The translations under genes and the position numbers were made by a program. From assembly GCF_030704535.1 (NCBI RefSeq), contig NC_081808.1:21703501-21767500 (forward strand): DNA of 64,000 bases. The letters run 5' to 3'. Positions 1 through 64,000 of this stretch are shown piece after piece (within the stretch, counting starts at the first letter, position 1; every line of letters begins with the position of its first letter). The stretch comes from Vitis vinifera (taxonomy: Eukaryota > Streptophyta > Magnoliopsida > Vitales > Vitaceae). The notes below the pieces were generated by a model. The model had not been told where the DNA came from. It saw nothing but the letters and a program-made list of their open reading frames with translations, and ran no database searches.

Positions 1-1500
1 AAACCATGGTTTGAAACATTGATAAATAGAGATGTATCGATATTTGGATTTTACAAAAATATTGAAAAATATTGGTAAAATATTTAATTTTGTGATTTCA
101 TGTGTAATTTGCATAATGGGGTAAAAAGGGTTAATTAGGATAAAATTTTGGGAAATTATGTGTCTACTACCCATGTAAAATTTGTTTCATTTTTTTTTTA
201 TATTATTTTACTATATACAAAATTTGCATGGTGCAAGTGATGTGGGCACTGCAAAAATGACATCTAAGTGGGGAGAGGGGTTGGAGTTTGCTCAAATTAC
301 ACAAATATCATTATTATGTTGGAATTTTTATGTGTAGACTTACATAATCAATTTGATAATATCATAAATCAGTGTTAATTTATTTTTTGTATTGTGGTCC
401 ATAATGGGATTGGACACATATTGTTGCTTGATTTTTTATGGGCTCACCCTAATTCACTTGACTGGCCAATTAAATTAAGTCGTCCAACTAAAGTGTGTAA
501 TGTGTAATATATATATATATATAGAGAGAGAGAGATGTGTGTGCATTTGGTGAGCTATCCTCTTTTCTTCTCTTTGGAGAGCACTTCCGGCAAACACACA
601 CACTTCACTTTGGACTGAATTTTGGGAGGCAAGGGAAGAGCTCATTGATCCCTCATTCTCGGATCATCACGCACCCGGAAAGCAGCTTAATGGATATCAG
701 AGGGAGAAGAAATAGCTTCCCATGGCATGAACCAAGGTAATCGGATGAATTTTTGCTATTAAATGCATGCTTAAATGTTAATATGTTATCCTATAATATC
801 TCAATTCTCTTCATATTAATGGTGCAACCTTAAACAAAAGGAATGGTAATTTGATAAATATAATATAAAAATATAGATAAAATACAATCCCAACAAAAAG
901 GTGTCTAAATGGGAAGAAGAGTTAAAGTTGACTGCCATGGAATAATTGGTCAAAAGTGTAAATATAATATAAAAATAAGAATAAAATATTACCGTAATAA
1001 AATATGTCTAAGTTGGAAAAAGGATTAGAGTTGGTTGAAATTACAATAATATCATTCTTAATGGGTCAATGGGGTGTTGTGGAATGATAATTTGATAAAT
1101 ATTCAAAAAAAAGTTGGATAAAAAAGGTTTTAAAAGTTACAAAAAAACTTGCATAACAGTGCTTTGAGATAGTGTTGTGACAATTTGGTAAATATAAAAA
1201 GCAAATACAAAAAAAAAAGGTAAAAAAAGTTTCGATAAAGCTATATAATGGCTTTTATAGTGTATATATATATATAGATAAATGTAAAAGAAAAAATGTC
1301 ATTAAAAAATTATTATAATGATTTTTAAAAATTTTAACATAAATGAAAATTTTATCATAAGATAAGTAAAATTATTAATTTAATGTTTTATTTAACATTT
1401 TGCATATATTAAAATTTAAAGTGCTTTATATATAATTAAAGTGAAACAAGCCCAGCGGTTCAGCGTGTTCTTTTTTCATATGGGATAAAAATTTTAGGAC
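1..1500. other. AT-rich intergenic DNA, no supported gene
   Basis: Very AT-rich sequence. A 67-codon open stretch at 537-740 follows a TA/GA microsatellite (about 505-535) and a TC-rich stretch, then a GT-type donor context after 735. It could be the leader of a retroelement or gene, but I recognise no protein in it. The stretch 840-1440 contains repeated short blocks around 'aaatataatataaaaata' and looks like decayed repeat DNA. Confidence 0.5.
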
Positions 1501-1504
1501 CATG

Positions 1505-1740
1505 ATCCGACCGTCCACTTGGCGCCGAAATCTGCGAAAATCGCCTGAAAATCTCCAAAAATTTCACCACAGGCGCCGTGAAATCTCCTTAAAATCCAGA
1601 TGACGCCGAAATCTCCGAATATCACGTGAAAATCTCCAAGGGACCGGCCTGGCGCCGATAACGGGTGAAATTTCCGTAGAATTCAGATGGCGCCGAAATC
1701 TCCGAAAATCACGTGAAAATCTCTCGAAACTCGGACCGAA
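1505..1740. repeat. GC-rich tandem repeat with GGCGCCGAAATCT core
   Basis: Roughly three imperfect repeats of 80-90 bp share the core 'ggcgccgaaatctccgaaaa' followed by 'tcacgtgaaaatctcc'. It is a GC-rich island in otherwise very AT-rich DNA. The 62-codon minus-strand open frame across it is a by-product of the repeat period. The block probably belongs to a transposable element, but I cannot name the family. Confidence 0.55.
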
Positions 1741-2583
1741 TATCTTGCCCAACCGATATCCGAGAAATATCGGACGGTTTACCGCCGAAACGATTTTGAA
1801 TTTTAGTTTTCTCCCGCCTCGTCCAAAATTTCCTATTCAAATCCTTTATTATTTTATTTATATTTAATATTTCCTTATTAAAATCAAAATCTTATTATAT
1901 TAAATTCACCTTATTTGTAAAATTATTTAGATTATACTTTCATTTAAACCTTTTTATATTCCATTTGTACACATAAAATATTTTTTTTATAATATTATAT
2001 TTATATTATAAAATACTCATTTCAAATTCTATTATTTTTGACACCTTAAATTTAAAATAAATATGTATTTGTAAGTCACTTTTTTAAAAAAAAAAGCTAT
2101 TTTAAATTTTTTCAAGTGAAATATTAAATTATTTACTAAGTGTTAATATATTATGAGCAAACAATCAAATATGAAAATATCAGTCTTGATTCATATATAT
2201 TGATAATTCGATTTTACAGACATATCGAAATATATTATGAATATTTTGATACAAAATCTTGATTAAGAAAATTAATCAAAACTCATAATTTCAAAAATAT
2301 CATATTAAAAGAAGTAATAATGTCATATTAAAGTTGTTTTTATCACAAAATTAAAAACACAAAAATATGAAGAAATATAATAAAAATTTTGAGAAAAAAA
2401 TTCATATATATATATATATATATAAAAGAAGTAATAATATACATAATGAAGTTATTTCATTGAAAAAATTGGTATAAAATTAATATAATTTGTGATATTT
2501 GATAATAATGTACATAATTTAAGAATTTAAAATATATTTAATATTAATATTATGATATATTTAATATTCAAAATATTAAATAA

Positions 2584-2640
<57 letters not shown>

Positions 2641-2750
2641 AATTATTTTGATGGTTTTTATAATTTGAATAATTTTTAAAGGAAATAATTAAAATTAATT
2701 TATGTATTAACATTTTATTTTAGCATTTTCATAAGTCTAGTTGAAATATT
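1741..2750. other. AT-rich intergenic DNA with (TA)n microsatellite
   Basis: No coding signal. A (TA)n run lies at about 2588-2632 and shorter ones near 2405-2425. Composition is close to pure A+T. Confidence 0.6.
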
Positions 2751-2754
2751 TTAG

Positions 2755-3935
2755 TGGTATGTATAGGTATATTTATTGAATAGTTAACTAGCCATGTTGA
2801 ATATTTTCGGAATATATCATGAAAATTTTCATTCTTGTAGAGACACAACTAGTGGCGAAGCTAAGGACTTTTGTTAGGAGCGGCATGCAAAAAAAAAAAA
2901 TATTATAGTCATTATTTATAAACTGTAAGGTGATTAATGGTATTTTATATTATTATTAAAAACACTAAATAATTTTAAATATTAATTATAAGTATTAAGA
3001 ACAATTAAAAAAAAGGTTTTGGATTTTATATAAATAAATTATCAAGAATATTTAAAGGAAATTTTCAAAAGAATTGAAAAATAAAAAGAAAAATCATTAG
3101 AAAATTTCAATAATTTTAATAATTTTATTTTAGAGAATTTAATAATTTCTATTATAAATTTTAATATTTTTTTCAAGTGGAAGATGTGTGCGCCTTTAGA
3201 TCTTATTGTCTTATTATTTGATCTCAATTATTTATACCTTAGTCTCATTCTTTGTACTTATATTTAAAAGCTTAGATTTTTCCATGTATTTTCAAAAGTC
3301 GAGATTAAGATTTTAATGCATACTAAATTAATGCCTTATTTTTTTTTCTTTTTTTAAATAAGTAAATATAAGATAGTTGAAAATAAAGTCTTTTATTAAA
3401 AACTTATATTTTATATAAAAATGATTAAATTTTGATTAATTCATATTATTTTCTTACTTCCAGATAAAAATATAAGTATTTGGTAAGAAATTAACAAGTA
3501 TTATTTTTTATGATTTACTTAAACCAATCATAAAAAATAAGTATAATGAAAAGGATTGAATGCACTGGAAAAAATAAATATGAATAATATTAAAGAAGAT
3601 TTTATTTTATTTTTTAATTTTAGTATATTATTAGTAATTAATGTTCAATATAATTTTTTTGGCAATAATATTTAGTTACTATTATTTTTATTTTCAAAAA
3701 AAATTAAATTAAATTTATATTTTAGAGAGAGCAAAGTTTCTATTTTGGTTTTTGTTTTGCTAAAAAAAATTTATCATTAGGGGATTTTTTTTTTTTTTTT
3801 TAAGGAAAATTGAGGGAGGGCACATGCCTAGCCTTAGCTGGATCTCGTTAGTGGATACAACGGCTAGTAGAATGATAAAATACAACGGTCAAATAATTCG
3901 AATCTCTGATATATTTCAATTTCTCCCTCTTTCTC
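2755..3935 (+). repeat. Copy 1 of the ~1 kb segment upstream of POLLENLESS3-like
   Basis: From 'taggtatatttattgaatag' near 2765 onward this matches the block starting at 4254, with small indels. It ends in a poly-T run, 'aaggaaaattgaggg', 'caacggcta' and a short CT-rich leader. The same order precedes the POLLENLESS3-like genes at 5525-5650 and 23735-23880. It is a truncated copy of the gene's upstream region without the gene. The caulimovirid fragment begins directly after the CT-rich stretch. Confidence 0.75.
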
Positions 3936-3939
3936 TCTT

Positions 3940-4248
3940 CTTAGTATATATTGATGATGTTCTTATATTTTCAAATTCTATTGAACATCACTTCAAATAT
4001 TTAGAAACTTTTCAAAATATTGTTAGGGAAAACAGTTTAGTTGTCTTCGCCCTTAAGATTAAGTTATTTCAAACTAAGATTAAATTTCTAGGATTTGAAA
4101 TCTAACAAGGTACAATCAAACCAATTCAAAGGTCAATAAAGTTTTTTAGCAAATTTGCTGATGAAATTAAGGACAAAACTAACTTCAAAGGTTCTTAGGG
4201 AGTCTAAACTATATGTCAAACTTTTATCTAAACCTTATAACCACTATC
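3940..4248 (+). pseudogene. Endogenous caulimovirid (florendovirus-like) reverse transcriptase fragment
   Basis: The frame ending at 4105 contains the reverse-transcriptase catalytic motif YIDDVLIFS followed by a LFQTKIKFLG block, which is typical of plant caulimovirid polymerases rather than Ty3/gypsy elements. Related sequence continues past the stop in shifted frames to about 4248, so at least one nonsense or frameshift lesion is present. Only about 300 bp survive and no other viral domain is visible. The upstream codons of the open frame (from 3824) come from the host duplicate, not the virus. Assignment to florendoviruses, which are common in grape, is inference; a gypsy origin is the alternative. 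Confidence 0.6.
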
Positions 4249-4249
4249 A

Positions 4250-5440
4250 ATAGGTATATTTATTGAATAGTTAACTAGCCATGTTGAATATTTTCATAAT
4301 ATATCATGAAATTTTCATCACAGCGACACAACTAGTGGTGGAGCTAAAGATTTTTGTTAGAAGCCGCATGCAAGAAAAATATTATATTAGTCATTATTTA
4401 TAAATTGTAAGGTAATTAATGGTATTTTATATTATTATTAAAAAAAAACTGAATAATTTTAAATATTAATTATAATTATTAAGAACAATTTTAAAAAAGG
4501 TTTTGGATTTTATATAAATAAATTATCAAGAATATTTAAAGGAAATTTTCAAAAGAATTGAAAAATAAAAAGAAAAATCATTAGAAAATTTCAATAATTT
4601 TCATAATTTTATTTTAGAGAATTTAATAATTTCTATTATAAATTTTAATATTTTTTTCAGGTAGAAGATGTGTGCGCCTTTAGATCTCATTGTCTTTGAT
4701 CTTAGTTATTTATACCTTAGTCTCATTATTTGTACTTATATTTAAAAGTTTAGATTTTTCTATATATTTTCAAAAGTCGAGATTAAGAATTTCATGGATA
4801 CTAAACTAATAACTTAATTTTTTTCTTTTTTAAATAAGTAAATATAAGATAGTTGAAAATAAAGTCTTTTATTAAAAACTTTTATTTGATATAAAAAGGA
4901 TTAAATTTTGATTAACTCATATTATTTTCTTACTTCCAGAAAAAAATATAAGTATTTGGTAAAAAATTAACAAGTATTATTTTTTATGATTTAGTTAAAC
5001 CAATCATAAAAAATAAGTATAATAAAAAGGATCGAATGGATAGGAAGAAATAAATATGAATAATATTAAATAAGATTTCATTTTATTTTTTAATTTTAGT
5101 TAAATTTTAGTATATTATTAGTAATTAATGTTCATTTATATTTTAGAGAGAGCAAAGTTTCTATTTTGGTTTTTGTTTTGCTAAAAAAAATTTACGTTAG
5201 GGATTTTTTTTTTTTTTTAAAGGAAAAGTGAGGGGGGCACGTGGACACAATTGAGTGGGGCCTTAGCTGGATCCGCCAGTGGACGCAACGGCTAGTAAAT
5301 ATACAACGGTCGAATTCGAATCTCTGATATATTTCAATCTCTCCCTCTCTCTCTCTCTGTCTCACTCTCTCCCTCTATCTATCTCTCTCCCTCTCCCTCT
5401 CCCTCTCTGAAACCCCCTCGTAACTCTCTATCTCTCTGAA
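4250..5440 (+). repeat. Copy 2 of the segment upstream of POLLENLESS3-like
   Basis: Direct repeat of 2755-3935. It runs through the poly-T stretch (5205-5218), 'ggggggcacgtggacac' and 'caacggctag' into a CT microsatellite leader (5335-5450) that ends in 'gaaaccccctcgcaactc', the 5' leader of the POLLENLESS3-like gene. The gene itself is missing: the leader is joined directly to a DUF630 exon remnant at about 5455. Confidence 0.8.
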
Positions 5441-5454
5441 ACCCCCTCGCAACT

Positions 5455-5515
5455 CGCCCTCTCATCTACCGCATCCTCCTCCTCCTCCACCACCACAGCA
5501 GCCCTCTGAAATTCC
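5455..5515 (+). pseudogene. Remnant of DUF630/DUF632 exon 1 at a duplication junction
   Basis: The stretch starting 'ctcgccctctcatctaccgc' and ending 'cagcagccctctgaa' matches the proline-rich part of DUF630 exon 1 seen at about 23680-23735 and 33000-33060. It is followed, exactly as at 23735, by poly-T and 'aaggggggcacgtgg'. This is therefore a second instance of the unit junction, left behind when the rest of an earlier unit was deleted. Confidence 0.7.
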
Positions 5516-5766
5516 CTTTTTTTTTTTCAAGGGGGGCACGTGGGCACAATTGAGGGGGGGCCTTAGCTGGACACAACGGCTAGAAAAATACAACGGTCGA
5601 ATTCGAGTATGTTTTTCAATCTCTCCCTCTCTCTCTCTCCCTCTATCTATCTCTCTCTCCCTCTCCCTCTCCCTCTCTGAAACCCCCTCGCAACTCTCTC
5701 TCTCTCTCTCTCTCTCTGAAACCCCCTCGCAACTCCCCCCTTTCTCTCTCTCTGAAACCCCCGAAG

Positions 5767-7478
5767 ATGCAAGACATGTGGAATGTTCCCCCTGGTTTCA
5801 GGCCCAGCACATCTGCGCCTTCGTCTCCCGCAAAGCCAATTGGGGTGTCAAGAACTCGCTCAGACTCCTTTCATGTCACCCACAAAGTCCCTGTTGGCGA
5901 CACTCCTTATGTGAGAGCCAAAAAGGTTCAGGTAAGCTTCCGTTCTGGGAAATCTTGAAATTTGCCAACAAACCGAGGTTTCTTCTTTTGCGTGATTGAT
6001 CTCTGTTTGATGGGTTGGATTATGACTTTTGTTGCATCAGTTGGTTGACAAGGACCCGGAAAAGGCAATTCCGCTATTTTGGTCCGCCATTAATGCTGGA
6101 GATCGAGTGGATAGTGCGCTCAAGGACATGGCCATTGTGATGAAGCAACAGAACAGGGCTGAAGAAGCCATTGAGGCTATTAAATCGCTGCGAAGTCGTT
6201 GTTCAGATCAAGCCCAAGAGTCTCTTGATAATATCCTTCTGGATCTGTACAAGGTCCTGTCCTTGCGAAATTCCTTATCACTTGTTTGTATCTGGCTATT
6301 TAAGGATTATTGAGTACTGATTTTTGTCTTTTGGAAATTCGATTCGACAGAGATGCGGGAGATTGGATGATCAAATTGCACTTTTGAGGCACAAATTGTT
6401 CTTGATTCAACAAGGGATGGCTTTCAATGGGAAGCGCACCAAGACTGCCAGATCCCAAGGGAAAAAATTTCAGGTGTCCGTGGGACAAGAAGCGACTCGG
6501 TTACTGGTAAGCACACGGTTTTTCTGCTAGTTTCAGTCCTCTATCTCACTCCCTTAAACTCCATATTGAGACGAATTTCCATTTCAGGGGAACTTAGGAT
6601 GGGCATTGATGCAGCAGAACAACTATATCGAAGCAGAAGATGCCTACAGGCGGGCACTTTCCATGGCTCCAGATAATAACAAGATGTGCAATCTGGGTAT
6701 CTGCTTGATGAAGCAAGGGAGGATTCTGGAAGCCAAAGAAACCCTTAGAAGAGTGAAACCGGCTGTTGCAGATGGCCCGAGAGGTGTAGATTCCCACCTC
6801 AAAGCATTTGAGAGGGCACGGCAGATGCTGCTTGACCTTGAGTCTGAAATGTTGAATAAGGGAAGCGACCCTGTCGAGCAGAGTCGGCTCTTTGATGCCT
6901 TCCTCAGTTCTTCAGCGCTCTGGCAGCCTCAGCCTTGTAAGGACCAGCACACAACGAATACAATCAAATCTCAAGATGATTTTGGGGATGAGAACTTCGA
7001 CACCAACAGAGTCATGAAGGTTCTTTCTGGACAGAAGATTGCCAAACCAACGGCTGTTCATGCGAACTCACTCAACGTCGCGGCATTGCCATTCTACTCA
7101 TCAAAGACGACCAAGGACCCAATTGGAAAACCACTGCAGGAGTCCCTTAAGAGAACAAGATCAGGGCATGGTGCTAATTCGATAGGAGTGAATGAAACGG
7201 GGGCGTTCAGAAAGCCCTTAATGGAATCCATGGAACCAGAAAATAAGACTAGAAGGCGATCTCTTTCACCCGAAGAAAATGGGGACAAGTGGGCAGACTT
7301 TCTGCCAGACAGCAAGGAGTTTGAAGCGGCTCTTATTGCTGCAGTTCTGGGTTCAGCCACTGAAACAGGGAAGAAGACTGTGGAGACTGGAAACAGTTCT
7401 GGAATTTTACAGAATAAGATTGAGAGTAGGTTTAAAGTCTTTCAAGACATAACACTCTCTCTGAGCCCAAGAGCCTAA
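5767..7478 (+). CDS. POLLENLESS3-LIKE TPR protein, copy A
   Basis: Exons 5767-5931, 6041-6253, 6351-6506 and 6588-7478, all phase 0, give 474 aa. The N-terminus has the SRTRSDSFH and VPVGDTPYVRAK blocks of the MS5/TDM1/SDI family. Tetratricopeptide-type helices follow at about residues 55-250, with the conserved ALKDMAIVMKQQNRAEEAI, GNLGWALMQ and AYRRALSMAPDNNKMCNLG blocks. The C-terminus ends in the family's VFQDITLSLSPRA tail, which favours the POLLENLESS3-LIKE 2 branch over the shorter SDI proteins. Family members act in exit from meiosis in anthers (MS5/TDM1) or in the sulfur-starvation response (SDI1); which applies here is unknown. The leader is a CT microsatellite. It is convergent with the peroxidase pseudogene and differs from copy B at about 16 residues. 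Confidence 0.9.
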
Positions 7479-7948
7479 CCTCTCAATTAGTGTCAACTAA
7501 TTCAATTTAGTTTTTACAAGCTATAATAATATAGGTTTTAGGTTGGAGATGATCTTGTTCTCCTGGGCTCCTGTTCAAGCAGAAGGGGGGGAGGAGGGAG
7601 TACGCAGCTATGCAGAGAGTATGGTAGCAGTCCCTGCTGGGGTAGTAGCAGCAGTAGTTATAGTAGATGCAATTCATTAATTCTTGTCTACCTCTCAAAA
7701 TAAAGGGGGGCACACATCTGTAATAAAACATATTATTAGCTACATTTTGACTCAAGAAAATGAGGATCTTGCCTTGTTCTATATTGTGAATGCTGATTTC
7801 TCTTCCTCATTTCAAAGTGTATGGCATTTAATTTTGATCATATGAAGAGCTCCTAATTGTTTAGGAACATAGTTTTCTTCAATGAATCTTTGTGAGGTGA
7901 GATCTTCTAATAATACATGGTTTCTTCTTATACATGATCGATCCTGTT
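7479..7948. other. Convergent 3' regions of POLLENLESS3-like A and peroxidase A
   Basis: 470 bp between the stop of the plus-strand gene and the last exon of the minus-strand peroxidase. No coding potential is supported; the minus-strand frame at 7507-7755 is broken differently in the duplicate at 25757-26050. It presumably contains both 3' UTRs. Confidence 0.6.
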
Positions 7949-9508
7949 TTACTCCTGTTCCCTTTGACTTCTTCGTCTATAGTAGAAAGTAATGGCTATA
8001 GCAGTCGTCGCAAAAGCAACTCCTGCAGCAGTTTTTGCCATGGTTGAACTGTTCTTCACAGCTGTGATTACCCTGGAAAAGTCCAAATAGGAGGAACAAA
8101 CCTTAGCTCCGAAAGCTGCTTGTGGGATGCCGCATAATCTCTGAAGAAAGCCTCCAAATCCTGCCATGTACCAGAAATAATATGATAAGAAAATCAGCAA
8201 AGGGGGTTACAAGAGAGACTGCATGAGACTTACGTGAACACCCACGAAGGTTCCAGCATAAATACTACATTACCTGTTCATACAACCTAACATATTCTAG
8301 GAATTTACCTGTTCATACAACCTAACATATTCTAGGAATTTAGGATCCTTTATTAATGCTTGGTCTGTGGAAAATATAAACAATCGCCTGCCTCCCTGTT
8401 GAATCCTCGCCTGCAGCTGAAGAAGAAGGTTTCTGCTGTGAATACCCTGTTGGAGGGTTACTAGTTGTAAGAGACTTGGTTGATGATTTCATAAGCTCCC
8501 TGATTACAATATTAATCATAACATATAGCCATCATATATAATTGAAACATTACTGCATTTATATGCGTTCCAATCAATGAATTCTCAAATGAAACCTTAC
8601 TTGAAATACGAATTGTCGAACTTCCAGGGCTCCTCTGTCCACTTGCCATCAAAGCCTGGAACTTGCTTACGTGCCCCTCCCTACAACACCAAACCAAACA
8701 AAAACTACATGCATATGTGCGGGTGCTGAAAGAACTTTTTAAAGATAGCTGCAGATCTGTGGAGGAAGTTACCAATGTATGAGCTCCGGAGAGGGCCACA
8801 ATATCCTTGTCCTCAAGACCCATCCGGTTAAAGACTGACCTTAAATGTTCAGCACCTGCAACAAAATTTAATAATAGAAATATAAATTTTATGCTTGGTC
8901 TTATATGGGAAGTATAAGACAGCTCTGATTTCTGATGCATAACAACCAAGAAACAATTTGTAGAAGGAGCACAGCTGAAAAGCTAGAGAGGGGACCAAGG
9001 GGTGAAATGACAGAATTCGACAAACCATAAGGTTCAAGTCTCTATGCATTATCTGAGTTATAGAGCAGAATAGGAAAATGACTTCTTTTCCATAAACAAG
9101 GCCAGAGAGCATAAATAGTGGGGCCTCCAATAATCTCAACTACAACAACACCAGCAAGCTGACAAAACCCCAAAGGAGTCGGGAAAGTGACCACATCGGC
9201 ATCCAATTGCAAAGATGATACAAACCAGAGCTTGTTTTTATCTTAGCTTCTCAATGAATTCAAATTAAATCACAGAACAGTTGATTTCTGAAACAAGAGT
9301 CACCTGGTAAAGGTCAGCATATGTAATGCAATGATGCCTCCTTTTCACCTCCTCTGACATCAGAATAGAACCAGAGTCCATTAGAAAAAAAAAATTAGTA
9401 TTTCAATTTCAAGTAGGAAAAACTGAGAGTTATGGTGGGATGAAGTCCCAATCATACCATCTCGGCACTGAACCTCATTAAAAGGAGTTTGATTACAATA
9501 CAAGCAGA

Positions 9509-9587
9509 AAAAAAAAAAAAAAAAAGAAGAGGGGGGGGGGGGGGGGGGGGGGGGGGGGAGGGGGGGGGGGGGGAGGGGGGGGAGGGG
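9509..9587 (+). repeat. Poly-A then near-pure poly-G tract in peroxidase A intron 2
   Basis: An A run (about 9508-9525) is followed by about 57 bases of G interrupted by only a few A (9531-9587). The homologous place in unit 2 (27842-27860) is just a short A run and 'ggggaggg'. The open frames here encode only poly-Gly or poly-Pro and are not genes. Confidence 0.85.
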
Positions 9588-10195
9588 ACAAATCTGTTGC
9601 CAGTGTGCAAGGGCAAAAGGGAAAATGAATCTCACCACAAAGATCAACTGCCGTTTTCAAACCCCTATTTGCAGAATGATTAAGCTCTTGTGGGTTTCTA
9701 ATGGAGCCATTTGGGCCCCCTGTCTTTGTGAGAGCATCATAAGTGCCTGCATCATGAAACCTGCAAACAAAATGCTATTTAGCTTTTGATCATTAAACCC
9801 CTCATGCATTAAAGCTAAATTATTTCAAAATCCAATAGAGCCAGAATGCAAAAAGTCGGCTCACGATCCCCCTCGTACATGCCAAATATTAAGTCTCTGT
9901 TAATTTGAACCTTGCAAAACACACACACACACATGTATGAGTCGTTTTGTTCATGGCCTGTTCATGGCCATATTTCTGAAACACCAAAAGTTATAACACC
10001 TAGAAAAGCTTTTTTTTTTCTTTTTTCTAATTTTTCTGAAATTTTTATCTTATCTTCCCCATCTATTAAAATGCAACCACTTATGTTTTCTCCATCTCCC
10101 TTCAAAATGTCACTTCTAACATTTACTAAAAGAAATGAAACGCAGGGGAAAGAAAAAAGAAGCATAAATTAAACTTAAGAGACACTACGCTAGAC

Positions 10196-10200
10196 GGAGC
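10196..10200. repeat. Target site duplication GGAGC (left) of the copia element
   Basis: GGAGC abuts the LTR at 10201 and again follows the other LTR at 17180-17184. The intact sequence in unit 2 (near 28469-28473) has the motif once, so it is a true empty site. Confidence 0.92.
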
Positions 10201-10596
10201 TGTAAGATTATTACATGCAATATATATTTGATCCAAGTATATGAACATTTGCAACATGAATCAAATCTGAAAAAGACTTAGAATCGTCTACTTACCTCTA
10301 GCCATTGTTTTGAGTTACTGTAATCTGTGTAAGCCTTGATTTCCAAACTCTGATATCTCCTTTTAGATGGTGTATTTCTAAAGATAAAAAAAAGCTAAGA
10401 GACGAGTTCGGGACCATGAGAGATCTATATAACTGTGGCTTCCCATCATACCACGTTGTTTCTGATTTGCCACACTATGAGCAGTTTGTAGAACATGCTC
10501 CTTAACCGTAGGGACATAAGATGGTTGGTGGAGGACGTGGTCAGGTGTTGGACCACTTCAAAGTGGTGAATGTGTGTGAACATGTAGCTGATAACA
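10201..10596 (-). repeat. 3' LTR of the copia element
   Basis: 396 bp, starting TGTAAGATTATTACATGC and ending ATAACA on the plus strand. By eye it differs from the other LTR at about 30-35 positions (around 8-9 percent), largely transitions. Confidence 0.93.
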
Positions 10597-10612
10597 TTCT
10601 CCCACTTGATCC
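10597..10612 (-). promoter_or_regulatory. Polypurine tract of the copia element
   Basis: Reading the minus strand, GGATCAAGTGGGAGAA lies directly before the 3' LTR. This is the expected place and composition for the plus-strand priming site. Confidence 0.7.
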
Positions 10613-10885
10613 ACACCTTTAACCTAATGTCCTATCTTAGTCCATCAATTATCCGCATTAAGTAACAAATACATGAATCATGGCAATAAGTCCTCAATAT
10701 AATGAGTGTTACCTTCCATGTATTATAGTGTATTCATTCTTAACATTATAATTTATGTGGCAATATTACTTAATGAATAAACCCTATGTTCATTCTTGGT
10801 CCAATGAAGTTAAATTTTCTCAAAATTAAATAAAGGTGCACATCAATATGAGAAAATATCATAATAAGAGTTTGTACAATAGAAA

Positions 10886-11923
10886 CTACATAAGGGAACT
10901 AAGTCCCATGTTCACTACATGATCCTTGAATTTCAACAGTGGCATGCCCTTAGTCAAAGGATCAACGATCATCAATTCAGTGCTAATGTGCTCAATAACC
11001 ACTTTCTTTTCTTTAACACGTTCTCTTATGGCTAGATACTTAATGTCGATGTGCTTGCTTCGACTTCCACTTTTATTGTTTTTTGCCATAAAGACTGCAG
11101 CTGAATTGTTGCAATATATACTCAATGGGCTATATATTGAATCCATAACTCTAAGCCCGGAAATGAAACTCTTAAGCCATACACCATGTGAAGTAGCCTC
11201 AAAACAAGATATGAACTCAGCTTCCATAGTAGAAATAGCAGTTAAGGTCTGCTTAACGCTTCTCCAAGATATAGCTCCACCGGCCAATATAAAAATGTAT
11301 CCAGATGTTGATTTACGTGAATCAACACAGCTAGCAAAGTCTAAATCTGAGTAGCTAACAACCTCTAAATTGCTTGTTCGTCTGTACATAAGCTTGTAAT
11401 CTTTGGTTCCTTGAAGATATCTCATCACTTTATTTGTAGCTTTCCAGTGGTCCAAACCTAGGTTACTCTGATATCGTCCTAACATTCCAACAACTAATAT
11501 AATGTCCGGCCTTGTGCAGACCTGAGCATACATCAAACTTCAGATTGCAGAAGTATATGGAGTGTTCTTCATTTGTTCTCTCTCAAGATCGTTTTTCAGG
11601 CATTGGTTTAGATTAAACCTATCTCCCTTCGCTATAGGGGAAACACTAGGTGAACAATCCTTCATCTGAAATCTCTCTAAAACTTTATTGATATAGGTCT
11701 CCTGAGACAGACCTAAGATTCCTCGAAATCTGTCTCTATGCATCTTAATGTTAATGACATAAGATGCCTCACCCATATCCTTCATGTCAAAATTTTTAGA
11801 GAAGAATTGTTTCACCTCATGAAGTAAACCTTTATCATTGGTTGCAAATAAGATGTCATCCACATATAAAACAAGAAAACAAACTTTACTCCCACTGACC
11901 TTAAGATATATGCATTGATCCAT
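10886..11923 (-). pseudogene. copia RT C-terminal part and RNase H (broken)
   Basis: The frame 11540-11923 holds the YVDD catalytic box of copia reverse transcriptase (LYVDDILFATND). The frame 10886-11536 holds copia RNase H with TSGYIFILAGGAISW, STMEAEF and the terminal DPLTKGMP block. The two are separated by a stop at the 11536-11540 boundary. Confidence 0.88.
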
Positions 11924-12031
11924 AACATTTTCTACAAAACCAAATGAAGAAATTTTGTTATGGAATTTTAAATATCATTGGCGGGATGCTTGTTTTAAAC
12001 CATATATGAATTTCTTAAGCTTACAAACCAA

Positions 12032-12433
12032 TTACTCACCATCACTAGAGGGGAATCCTTCAGGTTGTTTCATGTAAACCTCCTCTTCTAACTCTCCATT
12101 AAGAAATGTTGTTTTCACATCCGTTTGTTGCAATTCCAAATCAAAGTGGGCTACTAATGCCAATATAATGTGCAAGGAATCTTTCTTAGATACAAGAGAA
12201 AAGGTTTCCATGTAATCGACTCCTTCTTTCTGAGTGAACCATTTTGCAACAAGTCTGACCTTGTATCTCTCAATGTTGCTTAATGAGTCTTTCTTTGTCT
12301 TAAAACCCCATTTACAACCAATGGCTTTTGCACCATTAGGCAACTCAACAAGGCCCCAAACATTGTTGTACCTCATGGAACTCATCTCATCTTTCATGGC
12401 ATTGTACCACAATTCTAATTTTTTGCAACTCAT
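12032..12433 (-). pseudogene. copia reverse transcriptase N-terminal part (broken)
   Basis: Contains W-x-L-V-E-L-P, the KWGFKTKKD block, ARLVAK-like and DVKTTFLNGELEEEVYMKQPEGF. These are the standard N-terminal motifs of copia RT. A stop-containing gap of about 110 bp separates it from the YVDD frame. Confidence 0.88.
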
Positions 12434-12850
12434 GGCTTGTGAAAAAAATTTGGGATCATTTTCAGCTCCTCTATTATAGTCCCAGATTCTTGTAGATACA
12501 CTACATAATCACTAGGAATTGCTAACTTCTTAGGTTAATTAGACCTTCTTAAGGTTGCACCAATATCTTTTAAGGAAGTATGAAGTTCAACTTGTTGTTC
12601 AGAAGTATCAAGAAACTCCTGATCAACTTGATCTACTGAAATGTTGTCAACAACTTGTGGAACTTCAATAATTGGTTGAACTTCAGCGATTGTTCATTCT
12701 ACACCCATTTGAACTTGAGGGTGTTATGAACAACAAACAATCTATCTCTTGAAGTGGAAAGTTGAGACTCTATATGATCAATATCAGAAACTATGTTTCT
12801 AAATTGATCGCTCCCACTGACCAAGTCATATTCAAGAATTTAGCATTTCT

Positions 12851-13840
12851 TCATTCCACAATCCTAGTGTTGTGAGATGGATAGTAAAATCTGTATCCCT
12901 TAGACTTTTCAGCATATCCAATGAAATACCCACTAATAGTCCTTGGGTCCAGTTTTTTCTCTTGTGGATTATAAATTCTCACTTCAGACGAGCATCCCCA
13001 AATGCGCATTTGTCGCAAACTCGGTTTCCAACCTTTCCATAACTCAAATGGCGTCTTTGGGACAACCTTGGTTGGAACTCGGTTTAATATATATATTGTT
13101 GTCTTAAGTGCTTCAGTCCACAAGAATTTAGGAAGTTTTGAGCTGCTAAGCATACTCCTCACCATGTCTAATAAAGTTCAGTTTCTTCTTTCTATTACAC
13201 CATTTTGGTCTGGAAAACCAGACATGGTGTATTGGGCAACAATCCCATGCTCTTGAATAAACTTTGCAAATGGCCCAGGTGCTTGTCCATCTTCCAAGTA
13301 TCTACCATAATATTCTCTACCTCTATCTGATCTCACAATCTTAATTTGTTTATCACGTTGTTTCTATACTTCTGCCTTGAAAACCTTAAAGGCATCTAAT
13401 GCTTCATTTTTGTTATGAAGTATGTAAAGATACATGTATCGTGAGAAATCATCTATGAAAGAGATGAAGTATTTATGACCATGAGAGTCCATGTCAAGAC
13501 TACATATATCAGTATGTATGATTTCTAATATGACGGAACTCCTTGTAGAACCTCTTTTTGACTTGTTGGTTTGCTTTCCCTTAATGCAGTCCACACAAGT
13601 CTCAAAGTCAGTAAAATCTAGGATACTAAGTACCCCATCATTCACCAACCTTTTGATTCTATCTATCGAGATATGACCTAATCTTCGGTGCCACAATATA
13701 GGGGAATCCTCATTAACAACACATCTCTTAATGCCAATTTGGACATGTAATGAATTATAAGTGGTATTATTTTGTAAGAATATGCAATAAAGACCATCAG
13801 ACAAAATATCATTCCCAACACAATCAGATTTATAAATCAA
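12851..13840 (-). pseudogene. copia integrase region (broken)
   Basis: The frame 13364-13840 carries the GAG-pre-integrase zinc motif (LWHRRLGH...CVDCIKGKQ) and the first catalytic Asp block IIHTDIC plus SFIDDFSRYMYLY. The frame 12851-13165 carries the C-terminal integrase block (ILNRVPTK, PFELWKGWKPSL, RIWGC, GYFIGYAEKSKGYRFY). The region between is disrupted by stops. Confidence 0.9.
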
Positions 13841-13852
13841 ACTGAAAGATGT

Positions 13853-14270
13853 TTATGAAAAATGAAAGGAATATCCAAACGGTACAACTCTAGAAACTGA
13901 AATCAAGTTTTGTGGGAAACTTGGTACATAAAAGGTCATTTTCAATTCCAAAACAAAACCACCATTTAAAGTTAAATAACATGTCCCTATTGCTTCCACA
14001 TGCGAGCACATCTTGTTTCCAAATAATATGAATTGTTCATTTCTCACTGGTTTCCTTAGGTTTTGCATTCCCTACAAGGAATTTGAAATGTGGATTGTAG
14101 ATCCAGAATCAATCCACCATGTGTTGGTATTTACATTAACCATATTAGATTCATAACAAACAAATGAGGTAGGGTTACTTTTCTTCTCAAATCATTTCTG
14201 AAATTTCAGACATTTCTTCTTGACGTGTCCTTTCCTTTTACAGAAAAAACATTTTTCGTCTTTCTTAATG
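13853..14270 (-). pseudogene. copia protease and nucleocapsid zinc knuckle (broken)
   Basis: Minus strand: a CCHC zinc knuckle (CFFCKRKGHVKKKC) at about 14200-14260 and an aspartic protease active site WWIDSGSTIHIS at about 14085-14125. A stop follows a few codons later. The rest of the protease, ending in FYVPSFPQNLISVSRV, is open at 13853-14068. Confidence 0.82.
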
Positions 14271-14326
14271 TCAGATTTGGGAGGAACTTGTTTCCCTTTC
14301 TAATCGGCTTGAGATTTTCCTTTCTT

Positions 14327-14695
14327 TCATTTCTTTTGTGTCACCAGCATGACACTTTCTCCTTGTTCCATCATTAACCTTCCTTCATCTTGAACACACA
14401 TGGTCATCAATTCATTGATAGACCACTTATTCTTATGTGTGTTGTAAGAGATTTTGAAAGGTCCATACTGAGGCGGAAGAGTGTTAAGGATAAAGTACAC
14501 CAAGAAAGATTCAGTCATTTCTACCTCAAGCTTCTTCAATTGAGCCACTATGTCCATCATCTCCATGATGTGTTTGCGTACACGTCTTATGTCGATGAGC
14601 TTTAGGGATGTGAACTTCATAATTAGGGTGCTTGCCAAGGCTTTATCTGAAGTAACGAATTGCTTGTTGCTTGATTGAACCACGTATACCAGCAC
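14327..14695 (-). pseudogene. copia gag fragment (broken)
   Basis: The 122-codon frame matches the UBN2-type gag of copia elements: an IRRVRKHIMEMMDIVAQLKKLEVEM stretch, LNTLPPQYGPFKISYNTHK, and MTMCVQDEGRLMMEQ. The upstream part of gag is not open. Confidence 0.82.
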
Positions 14696-14699
14696 TAAT

Positions 14700-16768
14700 T
14701 TTTGTCTTAATGTACATCACGCTGAGATGATTAGATTTCTCTCAGCGTTCGTACAATAGAATTTCATCAGGTGTGCTGGTATCAGTGATCTTATGTGGTT
14801 TATCTTTCCTTATGGCATAATATATGTCCATGCACCCTAATTGAAGAAGAATTCTCTCATTCCATATCTTAAAGTTATCTCCCTTGAGTTCGGGAACCTC
14901 ACAACCAATATCAGATATGTTAGGTAAAACTGCACAAAAGGATTAAAAGCTTATTAAAATTTGAGGCTTTAATTTAAATTCATGTTTTACCAATGTAGAA
15001 CACACTTAAAAAATTGAATCTAATTTTATTAAAAATTGTTCGTGGATCAAATCTTTAATTCAATCAGATTCATTATCTTTATGATAGATTTTATCAAACT
15101 ATTTTACTGAATTTATGAAATTTATTATGAATATAGTTTGATATTTTCTATCTATAAGCTTTATAATAAACCTATTAAATTAATTATTCCTAACTTCTGT
15201 GGGTAAATTACGAAAAATTAATTTTAATATTTTATCCTAATTAATTATATAAACATAATGAAATCCCTATGGGGTAAAATTATCATATTTATTTAATTAA
15301 TTACAATTAATGTCCATAATGTGATCCCTATTTTCTTAATATATAATTTTATATAATTAAGAATGTTGTAACTATTCCTTAATTATTTAAAATTATATGG
15401 TTCACTAGACATTAAAACTATATGATATAAATTTAATATATCTAACACAAATTTAGGCAATAATTTTGCACATACGAACATATAAATTAGAACAAAATAA
15501 TTTAATTTACATGTATAAAAATCGCATAATAATTTAAAAATTAATTTAAAAGGATTTCAAATTATGAATGGGTGCCTAAATCCAACAAAATTATTTCAAA
15601 CGTGCCATAAGGGCCTAAACTAGCCCAATTTGAACAATTATCCCATGGCCCATCAATTAAAGCCTTTTATTTTTTGCAAAATGGGCCACTGCCCATGCAT
15701 TGAGCCTAATGGGCCTAATAGTCACTTATATGAAGGCCTAAAACAATAGTGGAACCAACTAGCCCAATTTTAACAATTATCCCATGACCCAACAATTAAA
15801 GCCCTTTATTTTTTGCAAAATGGGCCACTGCCCATGCATTGAGCCTAATGGGCCCAATAGTCACTTATATTAAGCCCCAAAACAATAGTGAAACCAATCT
15901 CTCTCTAGATTCAACAAATTAATAACACCTGCATCGAAACCCACCATCCTAACTTTCCGCTATCCCGTGGACTGCTTCATTCCCAATAGCGCCATGCACG
16001 CCACGATCCGCGTGGACTGCATCATCACCAACAGTGACGTGCTTGCCGCTACCCACGTGGACTGCACCATCATCAGCTAGCTATGGAGTCGCCTGCAACA
16101 TATGGCAGGAAAAGCCCCACCACACGCGGTGCATCCACGCATGGTGGCTCACCAGCAAGAACAACTTATGTTCTCATCGGCCATATCAAGATGGTTGGTC
16201 GCGACGGCGTCAACAGTCACCACAAACGGGATGGGCTGCATCCACCGGAGTGCAGCCCTGATTCTTCCATTCCCGCCTTTACGCGAGCTTCTCCACGCCA
16301 ATATCGATACCATGAAGGCCTATGACATGAGGTGGTAAGGTTAGTTCTGTTTGCGGTGGGCGGCACCGCCATCAAAGAGTGGGCCTGTGGCATGGGATAG
16401 AGAGGCTAGTGCAGTTTTTTTTTTTTTTTTAAGGGACCAGTTAGACTACCGATCGGAGCTTGAGCATTTCTGAGGGCCTGAGTGGTGATGCTTTAGGCAT
16501 TTCATTTAAGTATCGGTTCATAGAAAGCATCGAAGGTTGCGACCTTTTGGCCGTGAGAAAACGCCTTGAGTTGGAACCTGAGTGGTTGCGCCTATTGGAT
16601 GTTTCTATCAAGCATGGGTATTTCGTTTTTAAAATAGTGATTTGATAAATCAACTTATGGATGTTTCTATCAAGCATGGGTATGACTATATCTTACAATC
16701 AGAAGAGAAACCATTAACTAAGCGATTCTGGTGCAAAACAGATACCAAGGCAGAGGCAAGATTGAGTT
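14700..16768 (-). other. Long untranslated leader of the copia element
   Basis: About 2 kb between the 5' LTR and the first recognisable gag residues. The part 15000-15560 is AT-rich. 15600-15890 holds a direct duplication. 15930-16430 is GC-richer, with short overlapping open frames I do not recognise, and may be captured sequence. A poly-T run lies at 16416-16431. Confidence 0.5.
15612..15891. repeat. Tandem ~140 bp duplication in the copia leader
   Basis: The block from 'ctagcccaatttgaacaatt' (about 15617) to 'aacaatagtgg' (about 15752) recurs immediately from 'ctagcccaattttaacaatt' to about 15891, with few differences. Both contain 'gcaaaatgggccactgccca'. Confidence 0.85.
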
Positions 16769-16783
16769 GGCTCTGATACCAAA
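16768..16783 (-). promoter_or_regulatory. Primer binding site (initiator-Met tRNA) of the copia element
   Basis: On the minus strand TGGTATCAGAGCC follows the 5' LTR after a few bases. This is the standard complement of the 3' end of plant initiator methionine tRNA. Confidence 0.9.
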
Positions 16784-17179
16784 TGTAAGATTATTACATG
16801 CAATATATATTCGATCCAAGTATATGAACATTTGCAACATGAATCAAATATGAAAAAGACTTAGAATTGTCTACTTACCTTCAGCCATTGTTTTGAGTTA
16901 CTGTTATCGGTGCAAACCTTGATTTCCAAATTCTGATATCTCTTTTTAGATGATGTATTTCTAAAGATAAAAAACAACAGAGAGACGAGTTCGGGACCAT
17001 GAGAGATCTATATAACTATGGCGTCCCATCATACCACGTTGCTTTTGATTTGCCACACTATGAGCCGTTTGTAGAACATGCTCCTTAACCGCAGGGATGT
17101 GAGATGGCCGGTGGAGGATGTGGTCAGGTGTTGGACCACTTTAGAGTGGTGAACGTGTGTGAACATGTCACTAATAACA
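16784..17179 (-). repeat. 5' LTR of the copia element
   Basis: 396 bp, TGTAAG...AATAACA on the plus strand. Same length as the LTR at 10201 and bordered by GGAGC at 17180-17184. Confidence 0.93.
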
Positions 17180-17330
17180 GGAGCATCATGGGTGCACATT
17201 TTTTGTTGGAAATGAAAGCACAGAGATATCTATGAGCCCTTTCGATTTCTTTGTAGTATTCTACATTTACAACTAGTGGTGCTGGAGTTGGTGCTGGTGT
17301 AGAGGCTAAGGTTGAGGCTTGGGCTTCCAT
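17180..17330 (-). pseudogene. Ascorbate-peroxidase-like copy A, 5' part of exon 1
   Basis: From ATG at 17330 the minus strand reads [19 protein letters not shown], then [13 protein letters not shown] and NKKCAPMML, matching exon 1 of the intact copy at 28462-28619. It stops matching exactly at the GGAGC target duplication, where the copia LTR begins. The other few codons of exon 1 are 7 kb away at 10187-10200. Confidence 0.9.
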
Positions 17331-18812
17331 GGGAGCTCACCCACCCTGCAAAGAATTGAAGAGGAAAAGAAAAAGAAATAACGATAGTGGAGGGAGGACA
17401 TATGATAAGTTTTGTCTTTATAAAGAGGGAATCACAACAAAAAAAATGGGTGGAAGAAAAAGGGTGGGGGAGAAAGGAAGCAAAGGATTGATTTTGCATG
17501 GAAAGGGAAACGGTTCCAATTATAAACATGCAAGGGACTACAACTATTGATTGTCTTCCTTCTTCGTCTTTTTCAAATCTTCTTCAAAATCTTCTTCTTC
17601 TTCGAAATCTTCTTATCTCTTGAGCGTTGTGTTGATAAAATGTAATATAACATTCTATGGATGCAATCCAAGATTGTTTCCATACAATTACTATGTAAGG
17701 ATGGAATGAGCATTTGTTTCAATGAAAATGAAAAAACAAATAAATTGGTAATAACTTTCATGTATATAGTTTAATATATATATTTTTATTTAAAAAAACA
17801 CATTATTTAAAATTATTATTTTTTAATTTAAAAAAAAATATTTGAAAGGTTTTTTTGCTAAATAATAAAAACTTGACCCTCTGATTTAAAAACATTTCTA
17901 AAAACCAAAAATTGTTTTTGAAAAATTATAACATTGTTTGGTTGTTGTTTTCTATAAATAAAAATAAAAATAAAATAAAAACAAAATAAAATAAGAAAAT
18001 CTTTTTTAAAGAATAAATAAAAATTATTTTCACTTATTTAAAATATAAATAAATAAGAAAAAATAAAAATAAAAAACCATATAAACAAATGAATGTATGT
18101 ATGAAATAAAAAAAATCGTTCATTTATATTTTTAAAATTAAATTTTATTTATTTTTAAATTCATTCAAAATAAAATAATATTAACAGTTATTAATTTTAA
18201 ATTGTTATTATTATTATTATTTCTTTCCAACAAAATAAATCAATGATGCTTTTATGAAAATGTTAATATCCATTATTTATAATATTTATAAAAAATATGA
18301 TTTTATTATAATATTACTATTCATAATTTATTAAATATATTTATTTTTTTATTTTTATAATTACAAATTTGTTTTTATTTTTAATAAGACTTGAATTAAA
18401 ATTAGTTTACATGATATAAATTGAATTTATGGTTTTTTTTTTTTTTTACAAAATCAAACAAAAAAAATAAACAACTTATTTAAATAAGATTTTCGTTTTT
18501 GTTTTTTTTTTTTTTAAAAAAAAAAAAAACTTCTTTGAAAACAATCTGCATGTAAGGAACCAAAATACCTCATTCTCTTAAAGGTAAATTAAAATCCTAT
18601 TTATAAGTAAAATTTTATTTTTATTGAAATAATTTTATTTTTTAACATTCTAGTTATTGACGGATATTTTTACTTGCTTCTAATAATTTTAGAAGAAAGC
18701 TTGAAGGCCATAAAATTGAGGGGCTTTTTGAGTGCTTATATAAGAAAAAGCTTCAAGTACGTGTACGTCATCCTCCATGACGTCTTCTTCAACCAAAAGA
18801 TTCATGACTACT
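17331..18812. repeat. AT-rich spacer of unit 1 (left part)
   Basis: Upstream DNA of the peroxidase, collinear with 28620-30007 in unit 2. It includes a foldback-like stretch (about 17935-18570) whose ends read 'tttggttgttgttttc' and, inverted, 'gaaaac...ggaaccaaa', consistent with an old MITE-like element present before the duplication. No gene is seen. Confidence 0.6.
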
Positions 18813-18954
18813 TCCAATACAGAGTTTTGGCTCAAAATGACCCATTTTTTAAACTTTTGAAAATAAGCACATTTTCAAACTATTATTCAAAATGCCCTCT
18901 TTGATGCCACGTAGGCGCCATATCATTAAAAAATATTTTTTTTTCGTCATTATA

Positions 18955-19140
18955 GTGAAAACCGCAGTTGGAAAACGCGGCTTCATTTTTGTACTAAAGC
19001 TACAGTTGGCAAATGCAGCTTCATTTTTACACTAAAGTCGCAGTTGTCAAACGCGACTTCATTTTTATACTAAAGTCGCAGTTGCCAAACGCGGCTTCAT
19101 TTTTTAACTAAAGCCGCAGTTGGCAACTGCGGCTTTAGTT
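18955..19140. repeat. Five subterminal ~38 bp palindromic repeats (left arm)
   Basis: Five units of the form 'aaagccgcagttggcaaa', 'cgcggcttcattttt', each itself nearly palindromic around GCCGCAGTTG/CAACTGCGGC. They are the only GC-rich part of the element. Confidence 0.9.
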
Positions 19141-20170
19141 AATTTTTATTTAAATTTAAAATTTAATTAAAAAATTATTAAATTATAATTTATGAATGAA
19201 ATTTAAAAATATACTTAAATAATAAATTATTTATATTTAAATTTAAAATTCTAATATTACTTCAACAAACATAAATTGATAAATAGAAGATATTATAAAT
19301 GAATGTTTTATTTATTAATAAATTAATAATCTTAAAATAATAAATTTATATAACATATAAATAATATATAAAATTGTATAATTTATTAATTTAAGATATT
19401 TAATTTGTTAATTTTTAAGATATTAATTTATTTATATTATGATAAATTTATCTTTATCAAAATAATAGTATAGTAGTTAATAACTGAGATTTCAATTATA
19501 ACATTTTTTTTTACTTTTAAATTTAATTAAAAACTATTAAATTACAATATATGATTGAAATTTAAAAAATATACTTAAATAAAAAATTATTTATATTTAA
19601 ACTTAAAAATCTAGTATTATTTCAACAAACATAAATTGATAAATAGAAGATATTATAAATGAACATTTGATTTATTAATAAATTAATAATATTAAAATAA
19701 TAAACTTATAAAACATATAAATAATATATAAAATTGTATAATTTATTAATTTAAGATATTAATTTATTTATATTATGATAAATTTATCTTTATCGAAGTA
19801 ATAGTATAGTAGTTAATAACTGATATTTCAATTATAATATTTTTTTTGTACTTTTCAATTTAATTAAAAACTATTAAATCACAATTTATGATTGAAATTT
19901 AAAAAATATACTTAAATAAAAAATTATTTATATTTAAACTTAAAAATCTAGTATTACTTCAACAAACATAAATTAATAAATAGAAGATATTATAAATGAA
20001 TGTTTTATTTATTAATAAATTAATAATCTTAAAATAATAAATTTATATAACATATAAATAATATATAAAATTGTATAATTTATTAATTTAAGATATTTAA
20101 TTTGTTAATTTTTAAAATATTAATTTATTTGTATTATGACAAATTTATCTTTAACAAAATAATAACATAC
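19140..20170. repeat. Three tandem ~340 bp AT-rich units in the left arm
   Basis: The blocks starting near 19140, 19500 and 19850 each contain 'aacaaacataaattgataaa' (last one slightly changed), 'tagaagatattataaatgaa' and 'aagatattaatttattt'. The right arm has only two such units, inverted, which makes the arms unequal. Confidence 0.8.
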
Positions 20171-21225
20171 TCTTAAGCCATAGTTGTCATATATAGATTT
20201 TTTTTACAAAATTAGTTAATGAAATTAATTTCAAAAAGTCTACTACAAAATGTAATTTTTAATAGTTTAATTAAAGTCACAAAAAATATCCACTAAACAT
20301 TAATATAGTGGAAAATAAAAAACATATGTAATCTCACATACCTCCACAAGGAGAGAACCTATGTGTAACTGGTATTCTCTTCCTTTTTGGACAAGAACCT
20401 ATATATAATCACACATGATAAAATTTATTTCTCACATGGATACAATTGGCCGGATAAATGTCGAGGCTAGAAATTGGTTGGAGCAAATTCCTCTTGAAAA
20501 ATCTATATATGACAACTACGGCTTAAGAGTATGTTATTATTTTGTTAAAGATAAATTTGTCATAATACAAATAAATTAATATCTTAAAAATTAACAAATT
20601 AAATATCTTAAATTAATAAATTATACAATTTTATATATTATTTATATATTATATAAATTTATTATTTTAAGATTATTAATTTATTAATAAATAAAACATT
20701 CATTTATAATATCTTCTATTTATTAATTTATGTTTGTTGAAGTAATACTAGATTTTTAAGTTTAAATATAAATAATTTTTTATTTAAGTATATTTTTTAA
20801 ATTTCAATCATAAATTGCGATTTAATAGTTTTTAATTAAATTGGAAAGTAAAAAAAAAATATTATAATTGAAATCTCAGTTATTAACTACTATACTATTA
20901 TTTCGATAAAGATAAATTTATCATAATATAAATAAATTAATATCTTAAAAATTAACAAATTAAATATCTTAAATTAATAAATTATACAATTTTATATATT
21001 ATTTATATGTTATATAAATTTATTATTTTAAGATTATTAATTTATTAATAAATAAAACATTCATTTATAATATCTTTTATTAATCAATTTATGTTTGTTG
21101 AAGTAATACTAAAATTTTAAATTTAAATATAAATAATTTATTATTTAAGTATATTTTTAAATTTCATTCATAAATTGTAATTTAATAATTTTTTAATTAA
21201 ATTTTAAATTTAAATAAAAATTAAC

Positions 21226-21408
21226 TAAAGCCGCAGTTGCCAACCGCGACTTTAGTTAAAAAATGAAACCGCGTTTAGCAACTGCGGCTTTAGTACAAAA
21301 ATGAAGCCCGTTTGCCAACTGCGGCTTTAGGGCAAAAATGAAGCCGCGTTTCCCAACTGCGGCTTTAGTACAAAAATGAAGCCGCGTTTTCCAACTGCGG
21401 CTTTCACT
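21226..21408. repeat. Five subterminal palindromic repeats (right arm)
   Basis: Inverted counterparts of the left-arm repeats: 'ccaactgcggctttagtac', 'aaaaatgaagccgcgtttt' and variants, five units. Confidence 0.9.
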
Positions 21409-21552
21409 ATAATGACGAAAAAAAATATTTTTTAATGATGTGGCGCCTATGTGGCATCAAATAGGCCATTTTGAACAATAGTTTGAAAATGTGCCCGTTT
21501 TTAACATTAAGTTTCAAAAATGGACCATTTTGACCCAAAACTCTCCAAAACA

Positions 21553-22640
21553 CGATTGAAGGTATCCAAGGAAATGTTTGAAAGAGTCCTATGAAAAAGT
21601 CATTAATAAGTACTTTTGCAAAGCCCTTTCAACCATGATACAAAATTTTTCAAGTCTAAAATCTTTTAAATTAAACAATTTCTTCACATATTAACAACTA
21701 TTGACTCAAAATAACAATAATTCTTTTCTCCTATTCTTGTAAAAGTTGTATTATTGCTATTGAATCATAGCTTATATTTTATCCTAAATTTCAAAATGTC
21801 ACTATTAAATCATAGTTTATCCTTTATCCTAAACTTCAAAATGTAAGTGAATTTGCTAATACATCTCGTTTTTTTTTTTAAAATAAATTTTGATAATAAA
21901 AATTTAATTAAAAAAAAAAAAGATTTCACAAATTAAATCCTCTACCAAAACAATTCATAAATTTATGCTTCTTATCCACATAGATATCCATGACTACAAT
22001 TTTAATTTTTTTAGATGATTAAAATTATCATTAGTAACTACGATAATTTTATCGTAGCTAGTCACTATGATAACCTTATCGTAGTCACAAACTACAATTT
22101 TATGTTTATAAAAATGAAATTCTTAGGTCACATGCTTGAAATGCACTAATTCAAAAAATTATTTTGGTATAAAATTATGGTTAGTTTGGTCATGTTCTCT
22201 AAAACTTGTTTTTAAAAACTGTTTTTTATTCTTTAACTTAATAACAGATTTTAAAAGCAAGTTTAGAAAACATGACCAAATAGACCCATGTTTTCATTTT
22301 GTTTTTAAAAATTGATGAAAACAACTTCTACTTGTTCTTTAAAAAATTATTTTCTATTTCACTTTATTTTTAAAAATCATTTTCAAAAAACAACAACAAA
22401 ATAATGTTAAAAAAATAGTTTTATATCTTAAAAACAAAAAAAAAAATTGTTTTTAAATCACATGGTCAAACAGACTTTTAAATCACATGGTTAAAATTCC
22501 CAATTCACATGTACTAATTTAGGATGATTTTATACATAGAATATAAGTTTAGTTTGTGAACCAAATGAAAACCCATTTAATATTTCTTTTTCATGGCATG
22601 CACATGTTGAATGTGGAATCACAAGCCTGTAAATTTTTAA
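21553..22640. repeat. AT-rich spacer of unit 1 (right part), with a small palindrome
   Basis: Collinear with 30010-31205 in unit 2. A ~100 bp foldback at about 22186-22287 ('tttggtcatgttctctaaaa' and inverted 'tagaaaacatgaccaaat') resembles a short MITE; its twin is at about 30651-30757. No gene is seen. Confidence 0.65.
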
Positions 22641-23406
22641 ACTTTACCTAAGAAGAAATTGTTACCTTTTGGGATATTTTTAGGTGGAAAGTTGTAAATT
22701 GAAAAGTTTGAGAAGGGTATAGTTGTCCAAAAGGGAGGATATTTTTGGCATTTCCCCTGGAATGCTCTTCTCTGACAGATTGATTCCAGTGCCACAGTTC
22801 CCTGAAAAAAGCAAGCAAATTTATTAATATCCCAAAACACCCCAAATTTCAATTGGCAGATTAAAATTTTAGATCATGAAACGGTGTCGTTTCATCGGGG
22901 TCCATGCAAAACGCTTTACAAAAAATCCTTGTCTTCTTAAAATCTGGTTTTTTGATACAATACATTTATATCTTCCATTTTTGAAATGCATAGTTACCAA
23001 AACACCCCTCCCTTCCTTCCTTATTAGTTCCCTTGTTCTCCGCACGTCCCAAGGGCATGCCGTGAATAAAGGCACATTCTAGGGGCATTTTGGTCATAAT
23101 ACTTTATTTGATAAAATTACTCCACTGGGCACCCTGCCCAACGTTCATTTGTCTGCTTACATCTCAAAACTGCCGCTCCGTTGCTTTCCTCCTCACAACC
23201 AGAGAGTGGGGGAGAGAAGAGAGGAGATGAAACGGTGTCGTTTGTTTGGGAGGAAGTGAGGTTAAAGATTCTGAGACACAAAAGAAGTGAAGGAGAAAAA
23301 CGGTGGCTTTTTGAGACCCGCCATCGATGAAAGCTTCAGAAGCTTTACCAAAGTGAGAGAACGCAGAAAACGTTTTGGTTGTTGTTTTGTTTTTTGAAAA
23401 TCAGAA
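22641..23406 (+). promoter_or_regulatory. Promoter and leader of the truncated DUF630 gene
   Basis: Collinear with 31886-32681 upstream of the full DUF630/DUF632 gene, apart from a ~36 bp insertion at about 32229-32264 in the latter. It contains two copies of the near-palindrome AAACGGTGTCGTTT (22879-22892 and 23230-23243). The short minus-strand frames at 22637-22852 are shifted in the duplicate, which argues against a small gene. Confidence 0.6.
22879..22892. promoter_or_regulatory. AAACGGTGTCGTTT motif
   Basis: 14 bp near-palindrome, repeated at 23230-23243 and in the duplicate promoter at 32118-32131 and 32505-32518. Probably a transcription factor site or leader element; factor unknown. 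Confidence 0.4.
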
Positions 23407-23748
23407 ATGGGTTGTTGTTACTCGAGAATAGAGAGAGAAGAGATGGTTTCAAGGTGTAAGGCGAGGAAGAGATACATGAAGCAGTTTGTGAAGGCGAGGC
23501 AAGCCCTGTCTGCAGCCCACAGTATGTATATCAGATCCCTGCGTGGCACTGGCTCTGCTCTCCTTCAGTTTGCCACCGCCGAGACCAATCTCTACCACCA
23601 CCATCTCACACCGATTCTACCCTCTCCACCGCCGCCCATGAGTCCCAGCTCCGATACGTGGACATCATCACAGCCTCGCCCTCTCATCTGCCGCCTCCGC
23701 CTCCTCCTCCTCCACCACCACAGCAGCCCTCTGAATTTTTTTTTTTAA
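23407..23748 (+). pseudogene. Truncated exon 1 of the DUF630/DUF632 gene
   Basis: Starts MGCCYSRIEREEMVSRCK, like the full gene at 32682, and keeps the DUF630 domain (residues 1-60). At about 23735 the homology stops and poly-T plus the POLLENLESS3-like upstream sequence begins. A stop is reached after 113 codons, in a shifted frame over the proline-rich part. All of DUF632 is missing. The myristoylation-type MGC start and the promoter are retained, so a short DUF630-only protein is conceivable. Confidence 0.88.
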
Positions 23749-23989
23749 GGGGGGCACGTGGACAAAATGAGGGAGGGGCACGTGGACACAATTGAGGGGG
23801 TCCTTACAACGGCTAGAAAAATACAACGGTCGAATTCGAATCTCTTTTTCAATCTCTCCCTCTCTCTCTCTGTCTCATTCTCTCCCTCTATCTATCTCTC
23901 TCCCTCTCCCTCTCCCTCTCCCTCTCTGAAACCCCCTCGCAACTCTCCCTCCCTCTCTCCCTCTCTCTCTCTCTCTGAAACCCCCGAAG

Positions 23990-25697
23990 ATGCAAGACAT
24001 GTGGAATGTTCCCCCTGGTTTCAGGCCCAGCACATCTGCGCCTTCGTCTCCCGCAAAGCCTATTCGGGTGTCAAGAACTCGATCAGAGTCCTTTCATGTC
24101 ACCCACAAAGTCCCTGTTGGCGACACTCCTTATGTGAGAGCCAAAAAGGTTCAGGTAAGCTTCCGTTCTGGGTAATCTTGAAATTTGCCAACAAACCGAG
24201 GTTTCTTCTTTTGCGTGATTGATCTCTGTTTGATGGGTTTGATTATGACTTTTGTTGCATCAGTTGGTTGACAAGGACCCGGAAAAGGCAATCCCGCTAT
24301 TTTGGGCCGCCATTAATGCTGGAGATCGAGTGGATAGTGCGCTCAAGGACATGGCCATTGTGATGAAGCAACAGAACAGGGCTGAAGAAGCCATTGAGGC
24401 TATTAAATCGTTGCGAAGTCGTTGTTCAGATCAAGCCCAAGACTCTCTTGATAATATCCTTCTGGATCTGTACAAGGTCCTGTCCTTTCGAAATTCCTTA
24501 TCACTTGTTTGTATCTGGCTATTTAAGATTATTGAGTACTGATTTTTGTCTTTTGGAAATTCGATTCGACAGAGATGCGGGAGATTGGATGATCAAATTG
24601 CACTTTTGAGGCACAAATTGTTCTTGATTCAACAAGGGATGGCTTTCAATGGGAAGCGCACCAAGACTGCCAGATCCCAAGGGAAAAAATTTCAGGTGTC
24701 CGTGGGACAAGAAGCGACTCGGTTACTGGTAAGCACACGGTTTTTCTGCTAGTTTCAGTCCTCTATCTCTCCCTAAACTCCATATTGAGACGAATTTCCA
24801 TTTCAGGGGAACTTAGGATGGGCATTGATGCAGCGGAACAACTATATCGAAGCAGAAGATGCCTACAGGCGGGCACTTTCAATGACTCCAGATAATAACA
24901 AGATGTGCAATCTGGGTATCTGCTTGATGAAGCAAGGGAGGATTCTGGAAGCCAAAGAAACCCTTAGAAGAGTGAAACCGGCTGTTGCAGATGGACTGAG
25001 AGGTGTAGATTCCCACCTCAAAGCATTTGAGAGGGCACGGCAGATGCTGCTTGATCTTGAGTCTGAAATGTTGAATAAGGGAAGCGACCCTGTCGAACAG
25101 AGTCGGCTCTTTGATGCCTTCCTCAGTTCTTCCTCGCTTTGGCAGCCTCAGCCTTGTAAGGACCAGCACACAACGAATACAATCAAATCTCAAGATGATT
25201 TTGGGGATGAGAACTTCGACACCAACAGAGTCATGAAGGTTCTTCCTGGACAGAAGATTGCCAAACCAACGGCTGTTCATGCGAACTCACTCAACGTCGC
25301 GGCATTGCCATTCTACTCATCAAAGATGACCAAGGACCCAATTGGAAAACCACTGCAGGAGTCCCTTAAGAGAACAAGATCAGGGCTTGCTGCTAATTCG
25401 ATAGGAGTGAATGAAACAGGGGCGTTCAGAAAGCCCTTAATGGAATCCATGGAACCAGAAAATAAGACTAGAAGGCAATCTCTTTCACCCGAAGAAAATG
25501 GGGACAAGTGGGCAGACTTGCTGCCAGACAGCAAGGAGTTTGAAGCGGCTCTTATTGCTGCAGTTTTGGGTTCAGCCACTGAAACAGGGAAGAAGACTGT
25601 GGAGACTGGAAACAGTTCTGGAATTTTACAGAATAAGATTGAGAGTAGGCTTAAAGTCTTTCAAGACATAACACTCTCAATGAGCCCAAGAGCCTAA
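23990..25697 (+). CDS. POLLENLESS3-LIKE TPR protein, copy B
   Basis: Exons 23990-24154, 24264-24476, 24573-24728 and 24807-25697 have the same lengths and phases as copy A and give 474 aa. The domain plan is the same: N-terminal SRTRSESFH and VPVGDTPYVRAK blocks, TPR helices to about residue 250, a low-complexity Ser/Lys-rich region, and the VFQDITLSMSPRA end. About 16 residues differ from copy A, scattered and mostly in the C-terminal half (for example SSSSLW versus SSSALW, RSGLAANS versus RSGHGANS). No lesion is visible, so both copies may be functional. The leader and CT microsatellite also come from the duplicated upstream segment. It is convergent with the intact peroxidase. A role in meiosis or sulfur response is known for relatives only. 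Confidence 0.92.
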
Positions 25698-26166
25698 CCT
25701 CTCAATTAGTGTCAACTAATTCAATTTAGTTTTTACAAGCTATAATAATATAGGTTTTAGGTTGGAGATGATCTTGTTCTCCTGGGCTCCTGTTCAAGCA
25801 GAAGGGGGGGGGGGGGGGGGAGAGAGGAGTACGCAGCTATGCAGAGAGTATGGTAGCAGTCCCTGCTGGGGTAGTAGCAGCAGTAGTTATAGTAGATGCA
25901 ATTCATTAATTCTTGTCCACCTCTCAAAATAAAGGGGGGCACACATCTGTAATAAAACATATGATGATGTTCATTAGCTACATTTTGACTCAAGAAAATG
26001 AGGATCTTGCCTTGTTCTATATTGTATGGCATTCCTATTGTGTATGGCATTTAATTTTGATCATATGAGGAGCTCCTAATTGTTTAGGAACATAGTTTTC
26101 TTCAATGAATCTTTGTGGGATCTTCTTATTATACATGGTTTCTTCTTATACATGATCGATCCTGTT
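25698..26166. other. Convergent 3' regions of POLLENLESS3-like B and the peroxidase
   Basis: About 470 bp with a G run at 25804-25820. No gene is supported. It matches 7479-7948 with small indels. Confidence 0.6.
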
Positions 26167-28619
26167 TTACTCCTCTTTCCTTTGACTTCTTTGTCTATAG
26201 TAGAAAGTAATGGCTATAGCAGTTGTCGCAAAAGCAACTCCTGCAGCAGTTTTTGCCATGGTTGAACTGTTCTTCACAGCTGTGATTACCCTGGAAGTCC
26301 ATGTAGGTGGAACAAACCCTAGCTCCGAAAGCTTCTTGTGGGATGCCGCATAATCTCTGAAGAAAGCCTCCTCATCCTGCCATGTACCAGAAATATGATA
26401 AGAAAAACAGTAAAGGGTTACAAGAGACTGCATGAGACTATGTGAACATCCACGAAGGTTCCAGCAAAATACTACATTACCTGTTCATACAACATAACAT
26501 ATTCTAGGAATTTAGGATCCTTTATTAATGCTTGGTCTGTGGAAAATATAAACAATCGCCTCCCTGTTGAATCCTCGCCCGCAGCTGAAGAAGAAGGTTT
26601 CTGCTGTGAATACCCTGTTGGAGGGTTACTAGGTGTAGGAAACTTGGTTGATGATTTCAAAAGCTCCCTGATTACAATATTAATCATAACATATAGCCAT
26701 CATATATAATTGAAACATTGCTGCATTTATATGCGTTCCAATCAATGAATTCTCAAATGAAACCTTACTTGAAATACGAATTGTCGAACTTCCAGGGCTC
26801 CTCTGTCCACTTGCCATCAAAGCCTGAAACTTGCTTATGTGCCCCTCCCTACAACACCAAACCAAACAAAAACTACATGCATATTTGTGGATGCTGAAAG
26901 AACTTTTTAAAGATAGCTGCAGATCTGTGGAGGAAGTTACCAATGTATGACCTCCGGAGAGGGCCACAATATCCTTGTCCTCAAGACCCATCCGGTTAAA
27001 GACCGACCTTAAATGGTCAGCACCTGCAACAAAATTTAATAAGAGTAATGTAAATTTTCTGCTTGGTCTTATATGGGAAGTATAAGAGAGCTCTGATTTC
27101 TGATGCATAACAACCAAGAAACAATTTGTAGAAGGAGCACAGCTGAAAAGCTAGAGAGGGGACCAAGGGGTGAAATGACAGAATTCGACAAACGATAAGG
27201 TTCAAGTCTCTATGCATTATCTGTGAGTTATAGAGCAGAATAGGAAAATGACTTCTTTTCCATAAACAAGGCCAGAGAGCATAAAGAAAACAGAATGGGA
27301 ACCTTTGTTAGCATCTGGGAGGAGCCCTTCTTTTGGTGAAGACAAAGAGTCCTGGTTGAAAAACAGGGGGGAAAAAATTAGGAGTAATATTTGAGAAAGG
27401 TGATCAAAAGCTTCCTCCATGAACCAACCTGTCTACCAGGGACGAAGTGAATAGTGGGGCCTCCAGTAACCTCAACTGCAACAACACCAGCAAGCTGACA
27501 AAACCCCAAAGGAGTCAGGAAAGCGACCACACCGGCATCCACTTGCAAAGATGATGCAAACCAGAGCTTGTTTTTATCCTTAGCTTCTCAATGAATTCAA
27601 ATTAAATCACAGAACAGTTAATTTCTGAAACAAGAGTCACCTGGTAAAGGTCAGCATATGTAATGCAAGGATGCTTCCTTTTCACCTTCTCTGACATCAG
27701 AGCAGAACCAGAGCCCATTAGAAGAAAAAAATAGTATTTCAATTTCAAGTAGGAAAAACTGAGAGTTGTGGTGGGATGAAGTCCCAATCATACTATCTCG
27801 GCACTGAACCTCATTAAAAGGAGTCTGATTACAATACAAGCAAAAAAAAAAAAAGGGGAGGGACAAATCTTTTGCCAGTGTGCAAGGGCAAAAGGGAAAA
27901 TGAATCTCACCGCAAAGATCAACTGCCGTTTCCAAACCCCTATTTGCAGAATGATTAAGCTCTTGTGGGTTTCTGATGGAGCCATTTGGGCCCCCTGTCT
28001 TTGTGAGAGCATCATAAGTGCCTGCATCATGAAACCTGCAAACAAAATGCTATTTAGCTTCCGATCATTAAACCCTCATGCATTAAAGCTAAATTACTTT
28101 AAAATCCAATAGAGCCAGAATGCAAAAAATCAGCTCACGATCCTCCCCCCCATACATGCCAAATACTAAGTCTCCGTTAATTTGAACCTTGCAAAAAACA
28201 CACACACATGTATGAATCGTTTTGTTCATGGCCTGTTCATGGCCGTATTTCTGACACGCCATAAGTCATAACACCTAGAAAAGCCTTTTTCTTTTTTTTC
28301 CTAATTTTTCTGAAATTTTCATCTTATCTTCCCCGTCTATTGAAATGCAACCACTTATGTTTTCTCCCCTCCCTTCGAAATGTCAGTTCTAACATTTACT
28401 AAATGAAATGAAATGCAGGGAAAATGAAAAAGAAGCATAAATTAAACTTAAGGGACACTACGCTAGACGGAGCATCATGGGTGCACAGTTTTTGCTGGAA
28501 ATGAGAGCACGGAGGTATCTACGAGCCCTTTCGATTTCTTTGTAGTATTCTGCATTTACAACTAGTGGTGCTGGAGTTGGTGCTGGTGCAGAGGCTGAGG
28601 TTGAGGCTTGGACTTCCAT
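26167..28619 (-). CDS. Peroxisomal-type ascorbate peroxidase-like protein
   Basis: Nine exons on the minus strand: 28619-28462, 28035-27911, 27690-27641, 27494-27429, 27351-27303, 27023-26941, 26848-26769, 26667-26481 and 26376-26167. They join in phase to 335 aa. Class I haem peroxidase landmarks are [17 protein letters not shown] (distal Arg and His), [24 protein letters not shown], the proximal His in LSGGHTLG, GKW, and the buried Asp in FDNSYF. The C-terminus adds a hydrophobic segment ([20 protein letters not shown]) and basic residues, as in APX3/APX5 anchored in peroxisome membranes. Oddities: the distal Trp is Phe, the Arg that binds ascorbate (R172 in pea APX) is replaced by Val in [12 protein letters not shown], and an extra ~30-residue loop lies before [13 protein letters not shown]. 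It removes peroxide, but the reductant is uncertain. Confidence 0.9.
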
Positions 28620-31205
28620 GGGAGCTCACCCACCCTGCAAAGAATTGAAGAGGAAAAAAAGAAGGAATGATGATAGTGGAGGGAGGACCCTTGATTAGTT
28701 TGTCTTTATAGAGAGGGAATCACAACGAAAGAGATGGGTGGAAGAAAAGGGGTGGGGGAGAGAGGAAGCAAAGGATTGATTTTGCATGGAAAGGGATACG
28801 ATTCCAATTATAAACATGCAAGGGACTACAACTGCTGATTGCCTTCTTCTTCTTCGTCTTCTTCTTCTTCAAAATCTTCTTATCTCTTGAGGTATGAAGA
28901 TTAAAAAACCTAAATAGATAATAACTTTCATGTATATAGTTTAAAATAATTTTTTTATTTAAAAGAAAAACACATTATTTAAAATTATTATTTTTAAATT
29001 TTTAAAAATATCTTTGAGAGGCTTTTTTTTTTTTGCTAAATAATAAAAACTTGACCCTGTGATTTAAAAACACTTCTAAAAACCGAAAAATGTTTTTGAA
29101 AAATTATAACATTGTTTGGTTGTTGTTTTCTTAAAAAAAAAAATTAAAAACAAAATAAAATTAAAAATCATTTTTAAAGAATAAATAAAAATTATTTTCA
29201 CTTATTTTAAATACAAAAGGAAAATGTAAATAAATAAGAAAAAATTAAAATAAAAAACCATATAAACAGATGAATGTATGTATGAAATAAAAAAATCATT
29301 CATTTATATTTTTAAAAATTAAATTTTATTTATTTTTAAATTTATTCAAAATAAAATAGTATTAACAGTTATTAATTTTAAATTGTTGTTACTATTATTA
29401 TTATTATTTATTTCCAACAAAATAAATCAATGATGCTTTTATGAAAATGTTAATATTCATTATTTATAATATTTATAAAAAAAATATGATTGTATTATAA
29501 TATTACTATTCATATTTTATTAAATATATTTATTTTTTATTTTTTGTAATTACAAAATTGTTTTTATTTTTAATAAGACTTGAATTAAAATTAGTTTACA
29601 TGATATAAATTGAATTTATAGTTTTTTTTTACAAAATTAAAAAAAAATTAAAACAACTTATTTAAATAAGATTTTTGTTTTTGTTTAAAAAAAACTTTTT
29701 TTAAAACAACTTGAATCTAACGAACCAAAACACTTCATTCTCTTAAAGTTAAATTAAATTCTATTTATAGGTAAAGTTTTATTTTTATTGAAATAATTTT
29801 CTTTTTTACATTCTCCAAAAAAAATAAAATATTTATTCTCACTCCTCATTCCTATATAAAAAAAATGGATTTAACGTCAAATTTTAGAAGAAAGCTTGAA
29901 AGCCATAAAATTGAGGGGCTTTTTGACTGGTTATATAAGGAAAAGCTTTAAGTATGTCATCCTCCATGGCGTCTTCTTCAACCAAAAGACTCATGAGTCA
30001 TGACTCCTTCCAAAACACGATTGAAGGTATCCAAGGAAATGTTTGAAAGAGTCCTACGAAAAAGTCATTAATAAGTACTTTTGCAAAGCCCTTTCAACCA
30101 TGATACAAAATTTTTCAAGTCTCTAATATTTTAAATTAAAAATTTTCTTCATATATTAACAACTATTGACTCAAAATAACAATAATTCTTTTCTCCTATT
30201 GTAAAAGTTGTATTACTGCTATTGAATCATAGCTTATATTTTATCCTAAATTTCAAAATGTCACTATTAAATCATAGTGTATCCTTTATCATAAACTATT
30301 GAATTTCCTAATACATCTTGTTTTTTTTAAAAAAAAATAAATTTTGATAATTAAAAAAAAGGAATTCACAAATTAAATCCCCTACCAAAACAATTCATAA
30401 ACTTATGCTTCTCATCCATGTAGATATCATGACTATGATTTTAAATTTTTTTTAGATGATTAAAATTATAATTAGTAACTACGATAACTTTATCGTAACT
30501 AGCCATGATGATAACTTTATGTAGCTAGCCACTGTGATAACCTTATCGTAGTCACAAACCACTGTTTTATGTTTATAAAAAAAAAACTCTTAGGTCTTTA
30601 TACATACTTGAAATGCACTAATTCAAAAAATAATTTTGTTGAAAAATTAAGGTTCATTTGGTTATGTTTTCTAAAACTTGTTTTTAAAAATTACTTTTTA
30701 TTCTTTAACTTTATAGTTTTTAAAAACAAGTTTCATAAAACATAACCAAATGGACCCATGTTTTCATTTTGTTTTTAAAAATTGATGAAAACAACTTCTA
30801 TTTGTTCTCTAAAAATTGTTCTCTATTTCACTTTATTTTCAAAAATTATTTTCAAAAACCAACAACAAAACAGTATTAAAAAATTTTAAAAATAGTTTTA
30901 TATCTTTAAAACAAAAAAATTGTTTTTAAATCATATAATCAAACAGACTTTTAACTTCATAAATTTTGTTTTTCAAATGAATTATTTTTGCTCAAAACTC
31001 ATTTTCTCAAATTTGAAAAAAAAATAAAATTATATGAAGGATATTAAAATTCTCAAGTCATATGTACTACTTTAGGGTGATTTTACACATAGAATATAAG
31101 TTTAGTTTGTGAACAAAATGAAAACCCATTTAATATTTCTTTTTCATGGCATGCACATGTTGAATGTGGAATCACAAGCCTGTAAATTTTTTAACTTTAC
31201 CTAAA
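28620..31205. repeat. AT-rich spacer of unit 2 with empty sites
   Basis: Upstream region of the peroxidase, then AT-rich DNA collinear with 17331-18812 and 21553-22640. The Mutator-like foldback is absent at about 30006-30020, which gives the empty site. No gene is seen; several short palindromes (for example 30651-30757) look like MITE remnants. Confidence 0.65.
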
Positions 31206-31885
31206 AATCCAATGGTGTGTGATGAATATTTTAGTAATAAGGTATGATGCGGACCATGTGGTAATGGTGGCCCCTTGCTCAATTGTTTTAGATTTTGTTA
31301 GCTAAGTTCCAAGTTACCATTGTGGAACATATTTGGAACTACCACATGGTGCCCCCATTGATTTCACCTTCAAAAGGCTGCAACTTTTGATTTTCTTATT
31401 GTTGCTTTAGCTTAATGCTTTATAATCAATTACGAGATTATATATCATCTATTATTAGATTACTTCAATTTAAGTTAATCTATCAAAATCCGATACCTTA
31501 TGTCGGATTAGGAAAAAAAACTTATAACACATAACTTTTTTTAACATTTTAGATGTCTATGTGACTCAAAATAGACGATATCTATTATCAAAATATAATA
31601 TTTTTTTAGTACATAATATACTAGCACGAATAATTAAATTTAAACTATTAAATACAAAGAGAAATCACAATTTAAATACGAAACGACACCAAAATATAAA
31701 AATTAAAAAATTAAAACCCGAGTAAAATAAAATGAGATCAAGACTAAAAAACCAATCTTTTATCTTCTTTTGTCAAATACAGATACATACTAAAAATGTA
31801 ACATAAAAATTTAACAAATTTAGGTATCATAATAGCACCCATGTGGACCTGAGAATTTTAAGATTCTCTATAAATTAAGAAAAGA
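31206..31885. other. Segment present only in unit 2
   Basis: About 680 bp with no counterpart in unit 1, where 'ctttacctaa' runs straight into 'gaagaaattgttacc'. No terminal repeats or coding sequence were recognised, so insertion here and deletion in unit 1 are both possible. Confidence 0.6.
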
Positions 31886-32681
31886 AGAAGAACAAATTGT
31901 TACCTTTTGGGATATTTTTAGGTGGGAAGTTGTAAATTGCAAAGTTTGAGAAGGGTATAGTTGTCCAAAAGGGAGGATATTTTTGGCAGTTTCCCCTGGA
32001 ATGCTCTTCTCTGACAGATTGATTCCAGTGCCACAGTTCCCTGAAAAAAGCAAGCAAATTTATTAATATCCCAAAACACCCCAAATTTCAATTGGCAGAT
32101 TAAAATTGTAGACAATGAAACGGTGTCGTTTCAGCGGGGTCCATGCAAAACGCTTTTACAAAAAATCCTTGTCTGCGTAAAATCTGGTTTTTTGATACAA
32201 CACATTTATATCTTCCATTTTTGAAATATTACCTTCCTAAGGCTGTATTGGCCGTTGAAATGCATAGTTACCTAAACACCCCTCCCTTCCTTCCTTATTA
32301 GTTCCCCTGTTCTCCGCACGTCCCAAGGGCATGCCGTGAATAAAGGCACATTCTAGGGGCATTTTGGTCATAATACTTTATTTGATAAAATTACTCCACT
32401 GGGCACCCTGCCCAACGTTCATTTGTCTGCTTACATCTCAAAACTGCCGCTCCGTTGCTTTCCTCCTCACAACCACAGAGTGGGGGGAGAGAAGAGAGGA
32501 GATGAAACGGTGTCGTTTGTTTGGGAGGAAGCGAGGTTAAAGATTCTGAGACCCAAAAGAAGTGAAGGAGAAAAACGGTGGCTTTTTGAGACCCGCCATC
32601 GATGAAAGCTTCAGAAGCTTTACCAAAGTGAGAGAACGCAGAAAACGTTTTGGTTGTTGTTTTGTTTTTTGAAAATCAGAA
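31886..32681 (+). promoter_or_regulatory. Promoter and leader of the DUF630/DUF632 gene
   Basis: Non-coding DNA upstream of the ATG at 32682, duplicated at 22641-23406. AAACGGTGTCGTTT occurs at 32118-32131 and 32505-32518. The retained similarity of this region to its duplicate fits regulatory or leader sequence. Confidence 0.55.
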
Positions 32682-32864
32682 ATGGGTTGTTGTTACTCGA
32701 GAATAGAGAGAGAAGAGATGGTTTCAAGGTGTAAGGCGAGGAAGAGATACATGAAGCAGTTTGTGAAGGCGAGGCAAGCCCTGTCTGCAGCCCACAGTAT
32801 GTATATCAGATCCCTGCGTGGCACTGGCTCTGCTCTCCTTCAGTTTGCCACCGCCGAGACCAAT

Positions 32865-32895
<31 letters not shown>

Positions 32896-35800
32896 ATCTC
32901 ACACCGATTCCACCCTCTCCGCCGCCACAGCAGCCCTCTCCTCCGCCTCCACCGCCGCCCATGAGTCCCAGCTCCGATACGTGGACATCCATCACAGCCT
33001 CGCCCTCTCATCTACCGCCTCCGCCTCCTCCTCCTCCTCCGCCGCCCCCGCCCCCGGCGCAGTCCAGCTGGGACTTCTGGGATCCGTTCGTGCCGTCTTC
33101 GTCAAGGTCCGTGACGGAGGAGGAGTGGGAAGCTACGACGATGGCGTCGGAAGCCCCTGCCACGACCGCCGTCTCCGCCAGCGTCACGGCTCCGCCTTCG
33201 GTGGTCAGTGGGTTCTCTAAGGACACATCGAGCGAGCTTGCTATGGTGGTGTCAAGAAACAGTAAAGATCTCGCTGAGATCGTCAAAGAGGTCGACGACT
33301 ACTTTCTTAAAGCCGCCGACGCCGGTAGCGAAGTCTCATTACTCTTAGAAATTCCAAGGTCCACTTTCTCCAATCAGACTGGAGGTATTATTTTTCACAA
33401 GTTTATTCTATGATCATGGGTTTGCTTTAGATTTTCCTTTACTCTTGTTTGGCTGATGAGGAAGAACAAAAGAAAATGAGGAATGTTAATTTTGTCTTAT
33501 GTTGTCTTGGCGTTAGGCACAATTGAGTGGACCCTTTTGTTTGGTAGCCCAGAAATAAATGAAAATTTGAAACACAAGTAATGGGTTTTGATTCTGTTGT
33601 TTACAGGTAAGGTTTATAGCTGTGGAAAGAGTTCGAATCCATTATGGTGTCCATGGGCTTCGAATTCGAAATTGAATGGGTTTGGGAGACTGTGTGAAGA
33701 GATGGTTGTTACTGATATAGCTGGTGGGGGTATTATCAGTGGTAGTAGCAGTCACTGTTCTACTGTGGAGAGGCTATATGCTTGGGAGAAGAAACTGTTC
33801 CAAGAGGTTAAGGTAATATAATCCTAAATTTTCAATTCCACCACCCCATAAAGAAATTCTCTCTCTGATGTCTTGTTTCTTTGCTTGCGTTTTGAAGAAT
33901 GCTGAGAGTATAAAGATAGAGCATGAGAAATGTGTAGCCCAGCTGAGGAAGTTGGAGGTAAAGAGGGCTGCTGACTATGTGAAGACTGAGAAAACCAAGA
34001 AAGAGGTTGAAAAGTTGGAGTCTAGGATGATGGTTGCATCCCAGGCCATTGAAACTACCTCTACTGAAATCATCAAATTAAGGGAGTCAGAGCTTTACCC
34101 ACAACTCCTTGACATCGTAAAAGGGTTAGTCTTCTTCTCACTCCCACCACCACCACCTTCACATGAATGTATTATTCATTTCTTATTTTTTTCATGTGGG
34201 TTAGTGAAATTCCACTGCAGAAACAAGACCATATAAAGAATGTGCACCACATAGAAAGGGAATACATTGCCTTCTTATGCATTAAAGCGCTCAAGCCAAG
34301 TCAGAATTATCAAGTGTCTAAGGTTAACAGCTTGAGCTTTCTGAACATTTGGCCTAAACCATATAAGAAATTGCTATACAAAGGCCTCAATGGAGACCCT
34401 CTATATTGGCCTAAACCGTGAAAAGAGCCACCCCCACTCCTGCACAGAGCAGCAGGTGATGGAGATTTGAAAGATGAGACTTTTTTTTTTTTTTTTTTTT
34501 CTGAACCATTGGTTATCAGAACTAGGGTTACCCAAATCAATGTCTAAAATATAAGGTATTATTTAGGTTGGGTCTATTTTCCCAGTATCCTGTTTGGTTC
34601 TCTAGGGGGTTTGAATTTATGCACAGTGAAGCAGATATACAACTTACCCACTCTGAGACTTGGTTGCTTCCTAAAGTCAAATTCAACTTTATTGTATTGG
34701 GATCAGATGGTATGCCATGGGCAATGGTAGTACAAGCAGTCAAATTTGCTTTTGACTGCTTTTACTGTTTGATTTCATGGCTTTTGTTTGCTTTTGTTGC
34801 AAAGACTTACTGAGCCCCGACCGTGCAACAGTTGAGTAATCCATTTGGGGGGGTGGGTTGGGGCTATCCCCAACCTTCAATTGGGCTTCCCTTTAGTGTG
34901 AGGAACCATCTTTTGTGAACCCTCTTTGCTTTAATGTCTTCCAAAAGGAGGCAATCATGTGGTTCTCGTTCTGACTGTACCATCTATGATGGGGTCCATC
35001 AGATTGGATAAGGTACATGGCCAACTGGGTAAGGTGGGGACTATAGATGTACTGGGTTGGTATTCAACTGGACTATGGTCTACAGTAATGCTTTACTAGG
35101 GAATTTAAAGTCTATTTACTTCTCTCTTGACAGTAGAGAAGCTAGGGCAGGGTTTTGTGGCTGGTTGTTTTAACTTTTAAGCCATTTGTCATGTTTTGAT
35201 TTTCTAGACAAGCTTGATGAACTGTGCTCGATCCTCATTGCTACATTTATTTTCTTAGGATCATTATATTTATGGAAGTTATTTTCCACTCTTACTGATT
35301 TTACTTTCATTGCAGATCGATGAGCATGTGGAGAAGCATGTACGAGTGCCACCAGGTCCAAATGCACATAGTTCAGCAGCTCAAATATCTCAATGCTATC
35401 CCATCAACTGAGCCCACATCCGAGATTCACAGGCAATCAACTCTCCAGCTCGAGCTTGAAGTCCAGCAGTGGCACTCAACCTTTTGCAGCCTAGTAAAAA
35501 CCCAACGAGACTACATCCAAGCACTTACGGGCTGGCTCCGTCTTAGCCTTTTTCAGTTCAGCAAAAACCCACTATCCAAAACCAGACAGGAGTCCATGAT
35601 TTACTCCCTTTGTGAAGAATGGCACCTTGCACTTGACCGGGTTCCAGACAAAGTGGCATCTGAAGGGATAAAGAGCTTGTTAACAGTAATTCATGCCATT
35701 GTAGTTCAACAAGCTGACGAGCAAAAACAAAAGAAGAGGTCAGAATCTGCATTTAAAGATCTTGAGAAGAAACTGGTTGAGCTTAGAGCACTGGAATGCA

Positions 35801-36099
35801 AACAATCCCCATTTTCAACGCCTGAATCATCTGCCATCACAAGAAGCAAGGACCCAATAGCAGAGAAGAGAGCAAAGGTGGCAACTTTGAGAGCAAAAGC
35901 AGAGGAGGAAAAGAGTAAGCATGAAAAGGCAGTGAGTGTAACAAGGTCTGTGACATTGAACAATTTGCAGATGGGGTTCCCACATGTCTTTCAGGCAGTG
36001 ACAGGTTTTGCAAGTGTATGTACTCATGCATTTGAATCGGTTCACAACCAGGCCAAGTGTATGGACCAAGAGCTCGATGTGAAGAGGATACTGCCTTAA
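32682..36099 (+). CDS. DUF630/DUF632 (NRG2/REL2-type) protein
   Basis: Exons 32682-33384, 33607-33812, 33898-34124 and 35316-36099 join in phase to 639 aa. Residues 1-60 are DUF630: MGCCYSRIEREEMVSRCK, with Gly2 as a likely N-myristoylation site, and the RKRYMKQFVKARQALSAAH block. A His run and long polyproline stretches follow (about 62-125). DUF632 covers about residues 200-560, with ERLYAWEKKLFQEVK, KIEHEKCVAQLRKLE, MWRSMYECHQVQMHIVQQL, and WHSTFCSLVKTQRDYIQALTGWL. Coiled-coil potential is evident near 265-305 and 475-540. Relatives include the nitrate regulator NRG2 and the rice leaf-shape gene REL2, which act at membranes or in the nucleus. Which role applies here is unknown. Intron 3 (34125-35315) shows nothing recognisable. 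Confidence 0.93.
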
Positions 36100-36938
36100 T
36101 TGAGGATCCTGCCTGCTGTCTCATCAGGGCAAGCATATACTGGAAAACCAAATGATCCAGAACTTGACGTCTGTCTATAGGTTTGCATTTCCATTTCAGT
36201 TGCCGGCTTGAACCCCAGAAATTTTCCGAATGCAGGTTGACAGTGACTTACCTCCTGCACAGATCTATGAGATACAATCTCAAACACAGTGCAGAATCAA
36301 TAGCAATTATAGGTATACAGCCTTTTGTACGTAGTCTCTCCTGATGGAGGTAGAATTGGGGGTTTATACCTTTGTTTGAATGGTTTGAATTTTCTCTTTG
36401 TTAGAGAAGAAGCCAAAAAAAAAAAAAGAGGTTCTTTTTGTGAATCTTTGTGAAGGATTTTAAAGAGTTGTTTATTTATTATGCTGTTCAGAGAGGGAGT
36501 TTCTGTGTGGGTTTGTCACTGAGGGTTACATTTTTGAGAGGTGCCCAATTAGTGGGAAATGAATGAGAGGTGGCAATTTTTGAATAGAAAGTTGATTGAA
36601 AAATTCAAATTTTGAGCCATTTAATAAAAACCTTTGAAAATTTTGATCAAGATCATGACACAGAATAAAAATTTTCAAAAAATAAATATCTTGCAAGGGT
36701 TAAGAGATTCAGATGCCATAATAAGCTAAGGTATGTACATGATACACCAAAATCTTACAATTGATGGAAAAATCCCTAGGGGCTTGTATCCGGCTTGGTG
36801 TTAAACCAAGAAATTGATCCTTCAGCAATGATTGAAGTATAACAATAGAAGTTAACCAAAAAAAAGTCTGCTATCTGGTGCTTATTAGGTTATAGAACAG
36901 ATGGCACCAAACACACAGTTTAGTATAAGCCTATGGAA
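36100..36938. other. Convergent 3' regions of the DUF630/DUF632 and Myb/SANT-like genes
   Basis: About 840 bp without coding signal; presumably both 3' UTRs and a short spacer. Confidence 0.6.
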
Positions 36939-38173
36939 CTAACTAGGTGAGACAGTACACTTACCACACAGCCATGTATACCGTTTGTCACTCTTGAGAG
37001 ACAAGAATATTTCCCTGGCATTGGGGTTGTCAAATAAATCCAGAGCAGCAAAATAGACTCGCTCATCAACACCTTGTATCTCATCCAATGCTTGAACACA
37101 GTTGGTTATAGAGAATTTGGCATTCCGTTGCTTTATAGCAGCTGTCCTCAGTTTTGAAGCAGCTGCCATTTCCAGTATAGCCCCTGCAATAACATTGTCA
37201 ATTCCTCTGCGGCCTCTTTTGCGAGAACTAATTCCAGTAGGTAGAGTAGACTGAAAATTGTCTTGCCCGTCTGCCATCTCAGCCACATCATCTGACTCTG
37301 ATGAGGACTCCTCCCGGTGCATGCTCAAAGGTTCTGGACAAGGATATTCATAGGGAATTCCTTCCTCATGTTCAGCTGATTGCTCATTTGTCCCATTGGC
37401 TCCTGATTCTGAGAATATTGTGCATAGCTGTTTGTAAATTGGGCAGCCAGCGCTTCTCATACTCTCAGCATCAGGATGTTCCTGGTTAGTAAGTTCCATC
37501 CAAACATTGTGATGGACAATAAATAAATAGTATAATCTGCTCCCTCCTGATCTTGGAGGAACTCCAACTATATTGTGTTTAAGGATATCATTGATGAATC
37601 TGGCTTCATGGATTTTCTGTGGAATTTTCAAGAATACACTTTTCCCTTTTGGTATTATAAGTATAACCCTGAAAATTTTGCTACAGACAGATATACCCCA
37701 TGTAGCCAAGAAGCCTCCTGCTATCTCTTGAGATGAAAGAAGGTTCCTCCATCTCAGGCAGGCATAATTTTTTGCTCACAATAAGGCAACAAGTGAGAGG
37801 AGCATACCTTAATGTAGTTGTCCCATGCTTCATCCTTGGCCGTGATAATGCCTGTGTTTTCATCCCAATTAAAGTCACTTTGATCAAGAAGTGACTTGAC
37901 AATGACATATTGCCTCCTCAACACAGCATACCGGTTCTTCAGTTGCTCCTTGTCCCATTTCAATCCTGTTTTCTTGAAAAAGTCATCACACATATATTTC
38001 CATGCTTTCTTTCCAAAAGAATTGTTCTGCCTATTCCCCTTTCGGACCTGGTCAACCATCAAGTCTGCAAGTATCTTAGTGAGGGATGCTGTCCACTTAG
38101 CCCTCGGCTGTTGCTCATGCTGTTGGTATGGTCTCCTCAATCGAGTGGGCCGGCTAGCCATCTGCAATACCAC
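36939..38173 (-). CDS. Myb/SANT-like DNA-binding domain protein (LIMYB-like)
   Basis: Two coding exons, 38173-37808 and 37481-36939, both phase 0, give 302 aa (298 if the second Met, MASRPTRL, is used). Residues 22-120 form a Myb/SANT-like domain (the Myb_DNA-bind_3 type): AKWTASLTKILADLMVDQV, KKAWKYMCDDFFKKTGLKW, QLKNRYAVLRRQY, and WDENTGIITAKDEAWDNYIK. These are followed across the splice by EHPDAESMRSAGCPIYKQL, the usual continuation in this family. Then come an acidic/Ser-rich linker, a basic RKRGRRG patch that could be a nuclear signal, and a C-terminal helical region (ALDEIQGVDERVYFAALDLF). Relatives such as LIMYB repress ribosomal protein genes; function here is inferred only at family level. 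The 5' UTR may be split by a long intron. Confidence 0.88.
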
Positions 38174-38735
38174 AGAACAAATATAAGAAAGAAGCAGAAC
38201 ACATAGCCAAACGCATAGCCAACATCACAAGAAACAACAATTAGGAAGGCTGCTCAAAGAATCCATATTATATGAAATATATTTTTTTTTATAGACCCTA
38301 TTATATGTAATATATAGCAACTGAGAGAAGTCAATATCAACAGGTACTAGAAGTCTAGAATGACGAGTATTGGCCCATGTCCCTAAAAATTAAAGGAAAA
38401 AGGAGAAGTTGAAAATAAGCATATGTGAGTGCTGCAAAATATCTTCTTCAACCTCCAAAGCCTCCACCACCCAAAGCAGACCTCTGTCAAATTCTTCAAG
38501 AAGTGTCCCATATTTTTGAGAATCACTCCAATAGTGTTCAGTATATTATCATGCATGAGCAGGTTACAATTCTAAAGATGCAATACTCGTTAGCAAGCAT
38601 GGGGCATATGGAGATTTTCATTTTACTTTTTTTCACATATAGAAGTATGAAATTTATGCCCATGTCACAAGCCAAAGCCTTGAAAAGATCACTAACAGAA
38701 TACCAAATTTAGAAGCCCATTTTCTATTGGTAATG
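38174..38735. other. Non-coding, upstream of the Myb/SANT-like coding exon
   Basis: About 560 bp without recognised coding sequence. It ends at the solo LTR target duplication (38731-38735). Confidence 0.5.
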
Positions 38736-40128
38736 TGTCAACACCTTGACCTAGAAGATGTGGCACCAAGGCCTCATGAGTTTGCACCTTGCACCCCATG
38801 AATTCCTATTGAACAAGGCAAGGTGATGACCGAGGCTTACGAGTGATCGTATGGAGGCTTGGTGATTTCTTGAGGTGCAACACACATTGCTAGTATAGGC
38901 AACACGTGGTGTGGTTCAACACAACCAGAATTCAAGTGTGGGATTTTGGGTGGCTGGTTTTTTTTTCTTGAAAGAGGAGGAGGTTTCTGAGTGGAATTTT
39001 GATTTTTTTGGAACTTTTTTTTTTTTTTTTGGAAGGGGCTGCATGACTAAAGGTCATGATGGTGACACAAACTATGCCACATCAAAGGCACGACATGAGG
39101 AGTTTGGACATGAGCAAGGTACGATGGTGAGCCTTGCTAGCATGCTAAGCACAATGCCATGGGGTGTAGTGCAACCCTTGAGCACAATGACACCATGCAT
39201 GGCTATGGCACACAGATGAGCATGCTTGACTTGGTTGGAAGGACCAGATGGATTGGCACACACATCAGCCAACATAGCAACACAAGACAATGAGCTAAGA
39301 GGGGGTTTAGCATCACGCAAATTGCAAACATGTGGACAAAGAGAGGGCTTAGCACATGAGCTGCCTAGAGACACAAGCAACGAGTGATTTATGCATGGGC
39401 TACCCAAACAACGCAAGTAGACTGATGCTCACAACATCAGTGGACTGACAGTAAACATGGCACATGAAGGGGACCTTGGTATTGGGGCAGGACCAAGGAA
39501 GGGGTTTCCAGCACTACAGGCTTGATGCTAGTGAGCAGAGAATGAGGCTAAACACTTGGCATGAGCCAAGCACATTTCTCCCATAAGAAGGTAGGTGGCA
39601 AGCACAAGTACAAGGTAGCAACTAAATCCCTAAAATGGTGGTATGGGCTATTGAGCTTAGGAACATGTGGCAGCCATGAAAAAGAAGGCATTGCATGCAG
39701 CTTGTAGCTGGCAAGACCAAAAGCAATCATGGACATGTGAAAATGGTTGAAGCTTGCAGACAAGCTGAATTTGAGTTTGAATTTTTGAATTTTAAAGGAT
39801 TTGAACTTGAATTCAAATAATTTGTTCATAGAAATGTGGGCAGTTGTTGTCTGGTGATGCCTATAGATAGGTGTGCCCTCTAGCCATTCAAAGCATGAAC
39901 TCACTAAGAAAGAGTGTGGGAGTGTTGCTTAAGAGAAGGCTGAGTATTCTTGTAAATTCGTTATAGATGTAATACAAGTTGGGGCAGAGTTACCCTATAG
40001 TCTCATGTTGCCTTATCCCTTTCTTGTGGCAATCTTGTGTGGGTAAACATAGGCTAGCTTAAAGGGCTTCTAAGCACTATACAATGCGAAATAAAAAAAA
40101 TTGTGGGGGAACATTTGCATTTGTGACA
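38736..40128. mobile_element. Solo LTR, 1393 bp
   Basis: Begins TGTCAACACC and ends TTGTGACA (TG...CA), flanked by the 5 bp direct repeat TAATG at 38731-38735 and 40129-40133. No PBS, PPT or second LTR is present, so this is a solo LTR left by recombination. The length fits a Ty3/gypsy-type LTR, but the family is not identified. Open frames in it, such as 39072-39416, are incidental. Confidence 0.85.
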
Positions 40129-40133
40129 TAATG

Positions 40134-42860
40134 GATGTAAAGTCAAGTTTTGGCATGACTCTTGGTGCGGTGAAGGATCTCTAAAGGACCAGCTCCCAGG
40201 ATTAATCAAGGTTGTTAGATTTTGTCAATAATATAGGGATTGGTTAACCAGTCAATGTTTGTGGTTTTGTTTCTTTCTTGTTTGTTTGTGTTTCCGTATA
40301 CTTCGTGTGTACATAGGTTGCACCCCCTTCTTTTGTTAAACACTTATATTAGTATATTTATTCTATTTTTCCTATAAAAAAAAATATATACTAGGATATT
40401 AGGCACAGAGGGTTGATATTTTACTAGGTAAATTAATGTCTCAAATGGCAAAAAAAACCATCCTGCCTTGGAAGATAAATTACTATGAGCCATACTTGGC
40501 ATTTAGGTATCCACTTCAAAGGAAACTTGCCTAAAACAACCTATAGGTGCTAAAGGTCTAACCATTTGTGTAGTGGGTCTAGAAAAACGGAGAAATGATT
40601 CTTAAATAAATTTCATAGAAACATGAAATTAAAGCAGGTGATAGAAGTAGCTAGGAACCATGGACATGGAAATTTATAAGTTCTCCATCTTGCTTAGCCT
40701 TGAAAAACATAATGTCGATTTCATTTATAGTTAATTATTTAATAATTAATAATAATGAGAAATGCATAGCTGCTAAAGGCTGAACTATTGATGTACAATA
40801 GTTCTAGAAAAAGGGAGAAATGATTCATATCTATAATTTGTCGAAACATGAAATGAAAGTAGGTGATAAAGTAGTTGGGAGACATTGGAAAGAAGAGATC
40901 TGAAATTTATTAGGTTCTCTATTTTGCTTAGTCATGAAAGACATTATGTCAATTTCATTAATAGATAATTAGTAAATAATTAATAATTATAAGAAATGCA
41001 TAATTTATTATGTAATTTAACCATCATAATTTATTAATTTAGTAATTAATAATCATGAGAAATGTCATGGCATACCCTCTTTTAAAAGAATCAATATCGT
41101 TTCACACTAAAAGACTATCTGCATTCACTCACAACACCCACATCTCTAAGGGAATAGTATTTATAAGAAACATTAGCTCCCATAAGCACTCCATATCACT
41201 TGTAAAAGGTTATAGAGCCAATAACACTACATGTCTCCAATGTTAGAAGATTCCAAAGGACTGATCCTTGCATGTACAACATATAAACTACATGCAAATC
41301 AATTAGGATAGGAAACAAAACCACCTCTGCATGTTCACATCAACTCCCCCACAAAGAAATAATTTATTGATGCTCCACGTAATAACATAATAAATAAATA
41401 AATAAGGAAAAAGAGGCTAGCCAATTTCAACTCAATGCAGATAAACAGAAGAAAAAAAGGGAAGAGACAGTATAGTCACATTCCTCCTATATCCCCTAAC
41501 ATAACAACCAACATCATGCAAGTTCCCAGGCAACAAGGAGATTTATTCCCTTGTTTTAATTGGGTAGGACATTGGTGATCCAGTAGCTAGTTAAAAATAG
41601 GATGCTGTATGGACAGACCCCAAATTGCAGTTTAGGTTGCTCATATACACAAAACCTGCCAAATAGTTTAGAGACTCATGTAGAAACCAAATCTTAAATT
41701 TCAAATGCCAAATTCAAGTCCAAGTTTTAAAAATTGATTCTAAGTTCTGACAGTGCTTTCAACTCAACCTGTTCTCTGACAGCAAAAAAAGGGCCAGACA
41801 TTAGGTAAAGGGATCTGTTGAATTGGCCCCTGAATAAAGGAATTTTCTAATAAATTTGAATTTAATCAAATGTTATCTAGTAAAATTATCCTCCAATACA
41901 AGTAAAGAAGGGTGCACATATGCATAAAGATTAGCCAAAATTCAGGTACATGTTACTGGAGTTTTTAACATTCTAGTCCATATATTTATATAATCTCCCA
42001 TGGAAAATGTATTAGAAATAGAATTGTCATATTTAAGAGCCTAAACTTTTACGAACCCAAATTCAGCTCTGTATGAAAGAGAAGAATTAAAAAAAGAAAA
42101 AAGAAAACAACAACAACAAACAAACAAAACAAAACAAACAAAAAACATCATATCATATCAGGAAGTAAGAAAAAGACTATCTCAAGAACCGCACTTGATG
42201 AAATAAAATAGTATATTAAAGGTTGTAACACCCACAGTGTGTTTGCTTGTATACCTGGTTTCAACACACGCTCAAAATTGTAGGCAAGTTTGAAAGAGGT
42301 GGAATTCCATTAACACGGGCAATGTAAGGCAATTATTTCGAACAAAGTTGAATAGAAATCATCTTTTGAGAGACCCGCAAAAGGAGGAAAAAGAAACTTG
42401 ACATTAGCTTTCTATACAGTAAAGATGGGCATTTCTCTTAAAAGAGAGCAGCAACAGGAGGAGAGAGGATCCTGCGCTGGGGTGTCTATGTGCTATAGGT
42501 ATAGATGTCTGATATGCACGGAGGCAGGCGGTAGCCGTTTGAGAGTTAAAAGTCCTTATGAGAATACAGTAAGGGCTAAGTTTGATTGAATAGAAATCAA
42601 TTATTTAGTTAATCCTAGCACCAAATTAGCCTATCCTTGAATTCTACAGCGAACTTTGGGTGGGGGAAGGGGAAGAAAAGGGATTGACACAAAATTCGAA
42701 TTTCATTGAGAGGGAATTTGGGTATTTGAACTCCGCCCAGACGGGATAGAGTTTAGAAGGCATTGAGCCAAAGGTTGAAATAGAAACAGGAGAGCATCCC
42801 CAATCGGTTCTCAATTCACACATTCAGCTTCCTCCTCTGTTTCTCTAAACCTTGCAATCT
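40134..42860. other. Non-coding DNA between the solo LTR and a putative 5' exon
   Basis: No gene recognised. It holds a tandem duplication at 40549-41003 and A-rich stretches near 42090-42150. It may be a long 5' UTR intron of the Myb/SANT-like gene or plain intergenic DNA. Confidence 0.45.
40549..41003. repeat. Tandem ~225 bp duplication
   Basis: The block 'gctaaaggtctaacc' to 'gagaaatgcatag' (40549-40771) is repeated with divergence as 'gctaaaggctgaac' to 'agaaatgcataa' (40772-41003). A partial third piece follows at 41027-41066. Confidence 0.8.
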
Positions 42861-42959
42861 CTGTTCATCATCCAACAATCAATATAAAACCCTCAAAAAA
42901 CTCTTGGGATTCTGTCATACAAGGTTCCTTAATTCTATGAGAAGAAGAAGGGAAAATGA

Positions 42960-43080
42960 GTTTTGGATTAGGGTTAGAGTTAGGGTTAGGTTTAGGGTTA
43001 CCTGGAGGAAGATGCCGTAACCGTTTGTTTCGTCTCTGTTCCTCCCGCGCTCTCGCTCCCTGTCTCTTCCTCACTTGAAG
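42960..43080 (-). promoter_or_regulatory. Telo-box cluster next to a possible non-coding first exon
   Basis: On the minus strand a purine/CT-rich stretch ends CTTCCTCCAG and is followed by GTAACCCTAAACCTAACC, which reads as a splice donor running into telomere-like AAACCCTAA-type boxes (42966-43002). A telo-box near a 5' UTR intron is common in growth-related plant genes. The downstream minus-strand coding gene would be the Myb/SANT-like gene 4.8 kb away. This link is inference. Confidence 0.35.
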
Positions 43081-43740
43081 CCAGCGGTGAAAACCAAACC
43101 CATTTTTTTCAAACTGAAAAACAAATAAAATATAATAAGTTTACTGGTTGAAGTTTACCTTAATTATTAAAATTTCAAAATTTTCTCAAATCTATATATA
43201 AAAAATATTAAATTTGAATCATTAAAAGGAAAAAAGAGATCGATAGATACATCGTGTGGGCCCCGTTCCATGAAAGTAAAATATAATAATAATAATAATA
43301 ATAATAAATTTGAAATTTGATTTATTAAAAAATTAAATAAATTTTAAAATATAAAAAAGCCATATATTTTTATATATTTAAATTTTATATAAATAAAATA
43401 AATATATAAAAATAATTTATCTCTTTTTTTTTCTTTCTAATTTTCTTTTTATTCTTTTCTTATATACTTGCTATTAAATTTCCTAAGAAAAAAAAATATA
43501 TATATATAGAATTCAAATTTCTTTTTTTATGATAAATATGACAAATTGAATAAAATATATTAAGCAATTTGGAAATTTTAATATTTAAATAAAATAAATA
43601 AACTCCAAATTATTCCGATATTTATTTCCTTTAATATCTGGGAGCTAGTCTCCACCAAATTACCAACTCTTTCTTTTGACTTTTTGGTTAAAAGCCCTGG
43701 AAATGCTGAGGTCTCATCAATGAAAACTAGATGTCAAAAT
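43081..43740. other. AT-rich intergenic DNA
   Basis: Very AT-rich, with an (ATA)n run near 43285-43308. No gene is seen. Confidence 0.6.
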
Positions 43741-44703
43741 TTTAGAAGAAAAATAAGAAAGAAAGAAATAAGAGAGGAGAAAATTTTGTATCCTTGGTAG
43801 GTGGGAGGGATGAGATTATCCCTTTCAAATATAAATCTTCAGTAGTGTCAAAATTGGTAACCATACAAAATGTCAAAGGGAGAGAGATATAAAATAGAGA
43901 GTATGAAAAATGAAACCCGATCATCTTATTGAAGGAATCATCAGAGTCTATTTCAACTTTCTTTACAGTGACAGCATCAGTGGATTTGGATGTCATATCC
44001 TCTCCATTGGTAGAGCAGGTTAATATCTGTCAGCACCATGGAAAACAAAAGAAGAAAATAATGCTCAACACAAGGAAAAATTACACTGAAACAGATACCA
44101 AAATCTTATCTAAGAGGGTCCGAGCCATAACTGTACCAGCTTATCCTGTCAATTTTTTATCCTGCAACAAGTGCTTGATGGGTTGTCCCAGAGATGCAGT
44201 CTGCATCTGAATTTTTCCTGAAATGCTGTTGTGCCACTAATTTTCCATGTGCTGGGCCATATGAGCTTACCGTTTACCATCCATGTGGACTCCAGAATAA
44301 CAAATGCAAATTCAGTGAAGGCCATTCGGAAATATGCAAGTAGAATATCAAAGTGGCCAATATCAGGAAAATGCAACAAAAGGCCTCTATTTCACTAGGC
44401 AGTTACTGTGCACTTTCAGTTCTCCAAACCATTGGAACCTTTAGATGGCAAGGATAGTATGTTTTGCCAAGGTTTTCCTTTGTGGGTTAACACACCATGT
44501 TTGTATTACATAATGGTCTTCAACTTGCCGACTGGCATGGATTCCCTGCATTTCCAGGGTAACTTGTATAATGGAGAATGCCTCAAATCAGATATGCTTT
44601 TGAACTGAAAATACTAACTGATCTGGGCAAAGTCAAATTGAGCTACTTTACAGGTTGAGAGATATACAGAGGCCCAACTTGCTACTGAAGTCACTCATGG
44701 TGC
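43741..44703 (-). other. 3' flank of RAD17
   Basis: Non-coding or 3' UTR DNA. A minus-strand stretch at about 43925-44025 (MTSKSTDAVTVKKVEIDSDD after an AG acceptor-like site) looks exon-like, but joining it to the last RAD17 exon at the GTAAGC near 44704 gives a stop. I therefore leave it unassigned. Confidence 0.4.
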
Positions 44704-47700
44704 TTACCAATCTTCTATTTCATCATCAGAAATCTCATTTTCCTTTTCATCCAAAATCATACTATCATTGTCATCAAGTTCTGTCTCATTGCCCTGTATT
44801 AATGCCTGATAATCTTCAAAACCCCCAGATGCTCCATATCTAAGCCATTTAAATATAGGTATATACTCAGTAGCAATAACTGATACATTAGATGTGCTCA
44901 AAGCAACCAATCTCTGGCCTAGTATCTCACACTGTAATCACAATCAGAAGGCAAATTGAAAACATTATAAGCGAAGTTATAATAATTGCCACCAGAATTT
45001 AATTTGCAACTTGCTTCATGAGCATGAAACCAGTTAATGATTTTCTTGGGTATTGCCCCTGAAGGAGGAAGAAATTTATTTGTAACCCACCTTATTATGT
45101 AGTGAGGATTGCTCAACCTGCCAGAGCTTTGGGCGGCGAATAGCATGCCACCTGCAAGCCCAAAAAAAATTGGTGATGAAGTTCTACTTGTTATTGTTTA
45201 TACAAAAGTAATTAATTCAAGCATATAAGGACCTGGAAGCCAATGGGTGTGAATTTCCAAATAGCACTCCACGGGCAGCAACTGAAGCAGCAGCTGATTG
45301 TAGAACATTCCCTGCCTCATAACTTGTGGCTAACATTCCACGATGAGCAGCAAGAAGGAAGTCAGAATCACTTAAATATGAAGCCACAGCTGATGCATCA
45401 TCAATTGCTTCCTCACTCAGAAAATCTAAAACTGCAAGCAAATTGCACGCAATAGCATTGGAAAACTGTGGCATCTGAATAGGAAAAAATCCAACAGCAA
45501 CACAAGTTGCCAACATTTTGCTGCCTCTCATTCATGTACCAATGAATTTTTTCCTCTTAAACTTTTACAACATTACAGTAGATGAACTCAGTAGTGAATA
45601 AGGCAGCTGCAACGTAGCTCATCCACAATTCACAAATTTATATCACTTTTCAAGTTATGGCTGATGGGATTATCATCTGGGTGAGCTATGGTTTCCTAGA
45701 AATTTTGAATAGTCAAATTTTTCTAACTGAATTTCAACAAATGATTATAATCCTTTATTTATTTTTATTTTTTTTATAGGTCATAATCCTAATTTTTTTT
45801 ATTCAAATCATTGTTTCAGAAAGTTCAACCAAATTTTCTACAGTTCACAAATTTCTCATTTTTTCCTTATGTGAAATTAAGATTAGAGCCTTCATGTGAT
45901 CTGCCAACAAACCAACAAACAATTTTTCTGGTTTTAGAGTTTACACATGTTGGAGTGTATAATATACATTGTGGACCCAAATTCTAAAAGTTTTAGCTTG
46001 TAGGAAAATTGGCTGTCCAACATAAGTTTTTAGAAAAATCTGGTTGTCCAATATAGTATAAAAGCCTCATTGGGTGAGAGGTCATGTGTTCGAACCTTAC
46101 CGCATGTTTATTTCCCCCACTTGATTAAGCCCAAAGGAGGATGTTTGTGGTCTGTTTATCTGTGGGTTTGTGTATGCCTATGTCTTTCTCCACATGTGGA
46201 TATGGGATCACAAGGGAGAATGTTAGAGTGCATGATATACATAGAAAGCTTAAGATTGTAGGAAATTTGTTTGTCCAACAATGCACACACATGCATGACA
46301 AAAACTTCAATACACATCCTCAAATGTTGCTCACCACATTAACAGTTAAAGAAAATCAAAACAGTGAATTATAAAGGAATAATAAGTGAAGAATCACAGT
46401 CACTTCAGTTATTTGTAAGCTCAGCAAGAATCCTGAATGCTTCCACATAACAGTTTTTGAGTATAAACAGCAGAACGTTACAATCCTAAATAATGATGGA
46501 AAAAAATATTCAAGAAGAGAGCAACTTGAAGCTCACCATTTTCATGCAGAAAATCAACAACAGGTCTTGCTTGCACATGTGCTTGACAAAGAACCCTTTC
46601 TGGAGCATCCATTTTTAACGGTAATCTTGTCAATCTTTCCCTCACAAGAAATGCTTCCTGGCCTTCAATACAAGAACAGGAGCTTAAAAAAGAGGATAAA
46701 ACAAGTACATGATACTAAAACTCACCAAATTTTGTACCCACAGCTCCTATTGGAGGCACTACAAAATGAACTTGTTCCTCCAGAATTAGCAATTTTATCA
46801 AAATCAAACTGGCAAACCAGTGACCCAGAAGTGCCAGTCTGGGATGACCACTGGGTCCTTTAGGCCTCAAACCCAAACAGAGGATGAATCTTTAATTAAA
46901 AAAATTGCAAAGATCATGAATCATAGGACTTGAACCATGCATGTCAAGAGTGCAAAATCAGGACAGACCTGGGGCAATTGCATTTTCACTCTCTCTTTTG
47001 TTATGCAGAAATTTTCCCAGGGCATGAAATAGGGAAAGTGTTTCATCTCTGCCAAAGGGTAAAGAAAATCCATCATCCAAAGGATTGAGCTCATCTGATT
47101 TTTCTTTCGAATAAGTGCGGGCAGGCTCGGAAAAAGATAAAGAAAGCATCGGGTCTGGTTTCAGACAGAAGTATTGTAAAGATGTAATTGCATGTCTGAC
47201 ATCACCTCCGCTAGATCTTGCTATTAGATCAATCTGATCAGCAGTCACACCACACTGCTCTTGTCTGCATATTTTAGAAAGTGTCTTCTTAATGGAGTTA
47301 CTTGTGATGGGATTGAAAGCAATCTGAAATTTCCACAACCAGTTTAAAATGAGCATTTAATAATGAGAAAATAGGGAACACCAAATCAAACGGGTCAAAC
47401 AATGCAACCTTACAAGCCCCAGCATTCTCCAGAGACAACTGAAGTTCTTCCAAGCAACGGGCGGTGGCAATGTTGTCTGCAGAGTCAGCTTTACCATAAT
47501 CGGTGATCAATATAGCCGTTGGAATCTGAGTTGATTGCGCAAGAAGTTGCAAGCAGTTGCGAAGTCTTCTATAAGAAGCATTTCCATTGGTCACAGGAAG
47601 ATCATCAATTAAAAGTATGACGGATGATTTGGATTCTCCAGCAAAGGACGGTGGGATTAAACCATATTTCCTCATCCTCTCAACAAAACTTTCAAACTCA

Positions 47701-50700
47701 TCCAACTTAGATGTGTAGCGTATCCCTAGTTATGTCATATAACATGGTCACTATGAGAAAATAACAATCTTATAATAATTTGTGCACCCATAATTTCTTA
47801 GCAATATAACAGAAACTGCCAACAATATAGTCCCTACAAGGAAAAAATCTTTTAACCTCTAGGACATTAAAAAAAAGATAAGACTTATTAAGTATTGTTG
47901 CAGTTTGAGCCCCAAATTTGGATTTACCAAAAGCAATTATGAATCAGTAGAAATTGCCAAAAAAAATATATGCCGCATAATAATTAACTCCCACTGCTAA
48001 AAGATGTCAACCACTTCTCTGTTTTTAGATACCTATATGTTCACCATACAGAGTGCACACCATTCTACTTATTCAAAAGCAATAATTAAACCGTGGCATC
48101 CCATTCATCTTACAAGGGAGATAGTTGGTCAACTAGATGTGACATGCATATAATTCTGATATCCAATAAACATTGCAGTGAACTTTGGGAGAGAAAACAA
48201 ACTAAAATTCCTGCATTCTGCCATTAGGTGGGATGCAGGGTCAGGCTGGGCAGATAGCCAATTTACTGTTCAATGCATTGCAATGAGCAATTCCAATCTC
48301 AAAAGAATGGGATCCACAGAAACATCATATAAGTTGAGCAATGAAGCACCGACTTTTGCAATGTCCCCAGCCTGACCTAAGCATGCCTCTAGTTACTCAA
48401 TGAAAAACATTTAAGTGCAATACCTGAATTTGTGTTATGCAGATGTTCTTGCCATATAGTAGGAATAGGCGTGTTCCATTCACATAATCTCGCTCCAAGA
48501 TGAGACGCAATGGCATGGATAGTTGCCTACAAGGTTTGATTCATAATTCTTTAGAATGTCAGTGGGTTATGCTTATAAGAGCAGTACAAAACTAAACTAA
48601 ACCCTTTGCAGTATTCTTATTTATTTATCAACATAAAACTTTCTTCTACAAATTGAAGCTAGAACAATTTGCAAGGAAAATTGCAATTTTATCAATATAA
48701 TTCCAGGTTATGCTTTTAAGAGGCTTATGTGAATACCCATACACGACATCAAGCAACAATACTTGAGTTCAAGTTATGCCCAACATGAGAATATCATTTA
48801 GGACATGGAAAAACAGAGCTACAACATACAGATTTCCCAACTCCAGCTTGTCCAGTGATGACAAGAAGATTGCACATTTCTTCCTGTAAACAACAACAAG
48901 AACTTGAGCCACAATCTTAATGGAATACAATAAGCCTCAGAAATGGAAGAAAAGGAAACAAAACTAATGCAAATATGAGCACTTTAATGTTTATAATTTT
49001 AGTTACATAACAGCTTTGTCCATCACAATAACCTTAAGAATCTTCACTTTTATGCATTATCATGGGTCTCGAAACAACAGAACATGGACCAATGCTGGTT
49101 ATGTTCCCAAGTCCATGTGCTGGAGGCAACTTACCCCTGTAGGAGATTGAATTAACTTGTACATCTGTGTTATAAAGTGCAATACATGAAATCTATAATC
49201 ACCGCATTTTTAGGAATTATTGGTTCATAATAAGCATCATCACAATCATCATTCAACTGGGCCCAAATATCTGGGTCAGCAGGATGAATTCTGCTAACAA
49301 TTCCATACCATTTTAAGCCACCTTGAAAGACACCAGCAGTATCAGCAAAGATTTTGACAATTCTTACAACATTGCCAATCTTAGTTGAAATTAACAACCC
49401 AAAGCAAACCTTTAAATCAGCATAATTCTATAGTCACTTGTGTCATAATTAAAAAAAAAAGTTATATTTTGAAAGGCCTTCATAAGAAGAACCCAAGCTC
49501 AAAAATGGCAAATAAAAATCAGACATCCATAATCCATTCCATGGGAATTTACTAGATCCTAAACACCCCATCACAATCTAGTTCCCGACTCAGCAAAATT
49601 CAGTGTCTTTACTGAAACTATAGAAATATAGAATCTCAAAACTAGTTTTCTCATGCTTAATGGAGGAATGAAGCATGTCAAAATAAGTAATATTGTTGTA
49701 ATACCCTTGAAGTTCTCAATCTTTTCTCAAACCATACTGTAACTTCTTCAACCTGCAAAAGCAAGGACATGATCTGTCACTAAAACATTCATATTTGTAA
49801 AACAACACAAACTGACTAAAATACTCCTGTTTGTGAAACAACATAAACTAACTTGACCTTTTTCTTGTGAACAGCAAGTTCCTCCAAGGATCGAGGTTTA
49901 TATTTATCAACCCATAACTCCTTTCCTCCACACCTACTAGAACCTGATTCGTGTTTCAACTATCTTTCAGCTAAAATGGCTCAGAGATCAACGAGAAATA
50001 AATGGATTACAAGAAGTCTCACACCACAATGTGGAATTCATAACTTTAATTTGAATCAGTAAATATATCATTTGAAACACCAATACCAGCTCCATAGATT
50101 TTGCTTAAACATAAAAAACATTCCAAACCTGATCTCCTAAGCTTCTAGTATATAGGGACATAAATTGGTTTTATATCAAATAAACATCATTATGCATTGG
50201 CATGTGGATAAGTTGCATCATGGCCCTAAATGTGAAAGATGATGATGATAATAATATCAGTTTACAAAGAGATTCTGCCTCCAACAAGCACAGAATGAAT
50301 GCAGAACAGTCCACAATGTGCTAGGGAAAATAAGCTACAGCTTCAAGCCAATTGCAATTTATTTCAGAAGAAGAAACTATGAGAATAGCATACCAGCAGA
50401 TACCTTGAAACCTGTAAGCCCTTCACCAAATTCTTCACAAAACAATCTCATCTGCAACATACAATGTCAAACTGCAAATTGTAAGTACTCTAAGAGAAAA
50501 CATCAGATTACAGAACAACCCAATTCTCTTAATGAAATGATATTAAGAATCTGCAAATCATAAACTTTCATTTAAGCTGTATGCATGCAATACTTGTTTG
50601 TATGCCACTGAAGAACCTGTTCTTCAAATATAGTACGCATGTAAAGCAAAACCTACTCCACAAAACAAGCAAATCATCATTGGATTCACATAGAACATAG

Positions 50701-51197
50701 ATTTCGAAACGTATAATCATTTTGTGATTTTTTTCCTCCACTAATTTCTTCCATGAAAAAATACTTCTTTCTATGCTTCGACTAAGGGTTATAACTGATT
50801 GTCAAATCGTTATAAATTCGACATGAGTAGACCCACAGTCTCAATTCACTCTATCAGCACAAACTCATTTCTTTTCCAGACTTCATTACCGACCAAAACA
50901 AACAAACCAGGTTCAGTTTGGACCAATTCCAAACCAGCGAGAACGATTCAACCATGTTCACCAATCCACAACACATTTATTAAATATATTAAACATATTA
51001 AACATATTAAATACCTCATCGAACACACTGGAATCTCTACACAAGCGAGACTGAGAACCAGAAATCCGAGCCTTCTTCGCTCCGCTAGGGTTTTTACGCC
51101 TCGATTTGCACCTCGAATAACCCCGCTTTGAATTGAATGAACCATCTTTTTCTTCATCCTCCGATGAAGAAACCACAATGGTGCTCCTCTTGCTCAT
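44704..51197 (-). CDS. RAD17: Cell cycle checkpoint clamp loader RAD17
   Basis: Twelve exons on the minus strand: 51197-51015, 50451-50394, 49943-49858, 49752-49705, 48883-48830, 48526-48424, 47725-47409, 47323-46969, 46662-46537, 45431-45233, 45151-45091 and 44931-44704. They join in phase to 605 aa, close to the plant family length of about 600. The N-terminus is Ser/acidic then basic ([16 protein letters not shown]...). [21 protein letters not shown] is the RFC-box-like start of the AAA+ module. Walker A is GQAGVGKS (about 136-143) and Walker [10 protein letters not shown] (about 213-221). The lid region has [14 protein letters not shown], and the C-terminus ends acidic (SDDEIEDW). RAD17 with RFC2-5 loads the 9-1-1 clamp at DNA damage in the nucleus. 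An in-frame ATG 12 bp upstream (51209) is possible. Confidence 0.92.
49170..49397 (-). other. Unrecognised open stretch inside RAD17 intron 4
   Basis: A 75-codon open frame in the intron between exons 4 and 5 with protein-like composition ([35 protein letters not shown]). It does not fit RAD17, whose flanking exons join without it. It could be a fragment of another gene copied into the intron; I cannot name the source. Confidence 0.4.
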
Positions 51198-51209
51198 TAC
51201 TGTCACCAC

Positions 51210-51690
51210 TGAAACCCTGCTCTGTTATGCTTCCGTACCGATGATTTCAGCTGCAATTTAACAAAAACCCTAGAACAGCATGGAGCTTCTTCAACGAAAC
51301 CCTACATTGAGAATCGTAAAGAGAGTACCGAGACTTCAAAAACAGAGGAACCGAGATCGTAGATTGGAGACCAAAGTTGCTGGGAATCTAATATATAGAG
51401 AGAGGGCTCGCGGGTTCGAAAAAACGCGGGTGTTTATCAATTATCATAGCGTAGCCGAGAAGCCGATGGAAATTAATAATGCTACGGTGCATCGCGGTCT
51501 ATTTTAATAGCTGTAAATCACCAACCTGATGGAAAATTTATTTTATTTAAAATAATAGTCACAATCATGAACCCTTGAATAACAAAAAGTCTTATCATAA
51601 GATTCATAACTAACCAAAATATTTACTAAAAAGGAATTTCCATTGGACATAAGAAATAGGGAGAATAATGTAATAGTCTCCTATCTATAA
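51210..51690 (-). promoter_or_regulatory. 5' flank of RAD17
   Basis: Upstream of the RAD17 start on the minus strand. Contains a GC-rich patch with 'aaaaaacgcgggtg' around 51420. The plus-strand 75-codon frame at 51280 is not supported as a gene. Confidence 0.45.
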
Positions 51691-51699
51691 ATAAATAAA

Positions 51700-53530
51700 T
51701 TTTTTTAAACTTTGAATTTTTGCTTTTGAAGTTCATTCATTTTGGAGAAAATAATCCTTAAAAATGCACTTAAATAATAAAAAATCCTTAATATGTCAAA
51801 ATTACCCTCATCATCCGAATTTCAGCAGTAGATTATCACCAATTTTATTTTATTTTTTTACTTTTACATCACTCACCACTCATTATGATTAATATTTATA
51901 AAAAAAAAAAAATTGACATGTGGCAACCTCATTCGATTTTTCTTTTTTCTTTTTTTTCCTCCATAATACTTCCACATTTTTTTTTGTTTTTTTAATATGT
52001 TGGCTTCATAAAAAATTTTAAATTTCAATTTTTTCCACAATTTTATATTTCATATTTATTTATTTTAATTATTTATGAACATTTTAAACATAAAATAATA
52101 ATATATAATAAATTATTAATGAGAACAAATTTAATATAAAAATAAATACATAATAACACATTTAGAGATTTAGGACATAAGATTTTCTATATTCCTAAAA
52201 CATAAGATTTTTTATTTTATAAATTTTATTATATTTTTAATTTTCATGTGAAAATCAAAATTGATGATTATGGTTTTAATTTTTTTTGTTTATAGATCTA
52301 ACTTCACCACGGTTTAAACTTTTCTTGGGTTAAAATGTTTAATATTTTTAATTAAAAAAATGAAAACTTGGTTGTGGTTTTAACACTTAACATTTTGCTT
52401 TGTTAAAATTTAAAATTGTTTATTTATATAAAATAAAAACAAATTATATTTTTCATTAAAAAATGTATTTAATGATTTATATTATTTTCTCTTAATTTTG
52501 TTAAAAATTAAAATTTTTGTTATGCATCCATCAACATAACTCTTTGGAAAAGAGAATACCACACTTGTTTGGAAAAAAAAAAAAATACCACTCTTTTGTG
52601 AAAAAAAAAAAAAAGTAACACAAAAATATATCAATAGTACCAATGTGATGGGAATGATGTACCAATCTTCTTTGATTTTCTAGAAAAAAAAAAAAAAAAA
52701 AAGGAGTATCACTCTTTTATGAAAAAAGTAGCACTAACTAACGTATATTAAAAGTATCACAATAATGGAAAAGACATATCATTGTTTTTTGGTTTATGTT
52801 AAGATATGCAAAAAAATTAATTTTTAATAAAAAAAATTAATATAAATGATAAAATACAAATTCTTTATGAAAAATGTATTTTATTATTCATTTTATATAA
52901 TAAAAATTAAAAAATTTAACAAATTAAAATGATATAACCACAATCAAGTTTTTATCTTCTTTAATTAAAATTATTAAACATTATAATCAATAAAAAAAGT
53001 TAAAACCAAGACGAATTTACATGTCTATAAGTAAAAAAGTTAAATTTGTTTATTATGTATTTATTTTTATCTTTATTTATTTATTATATGTTATTATTAT
53101 TATTTTATATTTAAAGTATTCATAAATAGTTAAAATAAAAAAAATGAAAGAGTGAAAAAAATGAAATTAAAAATATTTTTATGAGAATATGTTAGTGACA
53201 TATTATAAAAAAAGTCAAAAGGTAAAATAAAGAAAGAGGAAAAAAAAATATATTGTTGCAGGTTGATTGCCACATGTCAAGTTTAATTACATTGATAAGC
53301 ATGATTGAAAAAAAAAATCATACGGCATGGTTGATTGTCACATGTCAATTTTCTTATAAAAAATAACAATAATAAATAAAAAAAACTTAAAATAGTTAAC
53401 AACGGAAGAGAGAAAAAGTGAAGGATAATTTTGAAATTTTGTTTGTGTTATTGTTAGAGTGCATGTTTTCAAATTACTTTTTAAAAAATCTATATATATA
53501 TTGTTAGTGAACCTTTATATGATTTCCCCT
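51700..53530. repeat. Degenerate ~1.8 kb inverted repeat (foldback element)
   Basis: The left arm (about 51700-52540) and right arm (about 52740-53530) are diverged inverted copies. 'attgacatgtggcaacctca' at 51912 pairs with 'tgattgccacatgtcaagtt' near 53262. 'tgaaaacttggttgtggttt' (about 52361) pairs with 'aaccacaatcaagtttttat' (about 52936). 'aatgcactta' near 51762 pairs with the inverted 'gagtgcatgtt' near 53457. No coding sequence; old MITE or foldback transposon. Poly-A runs fill the loop. Confidence 0.65.
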
Positions 53531-55003
53531 AAGAAATATTTACCTAATTATAAAATAAATTTAAAAATTCTCACAATAAATACATCTTTGACATGAAAAA
53601 AAAACATTCATAAAAATTACTTTTATCAAGAAATATCACAAACTTATATATAAACTTGGTTGAGTAGTAAATAATTAACATAATCGAAAAAAGTGGAAAC
53701 AATAAAAAAAATTAATAGTACATTTAGTAATGATTTTAGAAAATGTTTATAATATTTCTAACACTTAAATAATAAAAAATTTCAGGTATTAAAAATATTG
53801 GAAGCATTTTCTAAAATTATTGTCAAACAGACTCTAAATATGTTAAAAAATATTATTAAAATGATTTTATGTTATCAACATTCTCATTTGTGTCGCTCTC
53901 TTATAATAACATCTTATAGCATTCTATGCATATATGTTTTATCGTTTCATAAAAGAGTTTAATTTCTTATCAACTCAGTGATTTAAGTAACAATGTAGAT
54001 TTTAACCACTTTTCCTCAGTATTTTTTAGTGGAAGTATTTTTATTTTTTATTTTAAAAAAAAATAGTTGTTTGACAAATTTTAGGAAATATTTTTAAAAT
54101 TTTGAAAAATCACTTATAATATCAATAAAACATTTAATAGGTGATACTCCTAAAAACACTTTTTTTAAAAATCACTTTAAGTGGAAACACTATCAAACGC
54201 ACTTTGTATTTTTTCAAAAAAAATATTTTAAATGATTTTTCAACTCTATAAGTGATTTTTCAAATGATAAAAAGTGTTTCCTAAACTTTGTTAACTATAA
54301 TTTTTTTATTTAAAAAAAAACAGTTTTTAGGATAAAAAAAACTTTCCAAAATCATTGTTAAACCAACTCTATATTTATTCATTAAACATTATAAATGATT
54401 TTTTAATATTATATGTAACTTTTCGCATTATTAAAAATATTTTTTAAATTTTATCGAATATTTAATTTTTAGGTTAAAGGCAATCCCTAGAACTGAGTCT
54501 TAATTAGCTGTTTGAGGGACAAAACGAACGTAGCGTAGGTGTGCAGTAGAGTTGGACCGGAAAACAAAATATGATAGAAGCAGGTTGGTTTAATTTTCAA
54601 AACTGGGTGTGCAAACATGGAGAATATTCCCTTGGACTTGTTGGGGGTATGGATAGGTACTGAAACCAATTTCACACTAGAAAAAGAAAGGTAACAGTTG
54701 GAAATGTTAAAAAATTCAATCAAATTTCTAAATTAGACGATATCATCATTCTCCCAACTTGTAGGCTGGGTTTCAAATTTGGCTGCAGGCAGCGGGGGGA
54801 AAAATCCAAGTTGCTAACTTACTAGGCGATGTAAACAAAAGAAAAAGAAAACAAAAGACTAATAAAATAGTATTTGCCTTAAGACAAGGCTCCTCCCTCC
54901 ATTATTATAATCCAAATTGGCACCCATCTGAGCTGATTTATGAAGCCATGGTCAATGGTGGATGTGTTATGACTTGTGAGAGGTTTGAGAGGAGAGATCA
55001 GAG
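53531..55003. other. Intergenic DNA and upstream region of the SABATH pseudogene
   Basis: AT-rich to about 54480, with a ~110 bp palindrome near 53715-53830 related to the repeats at 57330-57800. From about 54510 it matches 59770 onward ('gtgcagtag', 'ggctgggttt', 'ggcgatgtaaacaaaag'), so the promoter region was duplicated together with the SABATH gene. Confidence 0.65.
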
Positions 55004-56466
55004 ATGACGAAGGAGAGCATGGGAATGCAGCAAGTCATCTGCATGAAAGGAGGAAAACTGAAATTTTCCTGAACACCCTTTAGGAAAACTGAAATTATAT
55101 TTAGTTATTAATTGATTTACTGAACAACCTTTAGGAAAACTGAAATTTTCTAAAGGATTTGAAAATGAGGGGATTGGCAAACGAAGAATTTGTAATCTCC
55201 AGAATTTTGGATTTTGTTGTTTTGTTGAATGATGCTGGTGGATGGTGGCGGCGGCCATGATGTTGGTGATAGTAACTTCAAATTAATTGGTTTATTTATG
55301 TTGTATAGACTGCATTATCATCCATGTCAATGCCCCTGCTGGAGCAAGCAGTGCTAGATTTATGTTGCACCACCTTACCTGAGAGTGTCGCCATAGCAGG
55401 CCTTGGCTGTTCATCAGGCCCAAATACCTTTTGCGCCGTCTCCGAAATCGTGACCATCATCTACAAGAGGTGCTGTCAACTAGGCCGGTCACCACCAAGA
55501 TTTTGGGTTTTCTCGAATGATCTTCCAGGGAATGACTTCAATTCTGTGTTCAAGTCATTGCTAGCATTCCATGAAAAGATGAGGGGGAAAAATGGAGAGG
55601 AGTTTGGGCCATGTCATGTTGCTGCAGTTCCGGCTTCTTTCTACCACAAGCTTGCTCCACCCAGAACACTACAATTTGTGTACTCTGCTTGCAGTCTCCA
55701 TTGGCTTTCCCAGGTTGGCTTATTATCCAAATTCATCTACAAAGAACATAGTGCCTTAGATGCTGATACTTTCATAGGTTCCTCCGGAGCTTCTTAACAA
55801 GCAAATTTCAAACAAGGGGAAGATTTAACTTACAATTTCAAGCTCACCACCTCTCATAGATGCTTACGCGGCTCAGTTCCAGAGGGATTTCTCTTTGTTT
55901 CTCAGGTTGAGAGAAGAAGAAATAGTCCCTGGAGGATGCATGGTTTTGCCATTCAAGGCCAGGAGAACCCCAGACCCAGTCCCGGATGAGAGTTGTCTGT
56001 TGCGGGATCAATTGGCACAGGCATTGCAGGAGTTGGTTTCAGAGGTATGTGTTGTACACTTCTTTCTTCCTCATCTCAAGCTGAAACATAGGCATGTAAC
56101 GAATCGTGTTTCCGACAGGGGCTTATTGCAGAGGAGAAATTAGATTCCTACAATGTACCATTCTATGAACCTTACACGGAGGACATAGTGACTGAAATCG
56201 AGAAGGAAGGATCCTTCAGCATCAACGGCCTTGAGATCATGGCCTTACCATGGGATAGCCCCTATGGTGGACAAAATTATGACAGGCCAACAAGTGCCCA
56301 GAAGCTAGCAAAGGCGATGAGAGCAGTGCATGAACCAATGTTGGCAAGTCATTTCGGGGCAGAAGTCATGAACCCTTTGTTTAAAAGGCCCATGGAGATC
56401 ATTGCAGCAGATACAAGGGAAGTGGAGCATGTTGCTGTTCTTGTTTCCACGACCAGAAAGACTTGA
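55004..56466 (+). pseudogene. SABATH carboxyl methyltransferase pseudogene
   Basis: Exons matching the intact gene at 60380-63498: exon 1 remnant 55004-55053, exon 2 55309-55713, exon 3 55778-56044, exon 4 56119-56466. Exons 2-4 have exactly the same lengths as in the intact copy (405, 267 and 348). Lesions: the 3' part of exon 1 (the GSYARNS block and its donor) plus most of intron 1 are gone and replaced by a repeated 'ctttaggaaaactgaaat' sequence. A TAT to TAA change at 55826-55828 ends exon 3 early. The SAM-binding motif reads [11 protein letters not shown] instead of [11 protein letters not shown]. It is the upstream member of a tandem pair. Confidence 0.9.
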
Positions 56467-57330
56467 TTCCACTCTCAAATTATCTCAGTATTGTCATATT
56501 GCATTTGCCTCTCAGACACTTGTTTAGTTATTTGCATCTCTCTGTACAAGATCCATGGATTATTGGACCTATATATCCTAATGCCTGTTTAGATAGGGGG
56601 AAAGAACAGATGTCAAAATGTTAGCCCAGAAGAGAAAGTGGGCAAGGGGGGGCTGGCCATGTAAGGCTTCCATTTGCCCAAAAGGTGGCTTGGAACCTGA
56701 AAGGTAATAAATTGAACTTGATTTTCTATTTTATTATTTGCCAAAACTATGTAAGGAAAATTCTTAATTATTTCTTCTTTTACCATCTCTCTATTTTTTT
56801 CATTGAATTTCTCATTGAAACTTGAAAATATGAAAAGTAAAGTAATAACCCAAACAAAGTTAAAAAGAGTTGGCCACTTGACTTAGTAAGGTACATGATA
56901 GCATGTTGTTCTAAAGCTATTATGGCCTTCCTAACCCTAATCATGGGCTCCCACAATGTCTTCTATATGGACAAATTCATGAGAAGACTACCGAGAACCC
57001 ATTCCCAATTTAGTTGCCTAGAAAACGTGAAGACTAAAGAAGAAGAAGAAGACGATCTCTTTAGTATTTTTTTTATATTTTTTCCCCAAAAAAACAAGGC
57101 TCCAATAACTTGATCAAACTTAAAAATTGCTCTAGGTCAACAGCAACTCGCCTTGTCTTCTTTTGAACATATTGTCTTGAACCGCAAAATTTTCAAATCA
57201 TTCAATTGAGTGCATTCTCAAGCATTGTGGTAGGTCTGCACTTATTGCCATACATAGATCACACTTCTTCTCCATGTACAAGTTGTTTGACAAATTCTTT
57301 GTCACGTACAATCACTTCAAATTGTTTTAA
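56467..57330. other. 3' flank of the SABATH pseudogene, no gene seen
   Basis: The first 130 bp match the 3' flank of the intact gene (63499-63620). The rest is AT-rich, with one 72-codon frame (56895-57113) that I do not recognise. Confidence 0.55.
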
Positions 57331-57800
57331 AGTGTTTTTGATATTGATTTTAGAAAACGTTTCTATTCTTTTTATCATTTAAATGATAAAAAATTTTAAA
57401 GTATTAAAAATGTTAAAAATACTTCCTACAATCACTATCAAACAAACTGTAAAAGTGTGTTTGGTAATAATTTTAGGAAGTGTTTTTTAGTATTTTTAAT
57501 ATTTGAAAGATAAAAATTTTTAAATATTAGAAACACTTTTTAAAATCACTATCAAACGCACTCTAAGAATGCGTTAGACAGTAATTTTAAGAAGTATTTT
57601 TATTATTATTAATACTTGAAATTTTGTATCTTTCAAGTATCAAAAAGACTAGAAACGTTTTATAAAATCATTGTCAAATACACTTTTAGAATGTGTTTGA
57701 CAGTAATTTTAGGAAATGTTTTTAGTATTTTTAATACTTGAATGATAAAAATTTTCAAATGTTAGAAACGTTTTCTAAAATTACTACCAAACGAGTTTAA
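57330..57800. repeat. Four tandem ~115 bp palindromic repeats
   Basis: Each unit reads roughly 'gtgtttgacagtaatttta' ... 'cttgaatgataaaaatt' ... 'ctaaaattactaccaaac' and folds on itself. The units start near 57335, 57450, 57565 and 57690. They look like a small MITE that amplified in tandem. Confidence 0.75.
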
Positions 57801-57962
57801 GTATCTTCAATTGCTTCTTCAAACAAGTTTACATTAAGGAAAAAACTACACCATAAAACAAATATAAAATAACACAAGATTTATGGATATTCAACAATGT
57901 GCTTATGTGTTTGGAAGAGAGTGATGCTCTATTCAATATAAATTTATGGAAATGGTTAAAAT

Positions 57963-59010
57963 TCTAAGGGCATGTTTGGTTGCTGTTTTTGAAAATTGTT
58001 CTGGAAAATAATTTCTGAGAATAGTTTTTTGTGTTTTAAAAAAAAAAAAATTGTGTTTGGAAACTGAATTATGGAAAACAGTTTTTATTCTCAAAAACAA
58101 AAAAACATGTTTGGTTGAGTTAATAAAAAAGTTTTTTAAAATAAGTGAAACAAAAAACATGTTTGAAATTTATTTATTTTAATTAATAAAGTGTTTTATT
58201 CCATTAACTTGATATAATAAAAATAAAAATAATTTTCACATGCAACATTCATTTAAATTTAAAAAAATTATTCTATTTTGAAATTTTTACACCAGTTATA
58301 ATTTTCTTAAACAAATGATGATTTTATCATTATGTGTAAGTATATTAGTTTCAATAATTTTAGGAAGAAGAAAGGGTTCATGGGTGAGAGTGTGATGTCC
58401 CACATCGGATAGGGGAGAAAGTTCATGACACTATATATGTAGAGACTCTTCTTAACCAAGTAGACGCATTTTAAACCTATGAGAGCCCCATTGGGCTCAA
58501 AGCGGACAATATCTACATGGTTGGGTGCGGGTCATTACAAATGGTATCAGAGCTAATCCTCGACCCTGGTGTGGGGGTTTGTTTGGCCTCATAAGGGGTG
58601 TTTGTTTGTTTGGTCCCGTAATCCCATGGGACACAACGAGGACGTTGTGTCTGCATGGGGGGATGTTTGTGATGTCCCACATTGGATAGGGGAGAAAGTT
58701 CATGGCATTATATATGTAGAGACTCCTCTTAATCAAGTAGGTGGTTGAGTGGAGCTCACATTTGTGGAAACACAAAAAACAGTTAAGAAAACACAAAAAA
58801 AGGAAGAAAAAATACAAAAAATAATTTATTTTTTGAATAGTGAAAAAACAATGAAAACATCTTTTTATTATTTTCAAAAAAATGATTTTTGAGAAAACAG
58901 AAAACATAAAAACTAAAAATACACCTCCTTTGCCAATCAAATTTTTTATGTTTTTTGTTTTCAAGAACAGAAAACAGTTCTTAAAAATAGGAACAAACAT
59001 ACCCTAAAGC
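57963..59010. mobile_element. Foldback element with a TRIM nested in it
   Basis: The left end 'agggcatgtttggttgctgt' is inverted at the right end '...aacaaacataccctaaag'. The inner arms ('ggaaaacagtttttattctc' at left; 'gaacagaaaacagttctta' at right) are also related. Between the arms, 58391 to about 58741 is a TRIM. No coding capacity. Confidence 0.65.
58391..58741 (+). mobile_element. TRIM-type miniature LTR retrotransposon, right LTR truncated
   Basis: The left LTR 58391-58539 (149 bp) starts TGTGATGTCCCACATCGG and ends TCATTACA. The primer site TGGTATCAGAGC is at 58542-58553, then a ~115 bp internal part without coding sequence, then a second LTR start at 58668 (TGTGATGTCCCACATTGG) that matches the first for about 74 bp and then stops. 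Short LTRs and a Met-tRNA primer site with no genes define a TRIM. Confidence 0.85.
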
Positions 59011-60379
59011 TCTCTATGTTTCAATCAAAGGTTCAATCACGCCCACAGTGATCACCATGCATTTGTCCTTTTCTTTTTTTGTTTCACAATATTTTTTATT
59101 CATTACGTGAGAATATTTCATCAAGAGAACAAATTATGTACTTATAAAACCTATTTTATAGAAAAAAAATTCGCAATATGAAACCCCTCTTTTTAAGAGA
59201 ACATCACAAGGTTAGAACTTATTTGAATAAAATTGGTATAAATATTAATAATTTAAAGATTTTTCCCGTTTTTATTTTTTAAAATATAAATACTTAAAAA
59301 AATATATATATGTCATATGCTATAAAGTTCTTTTCAAAATTTTAAATAGAAGTAACAATGAGACGGTCTTTTCAAGTATATATATATATGATAATAATAA
59401 TAGATACTTTTAAATGAAATAAATTATAAAAATTATAATATTTTAATTATTTATAAAATATATTTATTTTAATTTTTTTAATTTTTTTAAAAAATAATTA
59501 AACTCTTGACCTCTCTTGTTAACTTTCGGATGAAGATGAAAATTACTTTGAATAATAAGATATGGTTGGAATGAAGATGATAAATTATCCCTAATTTTAA
59601 GAAGTAAAAAATTTTACTTTCTTAAACTTTAAAAATTTTAAAGAGTGTTTTCAACTACCTGCTTTTTAAATATTTGTACATAAATTTTTTTATATTTTAT
59701 ACAAAATTTTCTATTTTTATCCTAACAAACTCACAGCTATATTTAATAAACTTTTCACGATTAGGCCAACCTAGTGTAGGAGTGCAGTAGGTTTGGACCA
59801 GAACACAAATATGATGGAAGCAGGCTGGGTTTCGAATTTGGCTGCATGCGCGGAGAATCTTTTCCATGGACTCGCTGGAATATCGGTGGGTAGAGTAGTT
59901 AACAATTTTTCTTTTCTCTTTTTTTTGTTTTTATATATTTTAAGGCGAATCCAAAGTGGTTGGGTGATGTAAACAAAAGCAAAAGAGAAAGAAAACCATT
60001 AGGAGGGCGTTTGGTTTTTTGACTTTTTGATAAAAATAATTTACTTTTAAATTTTAAGTTTGTTTGTTTTTTTTATTTTTTAAATGATTTATTATAAATT
60101 TTTTATTAAATAAAAAAATAAAATATTAATTTTTTTAACTCTCTAATATTTAATAAAAATAAATTATTTAATATTTAATATTATTAAGTATTAATATTTT
60201 ATTCAAGGTTAAGTAAAAAAACAAACACCACGTATTTGGACAATGCAGGACGGAACAAACCCGTCTGGACTTGTCCTCCATTATTATTATAATCCAAACC
60301 CGCACTCATCTGAGTTTATTTTATAAAGCCATTGTCAATGATGGATGTGTGGTGAGAGAGTTCAGAGGAGAGATCAGAG
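59011..60379. other. Intergenic DNA and promoter region of the intact SABATH gene
   Basis: AT-rich to about 59760. From about 59770 it repeats the upstream region of the pseudogene copy (54510-55003), including 'ggcgatgtaaacaaaag'-like sequence at about 59964 and 'cctccattattat' at about 60274. No gene is seen. Confidence 0.6.
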
Positions 60380-60473
60380 ATGAAGAAGAAGGAGAGCATG
60401 GGAGTGCAGCAAGTTATCTGCATGAAAGGAGGTGTCGGAGAGGGAAGCTATGCCCGTAACTCCAAATCACAGG

Positions 60474-60512
<39 letters not shown>

Positions 60513-63498
60513 TTGCGTTTTTTTGTGAAAGGGCGGCCAGCTCCTTTGATGGTTTCACTAAATAGCTTAACAGCTTTTAGATGTCCATGGCATCAAAGGG
60601 CTCAACTTGAATATGCAAGCTGAAATTGATTTTTCAGAATTCTTTGGTTTGTAGAAGAACTCTTCAGAAAGTGAGAGAAAGTTGAAATTTTGGGTTAATA
60701 GTTAGCAGGAATGTGACAAGGAGGTCAGATCATAAGAGGACACCATGTTAAGGTTTTGGATGGTTTTCCTTTTTTGGATGCTGAAGCCAAGTCTAGATTT
60801 TTAAAGGGTAATAATGATTCATATTGACAGCGCGGAGTTAGGATTTGAGACCATTCACTCTTCATTTCAAAGGGCTTGAGCGCTTGCCATTGGGGTGGAG
60901 TCACTGGACTAAGTTAACCTGTACATAAATTTTCAAGTCTTGATCCCATTAAGTGATTTTCTTGCTCTACCACTAAATATTGGTATTGTAAAATTTTTAT
61001 TAATTATGAGAAAATTTGGGATGGAAAATTTTTAATGACTTCCATATTCAGCTCTTTCTTTAAGTCATAACTCTCTGAATGAAATTAGATAAAAAGTTAC
61101 TTTAAGTTCTTATCAAACTTAAACATGAGTTTTTGGCCTCTCTGAAGTCAATTTTCAATACCATCTTAAATTACCCTTATTCTGAAAAAGGATTTAATTT
61201 CTTGGAGAATGGGATAATGCTCTCTTAAGAAGCAAACCAAAATCAGTGTGGCTGAGTTTAGAAGAAATAAAACAAAGCCCCAACAGAATTGAACGGATCG
61301 TGCTGGCCTTTTTATATGAGTCTCTTGGCTTTCCTAGGCTCAGGGCCTGGGGCAATTTGGCCAGGCAAGCTTAGGTATAAGGACAACATTATGGAACTTT
61401 GGCTCACGGTAATTGTTATAAATGAGGTAACTTATTTAAGGTCTGAAAAGTTGAAATTTTTTAAAATTATGTTTGTTTCGAAAAATTTGAGGAAAAATAC
61501 AAGAAAAAAAAATTAAAATGAAGGAAAAAAATAGACTTCAAATAAATAAATTATATTTGTACATTTCTCCAAATCCATGTCATTTATTTTCCTCCATTAT
61601 ATTTAACTTTCTTTTATATTTTCATGGTAAAATAAAAAATGAAAAAATTATTTTGTTAAGCATAAATCAAATGTGAAAAAAAAAAAAATTCCAAATTTTT
61701 TTTTTCTTTCCTTGGAATCAAACATGGCCTAAAGGATTTGAAAATGAGGGGATTAGAAAACTAAAGATTTGTAATCTATAGAACTTCGGATTTTGTTGTT
61801 TTGGTTGGATGGTTACGGTGATGGTGGTGGTGGCCATGATGCGGGTGGATGGCGGTGGTAGGTGGTGAGGCGGTTGAAGAGGATGTGGCGGTGGCGGCCA
61901 TGGTGGTGGTGATAGTAACTTCAAATTAATTGGTTGAGTCATGTTTATGAACTGTTAAATAATCTATTGGTTTGGTGTTGTATAGGCTGCATTACTATCC
62001 AAGTCCATGCCCCTGCTGGAGCAAGCAGTGCTAGATTTATGTTGCACCACCTTACCTGAGAGTGTCGCCATAGCAGACCTTGGCTGTTCATCGGGCCCAA
62101 ATACTTTTTTCGCGGTCTCCGAAATCATGACCATCATCTACAGGAGGTGTCGCCAACTAGGCCGGTCACCACCAGGTTTTTGGGTGTTCTTGAATGATCT
62201 TCCAGGGAATGACTTCAATGCTGTGTTCAAGTCATTGCCAACATTCCATGAAAAGATGAAGGAAGAAAATGGACAGGAGTTTGGGCCATGTCATGTTGCT
62301 GCTGTTCCGGGTTCTTTCTACCACAAGCTTTTTCCATCCAGGAGACTACACTTTGTGCACTCTTCTTGCAGTCTCCATTGGCTGTCCCAGGTTAGCTTAT
62401 TATCCAAATTGACCCAGAAAGAAACAGTGCCTTACAATGTTGACTCACTCTTCTTGCTTGGGTTTACGCTGATCCTTTCACAGGTTCCTCCAGAGCTTCT
62501 TAACAAGCAAATTACAAACAAGGGGAAGATTTATCTTTCAAAAACAAGCTCACCGGCCCTCATAGATGCTTACGCATCTCAGTTCCAGAGGGATTTCTCT
62601 TTGTTTCTTAAGTTGAGATCAGAAGAAACAGTCCCCGGAGGACGCATGGTTTTGTCGCTCATGGCCAGACGAACCCCAGACCCTGTCTCAGATGAGAGTT
62701 GTCTGTTGTGGGATCTATTAGCACAGGCGTTGCAGGGGTTGGTTTCAGAGGTATGTGTTCTACGTAGGGTGTCAATTCATGTTTTTGTCGTGTACCAGCC
62801 TAGGCAATGTATTGCATAGTTCTACCCAAACCCTACGTAAATAATCCATTTAACCCATTTAATAATTCCATCTTTTTATTTAATAACTTAATTAGACTAT
62901 AGTCAAATATAAGTTAAATAATTTAATATTATAATTAGATTAACCAATACGCTTTTTAAATGTGATTCAATTCGCAAATGACACGAATTGAATCAACACC
63001 TAATTATCTCAATCCAAACCCGGGAAAAACATGTTATGATCGAGCCATATGCACAAATCCCATCAAACTTGCTCACCCCTAGTTGTGCACTTCTACTTCC
63101 TCATCTCATACCAAAAAATAAGCATAATTAATGAATGGTGTTTCCAACAGGGGCTTATTGCAGAGGAGAAATTAGATTCCTACAATGCACCATACTATCA
63201 ACCTTACACAGAGGACCTAGAAACTGGGATAGAGAATGATGGATCCTTTAGCATCAACGGCCTTGAGATCATGGTCTTACCATGGGACAGTGCCAGTGGT
63301 GGACAAAATTATGATAGGCCAACAACCGCCCAGAAGATTGCAAAGTCGATGAAAGCAGTGCAAGAGCCGATGTTGGCAAGTCATTTCGGGGCAGAAATCA
63401 TGGACCCTTTGTTTAAAAGGCTCATGGAGATCATTGCAGCAGATACAAGGGAGGTGGAGCATGTTTCTGTCCTTGTTTCCATGACCAGAAAGGCTTGA
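60380..63498 (+). CDS. SABATH family carboxyl methyltransferase
   Basis: Exons 60380-60472, 61986-62390, 62484-62750 and 63151-63498, all phase 0, give 370 aa, the normal SABATH size. Exon 1 gives [18 protein letters not shown] and GEGSYARNS, the SAM/substrate-contacting start of the family. The SAM-binding motif is [11 protein letters not shown] (Asp near residue 62), followed by NDLPGNDFN and [28 protein letters not shown] has His at the place that is Met150 in Clarkia SAMT, as in several benzoate/salicylate-type relatives. The C-terminal part has [33 protein letters not shown] and the closing VLVSMTRKA. These enzymes methylate carboxyl groups of small acids (salicylate, benzoate, IAA, others) in the cytosol; the substrate is not decidable here. 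Intron 1 (60473-61985) is long. Confidence 0.92.
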
Positions 63499-64000
63499 TA
63501 TCACTCTCAAGTCTCAATCTTCCATGACTTGTCATACTGCACTTGCCTCTCAGACACTTGTTTAGTTATTTGCATCTGTACATGATCCATGGATCTGTTG
63601 ATTATTGGCCTATATCCCAATGGTTGTTTGGATACGAGGAACATGGAGGGTGGAGGAAGAGACCAAAGCTCTATTTGAGAAGTGCTTTTGAAAAACAGAT
63701 TTTGAGTTCTAATGTTTTGTAAAACAATGTTTCGTAAAATAGAAAAAGAAGTTTCTTTACCCTGATCATTTCCAAAAAATATTTATTTATTTTTTATTTC
63801 ATTTATAGGTTGGCTTAGAAACTATATGACATTAACTAAAAGTAATTAAAATATATTTTCTAAAAATAACATATTTTTCGTTTTTAAGAAGAAAATAAAC
63901 ATATTTTCTATTTTTTAAAAATAAAAAAATATTTTTTTTTATTATTAAAAACCTGTTTGGCAATGATTCTAAAAACCGTTTATAACCTTTTTAGCATTTT
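63499..64000. other. 3' flank of the SABATH gene, AT-rich
   Basis: Matches the pseudogene's 3' flank for the first ~120 bp, then AT-rich DNA with palindromic MITE-like traces near the window end. No gene is seen. Confidence 0.55.

Follow-up and report, generated by a model that had tools for sequence, protein, structure and literature searches.

A head-to-tail gene array in grapevine carrying a repeated join between a coding exon and a transposon end

Genes and repeats at the locus

The window analysed is a stretch of 64,000 nucleotides from Vitis vinifera. It holds two units in head-to-tail arrangement, A (~5.5–23.7 kb) and B (~23.7–33.0 kb), preceded by a repeated left segment. The features are as follows.

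2587..2640, no strand: (TA)27 simple repeat (TRF)
2763..3938, +: left-segment copy 1, with 87 bases of flank, a dispersed, probably hAT-like element (~2850–3853, bordered by GACACAAC/GATACAAC) and the first part of the CT-rich leader (self-BLAST, genome search)
3939..4249, +: decayed reverse-transcriptase (RT) fragment, 311 bases, at the joint between the left-segment copies (Pfam RVT_1)
4250..5452, +: left-segment copy 2, with the element (~4333–5281, bordered by GACACAAC/GACGCAAC) and the leader that belonged to a putative vanished unit 0 (self-BLAST, genome search)
5453..5511, +: DUF630 exon 1 stub of the putative unit 0, including CCACCACAGCAGCCCTCT at 5490–5507 (junction X; sequence, junction alignment, genome search)
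5517..23735, +: unit A, with element end and leader, PL3-like gene, dead ascorbate peroxidase (APX), spacer and truncated DUF630 (self-BLAST, unit alignment)
5767..7478, +: POLLENLESS 3-LIKE 2 (PL3) gene copy A, an open frame of 474 aa in 4 exons (gene model, protein comparison)
7950..17330, −: APX pseudogene copy A, with Copia in exon 1, a 164-base deletion across exons 4–5 and frame changes in late exons (self-BLAST, comparison with B)
10201..17179, −: Copia LTR retrotransposon with 91.4% identity between its LTRs and GGAGC as 5-base target duplication (self-BLAST, empty site in unit B)
18822..21543, no strand: long terminal inverted-repeat element, arms ~980 bases, 93%, 9-base target duplication (8/9 equal; self-BLAST, absent from unit B)
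23407..23735, +: truncated DUF630 exon 1 with a 1-base frame change, ending in the duplicate at 23715–23732 before the poly-T (junction Y; sequence)
23736..33043, +: unit B (self-BLAST, unit alignment)
23990..25697, +: PL3 gene copy B, 4 exons coding for 474 aa, the protein matching VitviT2T_005700 at 100% identity (gene model, protein comparison)
26167..28619, −: APX-like gene copy B, modelled in 9 exons with an open frame of 335 aa (gene model)
32682..36096, +: DUF630/DUF632 gene, apparently complete, running from the right end of unit B into unduplicated flank (Pfam)

Units A and B are collinear by self-BLAST (5453–9115 with 23675–27285 at 93%, and further blocks up to 23719 with 33043), which bears out the head-to-tail array of the original prediction. 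Introns are kept in both PL3 copies, so the copying took place at the DNA level. Direct collinear units with introns, separated by the same join (X and Y), are those of a tandem segmental duplication, and the intron loss of a processed retrocopy is not seen.

The two PL3 proteins are distinguished by 16 diagnostic residues, and both types are present in other records, with the A type recovered in P0098 (13/16 diagnostic residues) and P0105 (13/14). This gene family includes the meiosis-exit protein TDM1/MS5. The apparently complete DUF630/DUF632 gene matches Pfam DUF630 in exon 1 (E 5.2e-23) and DUF632 in the last exon (E 1.7e-45). The predicted net outcome is confirmed: the locus has one PL3-like gene more, and that gene is open, together with a dead peroxidase and a truncated DUF630 gene. 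As a refinement, the peroxidase is ascorbate peroxidase-like and dead in unit A only. PMC12854088 gives eight APX genes for grape and assigns four to the APX-3/5 subgroup.

A join between a coding exon and a transposon end

DUF630 exon 1, a poly-T tract and the PL3 leader are joined at 5453–5545 (X) and again at 23675–23761 (Y), and the two sites align across the entire join, from exon through poly-T to leader. Exact matches to the word AAGGGGGGCACGTGG lie at 5529 and 23747 in the window, and the whole genome (495.6 Mb, 21 contigs) has just these two. With up to 2 mismatches it has 3 matches in the window, where 0.05 were expected by chance; the third, at 5230, is the native element end. A genome-wide DNA search with the DUF630 5' region and junction (22655–23760) gave three matches, namely Y, the X stub and the gene in its complete form (3/3 candidates scored), and no copy of the composite join besides X and Y was found in the genome-wide search. 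The prediction of a shared junction near 5515 and 23735, with a breakpoint inside a coding exon, therefore holds: the breakpoint falls in DUF630 exon 1, and the self-comparison that had been proposed as a check shows the junction at both sites.

The left segments are mostly transposon. The left repeat (2763–3938 with 4250–5356, 84%) is a dispersed element that has been locally duplicated with its flanks, and it is probably a nonautonomous hAT-like transposon, judged by its terminal inverted repeats and 8-base flanking repeats (GACACAAC/GACGCAAC and GACACAAC/GATACAAC, each 7/8 equal); a clear target duplication was not seen in the 4 related genome copies examined. The poly-T and "aaggggggcacgtgg" are part of this transposon's end, the poly-T being an internal tract of the element and not PL3 leader proper. 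The poly-T does not stem from a processed gene, since introns are kept and the tract belongs to the upstream element. The original prediction had read the left segments as truncated copies of PL3 upstream DNA; the repeats exist, but they are mostly interspersed repeat and not specific to PL3.

At the first join, the two parents (the exon of the complete DUF630 gene and the native element end) share at most one or two bases as read from the sequence, and no extended homology between the parent breakpoints was seen there, so that the breakpoint homology of non-allelic homologous recombination is lacking for the first duplication. The join instead carries an 18-base near-duplicate of 32922–32939, with one difference, templated from 110–120 bases back in the same DUF630 exon. 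In the window this duplicate, CCACCACAGCAGCCCTCT, is found only at X (5490–5507), at Y (23715–23732) and at its exon source (0 expected), and its alignment score of 37 exceeds the maximum of 31 among 2000 base shuffles. Because of this short exon-internal duplicate, the first join is attributed to template switching or end joining, to which the sequence points, rather than to recombination between repeats.

Evidence for a probable third unit and rival histories

The most plausible reading of the ~60-base DUF630 stub left of unit A is that it was once the end of a third unit, since collapsed. P0023, an ENA open reading frame of 141 aa with 3 member sequences that comes from another assembly, has the entire DUF630 exon 1 followed by an X-like join; the record is of protein only and may derive from another Vitis species. 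Two of its features agree with X and not Y, the Glu-Ile-Pro that precedes the Phe run and the terminal ...ARGHN, whereas P0091 and P0217 are Y-type. By raw local score it fits a Y reading frame (137) better than any single X frame (124 at best), since the frame of X shifts after the poly-T, and the length of its Pro run is not that of X. Compared with the complete exon, P0023 has 10/112 differences, Y 3/88 (Fisher p 0.15) and P0217 1/86 (p 0.025), so that a greater age of the P0023 exon is no more than suggested. P0023 is the strongest support for a third unit. With the stub at X, it makes the predicted existence of at least three units probable. The fourth unit, which had been put forward as possible, is not upheld, as no DUF630/leader junction is present in the leftmost repeats, which belong to a separate local duplication of a transposon with its flanks.

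Exchange between units is also suggested by a mosaic in their divergence. Non-coding transversion divergence between A and B is 1.5% on the left (35/2348), 4.1% in the middle (80/1964) and 1.5% on the right (14/916), with both ends differing from the middle (Fisher p 1.8e-7 and 1.8e-4). This mosaic is the pattern expected from exchange, and the unit ends look partly homogenised, although constraint near genes could also produce it.

The same mosaic would fit a history in which only two units ever existed and the X stub arose by gene conversion, leader A having been repaired from Y with ~60 bases of DUF630 and the poly-T join, ending at a short CT-rich leader match. The shortness of the stub and the CTC common to its left join and the leader agree with such an event, but P0023 has the X-like join with the whole exon upstream of it, and private changes separate X from Y (a His codon, ATTCCC), so any copying between them was not recent. 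We regard this history as unlikely.

Far less probable is the mechanism offered in the original prediction, that recombination between poly-T and CT-rich leader repeats produced three to four full units, the two leftmost segments being their stubs. The leader sequence does occur four times. The left segments, however, are joined by the RT fragment and not by a DUF630 join, and they share a left boundary (2763/4250) that is absent from units A and B; the CT tracts lie away from the DUF630/poly-T joins, and neither the one or two bases shared by the parents nor the exon-internal duplicate fits such a substrate. Tandem repeats commonly cause misassembly, but the concern that repeats were collapsed or misjoined here is reduced, and such an artefact is scarcely credible, given a genome in 21 contigs, units up to 15% different in 300-column blocks, the presence of the Y-junction gene in the annotation of a second V. 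vinifera record (P0217, CK203_005980) and A-type PL3 in P0098 and P0105.

Proposed history and its meaning

The reading with a third, collapsed unit is preferred, and the scenario as a whole is considered likely. A three-gene segment comprising PL3, APX on the opposite strand and the start of DUF630/DUF632 would have been tandemly duplicated, with one breakpoint in DUF630 exon 1 and the other in the poly-T of the hAT-like element that lies immediately upstream of PL3. This first join, at which hardly any sequence is shared, would have been made by template switching or end joining, and exchange between homologous units may then have yielded at least a third unit with the same join. In this haplotype the leftmost unit would later have been deleted from leader to DUF630 exon 1, leaving the ~60-base stub at X, a step that P0023 supports.

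The Copia element, which breaks APX exon 1, and the inverted-repeat element would have entered unit A afterwards. Copia has LTRs, a 5-base target duplication, RVT_2 and GAG pre-integrase. Both insertions probably postdate the duplication, being placed there because of the target duplications in A and the empty site in B. Copia LTR divergence (K2P 0.092) is nominally higher than the A/B divergence in the two flanks beside it (0.060 and 0.081), an order that nominally runs opposite to this timing; it is close to that of two long spacers (0.087, 0.090), and by transversions the LTRs and flanks do not differ significantly (8/396 vs 15/1060, p 0.48).

The RT fragment between the left segments is probably pararetroviral (caulimovirid). 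Its RVT_1 match (E 9.8e-6) lies below the curated Pfam cut-off, and 39 other matching places were reported genome-wide. RVT_1 was found in both of the two relatives examined and RT_RNaseH in one, with no Pfam match in 2 downstream ORFs; no movement-protein domain was matched by Pfam in 2 upstream ORFs of one relative (part of one copy examined), and none of 57 pattern matches from a viral-contig scan with a 48-aa RT piece was confirmed as a relative. In PMC4241990 and PMC10377300, endogenous caulimovirid fragments are proposed as filler DNA near (TA)n. The present case resembles these in being from grapevine and in having an RT fragment at a rearrangement joint and a (TA)27 tract nearby, which lies ~120 bases to the left of left-segment copy 1. 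Here, however, only 311 bases are present, inside a local duplication, the virus family is putative, and the (TA)27 lies 1.3 kb left of the fragment, beyond the 1-kb distance counted in PMC4241990.

Collinear head-to-tail units, kept introns, decay of one gene copy and a join common to successive copies are as in birth-and-death tandem duplication with unequal exchange. Unlike such arrays, the first join lies at non-homologous sites, an exon and a transposon, and one unit was seemingly reduced to a ~60-base stub. FoSTeS and MMBIR are replication template-switch duplications, and the minimal shared sequence and short, nearby-templated duplicate at the join resemble them; the join here would be a single two-step one, with end joining with filler as the alternative. 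No paper naming this locus was found in a literature search.

The locus is a clear but ordinary example of plant gene gain and loss. Grapes may, tentatively, segregate for copy number here, some haplotypes carrying at least three PL3–APX–DUF630 units, in an array founded by an exon–transposon template-switch join and flanked by a local duplication with pararetroviral filler. Expansion and collapse of the array can be read in order, from founding join through copies and a near-erased unit to later transposons; a third unit may leave only ~60 bases, and the locus offers a concrete copy-number marker for the PL3 gene family.

Array layout and the copied join

Self-BLAST resolved two head-to-tail units, A (~5.5-23.7 kb) and B (23.7-33.04 kb), each a copy of a POLLENLESS 3-LIKE 2 (PL3), ascorbate peroxidase-like (APX) and DUF630/DUF632 (DUF630) gene block. 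Searches were extended to the grape genome (495.6 Mb in 21 contigs, with the window at C4:21703501-21767500, contig C4 probably being chromosome 4). The common join of a DUF630 exon to a poly-T and PL3 leader, which had been proposed at two sites, was confirmed by self-BLAST and genome search at both (X and Y). Genome-wide, AAGGGGGGCACGTGG has two exact occurrences, and the DUF630 5' region together with the join DNA has three matches, namely Y, the complete gene and the X stub.

Joins and repeats in the window
2587-2640: (TA)27, 120 bases from the duplicated segment and 1.3 kb from the reverse-transcriptase fragment
~2850-3853: copy of a probably hAT-like element, ending in terminal inverted repeats and flanked by 8-base repeats
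3939-4249: decayed reverse transcriptase (RT) joining the two left-segment copies, 311 bases (RVT_1, E 9.8e-6, below the Pfam curated cut-off)
~4333-5281: copy of a probably hAT-like element, ending in terminal inverted repeats and flanked by 8-base repeats
5453-5545: join X, DUF630 exon 1 / poly-T / leader
23675-23761: join Y, DUF630 exon 1 / poly-T / leader

Unit A is longer than unit B because it contains two insertions, one of Copia and one of a long-inverted-repeat element, each with a target duplication and an empty site in unit B. Unit B holds a 680-base insertion (31208-31887), whose flanking alignment blocks share 5 bases in unit A.

Origin of the first join

The complete DUF630 exon 1 encodes a proline run followed by AQSSWDFWDPF. 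At X and Y the sequence coding for AQSSWDFWDPF is replaced by CCACCACAGCAGCCCTCT, after which come GAA and then the poly-T. CCACCACAGCAGCCCTCT is an 18-base near-copy, with one difference, of a stretch of the exon itself ~110-120 bases upstream (32922-32939); with one mismatch allowed, the window contains it at X, at Y and at this source and nowhere else, with none expected. The poly-T and GGGGCACGTGG are native to the element upstream of PL3. This upstream segment is a dispersed repeat, with at least 64 matching pieces genome-wide (40 of 125 candidates scored) and two places in the window; among four related copies examined, one clearly kept the same right end and none had a clear target duplication. 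The unit therefore has its left breakpoint inside a transposon, ~60-80 bases short of the transposon's end, and its right one inside a coding exon, DUF630 exon 1. On reading the sequence, the parents of the first join have at most a base or two in common there, which leaves the suggested role of the poly-T and CT-rich repeats as recombination substrate unsupported; the join fits template switching or end joining rather than recombination between repeats.

Number of units and the left segments

As X and Y derive from a single join, the sequence to the left of A should once have been a unit with a truncated DUF630 gene at its end. A leader assigned to this presumed unit, ~60 bases of DUF630 exon and join X lie there in that order. 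The protein database provided an independent test: P0023, an ENA record of 141 aa with three member sequences, begins at the DUF630 start codon, takes in exon 1 and ends in an X-like join (EIP, a Phe run and a terminal ARGHN). Y-type joins are found in two further protein records, P0091 and P0217, the latter from V. vinifera. No full DUF630 exon 1 was found at an X join in the searched grape genome, and P0023 is therefore from another haplotype or species. As a protein record alone, with a raw score higher against a Y frame (137) than against the best single X frame (124), it provides good but not final support for a third unit. Gene conversion in a two-unit array could also have left the X stub, but such an origin is improbable given that in P0023 the whole of exon 1 leads into the X-like join. 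A history of at least three units, as originally predicted, is likely from the copied join and P0023.

The fourth unit, also envisaged as possible, is unsupported. The left-segment copies (2763-3938 and 4250-5356; K2P 0.087) have a common left boundary missing from units A and B and are joined by the RT fragment; our reading is of a local duplication distinct from the array, in which the RT fragment served as repair filler. This fragment has at least 39 further genome matches, some partial, at 77-89% identity (40 of 248 candidates scored). Of two relatives examined, both contained RT and one RNase H; no integrase hit was obtained in the two downstream ORFs, and two upstream ORFs of one copy gave no match to a movement protein. 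One report (PMC4241990) describes florendovirus loci in V. vinifera, often close to (TA)n repeats, and proposes florendovirus sequence as possible filler DNA in break repair, a proposal also made in a review (PMC10377300).

Gene copies and divergence between units

Both PL3 copies are open, so the predicted net gain of one PL3-like gene stands; they differ at 16 of 474 residues (dN 0.0146, dS 0.042). The unit-B protein matches V. vinifera VitviT2T_005700 at 100% identity across 474 aa. P0098, an A-type PL3 protein record with 13 of the 16 A-type residues, is recorded on a 1778-base contig, which would imply a spliced A-type transcript if the ORF was called without splicing. In the V. rotundifolia record P0101, 7 A-type and 7 B-type residues occupy the 14 scored sites; given this even division, separation of the copies, or their homogenisation, may be more recent than the V. 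rotundifolia split.

The APX gene of unit A is dead and the DUF630 copy at Y truncated, both as anticipated; the latter also carries a frameshift. The right-hand DUF630/DUF632 gene keeps both domains. The unit-B APX gene (26167-28619) is open over nine modelled exons. When it is aligned with solved APX structures, Phe stands where these have the Trp of RLAWH, and Val replaces the Arg preceding SGF, two positions of importance in the active site; from its sequence the gene may encode an APX-like protein with altered activity. A 57-base G-rich run (9531-9587) in an APX intron of unit A is almost missing in unit B. P0043, a Hibiscus syriacus DUF632 protein, carries the source name 'putative L-ascorbate peroxidase 3-like', and this name alone hints that the APX and DUF630/632 genes adjoin in that species too.

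Counted over non-coding aligned columns, transversions between A and B were 35/2348 (left), 80/1964 (middle) and 14/916 (right), a clustering whose level was reached in 0 of 5000 permutations. Exchange or conversion at the ends of the units accounts for this pattern, with a possible contribution from constraint near genes. Around the Copia element in unit A (9114-17700), transitions are biased to A/T (43 vs 16, p 6e-4), as would be expected with methylation spreading from the element. Copia LTR divergence is nominally greater than A/B divergence beside the insertion, not significantly so by transversions, an order that nominally runs against a simple clock.

Elsewhere in the window, 55309-56463 and 61986-63495 form a second, separate tandem pair, of SAM-dependent carboxyl methyltransferase (Methyltransf_7) genes, with two main aligned blocks 83-84% identical. 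Minus-strand reading frames at 36942-38224, perhaps transposase-derived, contain a Myb/SANT-like domain and match At2g29880_C slightly below its cut-off. Among further minus-strand frames at 44707-47729, that at 46961-47356 weakly matches clamp-loader lid and RAD24-like domains, below cut-off, and is perhaps a RAD17-type checkpoint gene.

The PL3-APX-DUF630 array is a well-preserved example of an already known kind of event.
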